Shown in pieces: positions 1-64,000 of a stretch of 64,000 nt of DNA. This DNA comes from Deltaproteobacteria bacterium (lineage in GTDB: Bacteria > JAGRBM01 > JAHCIT01), in the NCBI GenBank assembly GCA_026129095.1, contig JAHCIT010000004.1, forward strand, positions 62,001 to 126,000, given 5' to 3'. The position numbers and the translations under genes are program-made. The notes below the pieces were generated by a model. The model saw nothing but the letters and a program-made list of their open reading frames with translations, did not search any database and was not told the DNA's origin. Within the stretch, counting starts at the first letter, position 1. Each line of letters starts with the position of its first letter.

Positions 1-2
1 CG

Positions 3-482
3 GAGATCCCCGCGGGCGGGGTGAAGGCGGGGCTGATCGGCCCGGACTCCCTGAGCCACGTCTGGGAGCGGGTGGAGAAGACCGCCGCCGAACTGGAGAT
101 CCCGATCAAACCCCCTTCCCGTTTGCCAAACACGCACCTGGCGCTGGAGGCGGCCGTGGAACTCGGCCAGACGGAGACGGGAGCGCGGTTCCGCTCGCGG
201 GTGTTCGACGCGTTCTTTCTGGAGGACCGCGACATCGGGGCGCAGCCGGTCCTGCTGGACCTGGCCGCCGGGGCGGGGGCCGACACGGCCCGCCTCCGGG
301 AAGCCCTCGACGGGCGCGTCCACTTCGATACCGTCGAGAGCAACCGGGAGGCCGGATACGACGAGCTTGTGACCGGCGTCCCCACGATTCTGGCCGGGGG
401 CCTGAGGTCGCTCGGCGTGCAGCCGCTGGATACCTACCGGGGGCTGTTCGACCACTATCTCCGCAAGGCGGCCGACGCCTGA
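3..482 (+). CDS. DsbA-family thioredoxin-fold protein, C-terminal part
   Basis: The reading frame is open to the left edge, so this is the C-terminal part (about 160 residues) of a longer protein. The visible segment has the helical insert and the 'TGVPT' cis-proline loop near the C-terminus that are typical of the DsbA-like / FrnE / 2-hydroxychromene-2-carboxylate isomerase superfamily. The redox CxxC or isomerase active site would lie upstream and cannot be judged. The family catalyses disulfide exchange or glutathione-dependent isomerisation. The stop lies 26 bp before the PIN-PhoH gene, so the two may be co-transcribed. Family assignment is moderately sure; substrate is unknown. Confidence 0.7.
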   Translation, partial: EIPAGGVKAGLIGPDSLSHVWERVEKTAAELEIPIKPPSRLPNTHLALEAAVELGQTETGARFRSRVFDAFFLEDRDIGAQPVLLDLAAGAGADTARLREALDGRVHFDTVESNREAGYDELVTGVPTILAGGLRSLGVQPLDTYRGLFDHYLRKAADA

Positions 483-508
483 ATGGATACTCCAGGGAGC
501 CCACTTCA

Positions 509-1945
509 TTGATATTCTACGTACTCGACACCAACGTCCTGCTGTTCGACCCGCAAGCGATCGCCAAGTTCGGCTCCGAATACGTCGTCGTGCCGATCAC
601 GGTGCTGGAGGAGCTGGACACCTTCAAGCGCGACCAGACGGAACTGGGGCGGAACGCCCGCATGGTGATGCGCTACCTGGACGCGCTCCGCTCCAAGGGG
701 CTCATCAGCCACGGCGTCGAGCTCGAAGGGGGCGGGAAGCTGATCGTCGCCGTGGGGTTCGAGACGGATCTCCGCCTTCTCCCCGACGATCTCGACAGCC
801 ACAAGGCCGACAACCGGATCCTTTCGGTCGCCCTCGCCATCCAGCAGGGAAACCTCTTTTCGCAGTTCACCGCCGACGGCCCCTCCATCCTGAGGACGAG
901 CCGCCCGGATGTCTGCGTCGTCTCCCGCGATGTGAACCTCCGCATCAAGGCCGACGCCCTGGGCCTGAAGGCGAACGACTACCAGGTGGGCCCCACCCGG
1001 AACCTCGACGACCTCTACCGGCGCCTGAGGGAAATCCACGTGGAGCCGGAGACCATAGACCGGCTCTACCGCGAGGGGCAGATCCGCTACGAGCCGGAGG
1101 AAGGCGAGCCGCCGCTCGCCGTGAACGAGTGCGTCGCCCTCATTGACCGCTACGTGCCGAGCCACACGGCGCTGGCCCGCCAGCGGGAGAACGGCACCAG
1201 CGGGCTTTTCCTCGTCAAGCCGCCCAAGGAGTCGGTCTGGGGCGTGCGGCCCAGGAACCGCGAGCAGGTGTTCGCCATGGACCTGCTGCTCGACGACCGG
1301 GTATCGCTCGTCTCGCTCGTGGGGAAGGCCGGCACCGGCAAGACGCTGCTCGCCATCGCCTGCGCGCTCATGCGGACGGCCGACGACCACCGCTACCAGA
1401 AGCTCCTCGTCTCAAGGCCGATCTTCCCGCTGGGGCGCGACCTTGGCTACCTCCCCGGCGACGTGGACGAGAAGCTCAAGCCCTGGATGCAGCCCATCTT
1501 CGACAACGTGGAGTACCTGCTCGGCTCCGAGTCCGAGGGGTCATCGGGCAACGAGAGCGGCGGGGGCCGCCGCCGGGGCGGCGACTATGCCCGCGGCGGG
1601 CACAAGCGCCGCCGCTACCAGGACCTCATTGACCTCGGCATCCTGGAAATCGAGCCGCTCACCTACATCCGCGGCCGGACGATCCCGCACCAGTTCATGA
1701 TCGTGGACGAGGCGCAGAACCTCACGCCCCACGAGATCAAGACGATCCTCACCCGCGCCGGCGAGGGGACGAAGGTGGTCCTCACCGGCGACCCGCACCA
1801 GATCGACAACCCCTATGTCGATTCGATCTCCAACGGGCTTACCTACGTGATCGAGAAGTTCCGGGGCGAGGCCGTCGCCGGGCACATGGTCCTCACCCAC
1901 GGCGAGCGGAGCGAGCTGGCCGAGAAGTCGGCGAACCTGCTGTAG
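509..1945 (+). CDS. PIN domain-PhoH family ATPase
   Basis: A 478-residue fusion of an N-terminal PIN nuclease-fold domain ('LDTNVLLFDP' near residues 6-15, further acidic residues in 'VLEELD' and 'KADNRIL') and a C-terminal PhoH ATPase. Walker A 'GKAGTGKT' lies near residue 272 and Walker B 'MIVDEAQ' near residue 397, followed by 'TGDPHQID'. This architecture is the PhoH2/YlaK type, linked in other bacteria to RNA unwinding and cleavage. The start is a TTG with AGGGAG nine bases upstream; the nearby ATG at 483 is out of frame. An unusual Gly/Ser/Arg-rich insert lies at about residues 339-368 between the Walker motifs. The gene converges on the GST gene with a 9-bp gap. Confidence 0.93.
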   Translation: MIFYVLDTNVLLFDPQAIAKFGSEYVVVPITVLEELDTFKRDQTELGRNARMVMRYLDALRSKGLISHGVELEGGGKLIVAVGFETDLRLLPDDLDSHKADNRILSVALAIQQGNLFSQFTADGPSILRTSRPDVCVVSRDVNLRIKADALGLKANDYQVGPTRNLDDLYRRLREIHVEPETIDRLYREGQIRYEPEEGEPPLAVNECVALIDRYVPSHTALARQRENGTSGLFLVKPPKESVWGVRPRNREQVFAMDLLLDDRVSLVSLVGKAGTGKTLLAIACALMRTADDHRYQKLLVSRPIFPLGRDLGYLPGDVDEKLKPWMQPIFDNVEYLLGSESEGSSGNESGGGRRRGGDYARGGHKRRRYQDLIDLGILEIEPLTYIRGRTIPHQFMIVDEAQNLTPHEIKTILTRAGEGTKVVLTGDPHQIDNPYVDSISNGLTYVIEKFRGEAVAGHMVLTHGERSELAEKSANLL

Positions 1946-1954
1946 GGAAGCCCC

Positions 1955-2566
1955 TCAGTCCGCAATCGCCTTGCGGAAGGCGGGGCGGCCCGTTTGCCGC
2001 TTGGCGTATTCGGCCAGTTCCGGGTGGCCGCCGAGCAGTTCCATGGATTTCGCCCAGGAGAGCATCGAGCCCATCATGAGGTCCGCCACGGTGAACCTGC
2101 CGCCGACGAGGTATTCCTTCCCGGCGACGGCCTTCCTCAGCACGTCGAGCGCGGCGCCGAGCTTCTTTTTTGCCGCCTCGATGGCGGCTGGGTCGCGCTT
2201 GTCAGCCGGGGTCATCACCTGGAGCTTGAAGAGGTCGCCCAAGGGCGGCTCCACCGTCGCCACGCCGAACAGGATCCACTGGTAGTATTCGCCCCGCTCC
2301 GGCGTGCCGGGAAGGGGCGCGAGCCCCTTGTCCGGGTATTTGTCGGCCAGATGCAGGCAGATCGCCGCCGACTCGATCAGCGTCTGGCCGCCGTCCTTCA
2401 GTGCCGGCATCACGCCCAAGGGATGCACGGCGAGATATTCGGGCTTCTTGTGGCCGCCCGTGGCGAGGTCAATGCGGACCAGCTCGTAGGGAACACCGAG
2501 TTCCTCCAGAAGCCAGCGGGGGCGCGTCGCACGGGTGCGGGGGGCGTAATAGAGCGTAATGGACAT
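1955..2566 (-). CDS. Glutathione S-transferase family protein
   Basis: A 203-residue protein of normal GST length. The N-terminal half is a thioredoxin-like domain ('MSITLYYAPRTRATRPRWLL', then 'VMPALKDGGQTLIESAAI', the cis-Pro and Glu-Ser glutathione-binding loop near residues 52-68). The C-terminal half is the all-helical GST domain. It probably conjugates or reduces small electrophiles with glutathione in the cytoplasm; the substrate is not predictable. The serine/arginine active site in 'APRTRA' suggests a beta- or nu-like bacterial GST. It is a monocistronic minus-strand gene between PhoH and a small basic protein. Confidence 0.9.
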   Translation of the reverse strand: MSITLYYAPRTRATRPRWLLEELGVPYELVRIDLATGGHKKPEYLAVHPLGVMPALKDGGQTLIESAAICLHLADKYPDKGLAPLPGTPERGEYYQWILFGVATVEPPLGDLFKLQVMTPADKRDPAAIEAAKKKLGAALDVLRKAVAGKEYLVGGRFTVADLMMGSMLSWAKSMELLGGHPELAEYAKRQTGRPAFRKAIAD

Positions 2567-2671
2567 GATCGTTCACTCTCCCGGCCGGAAGGTGAAATAA
2601 AACTCCGGCGCGGCTCCATTCGTGACGCCGGACCCTGTGGGAAGTCAAAGGGGGGATTTACGGGCGGACCG

Positions 2672-2863
2672 CTACTTCTTCCCCTGTCCCGGCCGGTGGG
2701 ACTTGCCGTGGGGGTTGCGGCGGGTGGCCTTCTTCTGGACGGCGTGGGCGTTCATCTTCGAGGCTGTCTTGAGCTTCGTGGCGGCGGCGCGCTTGGCGTG
2801 GCTCTTTTTCGGCGCCTTGCTCTTTTCGGAACTCTTGCGGATAAAGACCGACTTGCGGCTCAT
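2672..2863 (-). CDS. Small lysine/arginine-rich basic protein
   Basis: A 63-residue protein beginning 'MSRKSVFIRKSSEK' and ending 'HRPGQGKK'. It is rich in Lys, Arg, Ala and His and has almost no acidic residues. The start was chosen because AAAGGGAG lies upstream of this ATG at a usable distance; an upstream extension to 2923 has no comparable site. The composition resembles small histone H1-like or ribosome-associated tails, so nucleic-acid binding is a reasonable inference, but no named family was recognised. It is transcribed away from comF, with 102 bp between the two starts. Confidence 0.65.
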   Translation of the reverse strand: MSRKSVFIRKSSEKSKAPKKSHAKRAAATKLKTASKMNAHAVQKKATRRNPHGKSHRPGQGKK

Positions 2864-2915
2864 CTGGATGGTTCTCCCTTTCAGCCAGTAGCTAGCACGG
2901 CAGGGGGCCGGTTTC

Positions 2916-2931
2916 ACTGACAACCGTCAGT
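2916..2931. promoter_or_regulatory. Short palindrome between divergent genes
   Basis: ACTGAC-AACC-GTCAGT is a perfect 6-bp inverted repeat in the 102-bp gap between the divergent small basic protein gene and comF. Its position would suit a shared operator, but the arms are short and chance occurrence cannot be excluded. Confidence 0.2.
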
Positions 2932-2965
2932 TGCCGCCCCGCCCCCGGCGCGCCCAGACTCCCCC

Positions 2966-3718
2966 ATGCCCCGCTGGAAGGATTTCGCCGCGCCGCTGCT
3001 CGACTGGCTGATCCCGGCCCGCTGCGCCTTCTGCACGAAAAACCCGGCGGCGCGGGGCAGCTCGCTCTGTCTGGGCTGCCGGCAAAGGCTGGAGCCCGTA
3101 CGGGAGCCCTGGTGTCCCCTCTGCGGCGAGCCCTGGCGCTTCGCCGCCACTGTTTCCATGAGCGACGCGGCCGCCTCGCACCCCTGTCCCCGCTGCCTGA
3201 AAAGCCCGCCCCCCTTCGAGCGGGTCCGCTCGGCGTTCGTCTACCGGGAGCCGCTGAAAGGGGCGGTCTCGCGGCTCAAGTTCGGGGGCGACCTCGCCCT
3301 CCTGCGCCCGCTGGAAGAGCTGTTCGGGGAGGCGTTCGGCGAGGTGGTGGAGCCGGGCGCGGTCATCGCCAGCGTTCCGCCCGCGCCGGGAAAGCTGAAG
3401 GAGCGCGGGTTCGACCTCGCCCACCGGCTCGCCCGGCGTCTGGCGGCCGTTCACGGCAGTTCCACCATCCGCACGGACCTCCTTGCCCCAACGGGCGAGG
3501 GGACCGAGCAGGCGGGGCTCAAGTACCGCGAGCGGGAGGCGAATGCGCGCCTGCGGTTCCGGGCGGCGGGTGCCCGCCTTGAGGGAACTCCCGTGGTCTA
3601 TCTGGTGGACGATGTCTGCACGACGGCGGCGACGCTCAGGGCCTGCGCCGCCATCCTGAAATCCCAGGGGGCGGGAACGGTGCGGGGGCTCACCCTCGCC
3701 CGGACGGTGCAGGAGTAG
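2966..3718 (+). CDS. comF: ComF family phosphoribosyltransferase-like protein
   Basis: A 250-residue protein with N-terminal Cys pairs ('CAFC', 'CLGC', 'CPLC', 'CPRC') of the ComF double-zinc-ribbon type. A type I phosphoribosyltransferase domain follows, with the PRPP-binding loop 'VVYLVDDVCTTAATL' near residues 209-223 and a typical 'KERGFDLAHRLARRLA' segment. ComF proteins act in DNA uptake or recombination at replication forks in competent bacteria, and many non-competent bacteria keep them. The length is normal for the family. The stop is 6 bp from the convergent ABC substrate-binding gene. Confidence 0.92.
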   Translation: MPRWKDFAAPLLDWLIPARCAFCTKNPAARGSSLCLGCRQRLEPVREPWCPLCGEPWRFAATVSMSDAAASHPCPRCLKSPPPFERVRSAFVYREPLKGAVSRLKFGGDLALLRPLEELFGEAFGEVVEPGAVIASVPPAPGKLKERGFDLAHRLARRLAAVHGSSTIRTDLLAPTGEGTEQAGLKYREREANARLRFRAAGARLEGTPVVYLVDDVCTTAATLRACAAILKSQGAGTVRGLTLARTVQE

Positions 3719-3724
3719 CGGCGC

Positions 3725-4993
3725 CTAGCGCGACCCGACGATCTCGATCGGGAAACCGTTCTCGGCGGCGTACTGCATCACGTTCAGCGCGATGGTGCGG
3801 TCCACGCCGATCGCCTTGGCCGTCTCGTTGTTGAGCGTGACCATGAGCTTGTCGGGGCTGGCGATGGTGATGAGGCCGGGGTCGGCTCCGCCGAGTACCC
3901 GGTTGGACAGGTCGCCCACCTTGCGGCCGATGTCGAACAGGTCGGGCGAGAGCCCCACGAGCGCGCCCGCCGTGACGAACGACCGCTCGAAGACGAAGAA
4001 CGGGATCTTGCGGTCGAGGGTGAACTTGAGGATCAGCTTTATCGTGTCGCCCCGGACGACGGTGCGGTCGGGGACGAGCCACAGGGCGTCAATGCCGCCC
4101 TCGAACTTGCGGAGCGCGTTCGCCAGATCGCTCGGGTCATCCACCCGGACGGGGAGGATCTCGAACCCCTGCGAGGGGGCGATGAAGCGGGCCTGCTCGA
4201 TGAGGTCGCCGGTGTTCTTGGGATCATAGAGGACGCCGACCTTCTGTATCTTGGGTACGACGCTCTTGAAGGTGACGAGCTGCGCCTTCACCGGCACGTC
4301 CAGCGACAGGCCGGTCATGTTCTTGGTCTTGAGGTCCTCGCGCTGGGGATTGGTTACCATCGAGAAGAGCACCGGGATGTTCTTCACATGGTCGCGGCAC
4401 AGGCGCGAGGCGCCCAGGCCCACCGTGACGATGAGGTCGGGCTTGTCGGTGGCCTTCACCAGCCGGTCCACGATGGTCCGGCCCTGGTTGTCGTCCCGGT
4501 TCATGTCGTAGATCTCGATTTCCGCCTTGAGGGCCGAGCGGATTCCCTCGACCACCTTGTCGTACCGGTCGATCTTCTCGGTCACGATGACCGAGACGCG
4601 CTTGGTGGAGATGACCTGCGGCTTCTCCGGCGAGGCGAACAGGACGAACTCCTCGGCGCGGCGGTTGACGGCGGAGATGTAGTATTCGAGCCCCTCAGGA
4701 GTGACGGCCTTGGCCTCGATATCCGCCTTGTAGTTCCCGCCCTTGATCTTCTGGAGGTAGAGCTGCGAGTAGCTGCGGTTGCCGGCGCGGCGGTAGAACA
4801 CCGAGGCGTATTCGAGCTGGCTGTCGGGCTCGATCGTGACGCTGATCGTGACCGGCTTGCCCCGCTCGGCGAACTCGATGCCGCGGTGGACGATCGTGAA
4901 GGGATTCTGGGCCATCGCCGGGACGGCAAGCGCCAGCATCCAGATCCATGTGGCACAAATCACGATCCTGCTGCGGATAGTCTCTTTCCTCAC
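3725..4993 (-). CDS. ABC transporter substrate-binding protein (DUF534 / ABC_sub_bind)
   Basis: A 422-residue exported protein with an N-terminal signal peptide (hydrophobic core near residues 10-25, cleavage probably after 'PAMA'). A roughly 80-residue beta-rich extension precedes an ABC_sub_bind (TrpX-like, DUF534) domain from about residue 130 ('VSVIVTEKIDRYDKVVEGI', later 'VGVLYDP' and 'LVGLSPD'). The family binds small ligands such as aromatic amino acids in the periplasm for an ABC importer. No permease or ATPase lies next to it, so it is an orphan or signalling binding protein. The extra N-terminal domain is unusual for the family. Confidence 0.85.
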   Translation of the reverse strand: MRKETIRSRIVICATWIWMLALAVPAMAQNPFTIVHRGIEFAERGKPVTISVTIEPDSQLEYASVFYRRAGNRSYSQLYLQKIKGGNYKADIEAKAVTPEGLEYYISAVNRRAEEFVLFASPEKPQVISTKRVSVIVTEKIDRYDKVVEGIRSALKAEIEIYDMNRDDNQGRTIVDRLVKATDKPDLIVTVGLGASRLCRDHVKNIPVLFSMVTNPQREDLKTKNMTGLSLDVPVKAQLVTFKSVVPKIQKVGVLYDPKNTGDLIEQARFIAPSQGFEILPVRVDDPSDLANALRKFEGGIDALWLVPDRTVVRGDTIKLILKFTLDRKIPFFVFERSFVTAGALVGLSPDLFDIGRKVGDLSNRVLGGADPGLITIASPDKLMVTLNNETAKAIGVDRTIALNVMQYAAENGFPIEIVGSR

Positions 4994-5334
4994 TGCACCA
5001 TGTCCTTCCGTCCGGCCGCGCTTTCACACTGGCCCCGTGCCGTCTCCCGGAACATCCCAGGCGCGTTACCGCCAACGCTTCCTTCCCGGATTCCGGAGCC
5101 CGTCGCACGGGTTACAAAACTGCTACAACGGGCAGTGTGCCGGACAGGGCTGAAACAGTCAACAATATTGACCAGTTAGCACCGGCCCCCCGGCACCCCC
5201 CTGACGCGCCGCTCCCCGGCCTGTTTCCGGGCCGTCAAATCTCGCCCCGGTCGTTGATTTGCCCGGCCCGGTCGCGGTAGAAAACTGCCTGTAGGCGAGA
5301 GCTATTCCGACCCAGAAGCGGACCCCCGTTTTCC
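4994..5334. other. Divergent intergenic region before gyrA
   Basis: 341 bp without a credible gene, separating the minus-strand substrate-binding gene from gyrA. Minus-strand TTGACT (5162-5157) followed after 17 bp by CACACT is a weak promoter candidate for the substrate-binding gene. A better plus-strand promoter candidate for gyrA is listed separately. No stable RNA was recognised. Confidence 0.5.
5254..5283 (+). promoter_or_regulatory. Candidate sigma-70-type promoter for gyrA
   Basis: TTGATT (5254-5259) and TAGAAA (5278-5283) are separated by 18 bp and lie about 50 bp upstream of the gyrA ATG. Each hexamer matches four of six consensus positions. This is a prediction by eye only. Confidence 0.4.
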
Positions 5335-7812
5335 ATGCCCGAATCCCAGACCCCGAACACGCACAGAACCCAGCCCATCAGCATCGAGGACGAGATGCGG
5401 AACTCGTACATGGCCTATGCCATGTCGGTCATCGTCGGCCGCGCCCTGCCCGATATCCGCGACGGGATGAAGCCGGTCCACCGCCGCATCCTCTATGCGA
5501 TGCTCCGCGAGGGGCTCACCTCCGACAAGAAGCACTCCAAGTGCGCCGGCGTCGTGGGCGAGGTGCTGAAGAAATACCACCCGCACGGGGACTCGGCCGT
5601 CTATGACGCCCTGGTCCGCATGGCCCAGCCCTGGAACCTGCGCTACCCGCTGATCGACGGACAGGGGAACTTCGGCTCGGTGGACGGCGACCCGCCGGCC
5701 GCCTACCGGTACACCGAGTCCAGACTGACGCCGCTTGCCGAAGCCCTTATGGAGGATATTGACCGGGAGACGGTCGATTTCACCCCGAACTTCGACGGTG
5801 CGGTGATGGAGCCGGTCGTGCTGCCCGGCAGGATTCCGAACCTGCTTATCAACGGCTCGGACGGCATCGCCGTCGGCATGGCGACCAAGATTCCGCCGCA
5901 CAACCTGACCGAGCTGTGCAATGCCATCTGTGAACTCATTGACAACCCGCAGGCCAGCATCGACGACCTGATGAAGCATGTGAAGGGGCCGGATTTCCCC
6001 ACCGCCGGGACCATCATGGGCCGCAACGGCATCGTGGACGCCTACCACACCGGCCGCGGCAAGGTGATCGTGCGCGCCAAGGCCGAGTTCGAGGAAGTCC
6101 GCAAGGACCGCGAGGCGATCGTCGTCACGGAAATCCCCTACCAGGTGAACAAGGCCCGGCTGATCGAGAAGATCGCCGACCTGGTGCGCGACAAGCGGGT
6201 CGAGGGCATCTCCGACATCCGCGACGAATCGGACCGCAGCGGCATGCGGATCGTCATCGAGCTGAAGAAGGACGCCAACGGCGGCGTGGTGCTGAACAAC
6301 CTGTACAAGCACACGCAGCTCCAGGACAGCTACGGCATCATCATGCTCGGCATCCGCGGCGGGCGCCCCTCTACGCTCTCGCTGAAGGAGATCCTCCAGG
6401 AGTTCATCAAGCACCGGTTCGAGGTCGTCACCCGCCGCACCGCCTTCCTGTTGCGTCAGGCCCGGCGCCGGGCGCATGTCCTCGAAGGGTTCAAGATCGC
6501 CCTCGACAACCTGGACGAGGTGATCGCGCTGATCCGGGGTTCGAAGAACCCGGACGACGCCCACCAGGGCCTCATGGCGAAGTTCGGCCTGAGCGACGTG
6601 CAGGCCAAGGAAATCCTCGAACTCCGCCTCCAGCGCCTCACCGGCATGGAGCGGCAGAAGATCCTCGACGAGCTGGCCGAGGTGATGAAGCTGATCGCCG
6701 AACTGGAGGCCATCCTCGCCGACGAGAAGAAGGTTTATGCCATCATCCGCACCGAGACGGTGGAGATGCGCGACCGGTTCGGCGACGAGCGGCGCACGCA
6801 GATCGCCGCGGCCGCCGGCGACATCGACGCCGAGGACCTCATCGCCGACGAGCCGATGGTCGTGACCGTGTCCCACCAGGGCTACATCAAGCGCAGTTCC
6901 ACGTCGCTCTACCGCTCGCAGCGGCGCGGCGGGAAGGGCGTCATCGGCGCCACCACGAAGGAGGAGGATTTCGTCGAGACGGTCTTCGCCTGCTCGACCA
7001 AGAGCTACCTCCTCATCTTCACCACCCTGGGCCGCATCTACTGGCTCAAGGTCCACGACATCCCGGAGGGCTCGCGCATCGCCAAGGGCAAGGCGATCGT
7101 GAACCTGGTGCAGATACGCTCCGGCGAGGGCGAGCGCATCGCCACGGTGATGCCGCTCCGCGAGTTCACGCCGGACCAGTTCCTGCTGTTCGTCACCAAG
7201 AAGGGCACGGTGAAGAAGACCTCGCTGGAGGACTTCTCCCGCCCCAGGCCGAGCGGGATCATCGCGCTCGGCATTGACGAGGGCGACGAGCTGAAGACCG
7301 TGCTCTCCTGCACCGCCGGCGACGAGATCATGATCGGCTCGCGCAAGGGGATGGCGGTCCGGTTCCCGAACGGCAAGGTGCGCCCGATGGGCCGCGCCGC
7401 CGTGGGTGTCCGCGGCATCGACCTCGATGACGACGACGAGGTGGTGGGTGCGGCCGCCGTCCGGGAGAGTTCGACCATCCTCACCGTCATGGCCAACGGC
7501 TACGGCAAGCGCACGCCGGTCGCCGAGTACCGGATCACCAACCGGGGCGGCAAGGGTGTCATCAACGCCAACGTCACGGAGAAGACCGGCCATGTGGTGT
7601 CGGTCGAGCGCGTCGAGGACGACGACCAGCTCATGCTCATCACCACCCACGGCAAGCTGATCCGCATCAACGTGAAGGAGATCAGCGTCATCGGCCGCAA
7701 CACCCAGGGTGTCCGGCTGCTGAACGTGGATGCGGGCGAGTCTGTCAGTTCCATCACCCGCGTTGCCGGCGAGAACGAGACGGCCGGCGACGACGCGGAC
7801 GGCGGAAGCTGA
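5335..7812 (+). CDS. gyrA: DNA gyrase subunit A
   Basis: An 825-residue type IIA topoisomerase subunit. The breakage-reunion domain carries catalytic Tyr126 in 'YRYTES'. The quinolone-determining region reads '[10 protein letters not shown]', with the usual Ser87 and Asp91, so no resistance substitution is visible there. The C-terminal pinwheel contains the GyrA box 'QRRGGKG' near residue 529, which marks gyrase rather than topoisomerase IV. The protein ends in a short acidic tail. With GyrB, which is not in this window, it introduces negative supercoils. The TPR lipoprotein gene starts 17 bp downstream and is probably co-transcribed. Confidence 0.98.
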
Positions 7813-7828
7813 CCGGCACGGCGGGCGC

Positions 7829-8686
7829 ATGGTTTCCGCCAGCAGGCTCCTCACGCCGGTCTCCCTGGGCGCCGCCCTCGCCCTTCTGTCGCTCCATGCC
7901 GCCTCCTGCGACCGCATGGGGCGCGACGTGCGGCTCCGGGAGCAGGCGCAGGCCGCGCTCCGGGCGTCGAAGCCCGCCGAGGCGGCCGACCTGTTCTTCC
8001 AGGCCTACGAGGCGAGCCCCCGCGGCCCCCACGCCGCCCGCAACCTCTATGACTTCGCCCGCACCGAGGAGCTGGAACTGAACCGGCCGGAGTTCGCCGT
8101 CGAGGTGTACGTCCGGTTCACGACCTCCTTTCCGAAAGACGCCCTGGCCCCGGAGGCACTGGAGCGGGCGGCGAGACTCTATTCCGAGCGGCTCGACAAC
8201 CCGCAGAAGGCCATTGATGTCCTGGTCCGGCTGGGGAACGACTACCCGGATTTCGCCCGTGCGGGGCAGGCGCGGCTCAACGTCGCCCGCGAATACGAGA
8301 AGATCGGCAACCGCGACCAGGCGTACGCCAAGTACGAGCAGTTTCTCCGCGACTTTCCCGGTTCGCCGCTGGCCCCGCGTGCGTGGTACCTGCTCGCCGC
8401 GCTCCAGTCCATGCAGGGGAGCTACCCGGAGGCGGTCAAGAGCCTCGACACGGCCGAGGCGGCCCTCTTTTCGGATCCCGGTATCGCCGCGTCCGAGGCA
8501 CCCGACTTCCTTGACCTCGTGCGGATCGAGCGGGCCCGCGCCCTAGAAAACATGGAAATGCCGGCCGAGGCGGTGGAGAGCTACCGGAGCGTCTCGGCCC
8601 ACTACCCCGGCGCCTCCGTGATCCGCGCCCGCATCGAGGCACTGGAGACGAAGCTCGCCGAAAAGGCCGAGAAGGGAACCCGGTAG
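7829..8686 (+). CDS. TPR-repeat outer-membrane lipoprotein (BamD/YfiO-like organisation)
   Basis: A 285-residue lipoprotein. The chosen ATG gives a clean lipoprotein signal with hydrophobic core and Cys27 in 'HAASC'; a longer reading frame starts inside gyrA and lacks a signal. The mature part is tetratricopeptide-like helices ('AAARLYSERLDNPQKAID', 'AREYEKIGNRDQAYAKYEQF'), resembling BamD or the cell-division coordinator CpoB. Such proteins scaffold envelope assembly. It follows gyrA by 17 bp. The fold is clear, while a specific role in the BAM complex is not established. Confidence 0.82.
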   Translation: MVSASRLLTPVSLGAALALLSLHAASCDRMGRDVRLREQAQAALRASKPAEAADLFFQAYEASPRGPHAARNLYDFARTEELELNRPEFAVEVYVRFTTSFPKDALAPEALERAARLYSERLDNPQKAIDVLVRLGNDYPDFARAGQARLNVAREYEKIGNRDQAYAKYEQFLRDFPGSPLAPRAWYLLAALQSMQGSYPEAVKSLDTAEAALFSDPGIAASEAPDFLDLVRIERARALENMEMPAEAVESYRSVSAHYPGASVIRARIEALETKLAEKAEKGTR

Positions 8687-8706
8687 GGTACGGACGCCGC
8701 CGGCCG

Positions 8707-10377
8707 TCAGGGCTCCTGTGGCGGCGCCAGCGGTCCGGGCGGCCTGCGCCGCTCCCGGCGTTCCTTCCGCTCGCCCGGTTCCCTGGGCGGCGCATCGGGA
8801 TCGAGCAGCCAGACCTGGTAGGTGCGGTCCTCGAACACCTTGCGGGCGCGGTGGTCGGCCTCAAGCTGCTTCGAGAACCGGTAGAAGGCCGGGAGCTTCC
8901 AGAGCGTCACGTAGCGGGCGTCGAACTTCCCCAGGACCGAATCCACGGGCCGCCGGGTCTTGCCCAGCACGATGTCCACGTAGTGAATGAACAGTTCCCG
9001 GTCCTTCGCGTAGAAGAAGGTGGGGTCCAGCGCGACCAGCGTCGTGAGCCACGGCGCGAAATACAGCAGCGGCGCGGAGTCGGCCCACTGGGCGGTGAAT
9101 ATCTTCTGCGGCTCCTTCACCGTGGCCGCCATCCACTGCGCCATCGCGTGCGGCGGCGAGGCGGGCGGCGCCTGCTTGCGGGCGTCGTGGGCGAAGTAGC
9201 CCGTGACGGGCAGGATCACGGCGAGTGCCATCGCGGCGTGGCGCGGCAGCACCCTGAAGGGGTTTCCGGCTTCGGCCCGCGACGCGAGCCAGGTCTTCCA
9301 GGTCAGTCCGAGCGCGAGGACGCTGAACGGCGCGGCCATTTCGTAGAGCCGCCGCATGACCGTGGAGCTCACGATGCAGAAGGCGAGCGCGATCGTGGCC
9401 GCCGTGAGCACCGGGCGGGTCCGCACCTCGCGTGAAACCACGAGCCAGGCGAGGCTGGCCGCCACCACGAGGTAGACCGGCCACTGCATGACGACGATCC
9501 GCAGGCCGGGGACGTGCAGTTCGCCACCCAGGGCCACCCGGAGCGCCTGGTTCCCGGCGGCGGTCGTGTGGAACGGAACGAGCACGTTCTGGACGAAAAA
9601 CAGGTGGAAGTTCACGGGGAAGTTCGGGTGGATCACCTGCCCTGCCGTCCACCCGGCGATGACCGCCACAAGCGGCTTCCAGTCGAACCGGCGGAGCAGC
9701 GTGCGGAAAGACACCCGGCCGTTTCCGCCGTTTTCGTCCACGCCTCCGGCCAGTCCCGGCACCAGCCCCCAGAACACCCACACCCCGGCGTAGAACGCCG
9801 CGATCCAGCCGCCCGTGTGGAACAGGCTGTAGAGCATCGCTGCCACAAAGAGCGCCGCCGGGCGGACACGCGACACCAGCATCCAGATGATGAGGACCGA
9901 AAAGCCGATTCCCCACAGGTGCGGACGGCACATGGCGAGCCGGACGGCGAGCGCCGAGCCGAGTGCGGTCAGCAGCAGCATGAACGCCCACGCCTCGCGG
10001 ACCCTGAGCCTCCAGAGCGCGAAGGCCAGCGCGAAAATGATGAACGCCTGTCCCATCAGCGCGCCGAAGCGGGCCGCCTGCGTCACGGGAAGCTGGTAGA
10101 CCGCCCCCAGGATGACGTGAAACAGGAACTCCTTGTCGGCGAACTTCTCCGAGACGATGGAGTACGGCCCCCAGGGGAAACTCTGGAGCGGGCCATTCGC
10201 AAACAGCTCGCGGGTGACGGCGAGGTGGTAGTAGACGTCGAAGTCGATGGGCTCGGAGACGTGGAACTGGATCGATGCGAAATAGGCGAGCGCCGCCAGC
10301 GAGGCGGCGATGAGGGCCGGAAGTTCGTGCCATTTCCGGCCGTCTGTCGGTGCTGAACCGGTCACGCTGGCGGGCAT
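8707..10377 (-). CDS. Polytopic membrane protein, GT-C glycosyltransferase-like
   Basis: A 556-residue integral membrane protein with roughly 10-12 hydrophobic segments and a soluble C-terminal region. An acidic 'DFDVYYHL' motif sits in the first periplasmic loop (near residues 44-51). It recalls the DxD/DxYYH motif of GT-C enzymes such as oligosaccharyltransferases and dolichyl-phosphate mannosyltransferases. The C-terminal tail is Pro/Arg/Glu-rich. A lipid-linked-sugar transferase role is inferred from this motif and topology; no close named family was recognised. It converges on the TPR lipoprotein gene and diverges from the HD gene. Confidence 0.6.
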   Translation of the reverse strand: MPASVTGSAPTDGRKWHELPALIAASLAALAYFASIQFHVSEPIDFDVYYHLAVTRELFANGPLQSFPWGPYSIVSEKFADKEFLFHVILGAVYQLPVTQAARFGALMGQAFIIFALAFALWRLRVREAWAFMLLLTALGSALAVRLAMCRPHLWGIGFSVLIIWMLVSRVRPAALFVAAMLYSLFHTGGWIAAFYAGVWVFWGLVPGLAGGVDENGGNGRVSFRTLLRRFDWKPLVAVIAGWTAGQVIHPNFPVNFHLFFVQNVLVPFHTTAAGNQALRVALGGELHVPGLRIVVMQWPVYLVVAASLAWLVVSREVRTRPVLTAATIALAFCIVSSTVMRRLYEMAAPFSVLALGLTWKTWLASRAEAGNPFRVLPRHAAMALAVILPVTGYFAHDARKQAPPASPPHAMAQWMAATVKEPQKIFTAQWADSAPLLYFAPWLTTLVALDPTFFYAKDRELFIHYVDIVLGKTRRPVDSVLGKFDARYVTLWKLPAFYRFSKQLEADHRARKVFEDRTYQVWLLDPDAPPREPGERKERRERRRPPGPLAPPQEP

Positions 10378-10426
10378 CGTAGCCGAAGCGGCGGGGAAAG
10401 CACCCCTGTGCTAGCCTTTCCCCGTC

Positions 10427-11068
10427 ATGCCGCCTTTTTCAGACACGCTGGCCACGCTCCCGCCGCTGCCTGAGCCCGCCGCTGCGCTCGCCCGGCGGCT
10501 TCTGTGGCAGCTTCCCGTGCCGCTCCGGCCGGAGATCGCGGGCGTCATCGGCTTTGCCTGGCGCGTCCACCGCCATGAGCGGCGCGAGCCAGTGCCGGAA
10601 TCCTCGCCCAACCTGCCGTTCATCGTCCACCCCCTGAGGCTCGCCCTCTCGCTGGTGGAGGAAGCACGCGTCGTTCGCCCGCTGCCGCTCGTGGCCGCGA
10701 TCTGCCACGACACGCTGGAGCACGACCGGCGGCTCACCTTCACCGAGCTTGCCAGCGCCACCGGCACAAAGGCGGCGGAACTGGTCCTCGCCCTCTCGGT
10801 GCCGCACAAGCTCAATCCCGGCGAAAGCCCCGCCGCCTCGCGGGTCAACTACCTGCGGCAGGTGGTCCGGGCGGGCCCCGGCGCGCTGCTCGTCAAGGCG
10901 GCCGACCGGCTCGACAACCAGCGCCACCGGTTCCAGTCGGGGCCGGCGGAGCGCCGCCGCGTGATGCTCCGGCAGGACCGGGAGGACTGGCTCCCCCTGT
11001 TCCGGCAGCACCTCCCGCCGGAGGGCGCGGCGATTCTCCGGAGCCTCGAACTGATCTGCGGGATGTGA
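10427..11068 (+). CDS. RelA/SpoT-type HD domain hydrolase (HD only)
   Basis: A 213-residue protein containing the metal-dependent HD motifs in RelA/SpoT order: 'FIVHPLRLAL', 'AAICHDTLEHD' and 'VKAADRLDN'. In bifunctional (p)ppGpp enzymes this N-terminal domain hydrolyses alarmone. No synthetase, TGS or ACT domain follows, so it is a small alarmone hydrolase-like (MESH1-like) protein or a related nucleotide hydrolase. The ED-type pair of the classical HDxxED motif reads 'HDTLEH' here, so activity should not be assumed. It is the last gene before the phage-derived cluster. Confidence 0.75.
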   Translation: MPPFSDTLATLPPLPEPAAALARRLLWQLPVPLRPEIAGVIGFAWRVHRHERREPVPESSPNLPFIVHPLRLALSLVEEARVVRPLPLVAAICHDTLEHDRRLTFTELASATGTKAAELVLALSVPHKLNPGESPAASRVNYLRQVVRAGPGALLVKAADRLDNQRHRFQSGPAERRRVMLRQDREDWLPLFRQHLPPEGAAILRSLELICGM

Positions 11069-11086
11069 GTTACCATCTTTATCACT

Positions 11087-11116
11087 CTCCGCCCCCGTGT
11101 CTTTACGGGCGCGGAG
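11087..11116 (+). terminator. Hairpin downstream of the HD gene
   Basis: Twelve-base arms with one mismatch (CTCCGCCCCCGT / ACGGGCGCGGAG) around a six-base loop, 18 bp after the HD stop codon. No U-rich tail follows, so intrinsic termination is uncertain. Confidence 0.35.
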
Positions 11117-11300
11117 GAGCTATCCCGCCGGGATCACAAAGGAACGGGCGAACCGGCCGGAAACCGCCCGTGCCCGTTAAGCCCCCTCCCTTTTCCGGGG
11201 ATTTGCGGCGTATCCGCCCGTGGTTTTCGCAGCTTGCGCTTGCGTGAAAACGCCATAAAGACAGGCACGGAAATCCGCGGTTCCGCCCGGAAGAACAGAC

Positions 11301-11338
11301 CAGGATCGGTCAGGATGGTCCATCCTGGGCCAGGATGG
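11301..11338. promoter_or_regulatory. CAGGATGG operator-like array
   Basis: CAGGATCG at 11301, CAGGATGG at 11311 and CAGGATGG at 11331 are direct copies phased at 10-bp multiples. An inverted copy at 11320-11327 forms the perfect palindrome CAGGATGG-T-CCATCCTG (11311-11327). Helically phased half-sites about 400 bp upstream of the first phage-type gene look like a binding site for a dimeric regulator; the regulator is unknown. Confidence 0.45.
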
Positions 11339-11447
11339 GCCACGCTCTTGAACAGCCCCGGAAAGTCCGGCATTAATCGCAACAGATCAGAAGTGCGCCC
11401 GGCGGCCAGCCGGGGGCGCGAAACCCCGAACATCCCCTGACACCCCC

Positions 11448-11508
11448 GGCCGCCTCACCCCGCGCCTGAACGGCGCGGCCCTCTCCAGGAACTGGAGAGG
11501 GCGGGGAC
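11448..11508. repeat. 61-bp direct repeat, copy 1 (contains hairpin)
   Basis: Identical by eye to 11614-11674. It contains CCCTCTCCA-GGAAC-TGGAGAGGG, a perfect 9-bp hairpin, preceded by an imperfect GCGCC/GGCGC hairpin. It belongs to the CCCTCTCC...GGAGAGGG family of REP-like intergenic elements also seen at 19668-19745. Confidence 0.9.
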
Positions 11509-11529
11509 GCAGTTCCACGCCTTTTCCTT

Positions 11530-11555
11530 CCCCCTCTCCGTGACCACGGAGAGGG
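11530..11555. repeat. REP-like hairpin, GTGACCAC loop type
   Basis: CCCTCTCCGTG-AC-CACGGAGAGGG has perfect 11-bp arms. The same hairpin, followed by a similar tail leading into TGGTTTCC, recurs at 19718-19745 before the tape-measure candidate gene. Confidence 0.85.
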
Positions 11556-11575
11556 AGATAGTGGGGGTGTGGTTT

Positions 11576-11602
11576 CCCCCTCTCCGGTTCCCGGAGAGGG
11601 GG
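11576..11602. repeat. REP-like hairpin, 12-bp perfect arms
   Basis: CCCCCTCTCCGG-TTC-CCGGAGAGGGGG. Third member of the hairpin family in this leader, directly before the second 61-bp repeat. Confidence 0.85.
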
Positions 11603-11613
11603 CCGGGGGGTGA

Positions 11614-11674
11614 GGCCGCCTCACCCCGCGCCTGAACGGCGCGGCCCTCTCCAGGAACTGGAGAGGGCGGGGAC
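11614..11674. repeat. 61-bp direct repeat, copy 2
   Basis: Second copy of the 61-bp unit at 11448-11508, offset by 166 bp, ending 52 bp before the first gene of the cluster. Confidence 0.9.
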
Positions 11675-11726
11675 CGGCACCGCCGGGGCGGCTGCTTTTC
11701 ATCAACCCCAGAAAAGGAAACCCCTC

Positions 11727-12044
11727 ATGGATACCGTCATCCACGGCTCCGGCGCACGGGCGCTCGGAGCGGCCATCATTGGCGGCGCGGTGCAGACGAT
11801 CCGCGACGCCATCGTTTCGCTCTCCGGTGACGCCGCGGACGGACCGGCCCGCCGCCGCCACTACAGGGCCATCGGGCCGGAAATCCGGTGGCTGGCGTCT
11901 GACGGGAACGGGCCGCTCTCCTTCGGCTGGCTGTGCGGGTGCCTCCGGCTGAACGCCGGGATGATCCGCCGCCGCGTCGCCCGCGAGCTTCTGGCCACCG
12001 GCGACCGGGAGCTGGAAAAGCTGGCGAAGCTGCTGGCCGCGTAG
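11727..12044 (+). CDS. Small phage protein preceding terminase
   Basis: A 105-residue protein. The ATG was chosen because of AAAAGGAAA upstream; a longer frame would run through the 61-bp repeat. The central part 'PLSFGWLCGCLRLNAGMIRR' resembles a short helical motif found in small proteins next to terminase genes in GC-rich phages, but no function is known. Position, 13 bp before the large terminase, makes it a candidate small terminase or DNA-binding partner. That is inference from context only. Confidence 0.6.
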   Translation: MDTVIHGSGARALGAAIIGGAVQTIRDAIVSLSGDAADGPARRRHYRAIGPEIRWLASDGNGPLSFGWLCGCLRLNAGMIRRRVARELLATGDRELEKLAKLLAA

Positions 12045-12057
12045 CCCCGAACCTGTC

Positions 12058-13290
12058 ATGGCAGGCGGCCTTCTCGTCCCCCACCCCCGCCAGCGGGAGT
12101 TCCTGGAGGCGGAGGAGAAGTTCGTCCTCTACGCGGGCGGCATCGGCAGCGGAAAGACCACGGCCGGGGCGATCCGGTTCCTCCGGCGCGCCCGGGACCA
12201 CGACACCAACGGCTACATCCTGGCGAACAGCTACGAGCAGCTCGACCGGGTGGCCGTGCAGGTGTTCATGTCGCTGGCCGAGGAGGGAGGCCACTCGCCC
12301 CGGCTCATCCGCAGCCGCCGCTCCATCGAGATGAAGGAGGCGCCGGCGAGGATCTTCTGGCACTCGACCGAGAACTACAACATGCTCCGCGGCGTCGAGA
12401 TGGGCTTCTTCTGGCTGGACGAGGCCCGCGACACGAGCCGCGAGGCGTGGCTGGTGCTCCAGGGAAGGCTCCGCCACCCTGGCGGGCCGCTCCGGGGCGA
12501 CCTTACCTCGACTCCGGCCGGCCTCGACCACTGGCTCTACGAGGAGTTCGCCTCGCCCGAGCGGCGGCCGGACACCCGGCTCGTCACGGGCACCTCCTAC
12601 GACAACGCCCTGAACCTGCCGCCCGGATATCTCGCCGGACTGGAAAATGCCTACACGGGCGACTGGTTCGAGCAGGAGGTGAACGCGCGGTTCGTGAACA
12701 CGGCGAGCGGCCGCTGCTACTACGCCTTCATCCGCCAGCGCCACGCCCATGAACCGGTCGCCCGCCACGCGGACCAGCCGGTGCATGTGGGCGTTGATTT
12801 CAACATCTCGCCCATGTCGGCGGTGTTCGCCCAGCACGACGGGGAAACCATCTCCGTTTTTACCGAATGGTCGGAGCGCAACTCCAACACGCCCCGGCTC
12901 GTTGACGCCATCAGCGCCATCGCCGGAAGCCGGTCGGTGCCCGTGCTGGTCTACCCGGACGCCTCCGGCGCGGCGAGACAGACGGCGGGGGATTCGGACC
13001 ACGCGCTGCTGAAGCGCGCCGGTTTCCAGGTGAACGCGCCCAGGTCCAACCCCGCCCAGCGCGACCGGGTGCAGACGGTGAACGTCGCCTTCAGCCGGAA
13101 CCGGCTCCGGATCGACCCCGCGGCGCGGCAGCTCATCCGCTCGCTGGAGGCGACCCGCTGGAAGGAGGGCAGGAACGAGATCGACAAGGGGCCGTCGGTG
13201 GAGCACCTCTCCGATGCCCTTGGCTACCTCGTCTGCCACCTGGAACCGGTCCTGTTGCCGAGGGTGAGTGTCAGTTCCCACAGGCTTTGA
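12058..13290 (+). CDS. Phage terminase large subunit
   Basis: A 410-residue DNA-packaging motor. The ATPase half has Walker A 'GGIGSGKTTAG' near residues 29-39 and Walker B 'FFWLDEA' near residues 118-124. The RNase H-like nuclease half has acidic residues in 'VGVDFN' (near 244), 'YPDASG' and the C-terminal 'LSDALGY'. Both halves look intact, so packaging and cleavage could still work. TerL drives DNA into the prohead through the portal. The next gene, portal, follows by 10 bp. Identification is firm; packaging mode (headful or site-specific) cannot be deduced. Confidence 0.93.
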   Translation: MAGGLLVPHPRQREFLEAEEKFVLYAGGIGSGKTTAGAIRFLRRARDHDTNGYILANSYEQLDRVAVQVFMSLAEEGGHSPRLIRSRRSIEMKEAPARIFWHSTENYNMLRGVEMGFFWLDEARDTSREAWLVLQGRLRHPGGPLRGDLTSTPAGLDHWLYEEFASPERRPDTRLVTGTSYDNALNLPPGYLAGLENAYTGDWFEQEVNARFVNTASGRCYYAFIRQRHAHEPVARHADQPVHVGVDFNISPMSAVFAQHDGETISVFTEWSERNSNTPRLVDAISAIAGSRSVPVLVYPDASGAARQTAGDSDHALLKRAGFQVNAPRSNPAQRDRVQTVNVAFSRNRLRIDPAARQLIRSLEATRWKEGRNEIDKGPSVEHLSDALGYLVCHLEPVLLPRVSVSSHRL

Positions 13291-13300
13291 GGATATCCGC

Positions 13301-14701
13301 ATGCAGCTTCCCGAACTCCGCACCGCGGCCGACGCCGCGCCCGGCACGCTGAAGGCGCTCGCCGCCCATGTCCGCGCCCGGCGTCCCGCCTCGTACGACC
13401 GGCGGGTGGCCGAGGCGCGGGACTACTGGCACGACCGGTCGGGCGCACACCTGGCCGAGGACATCCGCAGCACCTTCAGCGACGGCGACATCCGGCAGAC
13501 GGTCGAGCGGAGCTCGATCACGCTGCCGCTGGTCCGGCGCGTGGTGCGGAAGCTGGCACGGCTCTACCACGCCGAGCCGGTGCGGCGCGTGCGCCCCGCG
13601 GGCGAATGCGCCGCCCACGAATCCTCAAGGGACGAAACGGAGCGGCGCTACCACCGGATCGCCACGGCGGGTGAACTCACCGAGACGATGCGGATGGCGC
13701 AGGAACTCTACACGCTGACGGGGCTTGTGTATGTCCGGGTTGGCTACGACCGGGGCATCTTCTTTGAAATCCTGGGAGGCGACGAGCTGCTGCCCGCCCT
13801 TCCCCCCGGCGCGCCCGCCAGCGATGTCGGCCGCTACCACTCGCTGCTCGTTCCTCGTACCGGCGGGGACGGCCGCGCCGAATACGTCTTCTGGTCGGAC
13901 CGGCTCCATTTCGTCTTCGACTCCGAGGGCCGCATCACCGGCGACTTCGGCGACCCGGCGCTGGAGAACCCGTACGGCCGGATCCCCTTCGTCCGTATTG
14001 ACGGCCGCACGGGGGAGCTTTTTCCCGATCCGCCGGAGTCCCTCGTCCGGGTGAACCGCGTCCTGAACTTCGCCCTGACGGAGCTTTTCTACACGATCAA
14101 GTTCCAGTGCTTTGGCCAGCCGGTGTGGGTGTCGGACGAGAACGTCGCGCCCGACTTCAAGGTGGGCGTGCAGCACCTCATCCATGTGGTGAAGCGCGAC
14201 CAGGCCGCCGCTGGGGATTTCCGCTTCGAGAGCCCCGACGCGCCGGTCGGGCCCGTGAAGGAAACCGTCTTCGAGGTGGCCCGCCTCGCGGCCCTGCTGG
14301 AGGGCGTCCCCGCCGACACGGTGGACGCACGCGGGCGGGTGGAATCGGGCGTCGCCAGGTGGCTCGCCCAGGCCGACAGCCGCGAGATCCACGCGGCCGA
14401 GGTGGCGAGGTTCCGCACGGCCGAGCGGCACATCTTCCGCACCGTGGCCGCCGTGCTCGCCCACCATGAACCCGGCGCGCCCCTCGGCACGGACCAGTTC
14501 ACCCTGGAGACCGATTTCGCCGATCCCGCCCCGCCGCTCAACCCCGGCGAGGAGCACGGCGCCGACGAGGCGGACCTGCGCCTGGGCGTCATCTCCCCGG
14601 CCGACCTGCTTCGCCGCCGCAACCCCGACCTCGCCCGTCTCTCCGAGGAGGAGATCCTCTCCCTGTGGAGACGGAACCGGGAACTGGCGCGGGAACCCTA
14701 A
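13301..14701 (+). CDS. Phage portal protein
   Basis: About 466 residues. The ATG at 13301 is preferred because GAGGA precedes it by eight bases; a GTG at 13268 would overlap the terminase gene. Sequence character ('RRVVRKLARLYHAEPVR', then a beta-rich wing and a helical stem containing 'VRVNRVLNFALTELF') fits SPP1 gp6-type portals, and length and position between TerL and capsid agree. The portal dodecamer forms the DNA entry channel of the head. The C-terminal part is acidic and helical as in other portals. Confidence 0.82.
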   Translation: MQLPELRTAADAAPGTLKALAAHVRARRPASYDRRVAEARDYWHDRSGAHLAEDIRSTFSDGDIRQTVERSSITLPLVRRVVRKLARLYHAEPVRRVRPAGECAAHESSRDETERRYHRIATAGELTETMRMAQELYTLTGLVYVRVGYDRGIFFEILGGDELLPALPPGAPASDVGRYHSLLVPRTGGDGRAEYVFWSDRLHFVFDSEGRITGDFGDPALENPYGRIPFVRIDGRTGELFPDPPESLVRVNRVLNFALTELFYTIKFQCFGQPVWVSDENVAPDFKVGVQHLIHVVKRDQAAAGDFRFESPDAPVGPVKETVFEVARLAALLEGVPADTVDARGRVESGVARWLAQADSREIHAAEVARFRTAERHIFRTVAAVLAHHEPGAPLGTDQFTLETDFADPAPPLNPGEEHGADEADLRLGVISPADLLRRRNPDLARLSEEEILSLWRRNRELAREP

Positions 14702-14712
14702 GGAGCAAACAG

Positions 14713-15150
14713 ATGCCAGACGACCCACTTGCCGGCCCCGGCGAAACGCCGGATGCCGCAGTCCCCGCGGGAACGGATACTCCCGCCGCCCCGCAGGACG
14801 GATGGGAAGAAGCCGCAAGGTCGCTTCTCGGTTCGCGCATCGCCCGGCTGCCGCAGCCCATGCAGGAGCTGGCGAAGTCGCTTCCCGGGGGGACCGCGCC
14901 CGGCGCGCTCGTGAAGTTCGTCGAGCAGGCCGAGGCGGCCGCTGCCGCCCTCGCTTCCGGCCCTCCGGTCCCGAAATCCACCGACGCACGGCGGACCGGG
15001 CACGGCGACGCGGGCCGGGCCGACGAACAGCTCTGGAACGAACTGATGCAGGACGGCCGGCGCGCGCTCGAACTCAGGCGCCGGCGGCCGGACCTCTATG
15101 ACGCCCTCCGCCAGCGGTTTGGCGGACGGCCCCGGACACGAAAGGACTGA
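14713..15150 (+). CDS. Putative capsid scaffold / head assembly protein
   Basis: A 145-residue protein with a Pro/Ala-rich N-terminus and a helical, charged C-terminus ('LELRRRRPDLYDALRQRF'). AGGAG lies just upstream of the ATG. It sits exactly where scaffolding or protease genes sit, between portal and capsid. No Ser-His protease motif is visible, so scaffold is the better guess. No homologous family was recognised. Confidence 0.5.
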   Translation: MPDDPLAGPGETPDAAVPAGTDTPAAPQDGWEEAARSLLGSRIARLPQPMQELAKSLPGGTAPGALVKFVEQAEAAAAALASGPPVPKSTDARRTGHGDAGRADEQLWNELMQDGRRALELRRRRPDLYDALRQRFGGRPRTRKD

Positions 15151-15157
15151 TCCACCC

Positions 15158-16114
15158 ATGGCTTCCACGAAACTTTCCGACATCGTTGACCCGCAGGTGC
15201 TCGCCGACCAGGTGAGTGCCCTCTTCCCCGGACGCATCCAGCTGGAAGCGTGCGGCGCTGTTCTGGCCGAGACCAACGGCGATATCGCCTCTGGCGGAAC
15301 CCGCATCACGATCCCGCGCTGGAAGCGCGGCGGCGACATGGAACCCCTCTCGGACTCGGCGCCCCTGGGCATCGAGAAGGTGGACAGCGTGACCGAGCAG
15401 GGCGTGGTCGTCCGGCGCGGCAAGGCGTTCGGCGTCCACGACTTCGCCCGGCTGGTGTCACTGGACGACCCGCAGACCGAAATCGCCCGGCAGATCGCGG
15501 CGATCTTCGCCCGGCACCTGGACTCGACCCTGATTCACGTTCTGGAGGGGGCCATCCCCCCGGCCAACCGCCGGAACGTGGCCGTCACGAGCGGCTCGGC
15601 CATGAGGATCGGCAAGAGCAGCGTGCTGGACGCCATGTTCGCGCTCGGCGACAACGAGAGCGACCTCACGGCCGCCGTGATGCATTCAAAGGTGTTCAAG
15701 GACGCCTACGACCAGGGGCTCATCGTCTACTCGGACGTGCCAGCCGACGCCGTGAACCCCGGCGTCCGCTCCGGCCTCAAGGCGACGATCTTCGGCCGCC
15801 CGGTCTACGTGAGCGACCGGGTGCCGGTGGACACCACGGTACCGGACTACTTCGCCTACACGACCTTCTTCCTGGGGAGCCGGGCCCTGTACCTGGGCTA
15901 CCAGCGGGAGCTGACCATCGAGACCGACCGCGACGTGCTCACCAAGGAGGACATCATCTCCTTCGATGCCCACTTCGTCCCGCACCTGTTCGGCGTCGGC
16001 TGGACGGACGCGGCGAACAACCCCGGCAACGACGCCCTTGCCGACCCGGACAACTGGGACCTGAAGGCCGAGGATGCCAGGTCGGTGCGGGCGGTGGCGA
16101 TGGTGACGAACTGA
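15158..16114 (+). CDS. Phage major capsid protein
   Basis: A 318-residue protein. It shows the organisation of HK97-fold coat proteins: a helical N-arm ('LADQVSALFPGRIQLEACG'), an extended beta segment ('GTRITIPRWKRGGDMEPLSD'), a spine helix ('IARQIAAIFARHLDSTLI') and a P-domain ('AVMHSKVFKDAYDQGL', 'FGRPVYVSDRVP'). The ATG at 15158 is preceded by AAAGGA. No maturation protease gene or obvious cleavable delta domain was seen. The stop is only 9 bp from the stop of the convergent histidine kinase gene, where the cluster's first plus-strand block ends. Confidence 0.88.
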   Translation: MASTKLSDIVDPQVLADQVSALFPGRIQLEACGAVLAETNGDIASGGTRITIPRWKRGGDMEPLSDSAPLGIEKVDSVTEQGVVVRRGKAFGVHDFARLVSLDDPQTEIARQIAAIFARHLDSTLIHVLEGAIPPANRRNVAVTSGSAMRIGKSSVLDAMFALGDNESDLTAAVMHSKVFKDAYDQGLIVYSDVPADAVNPGVRSGLKATIFGRPVYVSDRVPVDTTVPDYFAYTTFFLGSRALYLGYQRELTIETDRDVLTKEDIISFDAHFVPHLFGVGWTDAANNPGNDALADPDNWDLKAEDARSVRAVAMVTN

Positions 16115-16123
16115 ACTCCCGGA

Positions 16124-17488
16124 TCAGGCGGCCGGAACCCGCACCCGCACGGTGGTTCCACGGCCGGGCGCGCTGTCGAACGTGACGTTGCCGCCCTGCC
16201 GGGTGACGAGCTCATGGACGATGTAGAGCCCCAGCCCCGCGCCGTGACCCTCGCCGGCCTTCTGGAGCGTGGCGAACGGCTTGAAGAGCGACGCATGGAG
16301 CTGTTCGGGGATTCCGCGGCCGGTATCGGCCACCTCGATCTCGATCTCGTTTCCGCGAGGGCGGATCGTGAGCCGGACCGGCTCGCGGCTTTCCGACTGG
16401 GCGGCGTTCTCCAGCAGGTTCATCACGGCGGTCGTGACCGGCCTGCCGTCCACGAGCCGCACTGCCGCCTCCGGACCGCAGGCGATCTCCACGGCGGGGT
16501 ATTTCCTGCGGACATCCGTGAGGACCGACTCCACGGGAATCTGCGACGGGGCCTTTTCCAGGTGCTCGGCCAGCTCGTACAGACGGTCCACGATCGCCGC
16601 GGCGCGCCCGTGGCCCTTCAGCGCGAGCTGGAGCATGCCCAGGGCGGCCTGCCTGTCGTCGGCCGAGAGCGTCGCCGACTGCCCGATCTCGTCGGTGAGC
16701 GTCTGGAGGATGGAGCCGCTCGATGCCAGCGGATTCCTCAGCTCATGGGCCGCGCCCGTCACCAGCGAGCCCAGCGAGGCGAGCGCCTCGGCACGGATGA
16801 GCTGGTCCTTGGAGTCCTTCAGCAGGACGTAGGCCTCGGCGAGCGCCTCCTCCCGGTCGCGCCACCGCTTGACGATATAGACCGAGAGCACGATGCACTC
16901 GATCATGATGAACAGGAACGCGCCGCCCATCGCGACAAGCCAGGCGCCCGAAAGGCGGCCGTCCTCATAAGGGGCGCCGGCCATCAGCGGCGCGTAGGGG
17001 ATGTAACCGAACCGCTCGGCGATGGTCGTCCCGACAATGACGAGCGAGCCCACCGTCACGCCGATCATGGCATCGCGGATCTCGAACAGGAGCATGGCGA
17101 CGAAGGTTCCGCCCACGAACACCAGCCCGGCATAGGGACTCGTGAGCGGACCGGTACTGTAGGAACCGTAACCGAAAGTGCCGGAGTAGAAGACGATGGT
17201 CGCCAGCACGATGGCGTGGTTCTGCGGATCGCGCTTCCGGATGGCGAAACCCCAGATGAGGATGGCCGCCCAGACGATGTTCATGCTGAGCAGCGTCTTC
17301 ATGAACAGGGCGAGATACTCCCGGTTCATGTAGGCCGCGCCCTCCGCATCGCTGAGCAGAGGGGTGAAACTGAGGACGACGAAGAGGATGAACACCGCCG
17401 TCGTCCCGGCGATGAGCAGCGACTTGTCCACCGGACTCCAGTCCAGAAGGTGCATCAGCTGGCTGATGATCCGGTCCTGCCAGCGCAT
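16124..17488 (-). CDS. Membrane histidine kinase inside the phage cluster
   Basis: About 454 residues. Roughly six hydrophobic segments with a short loop 'GYIPYAPLM' are followed by a coiled region, a HisKA domain with 'GAAHELRNPLASSG', and a HATPase_c domain with N-box 'NLLENAAQS', G1 'ADTGRGIPEQL' and G2 'GAGLGLYIV'. It should autophosphorylate on the H-box His and pass phosphate to a response regulator. The start is uncertain: ATG 17488 was chosen, GTG 17542 is possible. It lies on the strand opposite to the capsid and connector genes. A kinase with the same loop motif is at 31777-33174. It is a host-type gene, not a virion protein. Confidence 0.88.
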   Translation of the reverse strand: MRWQDRIISQLMHLLDWSPVDKSLLIAGTTAVFILFVVLSFTPLLSDAEGAAYMNREYLALFMKTLLSMNIVWAAILIWGFAIRKRDPQNHAIVLATIVFYSGTFGYGSYSTGPLTSPYAGLVFVGGTFVAMLLFEIRDAMIGVTVGSLVIVGTTIAERFGYIPYAPLMAGAPYEDGRLSGAWLVAMGGAFLFIMIECIVLSVYIVKRWRDREEALAEAYVLLKDSKDQLIRAEALASLGSLVTGAAHELRNPLASSGSILQTLTDEIGQSATLSADDRQAALGMLQLALKGHGRAAAIVDRLYELAEHLEKAPSQIPVESVLTDVRRKYPAVEIACGPEAAVRLVDGRPVTTAVMNLLENAAQSESREPVRLTIRPRGNEIEIEVADTGRGIPEQLHASLFKPFATLQKAGEGHGAGLGLYIVHELVTRQGGNVTFDSAPGRGTTVRVRVPAA

Positions 17489-17571
17489 GTTCTTGCCGGT
17501 TGCTTCCAAAACGGTTCCTTTGCCTGCGGCGGAGTATGCCACGGGGCAAAGACGAAAAGGAAACCCTTTAA

Positions 17572-17955
17572 ATGGCGATAACGACCGAAACGATCGAAAG
17601 CCGCGACCCGGCGGTACGGGGCCGCCATCCGGCGGGAGCGGCGGACCACTCGGCCCAGATCACGGCCGCGCTCACGGAGCTGCGTCTGGACCTCGCGGCG
17701 AGGGGGCTCGCCTGGCAGGAGTTCGAGGGCGTGGACGGCGCGGGTGTCTATGACGGGACGAACCCGGAGCTGGACGCGCTGCACGAACTCATCGCCCTCG
17801 CCTTCATCCACCGCTCGCTCGCCGAAACCGCCGACGACCGGTGGGAGCGCGCCGCCCGCCACTACGAGCGGTGCTACCGCGAGCGCGTGGACACGCAGGA
17901 GTTCGCCACCTACCACGGCGCCGCCCACCAGCGGACGGCGCGGATTTTCCTGTAA
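17572..17955 (+). CDS. Putative head-tail connector (adaptor) protein
   Basis: A 127-residue, mostly helical acidic protein ('ELRLDLAARGLAWQEF', 'ALHELIALAFIHRSLAE', 'RAARHYERCYRER'). AAAGGAAA lies upstream of the ATG. Size, helicity and position between capsid and tail tube fit gp6/gp15-type adaptors that dock on the portal. No family was recognised by sequence, so the call rests on gene order. It starts the second plus-strand block and diverges from the kinase gene. Confidence 0.5.
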   Translation: MAITTETIESRDPAVRGRHPAGAADHSAQITAALTELRLDLAARGLAWQEFEGVDGAGVYDGTNPELDALHELIALAFIHRSLAETADDRWERAARHYERCYRERVDTQEFATYHGAAHQRTARIFL

Positions 17956-17994
17956 CGGCACCGGCTGGTCCGGCCGGGGAAGGAACCGCCATCC

Positions 17995-18513
17995 ATGTCA
18001 TCCCAGACCGTGAAAAACGGATTCGCCGCGCTTGGCGTGACGGCGACATACAAGTCGGTGAACCTCGGCCCCACAGTGGGCGGCGCATCGCTCCGGATCG
18101 AGCGCGAGCTTGTCGAGATCCTCACCGACGAGCGCGGGCTGACGCCCGTGGACTACCTCACGCACGGCCTGAAGAAGGTGGACGTGACCTTAAGCCTCGC
18201 CCGCTGGTCGCTCATGAACTTCCAGGCGGCGTTTCCGGAGTTCACGCTCACGGGCTCTGGCGACGACCGCAAGCTCGACATCCGCGCCGACACCGGCACC
18301 TCGCTGGAGTCGAAGGCGGGGCAGCTCGTGCTGCATCCGGTGTCGCTCCTGGACGGCGACCGGACCTTCGATCTCACCTTCTGGAAGGCGGCCGTCATCT
18401 CGCCGCCGGAGCTGGCCTACCGGGGCGAGCAGGCCCCGGTGGAACTCACCTTCCGGGCGCTGCCCGATTCCAGCGGCCTGCTGCTCACGATCGGCGATCC
18501 GTCAGTCACCTGA
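17995..18513 (+). CDS. Putative major tail tube protein
   Basis: A 172-residue, beta-rich protein with 'ELVEILTDERGLTPVDYLTH' near the N-terminus and a C-terminal 'VELTFRALPDSSGLLLTI'. The pattern 'QAPVELTFRALPD' near the end is characteristic of tail tube subunits of siphophages and tailed particles. AAGGAAC precedes the ATG. It follows the connector and precedes the tail-assembly chaperone, the usual place for the tube gene. No tail sheath gene was seen, so the tail is probably non-contractile. Confidence 0.68.
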   Translation: MSSQTVKNGFAALGVTATYKSVNLGPTVGGASLRIERELVEILTDERGLTPVDYLTHGLKKVDVTLSLARWSLMNFQAAFPEFTLTGSGDDRKLDIRADTGTSLESKAGQLVLHPVSLLDGDRTFDLTFWKAAVISPPELAYRGEQAPVELTFRALPDSSGLLLTIGDPSVT

Positions 18514-18569
18514 CAGCAGCCACCTGCCGGCCGCCGGATTTTCCAGTCCATGGACCAAGGAGGAAACCC

Positions 18570-18863
18570 ATGTCCCATCACGATCTTTCAGCCCTGCGGA
18601 GCCGCCTCACGGTGAAGCTCCGCCAGAAGACCTACAGTTTCGACGAGCCCACGCTCGCGCAGATCGCCGCGCTGGTGGAAGCGAGCCGCCCCGGATCGCA
18701 GCCCGTGGAGATGGCACTCCAGTTCCGCCACGCCCTCCGGGGCATGGTTCCGGAACTGACCGACGGAGATGCCGACTACCTGCTGACGCCGCGGGTATTC
18801 GAGGCGTTCCTCAAGATCCTCACCGGGGAGACCCGCGAAGACCCTCCCCGCGGGCGGAACTGA
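18570..18863 (+). CDS. Tail assembly chaperone, short form (gpG-like)
   Basis: A 97-residue protein. AAGGAGGAAACCC precedes the ATG, a strong ribosome site. It is helical with moderate charge ('LTVKLRQKTYSFDEPTLAQI'), and lies between the tail tube and tape-measure candidate, where lambda G-type chaperones lie. The -1 frame is open through the end of this gene and continues to 19222 without a start codon of its own, matching the G / G-T arrangement. The chaperone would coat the tape-measure protein during tail assembly. The call is from gene order and frame structure. Confidence 0.6.
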   Translation: MSHHDLSALRSRLTVKLRQKTYSFDEPTLAQIAALVEASRPGSQPVEMALQFRHALRGMVPELTDGDADYLLTPRVFEAFLKILTGETREDPPRGRN

Positions 18864-19222
18864 ACGCGCTGGCCGGGATCGCCGCCAGGGCCGCCTTCAG
18901 GCTCGGCCTTTCGCCCGGTGAAACGCTGTCGCTTCCGCCCTCGTTCCTGAAAGCCCTGCTCGCCCGTGCCGACGAGCTTCACGCGGCCTCCCGGATGGAA
19001 TGGCTCGACATCCTCGCCGCCGCCGCGCTGGAACCCTGGCAGACGGGCAGCGGGCAGTCGGCCTACCGGCGGCTCCGGACCGTGCTCGCCAGCCGGTGCC
19101 CAGGCGACCCGGATACCGCCGCGCCGTCCACCGCCGGCGAGCTCATCGCCCTCTATGCCGCCGCCGTCCACCCCGGCCGGCTGGCCGAACTCGCGGGGGA
19201 GCTGAATCCATGTCCCACCTGA
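18842..19222 (+). CDS. Probable -1 frameshift extension of tail chaperone (T part)
   Basis: About 126 codons open in the -1 frame relative to the short chaperone. There is no ATG, GTG or TTG before codon 52 (ATG 18995, no ribosome site), so independent translation is unlikely. A G-T fusion made by programmed -1 slippage explains it. The best slip site by eye is C-CCU-CCC at 18842-18848, though it is not a canonical heptamer. The product is helical ('LPPSFLKALLARADELH', 'GELIALYAAAVHPGRLAE'). The end overlaps the next gene by 13 bp. Confidence 0.55.
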   Translation, partial: PSPRAELNALAGIAARAAFRLGLSPGETLSLPPSFLKALLARADELHAASRMEWLDILAAAALEPWQTGSGQSAYRRLRTVLASRCPGDPDTAAPSTAGELIALYAAAVHPGRLAELAGELNPCPT

Positions 19223-19632
19223 CGGAACTCACGGATCTCGTACAGACGGTGCTGGGGACGCTCGTTCCCGGCGACGGGCGTCTTGTGCCCGAACGCGGGG
19301 GCCTCACCCAGTCGGGCCGGACCTTCGACGTGCGGCCCGTGGGCGCCACCGTGCAGTCCTGGGAACGGCCGGGCGATGCGGCGAAGGCGAACCTCGGCGA
19401 AAGATTCGTCATCGAGATCCGGTTCGTCATGGCCGCGCAGGCCTCGGCAGTCCGGACGGCCGCCGTGGCCCACGCCTCGAATATCCTCTCCGGGCTCGCC
19501 GACACGGGGAACCTCCCTCCCGGCGGCACCCTCTCGCAGGTGATCCCCGGCGCGCCGGTCATCCGGACGAAGACGCCGCCCGGCGGCCCGGCCACGGTGA
19601 CGCTGGAACTGCCCGTGACGGTGTATTCGTAA
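19210..19632 (+). CDS. Putative tail terminator / completion protein
   Basis: A 140-residue alpha/beta protein with the pattern of gpU-like tail terminators: an N-terminal helix ('LTELTDLVQTVLG'), a central strand 'RFVIEIRFVMAAQASAV', helix, and a final strand pair 'ATVTLELPVTVYS'. Such proteins cap the tube and join it to the head. In most phages the gene precedes the tube gene, while here it lies after the chaperone, so the assignment is tentative. Confidence 0.42.
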   Translation: MSHLTELTDLVQTVLGTLVPGDGRLVPERGGLTQSGRTFDVRPVGATVQSWERPGDAAKANLGERFVIEIRFVMAAQASAVRTAAVAHASNILSGLADTGNLPPGGTLSQVIPGAPVIRTKTPPGGPATVTLELPVTVYS

Positions 19633-19667
19633 GTGACCACACCCCGGCAGGAAACCACACCCCCTGA

Positions 19668-19695
19668 CCCCCTCTCCGCAGACGCAGAGAGGGGG
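19668..19695. repeat. REP-like hairpin, imperfect copy
   Basis: CCCCCTCTC (19668-19676) and GAGAGGGGG (19687-19695) form 9-bp arms around a 10-base loop. It belongs to the family found at 11448-11674. Confidence 0.75.
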
Positions 19696-19717
19696 GAACA
19701 GGAAGGAGCCTTTCCCG

Positions 19718-19745
19718 CCCCCTCTCCGTGACCACGGAGAGGGGG
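19718..19745. repeat. REP-like hairpin, GTGACCAC loop copy
   Basis: CCCCCTCTCCGTG-AC-CACGGAGAGGGGG. Core identical to 11530-11555, and the following bases leading to TGGTTTCC are also similar. It sits 62 bp before the tape-measure candidate and could slow transcription or stabilise mRNA ends. Confidence 0.85.
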
Positions 19746-19807
19746 ATGGGGGGAGTGGTTTCCTGAAGGCGGAGAGTTTTTTCAGGTGAAGCAGAACGGA
19801 AACCCCC

Positions 19808-20491
19808 ATGCCCGACTCCCCTGAAACCTTTTTGGACCTTTCGCGGTCCGGCGATGCGGCCGGAGGCGTGGAAAGCCTGCGTGACCGCCTCGACCCGGAG
19901 GCGCTCCGCGAGGCGGCGCAGCTCATGGCCGAAATCCGGCGCGAAACCGTGCGGGCGTCGGACGTGCTCGTCAACCAGTTCCAGCGGCAGGCAGTGAGCC
20001 CCATCCGGCCGCTCGTGCAGGCGACGGCCGGTGCAATCGAGCAGATGTTCCGGGGACTGGTGGACGGCTCGGTGCGGAGCGGGCGTGCGTTCGCCGCCGT
20101 CATGCTGGACGCCGTGGGCAAGTTCGCCACCGCCCTCGGCCAGAGCATGATCGCCACGGCGAAGGTGCTCCAGGCGCTCATGGTGCTGAACATCCCGGCG
20201 ACGTTCGCCGGGGGGTTCGCCCTCATCGCCATCGGCTCGGCCCTGTCGGCCTTCGCGGCCGGGCTCGGCGGAAGCGCCGGTACGGCCACCAGTCCCGCAG
20301 CCCCGCCGGAGCCCGCGCCTGAAACACCGGACCGGCGCCTTCCGGCCGAACTCACCGTCAATCTCGTGAACAACGGCGGCGTCATCGGCATCGACAGCGT
20401 GCGCTCGTTCATCGTGGATACCATCCGCGACGCCATCGGCGACGACCGGCTGGTGGTGATCCAGGGGGCGTCCGGCATCCGGGCGATCTGA
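19808..20491 (+). CDS. Short tape-measure-like protein
   Basis: A 227-residue protein. The N-terminal half is helical ('LREAAQLMAEIRRETVRAS'), the centre is a hydrophobic Ala/Gly-rich segment (about residues 95-160, 'GGFALIAIGSALSAFAAGL'), and a Pro-rich linker leads to a small C-terminal domain. Hydrophobic helices of this type mark tape-measure C-terminal regions, and the gene lies directly after the chaperone region and before the tail tip. Typical tape measures have 700-1500 residues. At about 0.15 nm per residue this one would specify a tail near 35 nm, close to gene transfer agent tails. Confidence 0.55.
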   Translation: MPDSPETFLDLSRSGDAAGGVESLRDRLDPEALREAAQLMAEIRRETVRASDVLVNQFQRQAVSPIRPLVQATAGAIEQMFRGLVDGSVRSGRAFAAVMLDAVGKFATALGQSMIATAKVLQALMVLNIPATFAGGFALIAIGSALSAFAAGLGGSAGTATSPAAPPEPAPETPDRRLPAELTVNLVNNGGVIGIDSVRSFIVDTIRDAIGDDRLVVIQGASGIRAI

Positions 20492-20492
20492 A

Positions 20493-22040
20493 ATGCCAGT
20501 CCTCGCCAGCCGTCAGGCCCTGCTCGTTCCGTCCGTGGAACTGGAAGGGGAGCTGCGCTTCCGTCTGGACGGCGAGGACTGCACGGCGGTCCTCGCCCGT
20601 GCCTTTTATTCGCCGCCATCGCTGGCCGCCGCACTCCGGGCGGCCATGCGCGCCGCGCTGCCGGTTCTCGAAGACGAAGCGGCCTGCGGCTTCCGGCTCC
20701 ATTTCATTCTCGCGGCGGCACTTTCCGGCGGCGAGGCGGTGAACACCGGCGGCGCGCTCGCCTGGACGAACACGTCCGCGGGGCTTCCACTCACGATCCT
20801 CCACTCCAGTCCGCTGTCGCGGATCGAAACCCCGGACGGCTGGCCGCTGGTCGCGGGCGACGGGGCGCACGCCGATCTCGCCGTCGCGCCGGGAAACCGG
20901 GTCCAGTGGACCCATGCCGGAGACGCCGTGCCGAATCCCGTCCAGCCGTGCCAGTTCGTCTGGCCCCAGCTCCGGGGCCGCGCGCGGCTTTCGGAGCGGC
21001 GGATCACGGGCGACTTTTCCACACGCACCCACGCCCAGGCCGAGGACGGCCGCCTGTGGCCGGTGGCCAGGGGCGCACAGCGCCGGTGGGAGCTTTCCTT
21101 CGGGCCGCTCTCCGCCGCCGGCTGGCGGGCACAAGGCTGGGACCGGACCACCGGAAGTGGCGGCGCGCTGGAACAGGGCTCGATGATGACCTTCTTTCCC
21201 GATACTGGCCGCGAGACGGCCCTCCCCGTGCGGCCGCTGAACCGCACGATCGAGGTGGAACGGACCGTGCCGGGCTACCGGTCGGTGAAGCTCCAGCTCG
21301 CGGCGCAACCTGTACCCGATGGCGGCGGTTTCACCTACGGCCGGGAGTTTTCGGTCGAGACCGTCAGCGGCTCCCTGACGGAAACCTTCGGCGGCGACAC
21401 CGCCCACTTCAGCGCCGATGGCGGCGCGCTGAAACAGTCCGGCGCCACGCCCTCGCCGGCCTCGGTGTTCGTCCGGCTATGGCCGCTTGATGAAAGCCTC
21501 CACAGCTCGAACCTGCTGGCGAGCGTGAAGCTGTGGCGCACGTTCCCGTTCGTGGCCAGTGGCAGCGGATGGGAGGCCGGCATCGCGCTCTCGCACGCCA
21601 GCGGCAAGGCGGGCGTGGCCGTCACCGCGTCCGAAGGCCCCGCGCACCGGGAGCTCCGGGCCTGGGCCATTCACACCGACGGCAGCAAAAGCCCGCCCGT
21701 GACGCTCGGCGTCCTGCGCGGGAACATCCCCCGCTCGGAGGGGATGCAGGAGCGGCCGGACCGGAGGTTCATCGCCCGGTTCTGGTACGTGCCGCTCGGC
21801 AGCGGCGCGGCGCTGACTCGGGTGCGTGCCTGGTACAACGGCGAGGGCCCCTTCGACGGACAAGTCATGCACGGTTTCGACACCGGCGGCGGCGACCTCG
21901 CCTGGATGCCGGTATGCTCGAACGGAACCTCGCCAGCCTCGACGACCTGGTGGAAGGCGTTCCGGTTTCACGAGGACGCCTCCGGCTGGCTCGGCCCGGA
22001 CGGGCTGCCGCTCCTGCTGGGAAGCGTGGAGAATATATAG
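20493..22040 (+). CDS. Putative distal tail / baseplate protein
   Basis: A 515-residue, beta-rich, Trp-rich protein ('RRWELSFGPLSAAGWRAQGW') starting one base after the tape-measure stop. The segment around residues 190-240 resembles distal tail proteins that attach the tip to the tube. The second half (about 260-500) looks like carbohydrate-binding beta-sandwich domains ('WGLSF'-like strands are absent, but 'VKLWRTFPFVASGSGWEAGI' and 'RFIARFWYVPLGSGAAL' alternate regularly). No named family was recognised. It ends the second plus-strand block. Confidence 0.5.
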   Translation: MPVLASRQALLVPSVELEGELRFRLDGEDCTAVLARAFYSPPSLAAALRAAMRAALPVLEDEAACGFRLHFILAAALSGGEAVNTGGALAWTNTSAGLPLTILHSSPLSRIETPDGWPLVAGDGAHADLAVAPGNRVQWTHAGDAVPNPVQPCQFVWPQLRGRARLSERRITGDFSTRTHAQAEDGRLWPVARGAQRRWELSFGPLSAAGWRAQGWDRTTGSGGALEQGSMMTFFPDTGRETALPVRPLNRTIEVERTVPGYRSVKLQLAAQPVPDGGGFTYGREFSVETVSGSLTETFGGDTAHFSADGGALKQSGATPSPASVFVRLWPLDESLHSSNLLASVKLWRTFPFVASGSGWEAGIALSHASGKAGVAVTASEGPAHRELRAWAIHTDGSKSPPVTLGVLRGNIPRSEGMQERPDRRFIARFWYVPLGSGAALTRVRAWYNGEGPFDGQVMHGFDTGGGDLAWMPVCSNGTSPASTTWWKAFRFHEDASGWLGPDGLPLLLGSVENI

Positions 22041-22057
22041 AAGATGCCCAAATAGAC

Positions 22058-22092
22058 GGGCCGGAACCCCTCTTTTGGGGAAGTTCCGGCCC
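22058..22092. terminator. Strong hairpin between convergent genes
   Basis: GGGCCGGAAC / GTTCCGGCCC are perfect 10-bp arms with an inner CCC/GGG helix and a TCTTTT loop. It lies between the tail gene and the convergent small secreted protein gene, suiting a bidirectional terminator, although neither side has a long U tract. Confidence 0.55.
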
Positions 22093-22137
22093 GAAGGTGC
22101 GCCGCTTGCAGCAACCGGCGCGTGTCGAAGTCAGGAG

Positions 22138-22371
22138 TTACTTGGTCTTGGCCGCTTCCTTCTCGGCCTTCTTCTCGGCCTTCTCTTCTTTCTTCGCATC
22201 CTTGCTCTCGGCGGATGCCGGGGCGGCAGGGGTCGCCGGAGTGGCCGGCTTGCCTGCTTCGGCCGCCGGGGTGGCGGGCGTGGCCGGCTTGGCCGCTTCA
22301 GCCGCCGAGGCGATCAGGGGCGTGCCCGCGATCATTGCCGAGAGGAGTGCTGCTTCGATGGTGCGTTTCAT
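22138..22371 (-). CDS. Small exported Ala/Pro/Lys-rich protein
   Basis: A 77-residue protein: signal peptide ('MKRTIEAALLSAMIAGTPLI', cleavage near 'ASA-AEA'), then a repeat 'KPATPATPAA' occurring twice, then a charged tail of alternating Lys, Glu and Ala. AAGGAGT sits eight bases before the ATG. Low-complexity periplasmic tails of this kind can bind polyanions or peptidoglycan, but no function is known. It lies downstream of the CarF gene on the same strand, separated by 253 bp, in the host-type cassette that interrupts the phage tail genes. Confidence 0.65.
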   Translation of the reverse strand: MKRTIEAALLSAMIAGTPLIASAAEAAKPATPATPAAEAGKPATPATPAAPASAESKDAKKEEKAEKKAEKEAAKTK

Positions 22372-22624
22372 GGTCGGACTCCTTAAGTCCATTCACGTCC
22401 GGCATCCCGGAAGAACCGAAGACCCCGCTCATGTGTCCCCATGACACACGGTTTCGGAGCCTTCTCAGCGGTTTCCCTGGCGAACCGGAGCTGGAACATG
22501 AATACCGCAGCCGGATTAAAATTAGCGCGCTTTCAGATTAACACCGGAATAAGCCTACATTAATTGCCAGAACGGCAGCGGGATAGAGAACACCGGCAAC
22601 CTGCGGTCAACCCGGCGAGCCGGT

Positions 22625-23386
22625 TCAGGTTTCAGCCGGTGACGGCCGTTCTCTTGTTTCACTGCCCGAAACCCATGCCGCATCGTCCTCGCCCGCTTTC
22701 AGGCCGATGGTCCGCCGGAGAATCCGTTCCAGCACGATGAAGAACCGGGTAGTAGCCAGCACCGGGTTCAGCCACCCGACGGTGATGCAGTAGTAGGTAT
22801 CGAACGGCACGGTGTGGTGGATCTGGTGGTGGTCTGGCGGGAGGATGAGCCGCCACTTCTGGAGAAGCCGGACGAAACCGGGAACGGTGTCCGCATGGGC
22901 CCACTTGTGAAACTGGTTCGTGGCGAAGACGAACAGGCAGAGCCAGAGCGTGTGCGCCGTGGCGGCGAGGCCGAGGAGTCCCGCGCCTTCGGCCGGGAAC
23001 GACAGGAGCACTCCCGTCTGGAGCGGCACCGACACGATGCAGTTCGCACCGTTCGTCTCGATGAAGTCGTGCCGGGTAATACCCTTGGGGTCCACATGAT
23101 GCTCGCGGAACGGGCGGACGAAGTTCGGGCCGAAAACCGGCGTGTTCACCGTGCCGTAGCGGTCGGCCATCCAGTGAACGAAGCCGGAGACGAAATCGGC
23201 CAGCAGGTAGCCGCCGGGAACGGCCAGGATGAACACCGCCCACGCGGCGGGGCTGTCAATCCAGCGGGCGAGCCCCAGCGAGCGCGAGAACAGCGCCGCC
23301 GACAGCAGGAGGCACCCGGCGATGCCGGCGATCTCCAGCATCCGGTGGACAGGTGAATAGCTGTAGCTGCGCGTTTTCCCTCGCAT
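22625..23386 (-). CDS. carF: Plasmanylethanolamine desaturase (CarF/TMEM189/PEDS1 family)
   Basis: A 253-residue membrane enzyme. It carries the family's histidine signature in order: 'DFVSGFVHWMAD' (His71), 'REHHVDPKGITRHDFIETNG' (His96, 97, 106), 'NQFHKWAH' (His160, 164) and 'HHQIHH' (186-191), then 'YYCITVGWLNP'. The match to human TMEM189 and Myxococcus CarF is close across these segments. The family makes the vinyl-ether bond of plasmalogens from alkyl-ether lipids using a di-iron centre. In Myxococcus this links to singlet-oxygen signalling. Here it lies inside a phage tail module beside a lipocalin gene. Ether-lipid synthesis genes are not in this window. Confidence 0.93.
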   Translation of the reverse strand: MRGKTRSYSYSPVHRMLEIAGIAGCLLLSAALFSRSLGLARWIDSPAAWAVFILAVPGGYLLADFVSGFVHWMADRYGTVNTPVFGPNFVRPFREHHVDPKGITRHDFIETNGANCIVSVPLQTGVLLSFPAEGAGLLGLAATAHTLWLCLFVFATNQFHKWAHADTVPGFVRLLQKWRLILPPDHHQIHHTVPFDTYYCITVGWLNPVLATTRFFIVLERILRRTIGLKAGEDDAAWVSGSETRERPSPAET

Positions 23387-23480
23387 GACCCTGGCAAAAA
23401 CCCCCGGTTGACCCTACCAGCCGGGACCATCTTCCGTCTGTTACGGAGATCACACCACCCCGATGCCCCGAAAGCGGGCC

Positions 23481-24020
23481 TCAGGGAGTGCCGATGCTCA
23501 CAAGCTGCGGCGTGCGCCGAAGGCGCGTGACATCGTAATCCTGCCCGCGGAGGCGGCCGAGGATGCCCTCGTAGACATCCGTGTCCAGAACTGGCGTGCG
23601 CGACAGCACCCACAGGTAGTTCCGGCCCGGATGGCCGACCACCGCCCAACGGTAGTCCGGGTCCAGGTCGATCACCCAGTAGCTGCCGTAAAAGGGCCAG
23701 AAGAAGGTCACCTTCAGCTTCGCGTTGGTCGCCGTGTCCACGACGCGGGCCGTCCCGCGGACGCTGCGGACGGGGCCGTCGAGGGTTTTCTCGCGGCACT
23801 GGTTGAAGACGCCGATCCGGCCGTCCGGCTCCAGCGTGTAGGTCGCCATCGAGGCGACGCAGCCTTTCTGGAAACGGTTGGGGAAGCTGGCGATCTCGTA
23901 CCAGTCGCCGAGATACCGCTGGAGGTCCACCTTCTCGACCGTGTGCAGCGGCTTGCCCGCGGCGCAGCCGCCGGGAAGCAGGGCGATGATCGAAGCGAGG
24001 AGCCGGATGAGGGTTCGCAT
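23481..24020 (-). CDS. blc: Outer-membrane lipocalin (Blc-like lipoprotein)
   Basis: A 179-residue lipoprotein. The chosen ATG gives a signal peptide ending in 'LPGGC' (Cys19); a longer frame lacks a signal. The lipocalin signature 'YLGDWYEIASFPNRFQ' follows, with a later 'WVIDLDPDYRWAVVGHP' strand region and the C-terminal helix typical of Blc/apolipoprotein D. Blc proteins bind fatty acids or lysophospholipids in the envelope under stress. The gene is upstream of carF on the same strand, 94 bp apart, so a lipid-related operon is likely. Its start is 15 bp from the divergent start of the tail hub-like gene. Confidence 0.92.
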   Translation of the reverse strand: MRTLIRLLASIIALLPGGCAAGKPLHTVEKVDLQRYLGDWYEIASFPNRFQKGCVASMATYTLEPDGRIGVFNQCREKTLDGPVRSVRGTARVVDTATNAKLKVTFFWPFYGSYWVIDLDPDYRWAVVGHPGRNYLWVLSRTPVLDTDVYEGILGRLRGQDYDVTRLRRTPQLVSIGTP

Positions 24021-24035
24021 GGGAGCAAGGATAAT

Positions 24036-25928
24036 ATGACCGCCTTCGACGATGCCATCGCCCGGCCGGAACTCCAGCCGGTGTGGGTCGTGGAGTTTCA
24101 CGCCCCCCGCCGTGCCATCGCCGCGCTCCCAGCCCACGGCGATGAACTCATCTGTCTTGAAGAAGGCGAGAGTTTCGGCGGCTTCCCGGCCACCGGCTAC
24201 CTGCTCATCGGCAATGACGAGAAGACGGGAGAAATCGTCCGCTACGTCGGGCGGAGCCCGGACGGCACGGCGATCACGGGACTGGTCCGCGGGCGGTTCC
24301 GGTCGGCGGCGCGGGAATGGCCCGGCGGAACGGTGGTGAGGGAGTGGGGCCTCGGCCGCGTCTTTTCGACGCTCCCCGTGGCGGCCTTCCCGGACGCGCT
24401 CCCCATCCTGCTGGACCCTGCCCTCAGCCCCCGGACGCTCGACGAAGAGCGGCTCACCTCGGCGGTGGGTTCGTTCACCTTCCGGCTGGCCGACATGGAC
24501 AGCTTTACCAGCACACTGATCGCGCTCACTCCGCTCCGGCGGCGGGGCGTGACGCTATGGCTGGGATTTCCCGGCATCACGGAGCCGGAAGGGTTCCGCG
24601 CCGTCGCACGCGGCCGGGTGCAGGAGGTGACGAGCGACGACGGCGGCGCGATCTGGCGGTTCCAGTGCCGGAGCCTGCTGGCCGACCTCAAGGACCAGCG
24701 GCTGTTCCTGGACCGCCGCTCGCGCCTCACCGGAGCCGTGACGGGCGTCCAGACGTCGCTGCCGGTCGCCGACACCGGAAGATATCTCCCCAATACCGGC
24801 GGCCTCGTCCGCCACGTCCGGGTCGGCGACGAGATTGTCTCCTACGCCGGGCGGAGTACCGCCAGCGGCGCGGGGAACCTCACCGGCTGCGTGCGCGGGT
24901 TGTTCCAGTCCGTCGCCGCCGCCCACGAAGCCGGAGACGAGGCGGTGCAGGTTTATGAACTCTCCGGGCACCCGCTCACGATCCTGCTGAACATCCTCGC
25001 CACGACCGAAACCGGCGGCAGTGGCCCCTACGACGACCCGGCCTTCCGGGGCGGAGCGGCGCTGGGACTTGATCCGGACCTGGTGAACACCGGGCAGATC
25101 GAGCAGACGCGGGACTCGCTGCTGCCTGCCCTTTTCGCCCGGTTCCTCATTGACCGGGAAACCGACGACGCGAAGCGGTGGATCGAGGAGGAACTCCTGC
25201 AAGCCTGCGGCGCGGCGCTCATCGAGGAGTCCGGCGGACGGCTATCGGTCCGGTTCATGGGGCCGCCCTCGCCCGCCGAGACGCCGGCCGTGCTGGACGC
25301 CGCGGCCCGGATCCCCGCAGGGGAGCGCATGGACCTGGGGCTCGGCCGAATCCGCAACGCGATCGAGATCCGCTACTCACGCGATCCGGTGGACGGCGTT
25401 TGTCTCGAACGGCTTCTCTACCTGGACGCCGATTCGGTGAGCCGCCACGGCGCGGCCCCAAAGCTCACGCTGGAGTTCGGCGGCCTGCACGGACCCTGGT
25501 CGCCGCTCGGCGATCACGGCGGCGACGCCCACGCGCTCAGGCTGGCCTCGCGGCTCGCCCTCCAGCTTTCGCATCCCCGGCCGCGCCTCCGGACCGGCGC
25601 GGCCTTCGGCCTTCTCACGGCCGGCATTGGCGACACGGCGGTGCTCGCCCACGGCCGCCTGCCTCCCGGCCAGCCGGACGAATCGCTCCCGCCGGAACGG
25701 GCGGCAAAAGACAGCCGGGCGCGGCTGGTGGAGATCGTCAGCACGCACCTCGACATGCAGACGGGCATGGCGGTTCTCGACGTGCGCGAGTCGCCCTTCG
25801 AGATGCTCCGGTACGCCTTCATTCACCGGAACGGCGCTCCGGATTTCGATGACGCGGACGTTCTGGACCGCCAGTACGCCCACCACGCCGGGGACAGCGG
25901 CCCGGACTATGCCATCTACCCCGCCTGA
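24036..25928 (+). CDS. Large phage tail-tip (hub-like) protein with internal duplication
   Basis: A 630-residue protein that begins the third plus-strand block. Two copies of a beta-domain are visible at about residues 51-103 ('GEIVRYVGRS', 'ITGLVRGRF') and 251-308 ('DEIVSYAGRS', 'LTGCVRGLF'). Between them lies a hub-like region (140-225, 'GSFTFRLADMDSF', 'VARGRVQEVTSDDG'). The C-terminal half is helical/beta mixed. The organisation suggests a tail hub that docks fibres, comparable in place to GTA hub or megatron proteins. No peptidase or lysozyme motif was seen. GGGAGCAAGG precedes the ATG. Confidence 0.55.
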   Translation: MTAFDDAIARPELQPVWVVEFHAPRRAIAALPAHGDELICLEEGESFGGFPATGYLLIGNDEKTGEIVRYVGRSPDGTAITGLVRGRFRSAAREWPGGTVVREWGLGRVFSTLPVAAFPDALPILLDPALSPRTLDEERLTSAVGSFTFRLADMDSFTSTLIALTPLRRRGVTLWLGFPGITEPEGFRAVARGRVQEVTSDDGGAIWRFQCRSLLADLKDQRLFLDRRSRLTGAVTGVQTSLPVADTGRYLPNTGGLVRHVRVGDEIVSYAGRSTASGAGNLTGCVRGLFQSVAAAHEAGDEAVQVYELSGHPLTILLNILATTETGGSGPYDDPAFRGGAALGLDPDLVNTGQIEQTRDSLLPALFARFLIDRETDDAKRWIEEELLQACGAALIEESGGRLSVRFMGPPSPAETPAVLDAAARIPAGERMDLGLGRIRNAIEIRYSRDPVDGVCLERLLYLDADSVSRHGAAPKLTLEFGGLHGPWSPLGDHGGDAHALRLASRLALQLSHPRPRLRTGAAFGLLTAGIGDTAVLAHGRLPPGQPDESLPPERAAKDSRARLVEIVSTHLDMQTGMAVLDVRESPFEMLRYAFIHRNGAPDFDDADVLDRQYAHHAGDSGPDYAIYPA

Positions 25929-25949
25929 TACCTGAAGGAGTCCTGTTCC

Positions 25950-26441
25950 ATGCCCGCCTATACCGCCATCACCGACGCCACGCTCACCGCCGGGCGGCCC
26001 ATCACCGAGACGCTGATGCGGACGATCCGGGACAACCTGGACCACCTCAAGAACGCGACGGACGGGCTCACCAGCAACGTGACCGTGACGGGCGGCCCCG
26101 GCACTCCGGCGACCGCGAGCACCTCCTATGTGACCGTCACGCGCAACCGGCTTTATCTCGAAGCCGGGACGTACACCTTCCGGGGACATGCCGAGATCAT
26201 GGTCCTCGACGGGAACTGCACCACCGACACGGCCCATGTCCGGCTGAGAATTGGCGGCGAGACGTTTCTTGAGGAAACGTCGGCCGCCTGCGCCGCTTTC
26301 GATGCCGTGAGCGGAGGGACCGCCGGGATCGCCGTCGCCACGGGCGGCTGGACCGACCTCGAAGTGCAACTGAAGACATCGAACGCCGCCAAACAGGCCG
26401 CCCACCGCCACATCACGGTGTCGTGGCTGAAGACGGCATAA
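25950..26441 (+). CDS. Putative tail fibre / tip protein
   Basis: A 163-residue protein. The N-terminus 'ITDATLTAGRPITETLMRTI' followed by 'RDNLDHL' matches a common opening of phage fibre and tip proteins ('D..L..G.P.T..L...IRDN'). The rest is Gly/Thr-rich beta structure with regularly spaced strands. CTGAAGGAGT lies upstream. It probably forms trimeric surface fibres. Confidence 0.55.
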   Translation: MPAYTAITDATLTAGRPITETLMRTIRDNLDHLKNATDGLTSNVTVTGGPGTPATASTSYVTVTRNRLYLEAGTYTFRGHAEIMVLDGNCTTDTAHVRLRIGGETFLEETSAACAAFDAVSGGTAGIAVATGGWTDLEVQLKTSNAAKQAAHRHITVSWLKTA

Positions 26442-26454
26442 GGAGAAACATGCC

Positions 26455-26844
26455 ATGCCCGAAACCAACATTGACCCCGACGTCCGGATCGAGGCCGCCT
26501 CGTTCACCGCCGACGGCGTGTACGTGGTCCGCGATCTGGACGGGCGGCCCCTGTCGTGGACGTTCAACGGCACGCTTCCCGGCCTTGGCTTCGGCGGCGG
26601 CACGATCGCTGTCGAGGCGACGAACCTCTCGGCCGCCGACACCGGCCTGTCCGGCGGGGACTGGAGCGCCGACACCGGAAACGGAATCTGGGAGCCGGTC
26701 ATGGCCGAGGACGCCCCCATCCTCATCACCGGCTCGGCGACCGGCTGGATCGACGCCCCGTTCCGGTTCGTCCGGTTCCGGCTGTCGGGGTCGAGCGAGC
26801 CGTCAATCCTGGGCCGTGTGCTGGCCGGTGTCCGCGGCCTTTAG
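26455..26844 (+). CDS. Small beta-rich phage structural protein
   Basis: A 129-residue protein with a Gly/Thr/Ala-rich beta pattern ('GRPLSWTFNGTLPGLGFGGG', 'PFRFVRFRLSG'). AAGGAGA precedes the ATG, and 13 bp separate it from the previous gene. No family is recognised. The composition and place among fibre genes suggest a minor tip or fibre-associated protein. Confidence 0.45.
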   Translation: MPETNIDPDVRIEAASFTADGVYVVRDLDGRPLSWTFNGTLPGLGFGGGTIAVEATNLSAADTGLSGGDWSADTGNGIWEPVMAEDAPILITGSATGWIDAPFRFVRFRLSGSSEPSILGRVLAGVRGL

Positions 26845-26872
26845 GGATTTCCATACTTCAAGGAGACTGTTC

Positions 26873-27442
26873 ATGCCCGTTCCAGGACGAAAATCACCAG
26901 GCATCCCGGCCTTCCAGAAGGGCCAGCCAAACGGCGTCGCCCCGCTGGATGGCGGCGCAAAGGTTCCGGTGGAGAACCTGCCGGACGATACCGGCGGCAG
27001 CGCCACCTACGTCCCCTGGTATCCGTTCATCGCTTCGACCGCCCACGCCTTCAGCGTTGCGGGCAGCACGCCCACGGCGCGGAACAGCTCGCTCGTCGTG
27101 GACAGGGCCGGCAGTTACCGGCCGAAGCTCATGGTCCGGGTGTCGGCCGTCACCGGCAGCCCGACGCTGGTCCGGGTGACGGCGAACGTGGCGCTGTACG
27201 CGGTGAAACCGGACGGCACGAGCCGGACGCTCTACGCACAAAATGACGAGATCGCCGTCCACGACAATGGCAGCACTTACGCCACGAACGACTTCGCGGT
27301 GCTCACGGGCGGGGCGATTTCGCTCAACGCCGGAGAGACAATCATGCAGAACGGAAACTCCAACCCGTTCAGGTTCCTCTGCAACGGGAGCGGGACGCAG
27401 GTGGATGCCTTCTCGTCGGCCTTTTATCTGGAGAAGCAGTGA
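26873..27442 (+). CDS. Tail fibre protein with 'LDGGAKVP' repeat motif
   Basis: A 189-residue protein. 'NGVAPLDGGAKVPVENLPDD' near residues 22-41 is the short motif ('G.A.LD..GKVP...LP') that recurs in phage tail fibres and collar regions. The remainder is beta-rich and Ser/Thr/Asn-rich, as in receptor-binding tips. AAGGAGA precedes the ATG. The stop overlaps the next start (ATGA). Confidence 0.65.
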   Translation: MPVPGRKSPGIPAFQKGQPNGVAPLDGGAKVPVENLPDDTGGSATYVPWYPFIASTAHAFSVAGSTPTARNSSLVVDRAGSYRPKLMVRVSAVTGSPTLVRVTANVALYAVKPDGTSRTLYAQNDEIAVHDNGSTYATNDFAVLTGGAISLNAGETIMQNGNSNPFRFLCNGSGTQVDAFSSAFYLEKQ

Positions 27443-27732
27443 TGGATGATCTCGCCCGGACCGGAGTCGAGCTGGTCGTCACCACGGGAGCGGTGCTGAT
27501 CGGGGTCCTCAAGATGCTGCCGCCGCTGCTCCTGCGCGCCGTGGAGACCCAGATCGGGCGGCAGCCCGCCGCCCAGGGCCCCGAAGCCCTCACCCCCGTG
27601 GTCGCCTCGATGGACGGCCTGCGCTCGGAAATGGGCGCGCTCCGCCACGAACTGCGTGACCTGCGCGAAACCCTGACCGAGCACCGGATGGACACCGCCG
27701 AGCGGCTCACCCGGCTCGAATCCCTCAAGTGA
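27442..27732 (+). CDS. Single-TM coiled-coil protein, holin- or spanin-like position
   Basis: A 96-residue protein with one hydrophobic segment (about residues 10-30, 'VELVVTTGAVLIGVLKMLPP') and a C-terminal heptad-patterned helix ('LRSEMGALRHELRDLRETL'). It overlaps the fibre gene by one base (ATGA) and is the last gene of the tail block. Membrane-plus-coil proteins at the end of tail modules are often holins or accessory lysis proteins, but no endolysin is nearby, so this is only a possibility. Confidence 0.45.
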   Translation: MDDLARTGVELVVTTGAVLIGVLKMLPPLLLRAVETQIGRQPAAQGPEALTPVVASMDGLRSEMGALRHELRDLRETLTEHRMDTAERLTRLESLK

Positions 27733-27842
27733 CGCCGCCCCAGGCCATTTGCATCATTCCGGCACAGTGGTTAGGTTGCCCGCCATCATAAAATAAAAAC
27801 GGCCGGGCGAAGGCCCGCCATCCTGAAGGGGAAACTGTTCCA

Positions 27843-28382
27843 ATGGTTGTCAAGAACGCAAAAACGAAATCCATCCTGTCTGTATCCACCGCCGCCGCGC
27901 TGATGACGGCAGGGGCCCTCAGCTTCGGCAGCATCGGCTGCGGAAACAACGACCGCATCTACGGCTGTGGGGATGAGATCGACGGGGTCAATACCAGCGG
28001 AGTCACGCAGGCCTTCTTTTCCGCATACGACGGCGATGATGTGGAAACCTACTGGACCTGCGAGGTCGAGAAGATCGACGACGAACTGCCCGGCGAACTG
28101 CAACTGAACAATTTCCTGTTCTTCATGCTGGCCGACGGAACGGGAAGCTCCGAAGGCATCGGCGAGGTGCTGGAGTGGGAAGCTGGCGAGGAATGCGGAG
28201 AGCTTTCCGTTACCTCCAGTGACGAGAACTTCGGCACGTTCATCATCCGCGACATCGAGGTGGAGGGCGACGACCTGGAGGAGGCATCCTTCAACATGGC
28301 GGGCGACTTCAACTTCGGCGAAGGCGGCACCGCCAACGCGATGGAAGTCACCTGCGTGAAGCAGGAGTCCGTGGAAGAATAA
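27843..28382 (+). CDS. Acidic lipoprotein, unknown function
   Basis: A 179-residue protein. A signal peptide is followed by Cys33 in 'GSIGC'. The mature protein is strongly acidic (many Glu/Asp), with extra cysteines (residues near 42, 74, 119 and 171) that could form disulfides. GAAGGGGAAA lies upstream. An intrinsic terminator follows. It is separated from the tail genes by 110 bp and has no recognised homologue. It may be a host lipoprotein next to, rather than part of, the phage cluster. Confidence 0.6.
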   Translation: MVVKNAKTKSILSVSTAAALMTAGALSFGSIGCGNNDRIYGCGDEIDGVNTSGVTQAFFSAYDGDDVETYWTCEVEKIDDELPGELQLNNFLFFMLADGTGSSEGIGEVLEWEAGEECGELSVTSSDENFGTFIIRDIEVEGDDLEEASFNMAGDFNFGEGGTANAMEVTCVKQESVEE

Positions 28383-28414
28383 CCAGTCCGGCTTCCGGCC
28401 AGACCAACGCCAGA

Positions 28415-28446
28415 CGCCCGGCACCCCGAAAGGGGCCGGGCGTTTT
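28415..28446 (+). terminator. Intrinsic terminator after the lipoprotein gene
   Basis: CGCCCGGCACCCC-GAAA-GGGGCCGGGCG is a near-perfect GC hairpin followed by TTTT (28443-28446). It separates this gene from the convergent gene at 28449 and may act in both directions. Confidence 0.85.
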
Positions 28447-28448
28447 GC

Positions 28449-28991
28449 TTACCACTTCACGTGATAGGTGCAGGAGTCGGCCCCGAGCTTGCGGCAGGGG
28501 CAGGTGTCGTCGTGCTCGACGGTGACGCGCATCGAACCGGCCGGCTTGAACCGGTAGGCCATCGCCTCGATGATTCCCCGGTCGAAATCGCACGGATAGG
28601 GGTTCTCGCAGACCATCGTAGCCGAGCGCGGGCCGGTCTTCCGGTAACCGTAGCGGCCGATCTCACCCTTGCGGTGGTTCATGTGGTAGGCGACATCGAT
28701 GCTTTCGAGCGCCTGCTCGATCGTCTGGATATCCGGCGGGAAGTTGGCGTTCTCCGGGATCTTCATCCCGATGTTGTTCAGGGTGCGGGCGCCGATCTCG
28801 TCGGATATCCGCCGGAAGGAGATGAGCCACGACTGCTGGGAATACCACTGGCCGGGCCGGGGATCGGCAATGCCGTTGGTGGCAAGGATCTCGTGAGCCC
28901 GCTTCTTGAAGTAGCCCATGCCGTCCACGATCGCGAGGACGGTCTCCCCGTTGACCTCAACACCCTGCGCGAAGGCACGGAACTGCGCCAT
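28449..28991 (-). CDS. V4R-like sensory or small-molecule-binding protein
   Basis: A 180-residue cytoplasmic protein. The ATG was chosen because GGAGGGG precedes it. The C-terminal half ('RSATMVCENPYPCDFDRGII', then 'CPCRKLGADSCTYHV') carries a Cys cluster and the ending 'GADSCTYHV', which resembles V4R / XylR-N type ligand-binding domains ('...G.d.C.f.v'). Those domains bind small molecules or metals and control bacterial regulators. It stands alone, without an output domain. The family call is tentative. Confidence 0.5.
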   Translation of the reverse strand: MAQFRAFAQGVEVNGETVLAIVDGMGYFKKRAHEILATNGIADPRPGQWYSQQSWLISFRRISDEIGARTLNNIGMKIPENANFPPDIQTIEQALESIDVAYHMNHRKGEIGRYGYRKTGPRSATMVCENPYPCDFDRGIIEAMAYRFKPAGSMRVTVEHDDTCPCRKLGADSCTYHVKW

Positions 28992-29351
28992 GACTTTCCC
29001 CTCCGAAAATCCCTGCCGCACCGTTGACACCGGAACCTGCGTCCCGGCGCGGCTCAGTTCATGGTTAACACTTTCGTAATCCAGACCCCGGTGTGTTTCA
29101 AGTCACAAAACCGGGTAAAAGTGGCCCTATGGCCTATTTTGATACATTTTATCCATTTTTCTCGTGATACGTCTCACATAGCAATTCTCTGCTTCTGGAA
29201 ATCTGCAAGGCGTGCTGAATCTGGCTCATCCAGTGCTGGCAGGCAGACGCCGCGAAACGGACATGGGCGGGCGCCACGTTCCCTTGTCTTTCCGCCGGGA
29301 AACCTTCCAAATGGAAAGGTCCGGCCGGAGAGGGGCCGCTTCCGTCCATTG
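28992..29351. other. AT-richer divergent intergenic region
   Basis: 360 bp without a credible gene between two divergent genes. Bases about 29050-29230 are visibly richer in A and T than the rest of the window. Bases 29291-29331 form an imperfect nested hairpin (ACCTTCC / GGAAAGGT inside TCCGCCGG / CCGGCCGGA). Both promoters must lie here, but none was assigned. Confidence 0.5.
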
Positions 29352-30449
29352 ATGCCGATTTCCGTTTTGACATCGCGGCTCGCCGCAGCCCTTTGCCTCG
29401 CCGCGCTGGTTTCCGGCCCGGCTGCCTGCGCCCGGCGCGAATCGATCTACGTCGGCGTGCCCGCACTCCCGCCGCTGCCCGAGCAGCCCGACCGGCTGGG
29501 GCCGGGCGAGCACCGGATCCACCTGCACTTCCAGGGTTACGAGCGGTCGTACGTGATTCACGTGCCCTCCGGCTACCGGCCCGACGAGGCGTTGCCGCTC
29601 GTCATCATGCTCCACGGCGCCGGGGCCAAGGCCCGTAACACCAACCGGCAGACGAACTGGTCCGCCGTGGCCGAGGAACGGCGCTTTGCCGTGGTGCTGC
29701 CAGAGGGCACCGCCGCCATCAAGTCCCTGCCGGCCCGGTTTCTCGCCAATCCCCAGTCCTGGAACGACGGCAGCGGGCGCGGCCCGGCCGCCAGATCGAA
29801 CGAGAACGACGTGGGGTTCATCCACACCGTCATCACCGATGCCGGATCGCGGGTCACGATCGACCTGCACCGCATCTACGTGGCGGGCTTTTCCAACGGC
29901 GCGTCGATGGCCTTCCGCATCGCGGCCGAGCTGTCGAACAAGATCGCCGCCGCCGGAATCGTCGCCGGCCACTACCGCCTGAAGGGATACACGCCCGCCC
30001 GCAGCGTGCCGCTTATCTACATCGTGGGGACCGAAGACCCGCTGACTCCCCTGGACGGCGGCGAGATATCTCTCCCCTGGGGACTGTCAATGATCCAGCC
30101 GCCCGTCCGGGACACGATCGCCCAGTGGACGCGGCTGCTCGGCTGCGTGCGCGAGCCGGACGAGACGCACAAAAACGGCGAGGTGACGCTGTTCGCCTAC
30201 CAGACCTGCCGGGGCGGCGGCGAGGTCCACTACTATCTTGTCGAGGGCATGGGGCATGTGTGGCCCGGCGGCGACCCGATGCTGCCCGAATGGGCGGTGG
30301 GCAGGCCGAGCGACGCCATTGACGGCAGCCGCGTGATCTGGGACTTTTTCAGCCGTCACCAGCTCGCGCCCGGTGTCTTTCCGAGCTGGACGCCCCCGCA
30401 CCCCGGCGCGGACCACGCGCAGACGGTTCCGGCGGAGCCGGGCGGCTGA
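29352..30449 (+). CDS. PHB depolymerase/LpqC-type esterase lipoprotein
   Basis: A 365-residue lipoprotein. Signal peptide ends at Cys26 in 'GPAAC'. The alpha/beta hydrolase has the oxyanion region 'LVIMLHGAGA', nucleophile Ser in 'AGFSNGASMA', Asp in 'GTEDPLTPLDGG' and His in 'GMGHVWPGG'. This set is typical of the polyhydroxybutyrate depolymerase / feruloyl esterase (LpqC) family. It probably cleaves esters outside the cytoplasm; the substrate is unknown. The ATG gives the shortest frame with a signal peptide. It precedes a response regulator by about 100 bp. Confidence 0.87.
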   Translation: MPISVLTSRLAAALCLAALVSGPAACARRESIYVGVPALPPLPEQPDRLGPGEHRIHLHFQGYERSYVIHVPSGYRPDEALPLVIMLHGAGAKARNTNRQTNWSAVAEERRFAVVLPEGTAAIKSLPARFLANPQSWNDGSGRGPAARSNENDVGFIHTVITDAGSRVTIDLHRIYVAGFSNGASMAFRIAAELSNKIAAAGIVAGHYRLKGYTPARSVPLIYIVGTEDPLTPLDGGEISLPWGLSMIQPPVRDTIAQWTRLLGCVREPDETHKNGEVTLFAYQTCRGGGEVHYYLVEGMGHVWPGGDPMLPEWAVGRPSDAIDGSRVIWDFFSRHQLAPGVFPSWTPPHPGADHAQTVPAEPGG

Positions 30450-30547
30450 GGTTCCCCTTCGGTCCGCAAACGCCTATACTTCTTTTCACGGGTCGTTCAG
30501 GGGTGCCGGGTTCCGGAGGGGATCAGAAGCCGCGGGGAACAGCACGC

Positions 30548-31249
30548 TTGGGCCACACGATAGTTCACGTTGACGACGATCCCACGATACTGAGACTCGT
30601 TGCGATGGCCTTCGAGAAGTCCGGGCACCGGGTGGTGTCCCTCTCCGAGGCCCCTACCGCGCCCGCGAAGATCCGCGAGGCCCGGCCCGACCTCATCATC
30701 TGCGACATTTCCATGCCGGCGGTGGACGGGTTCCAGCTCATCGGCCAGATCCGCCGGCCGCCCGATCCCGTCGAGGCGCCGGTGGTGTTTTTCTCCGCCG
30801 TCGGCGGCGACGAGGTGGTCTGCCGGGCGTTCGAGCTGGGGGCCGTGGACTTCGTCCGCAAGCCCGCCAGCGTCGTCGAGCTCCTGGCCCGCGTCTCCGC
30901 CCGGCTTTCGCGCCCCGGCGCGGGCCGCAAGGCCGACCTTCGCGGGAACCTCTCCCTGATGACGGTCGCCGACCTCATCACCGCCGCCGAGAGCGCGAGA
31001 AAGTCGGCCGAACTGAAGGTCACCCACAACGGGCAGCCGAGCGAGATCCGGCTCCGCAACGGCCGCATCGTGTCGGCCAGCCACAACGGCGAGAGCGGCG
31101 AGCGGGCCCTCTACCGGATCATCGCCCTGCCCGATGGCGAGTTCGAGATGACGATCATCTCCGGCGATGGCATCGCCGGTCCGCTGGACCTGGAGCCCCG
31201 GTTCGCGCTGATGGAATCGGCCCGGATGAAGGACGAAGGGCTCATTTAG
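30548..31249 (+). CDS. Response regulator with DUF4388 (PATAN-like) output domain
   Basis: About 233 residues. The receiver domain has the acidic pair 'VDDDPT', phosphoacceptor Asp in 'IICDISMPAVDG' and Lys in 'FVRKPAS'. The C-terminal DUF4388 domain ('LSLMTVADLITAAESARKSA', 'LRNGRIVSASHNGESGERAL') is a protein-interaction module frequent in deltaproteobacteria and cyanobacteria. The TTG start was chosen because it begins the receiver fold directly; a GTG at 30503 is possible. No kinase is on the same strand nearby; the kinases at 16124 and 31777 are candidates. Confidence 0.85.
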   Translation: MGHTIVHVDDDPTILRLVAMAFEKSGHRVVSLSEAPTAPAKIREARPDLIICDISMPAVDGFQLIGQIRRPPDPVEAPVVFFSAVGGDEVVCRAFELGAVDFVRKPASVVELLARVSARLSRPGAGRKADLRGNLSLMTVADLITAAESARKSAELKVTHNGQPSEIRLRNGRIVSASHNGESGERALYRIIALPDGEFEMTIISGDGIAGPLDLEPRFALMESARMKDEGLI

Positions 31250-31375
31250 AACCAGCCCTGCCTGCCATCACCTGCGCGGCTGTTTCACATTGCGACAGTC
31301 CGCGGCGTTTTTTTCGCAAGGTTTGAAAAAATCCCTCCCCCGGCCCCGGTTCCCGGTTTACACTTCCGGCATCGT

Positions 31376-31756
31376 ATGGGCGAAGCCGCAAAGAAGCTGA
31401 ACCGCGTCCTGATCGTCGAGGACAACCAGTTCATGAAGACCTTCTACGAGAAGGCCCTCAAGGATCTTCCGGTGGAGTTCCTGTACGCGGGCGACGGCGA
31501 GGATGCAGTCCGCCTGACCCTCACCGAGCGGCCCGCGATGATATTGATGGACATCAACATTCCGAAAATGGATGGCGTCTCGGCCACGCAGCAGATCCGC
31601 AAGTCCGCCGGATGCGAAACCCTGCCGGTCATCGCCGTGAGCGCCCGCAGCCAGGACGCCTACACCCGTTCGGCGGGATTCAGCGAGTTCATTCCGAAGC
31701 CGGTCCATGTGAACGCGCTCCGCGACGCCGTGAAGCGGCATCTCAAGCTGGCCTAG
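31376..31756 (+). CDS. Single-domain response regulator (CheY-like)
   Basis: A 126-residue receiver domain with 'LIVEDNQFMK', phosphoacceptor Asp in 'ILMDINIPKMDG', Ser/Thr in 'IAVSARS' and Lys in 'FIPKPVHVN'. No output domain, so it acts by protein contact or in a phosphorelay. It converges on a histidine kinase gene 20 bp away. The 126-bp gap before it contains a TTGCGA...TCGCAA inverted repeat with a T-run, possibly the terminator of the preceding regulator gene. Confidence 0.92.
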   Translation: MGEAAKKLNRVLIVEDNQFMKTFYEKALKDLPVEFLYAGDGEDAVRLTLTERPAMILMDINIPKMDGVSATQQIRKSAGCETLPVIAVSARSQDAYTRSAGFSEFIPKPVHVNALRDAVKRHLKLA

Positions 31757-31776
31757 ACACTGTAGCGGTCCGGTGC

Positions 31777-33174
31777 CTATCCAGCCGGAAGCTCGACGTA
31801 GAAGCCCGCGCCTTCGCCCGACGCACGGTTCGTGTCGGCCCACACGCGGCCGCCGTGCAGTTCGCTGAGCCGCCGGACGATGTTGAGTCCGAGGCCCGTG
31901 CTGAGGGACGAGCGGCCCGCGCCCTTGCGGCGGCGGAGCAGCGCATCGGTATCGAACAGCGTCAGGGCGTCCTCGGGCGAGATGCCCGGCCCCGAATCGA
32001 GCACCGAAATGCGGACCCAGCCGGGGCCGGGGGTTTCCACCGCCACGCGAACCGTCCCGCCCTCTGGCGTGTAGGTGATGGCGTTCTGGACCAGGTTCGT
32101 CAGGATCTGGATCACCTTCGACTGGTCGCCCGTGACCTCGATGTCTTCAGGCGGGAGTTCCACCTGAAGGTCTATCTTCCGGAACTGGGCGGCGGCTTTC
32201 AGCGAATGGACCGATCCCTGCACGGTCCGGACGATGCTGAACCGGCTGCGGGAGAGCACGATCTGCCCGGCTTCGAGGCGGGCGAGGTCCAGCAGGTCGC
32301 GCACCAGCTCCATCATCCGGTCGCCCGATTCTCGGATCGATTTCAGGCTGCCCCGCACGCCCGCCATGTCGCCCGTGGCCACCCGCATCTCGGCCAGTTC
32401 CGTGTGTCCGGCAACTCCGGCCAGCAGGTTCTTCAGGTCATGGGAGCAGATGGCCGCCAGTTCCGTGCGGGAGCGGAACGCCTCCTGCGCCAGCCGGCGC
32501 CGCTTTTCGAGCGCATAGACGACGAGCCCGGCCATCATCACGCCGCCGAAGTTCACCAGATGCGCCACCGTGATGACGACAACAGGGTACGTCGGGATGC
32601 CGGCCGCATGGAGGTAGGGGTATTCGTGTCCCATGAGCGGCGAGTAGGGAATCACGCCCAGCCCCTCGGCGATGATGATCCCCGCATAGGCCCAGGTCGT
32701 CATGAAGGCGTATAAAAGCCCGGTCCAGATGCCGGCGAACAGAGTCCCCAGGATGACGAGCATCGGATAGAGGACGACCACCACCGTCGTCAGCGACCCG
32801 GTGAGATGCACACAGTAGGTAATGATGGCCGTGTCGAACACGCCCATCAGCATCACGATGGCGCGGGGCTGTATCCTCAGGAAAATCAGTGCCGCGCCGA
32901 CGACGCTGGCACCGGCGTAGGCCATGACCGCCGGGAGTTCGTCATAGAAGGCGGGCAGCATTGCCGCGGCCAGGACGATCCCGCCCGAAACCATGGCCCG
33001 GATCACCGAGGCGATCCGCTGCTGCCGGTAGAGGTCGTCGGAGTTGTCGGCGAAGTCGGTCGAGACCGACAGGAGGAACAGGAGACGTCCCAGCGTCCGG
33101 TCGAACAGCCTGAAACGCGGATCAGCCGCGGGAGGCGCAGGGAGCGGGAGCGTACGGTCTACCGATCCGGTCAC
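31777..33174 (-). CDS. Membrane histidine kinase, related to the cluster kinase
   Basis: About 465 residues from GTG 33174; a longer frame to 33390 has AT-rich, non-coding-like codons. Several hydrophobic segments and a loop 'GVIPYSPLM' match the loop of the kinase at 16124. A HisKA domain with 'ICSHDLKNLLAGVAGH' and an intact HATPase_c ('NLVQNAITY', 'LDSGPGISPE', 'GLGLNIV') follow. It probably phosphorylates the adjacent CheY-like regulator or the DUF4388 regulator. The shared membrane motif suggests the two kinases sense a similar signal. Confidence 0.87.
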   Translation of the reverse strand: MTGSVDRTLPLPAPPAADPRFRLFDRTLGRLLFLLSVSTDFADNSDDLYRQQRIASVIRAMVSGGIVLAAAMLPAFYDELPAVMAYAGASVVGAALIFLRIQPRAIVMLMGVFDTAIITYCVHLTGSLTTVVVVLYPMLVILGTLFAGIWTGLLYAFMTTWAYAGIIIAEGLGVIPYSPLMGHEYPYLHAAGIPTYPVVVITVAHLVNFGGVMMAGLVVYALEKRRRLAQEAFRSRTELAAICSHDLKNLLAGVAGHTELAEMRVATGDMAGVRGSLKSIRESGDRMMELVRDLLDLARLEAGQIVLSRSRFSIVRTVQGSVHSLKAAAQFRKIDLQVELPPEDIEVTGDQSKVIQILTNLVQNAITYTPEGGTVRVAVETPGPGWVRISVLDSGPGISPEDALTLFDTDALLRRRKGAGRSSLSTGLGLNIVRRLSELHGGRVWADTNRASGEGAGFYVELPAG

Positions 33175-33443
33175 ATCGGGCGTGGTGTTCTTGCCATTTT
33201 CCAGACAGCAGTACCCGTTCGCTGCCAGCCCCGCCCTTCCCAACCGGAGCCGCCGCAGAAAATCCCCAAGACCAGAACGATTCGGGACCAGTCTAAAGGG
33301 ACAGGTACCCGCATTAAAAGCCCCGGCTGTTTTTTCCGGAAAAATCCCCGCGCAAATATCTGTAATTGCTTTGATTTCTGGCAGTGTCACGCCCTGACAT
33401 ACGGTTTACTTACGGTATCCACAGGAATGGGAGGGTTTATCGC

Positions 33444-33791
33444 ATGGGAAACGGACGAAATCCCCTGCCGGCGCGGGACCGGATCGATCACGCGCCGTCA
33501 TCGCACCCAAGGGAGATGCCGGGCAAGACCGCCAGGGAACTGCGCGCCGAACGGGAGGAGGTGATCTGGCTCGACGCGAAGATCCAGTCGGAACTGGGAC
33601 CGGAGGACTATCTGCTCTGCCGGCTTCGCGCCACGGGTCACTCCTGGCAGCAGATCGCCGCCGCCGCGGAGGTCCGGTTCGGCGGCCAGTGGTCGCCCCA
33701 GCGGGCGGCCGCCCGGACCGGGCGGGCGCGGGACCGTCTCAGCCGCTATCTGGAGAAGCTGGCCGAACTGGACGGCGCCGGGGAGAGCTGA
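33444..33791 (+). CDS. Small sigma-region-4-like HTH protein
   Basis: A 115-residue basic protein. The ATG was chosen because GGGAGG lies ten bases upstream. The C-terminal half 'LRATGHSWQQIAAAAEVRFG' followed by 'RTGRARDRLSRYLEKL' resembles the HTH of sigma-70 region 4 ('G.SW.EIA......A...R.RRAR..L'). It overlaps no other gene and precedes another HTH gene by 5 bp, so both may be one regulatory unit. Role unknown; it could regulate the nearby phage-derived cluster. Confidence 0.6.
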   Translation: MGNGRNPLPARDRIDHAPSSHPREMPGKTARELRAEREEVIWLDAKIQSELGPEDYLLCRLRATGHSWQQIAAAAEVRFGGQWSPQRAAARTGRARDRLSRYLEKLAELDGAGES

Positions 33792-33796
33792 CACCC

Positions 33797-34075
33797 ATGA
33801 GCGGCTACATCGTGGGACACAAGGCGATCTGCCAATACCTCGGCTGCTCGCCGAGCACGCTCAAGCGGTGGATCCGCACGGAGGCACTTCCCGTCTGGCG
33901 GCTTGGGCCGGGGACGAAGGGGCGGGTAGGCACGACCGCCACCGCGCTGGAGCGGTGGCTCCAGCAGCGGCCGTCCGCCTCAGCCGCGCCGCCTAGCGGG
34001 AACCTGCGAACCAGCGGAGAAACAGGTCCAGGCTTACCGCGAATCCGGCACGCGGGGCGGCGCCGTAACGGCTGA
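33797..34075 (+). CDS. Excisionase/HTH_17-type DNA-binding protein
   Basis: A 92-residue protein. 'GHKAICQYLGCSPSTLKRWI' followed by 'EALPVWRLG' is a winged MerR-like HTH of the excisionase/HTH_17 class. Such proteins regulate phage genes or act as small terminase-like DNA binders. It lies 5 bp after another HTH gene. Its last 83 bp overlap the end of the convergent asparaginyl-tRNA-synthetase-like gene, and residues after about 66 look like read-through tail. Confidence 0.65.
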   Translation: MSGYIVGHKAICQYLGCSPSTLKRWIRTEALPVWRLGPGTKGRVGTTATALERWLQQRPSASAAPPSGNLRTSGETGPGLPRIRHAGRRRNG

Positions 34076-35069
34076 GATCAAGATACCAGTCCGGCACCGG
34101 GCCGCCGCTCTCGCGCAGTTGCCGGGAGAGCGTCTCAAGGCCGGTCTCGTACTCGGCGCCCGCGCCGATCCAGCCGAAGCCCTCCGGCGCGAAGATGTCG
34201 AACGACAGCGCCCGCCCCTGCGCGTCCCGTCTCACCAGCGCGTCGGCGGGAAGGGCCGGCGGGCGGTTCAGGAACACCGGCCGCTCCGGCGCGGCCGGGG
34301 ACGGCGGATCGTCATGGGCGGGGCGGGGGAACGGAGCCTTCACGAAGTTGAGCGGCACCGGGTTGCGGCCCAGCGTGCGGAGATCGTCGGCCTGCTCGGT
34401 GGCCAGCCGGTGGACCAGGTACGAGAGAAAATCCTCGGCCACGTTCATGGCGTCCTCGATCCCGGCGAAGGCGATCCGCGCCTCCACGTCCCATCCGGCG
34501 GCGGGACCGCCGCCGGAATCCCGCTGCACGGGAGCGATCGAGAACACCTTGCCAAGGGCCGGTGCGGCGGCGTCGAGGCGGCACGCCGCGCCGGGGCCGA
34601 ACCCGCGTGCGACCGTGCGTTCGGCCATCTCCACCTGCACGTATCCGTTCCAGTCGAAGTAGTCCCGGATATCCTTCCCGGCGGCGTTGCGGATGCGGAG
34701 CAGCGCCTGTCCCTCCGGCGTCCGGGCCCACAGGTGCCAGTGGGCTTCCGGGGAGGGCGAGGCCACGAGCGGCGGAGCCGCCTGGTACAGGCCGATACCG
34801 GTCACTTTCAGTTCCTGCCCGGCGGCGCCGTCCAGGACCTTGCCCGTCACGGCGAGCGAGCTTTCCGGCGTGAGATTCCGGGCCGCGTCCCACTGGTCCG
34901 GCGGGATGTCCCGGCTGGAGACGATGCACCGGACCTGGCCCGTGCCGTCGCGGACGGTGAGCAGCATGCCCCCCTCGCCCGCCGGAACGGCCGACACCAC
35001 CCAGCCCTTCAGCGTCACCACCCGGCCCGGGTACTGGCGAAGGTTCTGGATGTGGACGTGGCTGAACAT
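33993..35069 (-). CDS. Degenerate asparaginyl-tRNA synthetase-like protein
   Basis: A 358-residue protein. Residues 1-95 are an OB-fold as in AsnRS/AspRS ('GRVVTLKGWVV', 'GTGQVRCIVSSRDI'). The rest aligns by eye with the class II core: motif 1-like 'RIRNAAGKDIRDYFDWNGYV', motif 2 region 'APVQRDSGG' where AsnRS has 'GPTFRAENS', and motif 3 'AGFAVSLDLFLRW' where AsnRS has 'SGFGLGFERLVMW'. The motif 3 Arg and motif 2 Glu are lost, so aminoacylation is unlikely. It is shorter than AsnRS (about 430-460). It lies 6 bp downstream of the DUF481 gene, so the two are co-transcribed. Confidence 0.75.
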   Translation of the reverse strand: MFSHVHIQNLRQYPGRVVTLKGWVVSAVPAGEGGMLLTVRDGTGQVRCIVSSRDIPPDQWDAARNLTPESSLAVTGKVLDGAAGQELKVTGIGLYQAAPPLVASPSPEAHWHLWARTPEGQALLRIRNAAGKDIRDYFDWNGYVQVEMAERTVARGFGPGAACRLDAAAPALGKVFSIAPVQRDSGGGPAAGWDVEARIAFAGIEDAMNVAEDFLSYLVHRLATEQADDLRTLGRNPVPLNFVKAPFPRPAHDDPPSPAAPERPVFLNRPPALPADALVRRDAQGRALSFDIFAPEGFGWIGAGAEYETGLETLSRQLRESGGPVPDWYLDLSRYGAAPRAGFAVSLDLFLRWFAGSR

Positions 35070-35075
35070 GGCCCC

Positions 35076-35921
35076 TTACTGGAAGGTATAGACGAGGTTC
35101 ACCGTGGTGCGGGTGTCGATATCCTTCTTGAACAGCAGCGGTGCCGGCGGGACAACACTCGTGTCCTGCGGCGGATCGGTCAGGTAGCGGATGTTGAACG
35201 CCACCTTGAGCGCAAGCCGGCCCACGATGCTGGCCGAGAGTGCCGTCGTCGAATCGGTGATGATCCCGCCACCGGATTTCGGGCCGAAGATGGTCGAGGC
35301 GACCTCGCTGAACTCCGCCGTGTCGCTGATCTTCCAGAGGAAGTTGAGCGCGGCGCGGCCAATGAAGTCGTCGTTGCGGATGGCGCCGAACGGCTTGGAG
35401 TGCCGTCCGCCGGGTCCGCCTTCGAGACTGAGCTGGACCTTCTCCTCGTCCACGATCCTGATGCCGTAGCCGCCCGTCTCGGTCACCTGGTATTCGAACC
35501 CGCTGAACTTGTCGTTGATGTATTCGCCTGTGCCGAACAGGTAGTGCCGCCGGGTCAGGCTGTAAGCCGACTTGCCGAACAGCTCGTACCGGCGGGCACT
35601 GGTCTTGGTCTGCCGGGTCGCCTGGTCGAAGCTCCGGGTATAGAGGGCCTTGAAATGGCCGTTGTGGATGAAACTTCCGTGGGCCAGCTCGCCGCTCGTT
35701 CCAGCGTTCAGGCTGGTGGACTTGGTATTACCGGTGGTGAGCAGAAGGCCCAGTTCCGCAGCGGCCTTCCATGTATAGGGCGGAGGAGGCGGCTCGGCTG
35801 CCGGAGTTTCGGCTGCTGGAGTTTCGGCCGCCGGCGGGGCCTCCCCCGCTTCCTGCGCGAAAGCCCGGACCGGGAGCCACATGCCCAGCGCCAGCATCAG
35901 TCCCGCTGCATAATGCTTCAT
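35076..35921 (-). CDS. DUF481 (YdiY-type) outer-membrane beta-barrel protein
   Basis: A 281-residue exported protein: signal peptide ('MKHYAAGLMLALGMWLPVRA', 'FAQ'), an Ala/Pro/Glu-rich spacer with repeated 'AAETPAAE', then a barrel of alternating strands typical of DUF481 ('AELGLLLTTGNTKSTSLNAG', ending 'TTVNLVYTFQ' with C-terminal aromatic). Family members are salt- or acid-induced outer-membrane proteins of unknown transport role. An ATG seven codons upstream is less likely. It forms an operon with the synthetase-like gene. Confidence 0.88.
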   Translation of the reverse strand: MKHYAAGLMLALGMWLPVRAFAQEAGEAPPAAETPAAETPAAEPPPPPYTWKAAAELGLLLTTGNTKSTSLNAGTSGELAHGSFIHNGHFKALYTRSFDQATRQTKTSARRYELFGKSAYSLTRRHYLFGTGEYINDKFSGFEYQVTETGGYGIRIVDEEKVQLSLEGGPGGRHSKPFGAIRNDDFIGRAALNFLWKISDTAEFSEVASTIFGPKSGGGIITDSTTALSASIVGRLALKVAFNIRYLTDPPQDTSVVPPAPLLFKKDIDTRTTVNLVYTFQ

Positions 35922-36069
35922 CGTCAAACGTCCCCGGATCATCCCTGAAAGTTCCTTCTGGTTTCATCCTTTTAATGGCTGAAACGTATCACGCCCATAG
36001 CACGGGGACCGTTCTGAAAACACCCCCCGCCACTCCCTTCTTTTCTCCCGCCTTGCTACACCCCTTCCT

Positions 36070-36921
36070 GTGACCACCGCCGACGCCGCCCTCCTGGGCC
36101 TGATCCAGGGACTCACCGAATACCTGCCCGTCTCGTCGAGCGGACACCTTGTGCTTGCCCAGCAGTACCTGGGACTCGACATCCCCCCCACGACCATCCT
36201 CGCCTTTGACGTGCTCCTGCATCAGGGGACGCTCGCCGCCGTCCTGTTCTTCTTCCGCCGCGAGCTGGTCCCCATGACCCGGCAGGCCGTGAGTCTGGCG
36301 CTCGCCGGACCGAAGGAGTGGAGGGGATCCGGCAGCCGCTGGCCCCTTGGGCACTTTGCCTGGATGGCCGTGATTGCCACGGTCCCGGCGATCATCGCTG
36401 CCGTCCTTCTGGGGGATTTCTTCGAGGAGGTGTTCGGCAGCGGGCGCTACCTGTGGATCGAGTTCGCCATCACGACGGCCTTCGTGCTCTGGGGACAGCG
36501 GGCGGCGCGAAGGCTGGCGGGTGGCAAGGGGCCCGGCCAGTTCGGCGTCAGGGAGGCTGGCATCACGGGCCTTCTGCAGGCGCTCGCCATCCTGCCGGCG
36601 GTTTCGCGCTCCGGGACCACCGTCGCCGGGGCGCTCGCCATGGGGCTGGAGCGGGAAACCGCCGCGCGGTTTTCCTTCATCATGTCCATACCGGCCCTGC
36701 TCGGCGCGGCGGTCTTCACGACCGGTCCGCTCATGGAGGGTTTCCGCAGCGGCGACATCACGATCGCGGCGGCCGCCGCCGGCACCGTCATTTCCGGCAT
36801 CACGGGATTTCTCACCTTGGGGTTCCTGGTCCGCATCATCCAGGGAGCCCGTTTGTACTGGTTCGCCGTCTACACGGGAGCCCTGTCGCTATTCCTGTTC
36901 GTCCGGGACGTGCTGATGTAG
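36070..36921 (+). CDS. uppP: Undecaprenyl-diphosphatase UppP (BacA)
   Basis: A 283-residue integral membrane enzyme starting at GTG. It carries both active-site motifs: 'GLTEYLPVSSSGHL' near residues 14-27 and 'ILPAVSRSGTT' near residues 177-187. It removes a phosphate from undecaprenyl diphosphate, recycling the lipid carrier for peptidoglycan and other envelope polymers, and confers bacitracin resistance when overexpressed. The length is normal. It is monocistronic and divergent from the DUF481 gene. Confidence 0.97.
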   Translation: MTTADAALLGLIQGLTEYLPVSSSGHLVLAQQYLGLDIPPTTILAFDVLLHQGTLAAVLFFFRRELVPMTRQAVSLALAGPKEWRGSGSRWPLGHFAWMAVIATVPAIIAAVLLGDFFEEVFGSGRYLWIEFAITTAFVLWGQRAARRLAGGKGPGQFGVREAGITGLLQALAILPAVSRSGTTVAGALAMGLERETAARFSFIMSIPALLGAAVFTTGPLMEGFRSGDITIAAAAAGTVISGITGFLTLGFLVRIIQGARLYWFAVYTGALSLFLFVRDVLM

Positions 36922-36948
36922 GGCCGGAAAAATTCCCCCCGAAAACCC

Positions 36949-36976
36949 TTGGTTCCGTGTAAAATGACGCTACTAT
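36949..36976 (+). promoter_or_regulatory. Candidate promoter of the 38-residue protein gene
   Basis: TTGGTT (36949-36954), 16-bp spacer and TACTAT (36971-36976), about 55 bp before the ATG at 37031. The -10 matches four of six consensus positions and the -35 three. By-eye prediction. Confidence 0.4.
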
Positions 36977-37030
36977 CCCCCGCCCGGTGGTCCTGAAAGG
37001 CCACCCCGAGCACCTCACAAGGGAGGGACA

Positions 37031-37147
37031 ATGCTCCACTTCAATCCGTTCGTCGAGGAATACAACCCCAAGCCCGGCAAGAAGCGCCGCCGCCGGAAAG
37101 TGGGCAAGAAAAAGCGCGCCAACATGCGCAAGCGCCGCAAGAAGTAG
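37031..37147 (+). CDS. 38-residue extremely basic small protein
   Basis: A strong ribosome site (AAGGGAGGG) precedes ATG, and a candidate promoter and a terminator-like hairpin flank the gene. The protein begins 'MLHFNPFVEEYNPKPGKKRR' and continues with 16 Lys/Arg among its last 20 residues ('NMRKRRKK' at the end). No signal peptide. Such a charge suggests nucleic acid or ribosome binding. No family is recognised, and it is shorter than most gene callers accept. Confidence 0.7.
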   Translation: MLHFNPFVEEYNPKPGKKRRRRKVGKKKRANMRKRRKK

Positions 37148-37169
37148 CGCGCTGAACGGTACAAACGCA

Positions 37170-37219
37170 CCGCCACCCCCTCACGGAACCATCCGCACGG
37201 GGAGTGGCGGCGCTGTTTT
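37170..37219 (+). terminator. Hairpin terminator after the 38-residue gene
   Basis: CCGCCAC (37170-37176) pairs with GTGGCGG (37204-37210), extended by CCCC/GGGG with one bulge, then CGCTGTTTT. It lies 23 bp after the stop of the small gene and before the convergent lipoprotein gene. Confidence 0.55.
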
Positions 37220-37248
37220 CTGGAGCCGCCGTCTCCCGGGCAGCCCCC

Positions 37249-39078
37249 CTACTCCAGCGGCTTTTCCAGCGCGGGCGGCTTGTCGAGTTTCGTGAAGAAC
37301 AGCTTTTCCTGGCCCGGCGTGAACGTGTCGGTGACATGGACGCTCGTGACGATGGAAAACTTCGTCTGCTTCACCTTCAGCCAGTCTTCCATCCGGAAAT
37401 ACATGCCGGGGACCGCGCCGGGGAACCGTTCGGGCGCGTCAATGAGGTCCGGGTCATCCACCAGGTAGGCGTGGAGCTTGATGGGGATTTCCGGCGGGAT
37501 GTTGATCCGCATGAGGAAGTAGGAGTTTTCCCAGCCGATCGCCGCGAACCGGTTTTCCTCCGGGATCGCGTTCACCTTTGCGATCTCCGGATTCTTCGGA
37601 TTGCCGGTGATCGTCAAGGGCTTGTCCATCCCGTTGGTATAGAAAGTCCCGCCCCGGAGATCGCGGAAATCCATTCCTGAATACATCTCGAACTTGGAGG
37701 CCACGGTCCCGATGGCGAACGGCGACCAGATGTCGAAGCCGTATTCGAGGCCATAGGGATAGAAGACCGTGTCGTTCCAGATCTTCGGCGACTGGAGGCC
37801 GAGGATCATCCGGATGCTGATCCCCTTGTGCAGGATCGCACGCACGGGCCCGTCGATCCACGCGGCCGTCTTGGAGCCGAAGTCGGTCTGGTTGCGGTTG
37901 AAGTCATAAAAACGGAAAAACGTCGAGGTGAGCCGTATCTTGAGGATGTCCACCCGGTTTTCCGAGAACTTGCCGTTGGGGAGCCGGACGGAAGCCCGGT
38001 CGATGGCAAACGGCGTGTCCTTGTTGAAGCCGATGGCGAACGAGGTCGCCTCCACCAGATCCTCGGCCACCTTGTAGGTCACGTAGTCGGTCCGGCTGTA
38101 GGCGGGGGCCTCGCCATCCCAGGCGGTGAGGTAGGCATAGCCGCGCTTTCCGTCCACGGGATCGCGGATCACCAGTTCGCGGATCACCGCCGGCCTGTTT
38201 CCCTTGTGGGCCGGGAACGCATCGAGGTTCTCCAGCCGGTCGCCGAGATCGAACGCCATGAACACCAGTTCGTCGTTGGCGTCGAAAAGGCCGCGGTCCT
38301 TGTCATGATCCTTGTCGGGGCCGTCGGTAAAAACGTATTCGCCCTTGGGGTGACGCTCGTCGATCTGGAGCGGGATGGGCTCGATCCCCCTCGCCCGGAT
38401 CGCGTGCAGCCGGATGGACGAAATCGGCCGTCCGAGGAACGGTCCGAGCTGCTCGCCAACGATCAGCACCGGCTCCACGTCGCGGTTGAGCGGCCTGACG
38501 AACGGCTTTCTCGGCGCGGGTGCCTCGGCCACCGGCGGAGGCGGCGCAGCCGGTGGAGCTTCAGCCGCTTTTACTGGTGCCGGAGCCGGTTGTGCGGGTG
38601 CGGCTGGCGGGGGTGCGGCTGATGCCGGAGCCTGCTGTGCCGGTGCGGCCGGTTTGGCGATAACCGTTTTTTCCGCCGCTGGTTCTGCCGCCGCCGGAGC
38701 GGCTTCGGGCACGGGAGTCTCTGCCGCAGCCACCTCTGCTGGAGCCGGAGCGGGAGAAGCGGCGGCTTCCGCGACCGGTTCAGTCGCCGTTCCGGTCGAG
38801 GGGTCTGGCGCGGCCTCCGGCGCAGCTTCGGCAGCGGCAACAGGTTCAGCGGGAACAGGCTCGGAGGCTGCCGGCGCTGGCGGGGTTTCCTCCACCGGGC
38901 GCTCCGGGGGCGGCGGAGCCATCTCTTCCCAGCTCGGCTCGCTTTCGGTGTAGCTCTTGTCGCCCTGCCCTGAAAACCATGAACAGGCCCCTAGCGATGC
39001 CAGTGCCAGCGCCGTCAGCGCCCGGCGTGCCGTAACCACCTTGCTTGCTTCTGCCGTCTTCTTCACGCTTCGTTCCAC
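37249..39078 (-). CDS. Large lipoprotein with Ala/Pro/Glu linker and unknown C-terminal domain
   Basis: A 609-residue lipoprotein with Cys32 in 'ASLGAC'. Residues about 45-210 are low complexity (Ala, Pro, Glu), likely a spacer through the cell wall. The C-terminal 400 residues are folded and beta-rich: 'VLIVGEQLGPFLGRPISSIR', an EF-hand-like acidic stretch 'DGPDKDHDKDRGLFDAND', and 'ERFPGAVPGMYFRMEDW'. No named family was recognised. Probably an envelope protein of the outer membrane, perhaps calcium-binding. It is downstream of the FGE-fold gene on the same strand by 34 bp, so it may be the upstream gene of an operon. Confidence 0.6.
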   Translation of the reverse strand: MERSVKKTAEASKVVTARRALTALALASLGACSWFSGQGDKSYTESEPSWEEMAPPPPERPVEETPPAPAASEPVPAEPVAAAEAAPEAAPDPSTGTATEPVAEAAASPAPAPAEVAAAETPVPEAAPAAAEPAAEKTVIAKPAAPAQQAPASAAPPPAAPAQPAPAPVKAAEAPPAAPPPPVAEAPAPRKPFVRPLNRDVEPVLIVGEQLGPFLGRPISSIRLHAIRARGIEPIPLQIDERHPKGEYVFTDGPDKDHDKDRGLFDANDELVFMAFDLGDRLENLDAFPAHKGNRPAVIRELVIRDPVDGKRGYAYLTAWDGEAPAYSRTDYVTYKVAEDLVEATSFAIGFNKDTPFAIDRASVRLPNGKFSENRVDILKIRLTSTFFRFYDFNRNQTDFGSKTAAWIDGPVRAILHKGISIRMILGLQSPKIWNDTVFYPYGLEYGFDIWSPFAIGTVASKFEMYSGMDFRDLRGGTFYTNGMDKPLTITGNPKNPEIAKVNAIPEENRFAAIGWENSYFLMRINIPPEIPIKLHAYLVDDPDLIDAPERFPGAVPGMYFRMEDWLKVKQTKFSIVTSVHVTDTFTPGQEKLFFTKLDKPPALEKPLE

Positions 39079-39112
39079 TCCCTCAATATCATCAACCGCA
39101 CATCCATGTCCC

Positions 39113-39955
39113 TTACGGCTTTTCCGGGTCGGTCAGCTCCATCGGATCCTTGCCGTCGAACACGCACCGGAACCCCACGTCCGGCCGGGCCATTTCCGGC
39201 GGCAGCGACGCCCGTGCGGCCGCCCGGTAGGGCGACGGCCGGTTGTCGGCCGCCACGGTCCGGTACGAACCGCCCTTGATTACCTTCTGCTGGCCCGCTG
39301 GCGGGCCCTTGGGGTTCTGGGACGGCGAACGTCCGTAATAGACCGGATCGAACCAGTCGCCAACCCATTCGGCCACGTTTCCGGCCATGTCCATTAAACC
39401 GGTTTCGGTGGCTCCCCTGGGGAACGATCCCGCCGGGGCCACCTCGTCGTGCCGGTCGGTCCGGCCGAAGGCGAAGGGCTCGCCGTCGGCGAAGTTGCCG
39501 TGCGTCCACTCAAACTCGTTGCCCCAGGGGAACCGGTTGCCCGATGGCCCCCGCGCCGCGGCTTCCCACTCGGCCTCCGACGGGAGCCGCCCGCCCCACC
39601 ACAGGCAGAAATCCCGCGCCTGGAACCAGGAGACGCCCGCCACGGGAAGATCCGGGTTGCGGCGGTCGATGTATTCGCGGGGCTCGGTGCAGGCTCCGTC
39701 GGCAAGACAGCCCGCGTAGTCGGCATAGGTGACTTCGGTTTTCCTGATCTGGAAGTAGCCAAGCGTCACGCGCCGGACCGGCCGCTCGGCCGCAAGCCCC
39801 CCGGCATCGCCGGTCGTGTACTGGCCCGGCTTGATCGGCACCATCTCCCCCGGCGAGGGTGTACGGGGACGGTAGGCGTCCTCTTTCGCCTCCTGGGCGC
39901 GGAGGGGAAACGCGGAGACGGCCAGTGCCGCCGCTATGATCCAGATACTGTGCAT
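39113..39955 (-). CDS. Exported FGE-sulfatase-fold protein lacking the catalytic cysteines
   Basis: A 280-residue protein: signal peptide 'MHSIWIIAAALAVSAFPLRA' then a formylglycine-generating-enzyme domain ('RLPSEAEWEAAARGP', 'GLMDMAGNVAEWVGDWF', 'KVIKGGSY', ending 'DVGFRCVFD'). True FGEs have Cys after 'GGSY' and a second Cys a few residues on; here 'GGSYRTVA' has Thr, so it should not make formylglycine. Other members act as binding or regulatory modules. The ATG at 39955 gives the signal peptide. It is the last minus-strand gene of this pair and has a good promoter candidate. Confidence 0.82.
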   Translation of the reverse strand: MHSIWIIAAALAVSAFPLRAQEAKEDAYRPRTPSPGEMVPIKPGQYTTGDAGGLAAERPVRRVTLGYFQIRKTEVTYADYAGCLADGACTEPREYIDRRNPDLPVAGVSWFQARDFCLWWGGRLPSEAEWEAAARGPSGNRFPWGNEFEWTHGNFADGEPFAFGRTDRHDEVAPAGSFPRGATETGLMDMAGNVAEWVGDWFDPVYYGRSPSQNPKGPPAGQQKVIKGGSYRTVAADNRPSPYRAAARASLPPEMARPDVGFRCVFDGKDPMELTDPEKP

Positions 39956-39982
39956 CCCTTTATATCCAGCCGGGGAACGGGC

Positions 39983-40011
39983 ATGATCGACACCCGGCCG
40001 CCGGTAGTCAA
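39983..40011 (-). promoter_or_regulatory. Candidate promoter of the FGE-fold gene
   Basis: Minus-strand TTGACT (40011-40006), 17-bp spacer, GATCAT (39988-39983). The gene start is at 39955. -35 matches five of six and -10 four of six positions. Confidence 0.5.
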
Positions 40012-40046
40012 GAAACCGGGCCCGAAATCGGCAGCCGGAAACATCA

Positions 40047-40811
40047 ATGAATCCAGCGTCTAAGCCCATCGCCAGCCCCGAACCCGCGAGCACCACCGTA
40101 CTCGTCCGGGACAGCGCAGAAGGAGCCCTCGAACTGTTCCTCACCGGCAGGCCGCTCACGATGGAGTTCGCCCCCGGCCAGCACGTCTTTCCGGGCGGCC
40201 GGATCGAACCCGGCGACGGACGGCCGGAAATCCTCGGCCGGCTCCAGGGGTTTGATCCCGCCGAGGCGGCACGCCTTGTCTCCTGCGGGGAGATTCCCGC
40301 CGGGGCGTTCTGGGTCGGGGCGATCCGGGAACTGTTCGAGGAGGCGGGGCTTCTCCTCGCGCTGGAACGGGGGGCGCCGCTCGCGCCGGAGCGGATCGCC
40401 GAGCTGGATCGCGCCTGGCGGCTCGAAGTCCAGCAGGGACGGACCGGCTTCGCCCAACTCCTGGAACAGTTCGACCTCGCACTCTCCGCTCCCCGGCTCC
40501 GTTTTTTCGATCACTGGTGCACGCCAGAGGGACGGCCCCGGCGGTTCGACACCCGGTTCTTCCTCACCGTGCTGGAGGAGCCCATCGAACTCGTCCACAC
40601 GCCGGGCGAGGCGGTCAGTTCCCTGTGGGTGCGGCCCGCAGACGCGCTGGATGCCGCCCGGCAGGGCCGGATCGGCCTCATGCCCCCCACCCGGCGGACA
40701 ATCGAGCGGCTCTCGCGCTACCGGACCGTGGAGGAACTGCTGGGGGGATACTCCAGCGACGAGTTCGCCCGCGACCTCGAACGCCGCCGCGGGCAGCCGG
40801 CGGTGGGTTAA
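40047..40811 (+). CDS. Nudix hydrolase
   Basis: A 254-residue protein with a recognisable Nudix box: 'GGRIEPGD', then after an insertion 'AIRELFEEAGLLLAL', where the REL-E-EE-G residues bind metal. The large insertion and the N-terminal 'HVFPGG' recall the CoA-diphosphatase/NUDT19-like group. It hydrolyses a nucleoside-diphosphate-linked or CoA compound in the cytoplasm; the exact substrate cannot be predicted. It converges on coxIII with a 16-bp gap. Confidence 0.9.
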   Translation: MNPASKPIASPEPASTTVLVRDSAEGALELFLTGRPLTMEFAPGQHVFPGGRIEPGDGRPEILGRLQGFDPAEAARLVSCGEIPAGAFWVGAIRELFEEAGLLLALERGAPLAPERIAELDRAWRLEVQQGRTGFAQLLEQFDLALSAPRLRFFDHWCTPEGRPRRFDTRFFLTVLEEPIELVHTPGEAVSSLWVRPADALDAARQGRIGLMPPTRRTIERLSRYRTVEELLGGYSSDEFARDLERRRGQPAVG

Positions 40812-40827
40812 GGGTCATTTCAGAACC

Positions 40828-41406
40828 TCAGTACAGATAAACGACCGGGAACAGGATCATCCAGACGATCGTCACGAAGTGCCAGTAGATGCCGGCGGCA
40901 CTGATGCCGAAGTGGTTTTTCGCCGTGTACCGGCCCTGAAGGCTTCCCGCGAAGGCGTTGACGAGAAAGCCGATCCCCACGGCGACGTGCAGCATGTGGG
41001 CTCCGGTAAGCAGGTAGTAGGTTCCGCCGAAAATCCCCTGGCTGATCTTCACGTCCGTCACGGTCCATTCGTGGACCATCGCGGCCAGAAACACCGCGCC
41101 CATGAAGACGGCCATGCCGAGGCCGATCCGGGTGCCGCCCGTGTCGGCGCGCCGCACCGACACCTGGGCAAAGAGGAGCGCCGCCGAACTGGCCGCGATG
41201 ACCGCCGTGGCGACTGCCGGGACGGCGGTGCTCAGTTCGCTGGCGCCGAAGGGGGGCCAGACCCGGTGGGCTCCGCGCAGGTAGAAATACGACGAGATGA
41301 GGCCGGAGAACAGCATGATCTCCGTGATCAGCAGCATGATCATTCCCATCTCCCGGCCGGAGATGTTGAAGCCCGTTCGGGGCGGAATGCTCGCGTCAGG
41401 TACCAC
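40828..41406 (-). CDS. ctaE: Cytochrome c oxidase subunit III
   Basis: A 192-residue polytopic membrane protein with five hydrophobic segments and the family pattern 'ISGREMGMIMLLITEIMLFS' and 'THMLHVAVG'-like 'GAHMLHVAVGIGFLVNAF'. It is the aa3/caa3-type heme-copper oxidase subunit III, in the short form. It is the last gene of a minus-strand heme-A/oxidase assembly operon. Subunits I and II are not in this window, so they must be elsewhere. Confidence 0.92.
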   Translation of the reverse strand: MVPDASIPPRTGFNISGREMGMIMLLITEIMLFSGLISSYFYLRGAHRVWPPFGASELSTAVPAVATAVIAASSAALLFAQVSVRRADTGGTRIGLGMAVFMGAVFLAAMVHEWTVTDVKISQGIFGGTYYLLTGAHMLHVAVGIGFLVNAFAGSLQGRYTAKNHFGISAAGIYWHFVTIVWMILFPVVYLY

Positions 41407-41415
41407 GCGGATTTT

Positions 41416-41616
41416 TTACAGCATGTATTCGGGGTCTTCGACGTTTTCAGTGAACGACAGGCTGAAGCCCATCATTCCGAGCAGCGAGAAGAGCGCGACC
41501 ATGACGATGGCGTGCTCGCGTTCGGACGGGACGTCGGTGCCGAACAGCTTGACGAGGGCGACCACGGTCAGGATGAAAAAGAGGATGCCAGCGTAGCGGA
41601 GAAACTTGAAGGCCAT
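41416..41616 (-). CDS. Small two-TM protein, probable oxidase subunit IV
   Basis: A 66-residue protein with two hydrophobic segments ('AGILFFILTVVALVKLFG' and 'AIVMVALFSLLGMMGFSLSF'). It lies 9 bp upstream of coxIII in the same operon. The place and size suggest a small cytochrome oxidase subunit IV or assembly partner. No conserved residue confirms this. Confidence 0.6.
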   Translation of the reverse strand: MAFKFLRYAGILFFILTVVALVKLFGTDVPSEREHAIVMVALFSLLGMMGFSLSFTENVEDPEYML

Positions 41617-41685
41617 AACAATTCCCGTTCCTTAAGGATCTTGGATTCCACCTGCCGCACGGCCCTTGCATGAAGGCCCCGGCGG

Positions 41686-42177
41686 TCAGGGCGCAAGCAG
41701 GAGCGATGTAGCCGGTCCCCGGTCCGGGGGCAACAGCGGGAGCTGGTAGAGCATGAGATACACCAGCACCCCGGTTATGGATACGTAGACCCAGATGGGG
41801 AACGCCCACCGGGCGATCCGCTTGTGCTCGGCGAACCGCTCCTTCAGGGCGAGGAACACCGCCCGGGGGACAAGGAACACGAGACTCATGGCGAGCACCG
41901 TGTGGGTGCCGAGCACCCACTGGTAAGCGGTCCTCAGCCATCCGCCGCCCGGATAGTAGGTGGTCCCGGTGAGCGTCATCCGGGTGACGTAGGAGATGAG
42001 GAACAGCGAGGCGACGGTGATGGCCGCCAGCATCAGCCTTTTGTGGGTCGCCCGGTCCCCCCGCCGGATGGCACGCCAGGCGGTCATGAGCAGGACGAAC
42101 GAGGTGAAGTTCAGGCAGGCATTGAGAAGCGCCAGCGTCGGGCCGATGCCTTCGGGCGGAAACCCCCGGTGCAGCAT
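41686..42177 (-). CDS. DUF420 membrane protein (CtaM-like)
   Basis: A 163-residue membrane protein with four hydrophobic segments and conserved His/Arg ('RRGDRATHKRLMLAAITVAS', 'VLGTHTVLA', 'EHKRIARWAFPIWVYVSITG') of the DUF420 family. The Bacillus homologue CtaM is required for assembly of caa3-type oxidases. Its start overlaps the SCO stop by one base (translational coupling). Confidence 0.88.
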   Translation of the reverse strand: MLHRGFPPEGIGPTLALLNACLNFTSFVLLMTAWRAIRRGDRATHKRLMLAAITVASLFLISYVTRMTLTGTTYYPGGGWLRTAYQWVLGTHTVLAMSLVFLVPRAVFLALKERFAEHKRIARWAFPIWVYVSITGVLVYLMLYQLPLLPPDRGPATSLLLAP

Positions 42178-42887
42178 CAGCCGGCACCCATCTCGGCCAG
42201 CAGCGACCTGATATCCCGGCTCAGGTTTCCGAGCCCTTCCCGGTCGGTGACGTAGTAGCCCCGGATGCGGCCCTGCCAGTCCACCAGCACGAACCGCTCG
42301 CCGTGCATGATGTCATAGGCCTGCTCGAAGCTCGGCGCGTCGCGCCCGTCCTCGATCCCGCTCATGCCGGCATCCATGCTCATGCGGAAGCCCTTGACGA
42401 CGGTGCGTTCGATCTCCGGCAGCGGCCCGGTAAGGAAATGCCACCGGCCGAAGTCTGCCCCGTACTTGTCGCCGTACGCGGTGAGCCGTTCCGGTGTGTC
42501 CACCTTCGGGTCCACCGTGAACGAAGCGAGCAGGATGGGCAGACGTCCCGACCGGCTCTCCTTCTCGGCCTCGACGATCCACTTCTGCACGCCGGCCATC
42601 TTCTGCGTCAGCAGCGGGCAGGCTCCCTGGCAACTGGTGAAGATGAAGTTCGCCACCCAGATCCGCCCCCGGAAATCCTCCAGCGTCATCACCCGGCCGT
42701 CCTGCGCCGTGAGCGAGAACCCCGGCAGCGTGGCGAGCGGCGGCGGGGCGTCTCCGGTCCTTTTCTGCTGGAGCAGCCAGGCGGTCACCGGGACCGCGAG
42801 CACGAACAGGACGAACGCCGCCCACAGGAGCGGGCGGCCCCGCGGCGCGGCGGCGGTGTCGGGAGCAGGCAGGGTTTCCGTGGTCAT
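42177..42887 (-). CDS. SCO1/SenC-family copper chaperone
   Basis: A 236-residue protein with an N-terminal membrane anchor (near residues 20-40) and a thioredoxin-like periplasmic domain. The copper ligands are present: 'CQGAC' (CxxxC) and a distal His in 'MHGERFVLVDWQGRI'. SCO proteins deliver copper to the CuA site of cytochrome oxidase subunit II. It is translationally coupled to DUF420 and lies 37 bp downstream of the ABC permease gene. Confidence 0.93.
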   Translation of the reverse strand: MTTETLPAPDTAAAPRGRPLLWAAFVLFVLAVPVTAWLLQQKRTGDAPPPLATLPGFSLTAQDGRVMTLEDFRGRIWVANFIFTSCQGACPLLTQKMAGVQKWIVEAEKESRSGRLPILLASFTVDPKVDTPERLTAYGDKYGADFGRWHFLTGPLPEIERTVVKGFRMSMDAGMSGIEDGRDAPSFEQAYDIMHGERFVLVDWQGRIRGYYVTDREGLGNLSRDIRSLLAEMGAG

Positions 42888-42924
42888 GGCGCTGTAACCT
42901 CCGGTGGCTGGCGGGAACGGGCCG

Positions 42925-43716
42925 TCATACCCGGCGGCGGCAGAACATCACCGCCGACGTCAGCATGAACAGGGTGAAGACGATCAGAATGATCATGTCG
43001 CGGGCGAGCATGACCTGGAGCTGCGGGCTCCCGCGGCTTCCGGCGATGGCGAGCCGGACGGCCTCCACCGAGTAGGTGACGGGATTGAGCTTCATCACCC
43101 ACTGCATCCACGGGCTTGCGCCCTCGACGGGGAAGGCCGCGCCGGAAAGGAGCCAGAGCGGCATCAGCACGATCATCATGATCGCGTGGTAGCCCTGCAC
43201 GTTGTCGATGACCCAGGCGATGACGAAGCCGAGCGCGGTCAGGCTCATCCCCGTGAGCAAAAGCGCCTGCCCCAGCACGAACCATTCGATGACGCCATAC
43301 GGATAGCCGGCCAGGGGGGCCAGCATGAGGAAAAACGCCGCCTGGAGCATCGCAACGGTGGTCGAGCCCAGTATCTTCCCCATCACCAGCGATGCACGCG
43401 ACGCCGGTGCGGCGATCACCGCCTGGAGGAAGCCCTCGTGCCGGTCCTCGATGACGGAGATCGTCGTGAAGATGGCCGTGAACAGCACGATCATCACCAC
43501 GACACCGGGGTAGAAGTAGGTGTGGTAGTCCATGTCCCCGGCCCCCGGAACCCGGAACGATCCCGCGAGCCCCGAACCCAGGACGAACCACATCAGCACC
43601 GGCTGGCCGAGCGCGCCCACCACGCGGCTCCGCTGGCGGAAGAAGCGAACCATGTCGCGCTTCCACAGCACGTAGACGGCTGACAGGTTCAGCCTGAGGG
43701 CGCTTTGTCCTTCCAT
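42925..43716 (-). CDS. ABC-2 type transporter permease
   Basis: A 263-residue membrane protein with six hydrophobic segments. 'VIEDRHEGFLQAVIAAPASR' is the ABC-2 permease motif, and 'NPVTYSVEAVR' lies near the C-terminus. Its ATG overlaps the ATPase stop by one base (ATGA), so both form one exporter. The pair sits inside the heme-A operon, suggesting a role in oxidase biogenesis such as heme, copper or lipid handling, but the substrate is unknown. A longer upstream start is unlikely, as it would overlap the ATPase gene. Confidence 0.9.
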   Translation of the reverse strand: MEGQSALRLNLSAVYVLWKRDMVRFFRQRSRVVGALGQPVLMWFVLGSGLAGSFRVPGAGDMDYHTYFYPGVVVMIVLFTAIFTTISVIEDRHEGFLQAVIAAPASRASLVMGKILGSTTVAMLQAAFFLMLAPLAGYPYGVIEWFVLGQALLLTGMSLTALGFVIAWVIDNVQGYHAIMMIVLMPLWLLSGAAFPVEGASPWMQWVMKLNPVTYSVEAVRLAIAGSRGSPQLQVMLARDMIILIVFTLFMLTSAVMFCRRRV

Positions 43717-44669
43717 CAGTCCCCGCCCTCCCCGGCTTCCGACAGGCTGTGTCCGGTCAGCCGCGCAAAGACGTCGGCCAGCGTCGGCGTGCGGATTCCC
43801 ACCGACCGGAACCGGCCGCGCGGGAACGCCTCCACCACGCGGGGCACCATCTTGTGCGCGTCCGGGCATTCGATGAGCAGCCCTTCGGGCGAAACCCGGC
43901 CCTTGAGCGACAGCGCCGCCTCGATCTCCGCCTGCGCGGCCTCAAGGCCGTCACCGTCAATGACGATGAGATCGTCCGACACCTGCTTCTTCAGCGCCGC
44001 CGGGGTTTCCACCGCCACGCACCGGCCCGAATCGAGAACGAGAAGCCGGTCGCAGTATTCGGCCTCCTCCGGGTGATGCGTCGTCAGCAGCACCGTGAGG
44101 CCGGTCGTCTCGCACAGCCGGCGGATCCGTTCCCACAGCCGCCGCAGCGTCGCCTGGTCGAGGCCCTGCGCCGGCTCGTCCATGACGAGGACGGCGGGGT
44201 TGTGCAGCAGCACGCGGGCCACTTCGAGGCGGCGGCGCATGCCGCCGGAAAACTCGGCCACCTTCCCGCCGGCCCGCCCGGTGAGGTCCATGAACTCCAG
44301 CACCTCGGCAATCCGCTTGCCTGCCTGTTCGCCGCGGATGCCATAGAGCGCCGCGCCGAAGGCGAGGTTTTCCCGCGCCGTAAGCTGGATATCCACCGAC
44401 GGCTTCTGAAACACGACGCCCAGTTTCGCCCGGTAGGACCACTCATCGGGGTGGACGGGTTTTCCGTTCAGGATGATCCGGCCTTCCCGGAGCGGCAGAA
44501 GGCCCGTGAGCAGGTGGAACGCCGTGCTTTTTCCCGCGCCGTTGGGGCCGAGAAAGCCGAACACCTCGCCGCGCATTACCTCGAACGAAAGGTGATCGAG
44601 CGCCAGACGGTCGCCGTAGCGGTGGGTCAGCCCCTCGGCCTGGAAACAGATGGTGGCGGTTTCGCTCAT
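43716..44669 (-). CDS. ABC transporter ATP-binding protein
   Basis: A 317-residue ATPase: Walker A 'GPNGAGKST', signature 'FSGGMRRRLEVAR', Walker B 'VLVMDEPAQGLD', H-loop 'LLTTHHPEEAEYCDR'. A C-terminal extension (about 90 residues) fits DrrA/NatA-like exporters. It couples to the ABC-2 permease encoded one base downstream and lies 16 bp downstream of ctaB on the same strand. Confidence 0.94.
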   Translation of the reverse strand: MSETATICFQAEGLTHRYGDRLALDHLSFEVMRGEVFGFLGPNGAGKSTAFHLLTGLLPLREGRIILNGKPVHPDEWSYRAKLGVVFQKPSVDIQLTARENLAFGAALYGIRGEQAGKRIAEVLEFMDLTGRAGGKVAEFSGGMRRRLEVARVLLHNPAVLVMDEPAQGLDQATLRRLWERIRRLCETTGLTVLLTTHHPEEAEYCDRLLVLDSGRCVAVETPAALKKQVSDDLIVIDGDGLEAAQAEIEAALSLKGRVSPEGLLIECPDAHKMVPRVVEAFPRGRFRSVGIRTPTLADVFARLTGHSLSEAGEGGD

Positions 44670-44685
44670 GGCAGGCTGACCCTAC

Positions 44686-45543
44686 TTACAGGCGGCCCCC
44701 GCTGTCTGCAACGAGCGCCGCGAAAATCCCGACGAGGTAGACGAGCGAGAGGGCAAAGAGCTGGCGGGGCCAGGCGGGCGGCTGGGTTTCCTTCAGTCCC
44801 TTGAGGCCCCAGACGAAGAACGCCGTGCCAAGGCCCACCGCCGTCAGGAGATAGAGGGCCCCTGCCACGCCCAGCATGAACGGCAGCAGGCTCACTGGCA
44901 CCAGCACCGCCGACCACAGGACGATCTGGAGCCGGGTTTTCCGCTCGCCGGTTTCGTGCGGCATCAGCACAAGGCCGGCGCGGGCGTATTCGTCGGAACG
45001 GAACAGCGAGATCGCCAGGAAGTGCGGTACCTGCCAGACGAACATGATCGAAAAGAGCACGATGCCCGGCAGTTCGAGCCGTCCCGTCGCCGCCGTCCAG
45101 CCGATGAGCGGCGGCATCGCACCGGGAATGCTGCCCACAAGAAGCGCGAACGAGGTCTTCTGCTTGAGCGGCGTGTAGACCAGCACATAGGAGATGAGCG
45201 ACAGCGCGGCGAGCAGGCCCGACAGGACATTCACGCCGAACGTCATGACGGGAATCCCGGCGGCTGCGAGGCCCATGCCGAAATAAAGCGCCGTCCGGGG
45301 CAACAGGAGGCGGGCCGGCAGGGGCCGCCCGCGGGTCCGCTCCATGCGGGCGTCGATGTCCCGCTCCAGGTACATGTTGAGCGCGTTCGCCCCGCCCACG
45401 ACGAGTCCCATTCCGAGAAGGCACCCAAGCAGCACGCCGGGCCCAGGCGCCTGCGGGGCGATGTAGGCACCGACGGCCACCGCTCCCAGCGCCGTCACCA
45501 GGATGCGCGGCTTGGTGAGCGCGACGAGCGCCTTCAGGTCCAT
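44686..45543 (-). CDS. ctaB: Heme o synthase (protoheme IX farnesyltransferase)
   Basis: A 285-residue UbiA-superfamily membrane enzyme with the aspartate-rich motif 'NALNMYLERDIDARMERT' near residues 53-70 and a second 'DEYARAG' loop. It adds a farnesyl chain to protoheme to make heme o, the precursor of heme a. The gene follows ctaA by 11 bp in the same direction. Confidence 0.95.
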   Translation of the reverse strand: MDLKALVALTKPRILVTALGAVAVGAYIAPQAPGPGVLLGCLLGMGLVVGGANALNMYLERDIDARMERTRGRPLPARLLLPRTALYFGMGLAAAGIPVMTFGVNVLSGLLAALSLISYVLVYTPLKQKTSFALLVGSIPGAMPPLIGWTAATGRLELPGIVLFSIMFVWQVPHFLAISLFRSDEYARAGLVLMPHETGERKTRLQIVLWSAVLVPVSLLPFMLGVAGALYLLTAVGLGTAFFVWGLKGLKETQPPAWPRQLFALSLVYLVGIFAALVADSGGRL

Positions 45544-45554
45544 CGCCGGGGGTG

Positions 45555-46499
45555 TCAGATCGCTTCCGATGGCCGTGCCCCTCCCGTGACCGTTTCAGCC
45601 GCCAGCGGCGTTCCGAACCGGTTTGCCTCGCGGCTCACCATCCAGGCGGCGACGTGAAGCGCCAGCAGCGCCGCCCCGCCGGCAAGGTGGGCTGTCACCG
45701 TGACCAGTTCGAGCCGCGTGAAGACGCTCGCAATGCCGAGCCCCGCCTGTACCGCGAGCATCACCAGCAGCGCCACGCGCAGCGTCCTGAAGGCACGGTG
45801 GAGGGGGGCCTCCCGGCGGATCACGAGAACGAGCATCACCACGGCGGCGATGACAAGGAGCGCGCCAATCCGGTGGCCCATGTGGACCCAGACGGCTCCG
45901 GCAGGCCAGGCCGTCTCGCCGCACAGGGGAAAGCCGGTGCAGGCGAGCCCCGCGTTCGTGTGGCGGACGACCGCGCCGAGAACGATCTGCACGTAGACGA
46001 CGGCGGTGGAGACGGCCGTCCAGCGGCGGATGGCCGGAAACGGATGCAGTTCGCCCTCCGGCACGCCGGCGACGGGGCGGCCCGGCCGGGTGAGAAAGGC
46101 AATCACGACGAGCAGGCCGAAGTAGACCATCGCCGTGCCCAGGTGCGCGGTCGAGACGGCCGGCGGAAGCCGCCAGATCACCGTCGCCGCTCCGAGCAGG
46201 CCCTGAAGAATGACCAGCACGGCGGCCGTGACGCCGAGCCACCGGAGGGCCGGGTTTTCCCGGAATCCCGTCCAGATGAGGCCGGCCAGGACGAGCGTCA
46301 TCAGTCCCACGGCGGAGGCGACGAGCCGGTGCCCGTGCTCATAGAAGACGAGGCCCGTCATCTCCGGCATCAGGGTGCCGTGGCAGGTGGGCCAGTCCGG
46401 GCAGGCGAGCGAGGCGCCCGTGCCATGCACAAGGCCGCCCACGATCAGCAGAAAGAAGGTCGCCACCACGGTGGCCAGAGCGGTTCGGTACGCCCACAT
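45555..46499 (-). CDS. ctaA: Heme A synthase (CtaA/COX15)
   Basis: A 314-residue protein with eight hydrophobic segments. Conserved heme-ligand His residues lie in 'GHRLVASAVG' and 'AHLGTAMVYF', with a second pair in 'MGHRIGALLV' and 'AHLAGGAALL'. Cys pairs 'CPDWPTC' and 'CTGFPLC' mark the two loops of CtaA. It oxidises the C8 methyl of heme o to make heme a. It is the first gene of the oxidase operon; its promoter should lie in 46500-46713. Confidence 0.95.
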   Translation of the reverse strand: MWAYRTALATVVATFFLLIVGGLVHGTGASLACPDWPTCHGTLMPEMTGLVFYEHGHRLVASAVGLMTLVLAGLIWTGFRENPALRWLGVTAAVLVILQGLLGAATVIWRLPPAVSTAHLGTAMVYFGLLVVIAFLTRPGRPVAGVPEGELHPFPAIRRWTAVSTAVVYVQIVLGAVVRHTNAGLACTGFPLCGETAWPAGAVWVHMGHRIGALLVIAAVVMLVLVIRREAPLHRAFRTLRVALLVMLAVQAGLGIASVFTRLELVTVTAHLAGGAALLALHVAAWMVSREANRFGTPLAAETVTGGARPSEAI

Positions 46500-46713
46500 G
46501 ATTCCGTTGAAGAAGGAACTCCCGCAGGCCCCTGGGGGCCCGCCCTTAGAAGATTAACGCGCACCGCCAGCGGGCGCCGGGTTTCCCTAACCCCCGGCAA
46601 CCCGTGAGACAAGTTGGGTTTCTGACGGAGGCAGAGCAAGATTTTCCTTGCCTACGGCCCCCATGAACCGGTTAGGTTCACGCCTGCCTGATCCAGGCAG
46701 GGAGTCAACGACC

Positions 46714-47529
46714 ATGACCGCTTCTTCCGCTTCGGCAGCCTCGGCCGCGCCACAGATTGACCTCACCGGACAGAAGGTGCTCGTCACCGGGGGTTCACGC
46801 GGCATCGGGCGCGGCATCGCGCTGGCCTGCGCCCGCGCCGGAGCCGACGTGGCGGTGAACTACGTGAAAAGCGCCGAGGCCGCGGCGGAGACAGTGGCCG
46901 AAATCCAGAAGCTCGGCCGCAAGGCGACGGCCCTCCAGGGGGACATGTCGAAACCGGCCGACGTCAAGCGCGTCTTCGCCGGGGCAAAAGAGTTCCTGGG
47001 CGGGCTGGACGCGGCCGCCATCAACGCGGGCATCGCCTCCAAGGCGGTGTTCGTGCGCGAGACGGCCGACGAGGAGATCGAGCGGGTGTTCGCCGTGGAC
47101 CTGCTCGGCGCGTATTACTGCGCCCGCGAGGCGGCGGCGATCTTCCACGAGCAGAAGCACGGCCTTATCGTGATGATCTCCAGCGTGCTGGCTCAGACCC
47201 GCAGCGCCAAGATGGGCCCCTACGCCGTCGCCAAGGCGGCCCTCGAAGGGCTGATGACCATGCTGGCCCGCGAGGAGGCCCAGGCCCGCGTCCGCGTGAA
47301 CAATATCCTGCCGGGGCTGGTCAATACCGACATGGGCCTCAAGGTGGTCAAGCCGATGGGGTTCAAGGAAGTGAGCCAGCTGGGGCCGGCCTTTCCGCTG
47401 GGCCGCGTCTGCGAACCCGAGGATATCGGCAACCTGTTCGCTTTCCTCGCTTCTCCCGCCGGTTCCTACATTACCGGCCAGTCGATCATGGTCGAGGGTG
47501 GCTCGACGCTGGTGAAAGGGATGTTCTAG
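46714..47529 (+). CDS. SDR-family oxidoreductase (FabG-like)
   Basis: A 271-residue short-chain dehydrogenase/reductase: NAD(P)-binding 'TGGSRGIGRGIALA' and active site Ser in 'MISSVLAQ' with Tyr-x-x-x-Lys in 'GPYAVAKAALEG'. It resembles 3-oxoacyl-ACP reductase, but the substrate is uncertain. The ATG was chosen because CAGGGAG lies upstream; an ATG-proximal palindrome CTGCCTG-ATC-CAGGCAG (46684-46700) may be a regulatory site. It precedes the pst operon and is probably separate. Confidence 0.88.
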   Translation: MTASSASAASAAPQIDLTGQKVLVTGGSRGIGRGIALACARAGADVAVNYVKSAEAAAETVAEIQKLGRKATALQGDMSKPADVKRVFAGAKEFLGGLDAAAINAGIASKAVFVRETADEEIERVFAVDLLGAYYCAREAAAIFHEQKHGLIVMISSVLAQTRSAKMGPYAVAKAALEGLMTMLAREEAQARVRVNNILPGLVNTDMGLKVVKPMGFKEVSQLGPAFPLGRVCEPEDIGNLFAFLASPAGSYITGQSIMVEGGSTLVKGMF

Positions 47530-47659
47530 GGGCCCCCCGCCGGGCAATTGTTACAACCGGTACCGGCCGGCGTCTTTCCCGTTTCAGATAGTTATTTCAA
47601 TCAGTTAGCCAGACCACGGGTAACGGCCCCCTTTTGCCGTTCCAGATTCACCACCCCGC

Positions 47660-47677
47660 CGTCACAGTTTCGTCACA
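47660..47677 (+). promoter_or_regulatory. Pho box (PhoB-binding direct repeat)
   Basis: CGTCACA-GTTT-CGTCACA: two identical 7-bp direct repeats separated by 4 bp, the exact 11-bp spacing of a Pho box. It lies upstream of pstC in an operon that encodes PhoB itself, so the operon is probably auto-regulated under phosphate starvation. Confidence 0.7.
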
Positions 47678-47876
47678 ACTGTTTCTTAGTGTCTGCCCGG
47701 TCCGGAAAGGCCGGACCCGCCAGGTTCCTTATATCAGGAGTAGCCGAGCTGTCTTGCCGCCTCGCCAACAGACCGGACAGAACATGGGCAGTGAAACCAC
47801 CCGCCAGGAAACCGGCCCCGGTAAAACCGGGGGTTTTCCGCCGCCTGCGGGCGGCGTGGCTCCGGAGCATCCGCCC

Positions 47877-50144
47877 ATGAGCGACGCCAACGGCACGCCC
47901 GGACAGCCACCGCCGCTGGAAAAAATGGGGCGCCATGCACACCGGCGGAGACTGATCGACCGGACAGCGGCCATCCTCGTCCAGTTCGGCGGCCTGGGGA
48001 TCATCGCCAGCATCCTCGGCATCCTGCTGTTCATCGTCTTTACGGTGCTGCCGCTCCTCAAGGCCGCCGAAGTCACCCAGGACCATGTTTACGACATTCC
48101 CGCCCACGCCAACGGAGCGCTGCTCGGGGACGAATACAACACCCATGTGGCCATGATGGGGCCCGACGGCGTGATCCGGGTGATCAACATCGAAACGGGC
48201 GCCGAGGAAACCACCCATTCCATCCCGCTGGAACCGCTGCTCCCGGAGATGCCGCCGCCGAAGATCGTCTCGTCGGCCACCATTCCCGGCACGCAGATCT
48301 TCGCCGCCGCCACGTCCGACGGCCGCATCGCCATCCAGCCGGTTGACTGGGACGTGAGCTTCGAGGGTAGCACCCGCGTCATCACCCCCGGCTTCCCGGA
48401 AACGATCGAGCTGCTGATGGACGGTGAGGGCCGCCCGTTCGGCGTGTATACCGCCCATCACAGCAAGCGGTACGGCATCACCACCGCCGTCGCCCAGCTT
48501 GCGGACGGGACAATCTCCATCGTCCGGCGCGTGACCGAGAAAAACAGCTTCACGGGCGAAGTCGAGGAGAGTATTGACGAGTACGCCGCCGAATCCCCCT
48601 ACCACCTTACGGTCCTGATGCTCGACGAGGAGCAGCGCGACCTCTACGGCGGAACGAGCGAGGGTCAGATCGTCTACTGGCGGCTGGCCGAGGGGCAGCC
48701 GGGCGAGCCCGAAGTGGTGTCGGCCGGGCCGTCCGCCGTCACGGCGCTTTCCATGCTGATCGGCGGCCGCTCGCTGGTGGCCGGGCAGGCGAACGGGAAC
48801 GTGAGCATCTGGTTCCGGGTCCGGCCGGAACAGGACTCCAACGAGTTCCGGCTGACCCGGATCCGCGACTTTCCCAGCCATCCGGGCCCCATCGCGATGC
48901 TGGCGCCTTCCAAGCGGGACCGGGCGTTCCTCGTCATTGACCAGACGGGACTGATCTCGCTCAACTTTTCCACCTCCGAGCGCACCCTGTGGCAGGGCCG
49001 GTCCGTGCTGGACGCGCCCACCGGCATGTATTTCTCGCCCAAGTCGGACTACGCCTATGTCGCCGAACCGGGGAAGCTCGCCGGCTACCGGATCAAGAAT
49101 CCCCACCCGGAAGTGAGCTGGAAGGCCCTGTTCGGGAAGATCTGGTACGAGGGCTACACCAAGCCGGACTACACCTGGCAGTCAACGGGCGGAACCGATG
49201 ACTTCGAGAGCAAGATCAGCCTGCTGCCCCTGCTCGTCGGCACGCTGAAGGGAACCTTCTACTCGCTGATCCTCGCCATTCCGCTGGCCGTCTTCGGCGC
49301 CATGTTCGCCTCCCAGTTCATGCACCCGACGATCAAGGGCTATGTGAAGCCGATGGTCGAAACGATGGCCTCGCTCCCCAGCGTCGTCCTGGGGTTCCTG
49401 GCCGGCCTGTGGCTCGCGCCCCTGCTCCAGAAGATCTTCCCCGGTTTCATCGCCATGTTCATCGTCCTGCCGCTCGTCGCCGTGGCCGCGAGCCGCGTCT
49501 GGATGGCCCTTCCCCGCGCCATCCGGAACCGTTACCCGGCCGGGGTCGAGGTGGCCATCATGGCCGTCCTGCTGGTCAGCACCATCTGGGCCTGCGTCGA
49601 GATGAGCCCGGCCATCGAAAAGCTCGTGTTCGGCGGGAACTTCGAGCGGTGGCTCGACCGCACGCTCGGCATCCGGTACGATCAGCGCAACGCCGTCGTC
49701 GTGGGACTGGCGATGGGCTTTGCTGTCATCCCGATCATTTTCGCGATTTCCGAGGATGCGCTCTCGAACGTCCCGAGGCACCTGACCAGCGCGTCGCTGG
49801 CGCTTGGCGCGAGCCGCTGGCAGACCGTGACGCAGGTGGTGCTGCCCACGGCGAGCCCCGGCATCTTCTCGGCCATCATGATCGGCTTCGGCCGCGCCGT
49901 GGGCGAGACGATGATCGTGCTCATGGCCACCGGAAACACCCCGATCATGGACTGGGACATGTTCGCCGGTTTCCGCACCCTGTCAGCGAACATCGCCGTC
50001 GAGATACCCGAGGCGCCGATCGGCGGGACGCTCTACCGGACGCTGTTCGTCGCGGCTCTCCTGCTGTTCATGCTGACCTTCACCGTCAACACGCTGGCCG
50101 AACTGATCCGCCAGCGCCTGCGCGAGCGTTACGCCAAGCTCTAG
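47877..50144 (+). CDS. pstC: Phosphate ABC transporter permease PstC, large form
   Basis: 755 residues, more than twice the common PstC (about 310). The C-terminal 300 residues are the normal MetI-fold permease ('LPSVVLGFLAGLWLAPLL', 'SLALGASRWQTVTQVVLP', 'GRAVGETMIVLM'). One N-terminal TM is followed by about 390 residues of extracytoplasmic beta-propeller-like repeats. Similar large PstC proteins occur in Pseudomonas. The start was set after the Pho box, at an ATG with GGAG upstream. With PstA and PstB it imports phosphate; no pstS is present in this window. Confidence 0.9.
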   Translation: MSDANGTPGQPPPLEKMGRHAHRRRLIDRTAAILVQFGGLGIIASILGILLFIVFTVLPLLKAAEVTQDHVYDIPAHANGALLGDEYNTHVAMMGPDGVIRVINIETGAEETTHSIPLEPLLPEMPPPKIVSSATIPGTQIFAAATSDGRIAIQPVDWDVSFEGSTRVITPGFPETIELLMDGEGRPFGVYTAHHSKRYGITTAVAQLADGTISIVRRVTEKNSFTGEVEESIDEYAAESPYHLTVLMLDEEQRDLYGGTSEGQIVYWRLAEGQPGEPEVVSAGPSAVTALSMLIGGRSLVAGQANGNVSIWFRVRPEQDSNEFRLTRIRDFPSHPGPIAMLAPSKRDRAFLVIDQTGLISLNFSTSERTLWQGRSVLDAPTGMYFSPKSDYAYVAEPGKLAGYRIKNPHPEVSWKALFGKIWYEGYTKPDYTWQSTGGTDDFESKISLLPLLVGTLKGTFYSLILAIPLAVFGAMFASQFMHPTIKGYVKPMVETMASLPSVVLGFLAGLWLAPLLQKIFPGFIAMFIVLPLVAVAASRVWMALPRAIRNRYPAGVEVAIMAVLLVSTIWACVEMSPAIEKLVFGGNFERWLDRTLGIRYDQRNAVVVGLAMGFAVIPIIFAISEDALSNVPRHLTSASLALGASRWQTVTQVVLPTASPGIFSAIMIGFGRAVGETMIVLMATGNTPIMDWDMFAGFRTLSANIAVEIPEAPIGGTLYRTLFVAALLLFMLTFTVNTLAELIRQRLRERYAKL

Positions 50145-50156
50145 GACCGGAAGCCC

Positions 50157-51803
50157 ATGTTCAAGCGCAAAGACAAAGCCTCCGCGGAAACCGGCACGAC
50201 CTTCATCTGGCTGTGCGCCGGAGCCCTGGGCCTGAACATCCTCGGCATCGGCGGACTGCTGCTCCTCATCGCCATCAACGGGATGGGGCATTTCTGGCAG
50301 AAGGAACTCGTCACCGCCGAGATGCTGGACGGATCGAAACTGATGGGCGAGGTCCACAACCGCGAGCGCAATCCGCCCGCCGAGGGGGAGGACCCGCTGG
50401 AGACCGGCTTCCGCAAGCAGATGAAGGTCGGCAACCGCGACGTGACCGGGGCCGATTTCCGCTGGGTGGACGAACGGCAGATGCGCGGCGTCCGCCAGGA
50501 TCCGTGGGCATTTGTTCTGGAACGGCTCGAATGGGGCAACTTCTACGGCACGATGGCCGAGTTCCGGCGCGAAGGCGAGACGCTAGCCACCGATCCGGAG
50601 GCCATCTGGAAGCTGTTCGAGCCGTCCCATCGCGAAAAGCGGGCCCTCTACGCCAAGGTCAGGAAGATCGAGAAAAAGGACATCGGCGACGTCAACCACG
50701 AGCTGGAGCAGCTCCGCCTCGCCGAGCGGCGCCTTGCCATGAAGCCGCCGCCGGAAGCCGGGCTCGCCCGCCGGAAGGCGGAGATCGAGAATCGCCGGCA
50801 GGCGGCCAACGAGCGGTTCAGCCAGATCGCCGGCGAGCTGCGCGAACTGCGCGGCCAGCTAGCGAGCGATGTCGTGGTGATGGAAACCGCCGACGGCCGC
50901 CGCAAGGAGATCGCCGTCGGCACCATCGTTCGCGCCATTCCGGCCAACCAGCTTTCAGCCGCCGGGAAGGCCGGACTCTACCTGGACCGGACATGGGAGT
51001 TCATCTTCGACGACCCCCGCGAATCCAACACCGAGGGCGGCATCTTCCCGGCCATTTTCGGGACCGTGATGATGGTGTTCATCATGTCGTTCATTGTCGT
51101 CCCGTTCGGCGTGCTGGCGGCAATCTACCTGCGGGAATACGCCAGGCAGGGGCCGCTCGTCCGGATCGTGAATATCGCGGTCAACAACCTGGCCGGCGTG
51201 CCGTCCATCGTGTTCGGCATCTTCGGGCTCGGATTCTTCGTCTATGGCATCGGCGGAAGCATCGACAAGCTGTTCTTCCCGGAATCCCTGCCGACGCCGA
51301 CATTCGGCACCGGCGGCATCCTGTGGGCCAGCCTCACGCTGGCGCTTCTCACCCTGCCCGTCGTCATCGTGGCGACCGAGGAGGGGCTCGCCGCCGTGCC
51401 GCGGATCGTCCGCGAGGGATCGCTCGCGCTCGGTGCGACCAAGTTCGAGACGATCTGGAAGGTGGTGCTGCCCGCATCGGCCCCGGCGATCCTGACCGGC
51501 ATGATTCTTGCCATGGCGCGGGCCGCTGGCGAAGTCGCGCCGCTCATGATCGTCGGCATGGTGAAGCTGGCGCCGTCGCTGCCGCTGGACGGGTACGCCC
51601 CGTTCATCCACCTGGAGCGGAAGTTCATGCACCTGGGGTTCCACATCTATGACGTGGGGTTCCAGAGCCCGAACGTGGAGGCGACCAAGCCGCTGGTGTT
51701 TGCCACGACGCTGCTGCTCATCGGGCTGGTCACCGTCATGAACATCTCGGCCATCTACATACGCAACCGGCTGCGCCGCAAGTACACGACGAGCGCCGTC
51801 TAG
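50157..51803 (+). CDS. pstA: Phosphate ABC transporter permease PstA, large form
   Basis: A 548-residue PstA with an extra extracytoplasmic region of about 270 residues after the first TM. It contains a coiled coil ('RKIEKKDIGDVNHELEQLRL', 'RRKAEIENRRQAANERFSQI') and resembles the DUF3333-type N-terminus of Pseudomonas PstA. The permease core has 'NLAGVPSIVFGIFGLGFFVY', the EAA-like 'SLALGATKFETIWKVVLP' and 'ARAAGEVAPLM'. It starts 12 bp after pstC. Confidence 0.93.
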   Translation: MFKRKDKASAETGTTFIWLCAGALGLNILGIGGLLLLIAINGMGHFWQKELVTAEMLDGSKLMGEVHNRERNPPAEGEDPLETGFRKQMKVGNRDVTGADFRWVDERQMRGVRQDPWAFVLERLEWGNFYGTMAEFRREGETLATDPEAIWKLFEPSHREKRALYAKVRKIEKKDIGDVNHELEQLRLAERRLAMKPPPEAGLARRKAEIENRRQAANERFSQIAGELRELRGQLASDVVVMETADGRRKEIAVGTIVRAIPANQLSAAGKAGLYLDRTWEFIFDDPRESNTEGGIFPAIFGTVMMVFIMSFIVVPFGVLAAIYLREYARQGPLVRIVNIAVNNLAGVPSIVFGIFGLGFFVYGIGGSIDKLFFPESLPTPTFGTGGILWASLTLALLTLPVVIVATEEGLAAVPRIVREGSLALGATKFETIWKVVLPASAPAILTGMILAMARAAGEVAPLMIVGMVKLAPSLPLDGYAPFIHLERKFMHLGFHIYDVGFQSPNVEATKPLVFATTLLLIGLVTVMNISAIYIRNRLRRKYTTSAV

Positions 51804-51830
51804 GAACACTCAAGCGAAAAGGGACAACGA

Positions 51831-52664
51831 ATGGAAACCGGTACCGTATCAAGCGAAGCGCTCCAGAACACATCCATCGCCGTCAATCCCGACGCCATCC
51901 TGAAGCTCGCCAACCCCTGCCTGAACGTGGATGACCTGTCGCTGTGGTACAGCCAGGCGCAGGCGCTCTACAACATCAACATCCAGATCCCGAAGAACAA
52001 GGTCGTCGCCTTCATCGGCCCCTCTGGCTGCGGGAAATCCACGCTGCTGCGCTGCTTCAACCGCCTGAACGACCTGATCGACGGACTCAGGGTGACTGGC
52101 GACATCACTTTCAACGGGCAGAGCATCTACGACCCCGAACTGGACATCAACCACCTGCGCAAGCGGATCGGCATGGTGTTCCAGAAGTCCAACCCGTTCC
52201 CGAAGTCCATCTACGAGAACATCGCCTACGGCTGCCGCATCCACGGCATCAACGACAAGGCGCGCCTGGACGAGATCGTCGAGAAGAGCCTGCGCGGCGC
52301 CGCCCTGTGGGACGAGGTGAAGGACCGGCTGGACGACAGCGCGCTGGGCCTGTCAGGCGGCCAGCAGCAGCGTATCTGCATCGCCCGCGCCATCGCCGTC
52401 GAGCCGGAGGTGATCCTGCTGGACGAGCCCTGTTCGGCACTCGACCCCATTTCGACGACCAAGATCGAGGAACTGATGGAAGACCTCAAGAGCCGGTATG
52501 CCATCGTCATCGTCACCCACAACATGCAGCAGGCGGCCCGCATTTCCGACTATACTGCCTTCATGCTGATGGGCGGGCTGATCGAATACGGGCTGACCAA
52601 GGATCTGTTCACCAATCCGAAGGACAAGCGGACCGAGGACTACATCACCGGCCGCTTCGGCTGA
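51831..52664 (+). CDS. pstB: Phosphate ABC transporter ATP-binding protein PstB
   Basis: A 277-residue ATPase: Walker A 'GPSGCGKST', Q-loop '[13 protein letters not shown]' (PstB-specific), signature '[14 protein letters not shown]', Walker B '[13 protein letters not shown]', and '[14 protein letters not shown]'. It powers phosphate import with PstC and PstA. Residues 1-25 are an N-terminal extension. It lies 27 bp after pstA. Confidence 0.97.
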
Positions 52665-52681
52665 CAGGGAGACAAACCGCC

Positions 52682-53382
52682 ATGCCAACGCGGGAACACA
52701 GCAGCAAGCATTACGAGCAGGAACTCCTGCACCTGCGCGAGCGGGTTCTGGCCATGGGCGCCCGCGTCGAGCGGATGGTGGGCGGCGGCATGCGCGCCCT
52801 CGTCCAGCGGAACGAGGATCTCGCCCGCGAGATGATCGCGCTCGACAACGAGGTTGATCACGACGAGCAGGAGATCGACGAGCTGTGCCTCCAGCTTCTC
52901 GCCCAGCGGCAGCCGGTGGCGAGCGACCTCAGGTTCATCACCCTCTGCATGAAGATCGTGACCGACCTGGAGCGGATGGGCGACCTGGCGGTGAACCTCT
53001 GCGAGCGGGCGATGGAGCTGATGGAGGAACCGCTGCTGAAGCCCCTCATCGACCTGCCCCGCATGGGCGATCTGGCGCAGCAGATGGTCCACACGGCCCT
53101 CGATTCGCTCATCGACGGAAATGTGGAGCAGGCGACCAAGGTGCTCGAGTCCGACGACGCGGTGGACGACCTTTACGAGCAGATCTTCCGCGAGCTCATC
53201 AGCTTTATCCTCGAAGACCCCCGGACCGCCAAGCGGGCCATCGGCCTGCTGTTCGCCGCCAAGCACCTGGAGCGGATCGGCGATCACGCCACCAATATCG
53301 CCGAAATGGTGATTTTCTGGGTCAAGGGGAAGGATGTCCGGCACGGCGCCGGGCTGGCGGCCGAGAACAAGACGCAGGGATC

Positions 53383-53386
<4 letters not shown>
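52682..53386 (+). CDS. phoU: Phosphate signalling protein PhoU
   Basis: A 234-residue helical protein with two PhoU repeats. Metal-cluster motifs 'DLERMGDLAVNL' and 'HLERIGDHATNIAE' (ExxxD-type) are both present. PhoU links Pst transporter state to PhoR, keeping the kinase off when phosphate is abundant. Its stop overlaps the phoB start (ATGA). Confidence 0.96.
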
Positions 53387-54080
<694 letters not shown>

Positions 54081-54084
<4 letters not shown>

Positions 54085-55853
54085 AACTGCATCTCAAGAT
54101 CGCGCTTGCCGCACTCGCCGTCTCGGCAGTCGCGCTGGTTGCCGGGTATGCGTACGTCGTACCGGTGTTCCGGCAGAACCTCATACGGACCGCCAAGTCC
54201 GCGCAGGAAGAACGGCTCCGCACACTCTGCCATCTGCTGGAACTCCGCCCCCACGAGCGGCTCACCCCGGAGGAGCTTCAGCCCTACGTGAGAGGCTACG
54301 CCGGTGGCGGGGCCGCCCGGTTCCTGATCCTCGACGAAAAGGGACTGGGCATCGCCGACAGCCTGGCGGCGGCGAGCCGGATCATCCAGCCCGAGAGCTT
54401 CCTCTCCCGGCCCGAGGTCCAGGAGGCACTGGCGGCGCCGGAGCCCGCCAGCATCATCCATCACGCCACGGCACCCTACAGCACGCTCTATCTGGCCCGC
54501 CGGTTCCGGCTGGCCGATCGCACCGGCGTCGTCCGGATGATCTACCCGCTGGACGACATCGAGACCGCGGTGGGCCGGGTACGGAACATCCTCTGGGTGG
54601 CCGGGCTTTTCTCGCTTACGCTGGCAGGCGCCCTGGGGCTCCTCATCTCGCGCTGGATCACCGCTCCGGTCCGCGAGGTCGCCGAGGCCACCGACCGGAT
54701 CGCCGAGGGCGACTTCACCGCCCGCGTGCGGAGCCGGGCCGATGACGAGGTGGGCGTGCTGGCGCGCAACTTCGACCGCATGGCCGAGCGGCTGGAACTG
54801 ACGATTTCCGCCTATCAGGCGGAGCGGGAACAGGCCGAGCGCATCCTCTCCACCGTTCAGGAAGGACTGATCCTGCTCGACCGGGACAACCGGATCGTCT
54901 CGGCCAACCAGGCGTTCGGACGGCTGTTCAGCGCCGGCGTCGCGGGGATGCCGGGCCGCTCGCCGGTGGAGATCGTCCGCACCGACCGGATCGAGGACGC
55001 CGTGGAGGCGCTCTCGGAGGGACGCGAGCAGTACGAGGGCGAGTTCACGCTGGAGGGGCCCGGTCCGGAGCGCATGTTCGAGCTGTCGGCCGCCCCGATC
55101 CGCGAGCAGGGAGAACGCACGGGCGCGGTCATGGTGTTCCGCGACGTGACGCGCACGAGGCGGCTGGAGCGGATCCGGCGGGATTTTGTCGCCAACGTGA
55201 GCCATGAACTGCGAACCCCTCTCACCTCCATTCATGGCTATGCCGAGACGCTCGCGGCGCGCATCGAGGGCAACGAGACCTACAGCAACTTCGTGCAGGC
55301 GATCCTGCGGAACTCCGAACGGCTCACGACGCTGGTGAACGATCTTCTCGACCTCTCGCGCATCGAGCGGCCCGATTTCCGCCTCGAACTCCGCGAGGAA
55401 GACCTCCGCTCGCTCGTCGCCGCCAGCGTCGAGGGCCAGCAGCGGGCGGCGCAGGCCAAGCGCATCTCGCTGGAGTTCGCCCCCGGCGGCTTTCCGCACC
55501 GCCTTTCCTTCGACCGCAACCGGATCGAGCAGGTGATGACGAATCTCCTCGACAACGCCATCAAATACACGCCGGAAGGGGGCTCCGTCCGGGTGGCGAC
55601 CTCGCTGGCGGCTGGAGAGATCACGGTCTCTGTCGCCGATACCGGCCCCGGAATCCCCGACGAGGACCGCAACCGCGTGTTCGAGCGTTTCTACCGGGTA
55701 GACAAGCACCGGTCGCGGGAACTGGGCGGAACGGGGCTGGGACTCGCCATCGTCAAGCACATCGTCACCCTCCACCGGGGCCGGGTCGGCGTGGACAGCG
55801 CCGAGGGGTCCGGCTCGCGCTTCTGGTTCACGCTTCCGGCCTCCGCGGCCTGA
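54081..55853 (+). CDS. phoR: Phosphate regulon sensor histidine kinase PhoR
   Basis: A 590-residue kinase beginning at a GTG that overlaps the phoB stop by 4 bp. TM1 (residues 5-25), a periplasmic region, TM2 (about 170-195), HAMP ('SRWITAPVREVAEATDRIAE'), a PAS domain (about 260-355), HisKA 'VANVSHELRTPLTSIHG' (His near residue 376) and HATPase_c ('NLLDNAIKYTPEGG', 'ADTGPGIPDEDRNRVFERFY', 'GTGLGLAIVKH'). It has the PhoR layout, but the periplasmic domain is larger than in E. coli. Confidence 0.92.
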
Positions 55854-55893
55854 CGGGTTTTTTCTGCCGGTTCCCCGTCTACACTCAGGCCGT

Positions 55894-56901
55894 ATGGAAC
55901 CTGCCGACAATGCACCGCCGAAAGCGAAATCCGGCAGCGGCTACGCCTACGGCCGCTACCGGCAGCCGATTCCCCTTCCCGACATCTCCGCCCCCGGCCT
56001 CATGGGAGCCATGCGCCTCAAGGAGTGGCACTACACCTCCGTCGTGACCGGCCAGTGGTTCTTCGCCTTCGCCGTGGTGAACCTGGGCTATGCCGCCAAG
56101 TGCTTCGCCTACCTCGTGGACCGGGAGCGTCCGGCCAACGCGCCGGAATACTCGGAGCTTTCGCCGATGGGCCGGGCGGTGAAGTTCGCGCCGTCATCGG
56201 TCAGCGGCGAAACCCGGTGGGAGGCCGGGAGAAACCGCCTCGTCGCCGGGCACGGCGGCGACCGGTGGCAGATCGAGGTTGATCTGCCGCTGGGGCCTTC
56301 GCGGGTGACCGGCAGCTTCAACTTCGCGGGCGGCGACGCGCTCGCCCTGCTGCACCGGCTTGCGAATGGCCAGCCCGCCTACACGCACAAGGCGGCCGGG
56401 ATTGCCGCCTCGGGCTCCATCCAGTGGAACGGCCAGACGATCAGCCTGGACGGCGGCGTCGCCACGCTCGACTGGACCCGCTCGGTGGCGCTCCGCGAGA
56501 CGGCATGGAAATGGTGCTCGCTGGCGGGGTTCCTGCCGGACGGCCGCCGCATCGGCCTCAATCTCTCGGCCGATGTCTATGACGGCCCCGGCGGCAGTTC
56601 GCAGGAAAACGGCCTCTGGATAGACGGGCGATTGTACCTTCTGGGCGGCGTCGAGTTCGCCCTGCCGGGCGATCCGCGCCGGGAGCCGTGGATCATCCGC
56701 AGCCGCAGCGGGACGGAAGTGGAACTTGAGTTCCTTCCGCTTGGCACCCGCGAGGAACACCTGAACCTGGGCGTGATCCGCAGCGATTTCATCCAGCCCT
56801 ACGGAACCTTCCGGGGCCGGCTGGCGGCAGCAGGTGACGTGGCGCCGGTCCCCGTGGACGGGCTATTTGGCGTCGTGGAAAAGCACCTGAGCGTCTGGTG
56901 A
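55894..56901 (+). CDS. DUF2804 family protein
   Basis: A 335-residue protein of the DUF2804 family ('LMGAMRLKEWHYTSVVTGQW' and 'SVALRETAWKWCSLAGFLPD' are typical). The structure should be beta-rich (lipocalin/AttH-like), suggesting lipid binding or modification. It starts 40 bp after phoR and may share its operon. Its last 39 bp overlap the tail of the convergent giant lipoprotein gene. Confidence 0.88.
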   Translation: MEPADNAPPKAKSGSGYAYGRYRQPIPLPDISAPGLMGAMRLKEWHYTSVVTGQWFFAFAVVNLGYAAKCFAYLVDRERPANAPEYSELSPMGRAVKFAPSSVSGETRWEAGRNRLVAGHGGDRWQIEVDLPLGPSRVTGSFNFAGGDALALLHRLANGQPAYTHKAAGIAASGSIQWNGQTISLDGGVATLDWTRSVALRETAWKWCSLAGFLPDGRRIGLNLSADVYDGPGGSSQENGLWIDGRLYLLGGVEFALPGDPRREPWIIRSRSGTEVELEFLPLGTREEHLNLGVIRSDFIQPYGTFRGRLAAAGDVAPVPVDGLFGVVEKHLSVW

Positions 56902-59900
56902 CAGGGCCACGCGCCCGCCGTCCACCACCCGGTCCCACAGGCCGCTGTCCCAGCCGGGATGGCCCTCCAGCGTGAGCGCCGCGTGGCTGGTTCCACCGGA
57001 ACCGCCCTGGGCCGCCTGCGTGTCGAACTTCTGGAGCGAGCGGTCCATGATCTGCGCGAAGGCGCCGATCACGTTCGGGTCGCGCCGCTTGTCGAGATAG
57101 CCCCGGTCGGCCGCTACCGCCTGCGCGTCCAGCACCGCCAGAAACACCCCCTGCTGCGCCAGCACCCGGTAGGCGCGGACAAAGGCGTTCATCGAGGGGC
57201 GGCCCGTGCGGGGCTCACGGGCCGCGTAGATCTTCCGGGCCGCCGGGAGCGACTGCTCCAGGTAGCTCGTCTGGCCGTTCAGCTGCATCGTCTTGAACGG
57301 ATAGGCCATCAGCCGGTGGAGCCGCGGCCGGTTCTCGGCCTCCAGCACCTTGCGGATCTTGAGGCGGTTTTCCTTCACGACCGGTGCGATGGTGTGGGTG
57401 AGGCCATAGATCACCGCATCGGCCGGGGTGACATCCCGCGCATCGGGGCGCACCACCACCGCCAGCGAATCCTGGAGGACGTTCCGGTAGCGGCCGTCAA
57501 TATCCACCCACTTCTGGATGAACCGGACACCGTTCACCATCGTCCCCTTCTGGAGCCATTCCGACAGCAGCCGGTTGAACGACAGGGCGAGGTTCGCATC
57601 GGCGGTCAGGTAGGCTCGGATATAGGGAACGAGCACGCGCAGGTCGCCGTTCTTCGGGTCGGCGTCCATGAACCGGGCGAACTCGCGGGCGATGGTGCCC
57701 TTCTCGTCGCAGGCGATGAGGTCGCCGAAGTTGTTGTCCAGCTCGCGCAGCTTCAGGCCCGGAGGCGGGTCCACCAGGACGCCGCCCATCCAGATCAGCA
57801 CGCGCTCCAGCTTCTTCCGGTTCTCGGCCGTCCCGACCAGCTTCTTGATCAGGTTGAGCCACGGCTTGATGATCCGGTCCTTCTTGTGCGGCGGCTTCCT
57901 CAGCAGGTTGGCGAAGCCGTCGAGAAACGCGGTGAGCGCCTTCTTGTTCGGGTCGCTGGGGAGGCGCGTGTCGCGCACGGCGCGCAGGGTTTCGACGAAG
58001 TTCTCGAAGATGCCCTCGTCGAACAGCACAACCATGAGCGGATCGTTCAGGCCCGCGGCGCCGGAGATGTAGACCGCGTGAAGCATGTCCACCAGATACG
58101 GCGCGTCGCCGCGCTTGGCCAGTTCCTGCACCATGCGGAAGGTCGACTCGATGGGCGCGTCATTCAGCATGGCCTTGATCGGCTCAGGGTCGTCCACCAG
58201 CTTGTCGAGGATATTGGGCTCGCAGAACAGGTTGCCCACCTTCGCCATGCGCCGCATGAGGTCGTACATGCCGGCCATGCGCTTGGCCGTGCCGCTGGAC
58301 AGTTCCTTGGACGCCTCGAACGCCGCAACGGCGAGGTTGTCCACGGGGAACTTGATCGGAACGCCCGGCATGTTGAACGTGATGATGACATCCGTGAATG
58401 CCACCGGGATTCCGCAGTTGAGCGGCGTGTAGGCGATATCCAGCAGGCGCAGCATGCGGGTGGCATCGCTCGGGTATTTCGGCGGCCGCGCCAGGACGCG
58501 CTTCTTCTGGTCAACCGTGTGGTACTTGAACAGGTCGCCCATCCGGCGGCGCTGCTCGGCGGTGAGGCCGTCGAGGAACGTGTCCGTCACCACCTCCAGC
58601 GAGTTCTTGCCCTGTGCGTCCTTGGTGAGCAGCCGGTTCACGCCGTCCAGGATCACGTCGAGATAGGTCGCATTGGGGAAGTTCTTGTGCGGTTCCAGGA
58701 AGCCGTTGATGGCGAGCAGCATCGTGTAGGGGACCGGGCGGCCGTCGATATCCTTCGCCGTCAGTATCTTGCCCACGTCGGTCAGGATCTTGTCGAACAC
58801 GTCGGCATGCGCCAGCACCCGCACAGCCTCAAGCATGTCGTCGATGTCGTCGTAGCGGAGCGCCCAGGAGAGCGATTCCATCGAGTCGTAGTCGAGGGAG
58901 TCGCGCATCAGGAACAGCGCCGTCTCGGTGATCTCCAGCGCGTTGGGATCCTTGACGTAGTGGGCGATGAACGCGCCCCAGTTCTCCATCAGCTTTTCCA
59001 GCGGGCGGCCACGCTTGGGATCGACCATGCAGGCCAGCGGGGCGCGGGAGACGGAGGCGAAGCTCTTGCCGTTCCGTATCTCGATCAGGTTGTAGAGCAG
59101 GCGCGGCGGCAGCTTGTGGGCGTTGTGCTCGCGGACGATCTTCGACTGGAAGTCGATCATCGCGTCGAACTCGGATGGCGGCAGATTGAAAAACGGCTGC
59201 AGGAAATCGATCGGCAGGTCGTACAGCTCGCTGCCCGGCTGGCCCGATGCCGTGAGGGTCATCGTGCCCAGTTCGTACAGGGCGCCATACAGGCGGCGCG
59301 AATCCTTGTAGTTGATGAAGACGTCCAGCACGAAGGCGATGTCGGTCAGCTGCGACCAGCCGGTGCGGTCCGGCCTGGACAGCTCAAGGCCCAGCAGTTC
59401 GAGCACCTCGAACGTCCCTGCCTTGTGGGCCCCCGCCAGCGCCTCGGCCAGTTCCTGGTAGATGCCGCTCCGCGCGAGGTCGCGGTTCACCTCGTAGTAC
59501 ATCTTCACTTCGGGGCTCTTGTAGATATCGGGCCAGATGCCGTCGAGGACATCGTAGGCCGCCATCAGGTGCCCGTTCGCCGGACGGACGGGATTCGCCG
59601 TCGTGTCCTCGCGAAGCGGATTGAGCCGGGTCCAGATCGGTTTCCAGCGGCCCGCCTGGTCGATGTCGCGGACCATCGGCTCGACAAGGCGCGCGCGGAT
59701 CGTCGCGTCCTCGTTCCAGGCCCGTTCCCATTCCCTGAGCAGCCGCTCGATGGGGTTCACCTTGATCTCGAAGGCGATCTTCAGCTCCGACCGGTTGCCG
59801 AACTTGTCAGCCGCCTGGATCAGCAGTTCCTGCGGGCCGGAGTTCCCCGCCCGGGAAGACAGCGGCGTGCCGGACCGGAACGGCCGGTTGTTGAGGGTCA

Positions 59901-61152
59901 CGATGACCGAGGCGGCGTCGAGGTTCGGATCCTCCACCTTGATGATCGGGCGCGTCTCCGTCATGGTCGCGCCGTCTTCCACGCCCCCTACCGAGATCAC
60001 CGGCGGATTCGTGTCGGTCGCGATGGCGACCTTGATCGTGTCGGCGTTGCCCGCCGCGTCGGTGATCTTCACCGTCAGGCGGTGCGATCCGTCGGGCAGC
60101 TCGGTCATGGGGAACTGGAACTGCCCCGGCGAGACCGGAAAGGTCTGGGTGACGAGCGTCTCGGGGTTATCATCCAGCGTCGCCTCGATGCTGAAAGGGG
60201 CCTTGGTGGAGCCCACGCTCACCGTGAGCGGCAGCGCCCGCACCAGCTCACCGGGCTTGGGCGACAGCACCGATACCTGCGGACGGGAGGCGTCGAACTC
60301 GACGCGAATCCGCTTCGGCGGGGAGCGGTTGGCCGACGGGTCCACGGCGTAGACGGCAATCTCGTTGATCGCGGCCTGGAGCGGCACCACGGCCCGGAAC
60401 TCGCCGTCCTTCACCACCGCCGGGACGTTATCGACAAATACCTTCGCCTTGGGGTCGTCCACCTTGCCGACGAACTCGATCTCGCGGTTGTTGGTGAAGG
60501 TACCGTCCTTGGGCTCGACGATCTCGATGACCGGCGGGCGGGTGTCCTTGATGATCCGGATGGCGGAGGTTTCCCGCCGCCCCTTCACATCGGCCCGGGC
60601 GGTAACGATGTTGATCCCTTCCTGGATCTCGACCTTCGAGCTGACGAAGAAGTCGCCCACCTTCTGCGCGGGCTGGTCGTTGATTGTCATCCGGTCCACG
60701 CCAGAAGGCGCGATCGCCTTGACGCTGATCCAGGTCTGCTTGGTTTCCGTGCCATCCTGGGGCTCCATGATCCGGACCGACGTCTGGGCCACCTTCTCGA
60801 ACCGGCGCTCGACGGTGGAGCTGACGGTCCCCTTGCTGGCGATCACCTCGATCAGGTTCGGTCCGGGCTTGAGCGTCACGTTTTCGACCACGAACTGCCC
60901 GTTGCGGGCGGGCCCCTGGACGAGGTGCTCGACGCTGTTCACGCGGCAGACGAGCTGGGCCGTAGGGTCGATCACCTTGCCGGCAATCGTGATGACTTCG
61001 TCGGGGATGAGGTCGTCTTCCTCGGGATACTGGATCTCCGCCGCCAGCCGGGCATCGAACCGGAGATCAAGTACGGTGATCTTCTGCGGGGCGGATGCAC
61101 ACGCGCCCACGACGAGGCCCACGAACAGGGCGGCTAACCATTCACGTTTCAT
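56863..61152 (-). CDS. Giant lipoprotein with Ig-like repeats and helical domain
   Basis: A 1429-residue protein. Signal peptide 'MKREWLAALFVGLVVGAC' ends at Cys18. Residues about 30-470 hold five Ig-like repeats of the glucodextranase-B/big type, each with 'PPVIEIVEPKDG'-like boundaries and 'TDAAGN'/'DKFGN'-like ends. The remaining 950 residues are mostly helical with no recognised family. It is probably surface-exposed or periplasmic, anchored in the outer membrane. The gene lies 133 bp downstream of polA on the same strand. Confidence 0.75.
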   Translation of the reverse strand: MKREWLAALFVGLVVGACASAPQKITVLDLRFDARLAAEIQYPEEDDLIPDEVITIAGKVIDPTAQLVCRVNSVEHLVQGPARNGQFVVENVTLKPGPNLIEVIASKGTVSSTVERRFEKVAQTSVRIMEPQDGTETKQTWISVKAIAPSGVDRMTINDQPAQKVGDFFVSSKVEIQEGINIVTARADVKGRRETSAIRIIKDTRPPVIEIVEPKDGTFTNNREIEFVGKVDDPKAKVFVDNVPAVVKDGEFRAVVPLQAAINEIAVYAVDPSANRSPPKRIRVEFDASRPQVSVLSPKPGELVRALPLTVSVGSTKAPFSIEATLDDNPETLVTQTFPVSPGQFQFPMTELPDGSHRLTVKITDAAGNADTIKVAIATDTNPPVISVGGVEDGATMTETRPIIKVEDPNLDAASVIVTLNNRPFRSGTPLSSRAGNSGPQELLIQAADKFGNRSELKIAFEIKVNPIERLLREWERAWNEDATIRARLVEPMVRDIDQAGRWKPIWTRLNPLREDTTANPVRPANGHLMAAYDVLDGIWPDIYKSPEVKMYYEVNRDLARSGIYQELAEALAGAHKAGTFEVLELLGLELSRPDRTGWSQLTDIAFVLDVFINYKDSRRLYGALYELGTMTLTASGQPGSELYDLPIDFLQPFFNLPPSEFDAMIDFQSKIVREHNAHKLPPRLLYNLIEIRNGKSFASVSRAPLACMVDPKRGRPLEKLMENWGAFIAHYVKDPNALEITETALFLMRDSLDYDSMESLSWALRYDDIDDMLEAVRVLAHADVFDKILTDVGKILTAKDIDGRPVPYTMLLAINGFLEPHKNFPNATYLDVILDGVNRLLTKDAQGKNSLEVVTDTFLDGLTAEQRRRMGDLFKYHTVDQKKRVLARPPKYPSDATRMLRLLDIAYTPLNCGIPVAFTDVIITFNMPGVPIKFPVDNLAVAAFEASKELSSGTAKRMAGMYDLMRRMAKVGNLFCEPNILDKLVDDPEPIKAMLNDAPIESTFRMVQELAKRGDAPYLVDMLHAVYISGAAGLNDPLMVVLFDEGIFENFVETLRAVRDTRLPSDPNKKALTAFLDGFANLLRKPPHKKDRIIKPWLNLIKKLVGTAENRKKLERVLIWMGGVLVDPPPGLKLRELDNNFGDLIACDEKGTIAREFARFMDADPKNGDLRVLVPYIRAYLTADANLALSFNRLLSEWLQKGTMVNGVRFIQKWVDIDGRYRNVLQDSLAVVVRPDARDVTPADAVIYGLTHTIAPVVKENRLKIRKVLEAENRPRLHRLMAYPFKTMQLNGQTSYLEQSLPAARKIYAAREPRTGRPSMNAFVRAYRVLAQQGVFLAVLDAQAVAADRGYLDKRRDPNVIGAFAQIMDRSLQKFDTQAAQGGSGGTSHAALTLEGHPGWDSGLWDRVVDGGRVALSPDAQVLFHDAK

Positions 61153-61285
61153 TGATTAAAATTCTACTTCCTTATGATTAACTGGCGGCAAAAGTGCGAT
61201 GAAGTTTTAAAGGTTCGGGCCACGCCTCGCAAGGCTGCCACGCCATTTTACAGGGATTTTCATGGGAGCGGCCCCGAATCCGGGC

Positions 61286-64000
61286 TCAATGCGCGCCTGC
61301 CCAGTCGCGGGCAGCTTTGGTTTCGACGAGAAGCGGCACGTCCAGCTTCACGACCGACGACATGACCTCCGCCGCGATCTTGCGGACCTTTTCCGCCTCG
61401 GCGGCGGGGGCCTCGAACAGCAGTTCATCGTGGACCTGCAGAATCATGCGGGCCTTGAATCCGTGGACCGGGAGTTTCCTGTACAGCTCGATCATCGCCA
61501 CCTTGATGATGTCGGCGGCGGTCCCCTGGATCACGGTGTTGCAGGCAGCCCGCTCGGCGAAGGACCGCTCCTGGAAGTTCTTCGACGTCAGGGTGGGCAG
61601 GTAGCGCCGGCGGCCGAGGAGCGTCGTCACATAGCCATTCGTGCGGGCTTCCTCGACGGTCCGGTCGAAAAACGCTTTCACCCCGGCATAGCGGCGGAAA
61701 TAGGCGTCAATATAGCTTTGCGCCTCCTTCGGGGTGACGTCGAGGGATTTGCCGAGCGACTGGGCTCCGATCCCGTAGATGACACTGAAGTTGATCGTCT
61801 TGCCCGCCCCACGCTGTTCGCGGGTGACCTCCTCCGGCCGGACGCCGTACATCTCGGCCGCCGTAAGGCTGTGGATGTCCGTACCGTCCCGGTAGGCCGC
61901 CACCAGCGCCGGGTCGCCAGTGACATGGGCGAGGATACGCAGTTCCACCTGCGAGTAGTCGGCCGACACCAGCACCGAGTCCTTGGGCGCGATGAACGCC
62001 TCGCGGATCCGGCGGCCGTCCTCGGTCCGGGCGGGGATGTTCTGGAGGTTCGGTTCCGACGACGAGAGGCGGCCCGTTTCGGCCACTGCCTGGTTGAACG
62101 AGGTGTGAATCCGGCCGGTCTTTGCGTTCACCATCCTCGGCAGGGCGTCGATGTAGGTGCCTTTCAGCTTGGAGAGGCCCCGGTAGTCGATCAGCAGCCG
62201 GGGCAGTTCGTGCTCCTCGGCCAGCTTTTCCAGCACCTCCTGGTCGGTGGAGTAGCCGGTCTTGGTCTTGCGGGCCGTCGGCAGCTTCAGCCGCTCGAAC
62301 AGGACCGTCTGGAGCTGCTTGGGCGAGTCCACGTTGAACTCGCCGCCAGCCATCCCGTAAATCCGGCCCAGAAGTTCCTGCATCCGGCGGCCGAACTCCT
62401 GCGACATCTCCGCGAGCTTGCCGGTATCGACAAGAACGCCCCGCTCCTCCATGTCGATCAGCACGTCCACCAGCGGCATCTCCACCTGGCTGAACAGGTC
62501 CAGCACCCCCTCGGACTTCAGGCGCGGGTCCAGAATCCCGTAAAGGCGCATGACCGCGTCGGCGTCCTCGGCGGCGTATTCGGTGGCGCGGGGTATCTCC
62601 ACCTGGTCGAACGTCACCTGGTGCTTTCCGGTTCCGGTCACCTCCTGGTAGGAGAGCATCTTGTGCTTGAGAAAATCGAAGGCGAGCTGGTCGAGGCCGT
62701 GGGACCGGCGGCCGGGGTCGAGCACGTAGCTGGCCAGCATCGAATCCCAGTCGAAACCCCGGCAGTGGATTCCGTACCGGAGCAGCACGCGCCGGTCATA
62801 TTTAACGTTCTGGCCGAGCTTGAGGATTTCCGGGTCTTCCAGCACGGGCCTGAGCAGCGCGAGGGCCCGGTCCCTCGGTATCTGGGCCGGGACGCCCAGA
62901 TAGCGGTGCGCCACCGGCACGTACCAGGCCTTGCCCGGTTTTGTGGAGAGCGAGAACCCGACCAGTTCGGCCTGCAGTTCGTCCAGCGAGGTCGTCTCCG
63001 TATCGAACGCCGCCACCTTCGCCTTGCGGACCTCGTCCAGCACGGCCTTCAGCGCCTTTTCGTCCAGCACGGTTTCGTACCGGTCCCGGCGGAACCCCTT
63101 GTAATCATCCTCGGAGGACATCTCCCGGATGAGCGCCGTGAAGTCCATCTCCCGGAAGAAGGCGACCATCCGGGCCGGGTCGGGCTCCCTGGCGGCGAGT
63201 TCATCCAGTTCCGCCTTCAGGGGAACATCGTCCCGGCAGGTGGCGAGCTTCTTCGAGAGCACGGCCATCTCGCGGCCCGCCTCCAGCTTCTCCCTCAGGC
63301 CCTTCTTCTCGATCCTGCCGGTGTTTTCGAGGAGTTTTTCGAGCGAGCCGTACTCCTGGATCAGTCCCGGCGCGGTCTTTTCCCCGACACCCTTCACGCC
63401 GGGGATGTTGTCCGTGCTGTCGCCGATGATCGCCTGCACGTCCACCACCAGTTCCGGCGGAACGCCGAACTTCTCGATCACCTGCTCGCGGCCGATGGCG
63501 CGGTCCTTCATTGGATCCCACATGGAGACGTGATCGTCCACGAGCTGCATCAGGTCCTTGTCGGACGAGACGATGACCGTGTCGATTCCCATTCTGGCGA
63601 ACCGCCGCGCCAGCGTGGCGATGATGTCATCCGCCTCGAAACCCTTGAGTTCCAGCACCGGGAGGTTGAACGCATCGGTGGCCGCCCGGCGGCAGAGGTC
63701 GAACTGGGGAACGAGCTCCGGGTCCGGCTCCTTCCGGTTCGCCTTGTATTCGGGATAAATCTCCTCGCGGAACGTGGGCCCGCTCGCGTCGTTCACGCAG
63801 GCGATGTAACGGGGGTGAAAGGACTTCTTCAGCTTCAGGATCATCCGGCAGAAGCCCAGCACGGCGTTCGTGGGCATTCCCCTGGCATTCGACATGGGCG
63901 GCAGCGCGTGGAATGCCCGGAACACGTAGGCCATCGTGTCGATGAGATAGACCTTGGGCTTGTCGTCCGGTGACGGTTCCAGGATGGCATTACCTCTGGG
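61286..64000 (-). CDS. polA: DNA polymerase I, N-terminus outside the window
   Basis: 904 residues visible; the frame is open to the right edge without a start codon ('KVYLIDTMAYVFRAFHALPP' is the usual start of the 5' nuclease), so a few N-terminal residues are missing. Domains in order: 5'-3' exonuclease with acidic 'DKDLMQLVDDHV', a 3'-5' exonuclease with intact 'FDTETTSLD', and polymerase motifs A 'SADYSQVELRILAH', B 'RGAGKTINFSVIYGIG' and C 'QVHDELLFEAP'. It replaces RNA primers and repairs gaps. All catalytic residues look intact. Confidence 0.97.
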   Translation of the reverse strand, partial: PRGNAILEPSPDDKPKVYLIDTMAYVFRAFHALPPMSNARGMPTNAVLGFCRMILKLKKSFHPRYIACVNDASGPTFREEIYPEYKANRKEPDPELVPQFDLCRRAATDAFNLPVLELKGFEADDIIATLARRFARMGIDTVIVSSDKDLMQLVDDHVSMWDPMKDRAIGREQVIEKFGVPPELVVDVQAIIGDSTDNIPGVKGVGEKTAPGLIQEYGSLEKLLENTGRIEKKGLREKLEAGREMAVLSKKLATCRDDVPLKAELDELAAREPDPARMVAFFREMDFTALIREMSSEDDYKGFRRDRYETVLDEKALKAVLDEVRKAKVAAFDTETTSLDELQAELVGFSLSTKPGKAWYVPVAHRYLGVPAQIPRDRALALLRPVLEDPEILKLGQNVKYDRRVLLRYGIHCRGFDWDSMLASYVLDPGRRSHGLDQLAFDFLKHKMLSYQEVTGTGKHQVTFDQVEIPRATEYAAEDADAVMRLYGILDPRLKSEGVLDLFSQVEMPLVDVLIDMEERGVLVDTGKLAEMSQEFGRRMQELLGRIYGMAGGEFNVDSPKQLQTVLFERLKLPTARKTKTGYSTDQEVLEKLAEEHELPRLLIDYRGLSKLKGTYIDALPRMVNAKTGRIHTSFNQAVAETGRLSSSEPNLQNIPARTEDGRRIREAFIAPKDSVLVSADYSQVELRILAHVTGDPALVAAYRDGTDIHSLTAAEMYGVRPEEVTREQRGAGKTINFSVIYGIGAQSLGKSLDVTPKEAQSYIDAYFRRYAGVKAFFDRTVEEARTNGYVTTLLGRRRYLPTLTSKNFQERSFAERAACNTVIQGTAADIIKVAMIELYRKLPVHGFKARMILQVHDELLFEAPAAEAEKVRKIAAEVMSSVVKLDVPLLVETKAARDWAGAH

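Follow-up and report, generated by a model that had tools for sequence, protein, structure and literature searches.

Few lineages have gene transfer agents (GTAs) with experimental support. Their true prevalence is open, since searches by similarity to known GTAs recover chiefly those of Alphaproteobacteria (PMC11841831). The definition of these viriforms comprises six features: particle proteins derived from caudoviricetes, full endogenisation, mostly vertical inheritance and co-diversification with the host, mostly random host DNA inside the particle, a head that cannot hold the whole GTA genome, and delivery of the packaged DNA to other cells (PMC9662315). RcGTA and the other alphaproteobacterial type I GTAs are encoded by a compact head-tail cluster that has neither an integrase gene nor genes for replication; the RcGTA tape measure is short (~216 aa; PMC7296036) and its capsid has the HK97 fold. 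The structural cluster of BhGTA (VSH-1) of Brachyspira, which represents the Brachygtaviriformidae, measures 16.3 kb, includes an endolysin, has a gene order that is shuffled between species, and encodes proteins with few phage relatives, TerL being single-copy (PMC9662315). The BhGTA terL lies outside this cluster, and transfer by BhGTA has been demonstrated. FpGTA of Faecalibacterium, a GTA-like element outside the Alphaproteobacteria, is podovirus-like, and its packaged DNA has been observed (PMC12946183). Bacillus phage SPP1 and its relatives are complete phages of 40-50 kb with capsids of the gp13 family and a portal-scaffold-capsid-connector gene order.

The stretch of DNA analysed here (the window; 64,000 nucleotides) corresponds to positions 62001-126000 of C4, a 335-kb contig in a source genome of 3.67 Mb and 23 contigs (G000). 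At 11727-27732 it holds a 16-kb head-tail cluster of 17 intact plus-strand ORFs in siphophage order. The first-pass annotation had described head-tail genes in phage order with open frames over roughly 16 kb, and both the genes and the span are borne out, but the series is interrupted. Inside it, on the minus strand, are four genes of non-phage type, which encode a histidine kinase, a small secreted protein, a lipid desaturase and a lipocalin, so that the phage-derived DNA is nearer 13 kb. They leave the phage genes in three blocks, from the TerS-position ORF to the major capsid protein (MCP), from the connector to the 515-aa gene, and from the tip to the membrane protein. Compared with the earlier gene models, the starts of MCP (15158), tip (24036) and the last fibre (26873) differ, and a scaffold-like gene and the SPP1 type of the capsid had been missed. 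TerL, MCP and tube are firmly assigned by Pfam or PHROG profile matches, TerL passing the cut-offs of both collections; scaffold, connector, chaperone, terminator, tape measure, tip and fibres were assigned by position and by homology to genes at the same positions in a relative, G001. The latter and G000, which belong to different families of the same order, are the two searchable genomes of the phylum. The features are as follows, with percentages giving identity to the G001 homologue.

11727-12044, plus strand: small ORF before terL in the terS position, 105 aa, identity unproven (position only)
12058-13290, plus strand: large terminase TerL, 410 aa (Terminase_6N 6e-15, Terminase_6C 5e-6, phrog_2 9e-38)
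13268-14701, plus strand: portal, 477 aa (40% to the gene that follows terL; phmmer match to a gene of genome G004)
14713-15150, plus strand: scaffold-like protein in the SPP1/S-H1 position, 145 aa (36% to L034:302-901, which lies between portal and MCP in G001; position, composition)
15158-16114, plus strand: MCP of the SPP1 gp13 type, 318 aa (PF20036, Gp13-like, 2e-14; phrog_247 3e-46)
16124-17542, minus strand: inserted membrane histidine kinase, not phage (HATPase_c 1e-25, HisKA)
17572-17955, plus strand: head-tail connector, 127 aa (38% to L034:1982-2437, directly after MCP there)
17995-18513, plus strand: tail tube, 172 aa (phrog_2175 2e-21; 45%)
18570-18863, plus strand: tail assembly chaperone-like protein, 97 aa (31% to L034:3650-3928, same place)
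18995-19222, plus strand: small 75-aa ORF at the place of a second chaperone (position, codon pattern)
19210-19632, plus strand: tail terminator-like protein, 140 aa (weak match, 6e-4, to L034:2458-2943)
19648-19765, no strand: host dispersed palindromic repeat between cluster genes (about a dozen other matching places in G000)
19808-20491, plus strand: short tape measure, 227 aa (C-terminal homology to L034:4256-5107, 1e-6; 31% overall; same place)
20493-22040, plus strand: 515-aa protein in the distal-tail/baseplate position (position)
22138-22371, minus strand: inserted small secreted Ala/Pro/Lys-rich protein, 77 aa (signal-peptide-like start in the sequence)
22625-23386, minus strand: inserted lipid desaturase, not phage (PF10520, 3.5e-56)
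23481-24020, minus strand: inserted lipocalin, a Blc-like lipoprotein (Lipocalin_2 8e-52; lipobox and start)
24036-25928, plus strand: tail tip/hub, 630 aa (36% over the last 324 aa to L035:2-1033; weak tail PHROG)
25950-26441, plus strand: fibre-type protein 1, 163 aa (63% over 32 aa to L035:1188-1739, immediately downstream of the tip)
26455-26844, plus strand: fibre-type protein 2, 129 aa (28% to L035, same place, E 0.002)
26873-27442, plus strand: tail fibre, 189 aa (enclosing ORF with weak matches to minor-tail and tail-fibre PHROGs)
27439-27732, plus strand: one-helix coiled-coil membrane protein, 97 aa, holin-like by position (sequence; coil and TM protein in the same place in G001, L035:3272-3598)
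41686-46499, minus strand: host cta operon of DUF420, SCO1, ABC permease, ABC ATPase, ctaB and ctaA (tblastn of G001 neighbours, Pfam)

TerL carries a Walker A motif (GGIGSGKT), a DE Walker B motif and the RNase-H-like Asp residues; the nuclease aspartates are kept, and these and both Walker motifs are invariant between the window and G001. The MCP profile matched the SPP1 coat protein (PDB 4an5, 2e-36), and no capsid protease was recognised in the cluster. The portal gave no direct matches; its link runs via the G004 homologue, which itself matches portal PHROGs. Neither the longer ORF enclosing the 105-aa ORF (Pfam and PHROG) nor the 515-aa protein (phages and families) yielded a match, and AlphaFold models of the tip (pLDDT 35) and portal (pLDDT 36) were unusable.

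Both searchable genomes of the phylum carry the cluster. The first-pass annotation had proposed a comparison of synteny in related genomes, and in the only other searchable genome the cluster is syntenic and directly flanked by host genes: 12-13 window genes were matched in G001 (fibre 2 and terminator weakly), in the same order except that the terminator precedes the tube there. Three G001 contigs are involved. C59 holds terL (46%) and the start of the portal; C322 the portal end, scaffold, MCP (51%), connector, terminator, tube (45%), chaperones and a 283-aa tape measure; and C136 the tip end (36%), fibres, the coil-TM protein and an M15 endolysin. We infer from homology that C59, C322 and C136 are adjacent and form one locus. 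The cta operon lies directly to its left, and a ferredoxin gene (fdx) and an hscA-like gene directly to its right. With host genes abutting both sides there is no room for phage early genes, and no integrase, repressor or replication gene fits in the G001 cluster, apart from a small HTH-like gene before terL. This gene has a weak, below-cut-off match to MarR_2 and is a candidate TerS at most. Holin-like and M15 endolysin genes stand at the cluster end and were the only temperate-phage genes of the repressor, replication or lysis kind recognised at the G001 locus. Two of its fibre-type proteins (L035:1660-2154 and L035:2162-3250) start with Sec-type signal peptides, which is odd for tail fibres; the window counterparts have none.

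Histidine kinase paralogues are present in both genomes, and the MCP-connector gap of G001 spans 84 bp without a kinase. The desaturase has no match in the G001 genome. As a separate observation, a CarF/TMEM189-type lipid desaturase stands beside a Blc-like lipocalin at 22625-24020, possibly a lipid-handling pair.

In organisation, the closest described system is BhGTA of Brachyspira, compared here by description. The likenesses are cluster size, few phage relatives of the proteins, a single-copy TerL, the endolysin in the cluster (in G001) and shuffled gene order between species, whereas terL lies inside the window cluster and the system is known from its genes alone. With RcGTA and the type I GTAs the locus shares the compact head-tail cluster devoid of integrase and replication genes, the short tape measure, host codon usage and possibly lysis genes elsewhere; it differs in its SPP1 gp13-type capsid, its occurrence in another phylum and its division by host genes. 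The parallel to the Rhodobacter GTA structural cluster drawn in the first-pass annotation does not extend to ancestry. MCP, TerL and tip profiles matched no RcGTA chain in the PDB; with its gp13-type MCP the cluster is not a member of the RcGTA family (Rhodogtaviriformidae), and the agreement in size and order is no sign of descent, because it is generic for siphophage-derived clusters. Descent from the Rhodobacter GTA is thus not supported by the sequences. Like FpGTA, the locus lies outside the Alphaproteobacteria, but its gene set is of siphovirus type. The capsid family, the scaffold before it and the portal-scaffold-capsid-connector order agree with SPP1, whereas the window TerL instead resembles Jersey/Kagunavirus (31%). 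The open-access literature searched contained no description of a comparable cluster that has a capsid of SPP1 type.

Several observations fit a long residence of the cluster better than a recent insertion. Trees pair the window with G001 (support 100/97 for TerL, 97/89 for MCP); the best TerL identities outside the phylum are 31% (phages) and 27% (viral contigs), and those of MCP 38% (viral contigs) and at most 33% (phage records). The six-gene cta operon that abuts the G001 cluster lies 14 kb from the window cluster, in inverted relation; such proximity by chance has a probability of about 1% for one neighbour in a 3.67-Mb genome, and about three neighbours were tested. Of the other G001 neighbours, the apr/cysK block is on contig C10 of the window genome and fdx on the same contig as the cluster, ~87 kb away. 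The presence of the cluster in both genomes, its monophyly and the shared cta neighbourhood are compatible with vertical descent in a sample of two genomes. A host dispersed repeat also lies between cluster genes in G001 (L034:2962-3045; family matches at ~40 places). Cluster genes have a GC3 of 0.879 and host genes one of 0.878, with an RSCU correlation of 0.983, which confirms the earlier statement that GC-ending codons match the host. The genes directly beside the window cluster match host families, e.g., esterase, response regulator and HD domain, and no repressor, replication or lysis modules were found among the flank genes scanned. The integrase that stands beside the structural module of a temperate prophage was sought as tyrosine integrase (PF00589 family only) and found neither on the 335-kb contig C4, as had been stated for the cluster, nor on the three G001 contigs; seven integrase-family genes lie elsewhere in G000. 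The earlier claim of no recognised endolysin also holds for the window cluster, and Peptidase_M15_4 is absent from the whole genome. An adjacent integrase and lysis cassette had been named as signs of an ordinary prophage: no integrase is nearby, but the relative has its M15 endolysin at the cluster end. Most of the checks proposed in the first-pass annotation thus turned out in favour of its reading. Known GTAs, e.g., BhGTA, can also have an endolysin in the cluster (PMC9662315).

Upstream of the window cluster, at 11478-11668, palindromic repeats that belong to the dispersed host family lie nested in one another. Arrays of a similar 10-bp CATC-type unit occur at window 11300-11342 and G001 L006:14548-14615; tandem arrays upstream of terL were considered as a shared operator, and the idea was dropped because they are dispersed at many intergenic places in G001 and the G000 array stands alone. 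Further relatives were sought elsewhere. TerL scans of genome contigs gave no relatives, and the tip had no match in viral contigs. Genomes G024 and G004 (TerL 29-30%) were rejected as carriers, the head-tail set not being shared beyond the portal in G004, and so was viral contig L041 (MCP 38%), in which the other window proteins are unmatched. In another phylum, contig C80 of G041 (~18-35 kb, L086/L087) carries a compact set of head, tail and amidase genes on the minus strand, flanked by host genes. It includes a homologue of the tip (E 3e-9), after which comes a fibre-1-like gene; this is possibly another domesticated cluster.

Two of the defining GTA features are directly visible here, namely caudoviricete-derived particle proteins (the TerL, MCP and tube families) and full endogenisation: the cluster lies between host genes on a chromosomal contig of 335 kb on which no tyrosine integrase was found, and in G001 it has host genes on both sides. 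On the whole the evidence leans, if not strongly, towards an independently domesticated GTA-type cluster in the window. That it is moreover a functional GTA that arose independently and was present in the ancestor of at least an order, with an SPP1-type capsid and intact despite embedded host genes including a histidine kinase, is a more tentative proposition, which we hold to be quite possible rather than probable. Judged from the genes, the cluster was probably inherited vertically and may form particles that contain and transfer DNA. A siphophage structural module with an SPP1-type capsid, a Terminase_6 enzyme and a short non-contractile tail would have become fixed before the two sampled families split, and the host would since have kept it as a GTA-type particle factory. 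Upon a host signal the structural genes would be expressed, scaffold and capsid protein would assemble a head on the portal, and TerL would pump in DNA by a headful-type mechanism, taking whatever DNA it can engage. The DNA taken up would be chromosomal, since the locus encodes nothing for replication or excision by which phage DNA would be presented. A tail of ~30-40 nm, its length set by the 227-aa tape measure, would be joined to the head, cells would be lysed by the M15 endolysin in the relative and by unlinked genes in the window species, and the released particles could deliver their DNA to kin.

The main rival holds that related temperate phages entered each lineage separately and lost integrase, regulation and replication, leaving cryptic remnants, of which that in the window is interrupted by host genes and devoid of lysis functions. 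GTAs and such remnants look alike in sequence (PMC11841831). The four foreign genes, the missing endolysin and the slight difference in tail gene order from G001 agree with this explanation, as does the faster divergence of the cluster: identities to G001 are 46% for TerL, 51% for MCP, 40% for portal, 45% for tube, 38% for connector and 36% for tip, against 55-72% for core proteins (gyrA, phoH, cysK, ctaB, fdx, hscA). Rhodobacterial GTAs evolve slowly, and the lower conservation of the cluster than of core proteins also counts against domestication. Defective prophages would, however, have to have lost the same modules twice while keeping all structural frames, and both would have acquired host repeats between their genes and a place near the same cta operon. 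Moreover, the four foreign genes entered the window cluster while every phage ORF stayed open; at only ~45% protein identity, unselected genes would have lost their frames. We therefore regard two separate remnants as rather unlikely. A domesticated cluster has to be reconciled with some further points. The sample is two genomes, with the G001 cluster on three contigs. No lysis gene was recognised in the window genome, so lysis there needs unlinked genes or the system is decaying, and the inserted minus-strand genes could mark the onset of decay; lysis genes of GTAs are often unlinked to the cluster (PMC11841831). A small head is not assured, because SPP1-type capsids can be large. Finally, a detectable DNA-binding domain is reportedly absent from the small terminases of GTAs (PMC11841831), but the small gene that precedes terL in G001 is HTH-like.

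A functional temperate or satellite-like phage whose early genes escaped recognition or reside in another part of the genome would account for the many phage genes that match no family, and the seven integrase-family genes elsewhere in G000 could serve it; this is quite improbable given the host-family genes directly flanking the window cluster and the host genes that adjoin the G001 cluster at either end. Least probable of all is the non-contractile tail-based device that the first-pass annotation had named beside a GTA-like particle, an empty or tail-like structure that kills or signals, since the tail, tip and fibre genes and the lack of a known cargo would suit it, but TerL with its catalytic motifs, portal, scaffold and capsid, conserved in both genomes, are not needed for such a device.

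A domesticated GTA-type cluster is thus the best-supported reading of the locus. Conserved in two families of an unrelated phylum and detected independently of any RcGTA similarity, it would add an independent domestication that involved a different capsid lineage. A cluster that is conserved between deeply diverged hosts, is flanked by host genes and has host repeats among its own genes offers a practical test for such elements. If the GTA reading is true, this bacterium, whose phylum has scarcely been sampled, may produce virus-like particles that move its own DNA between cells.
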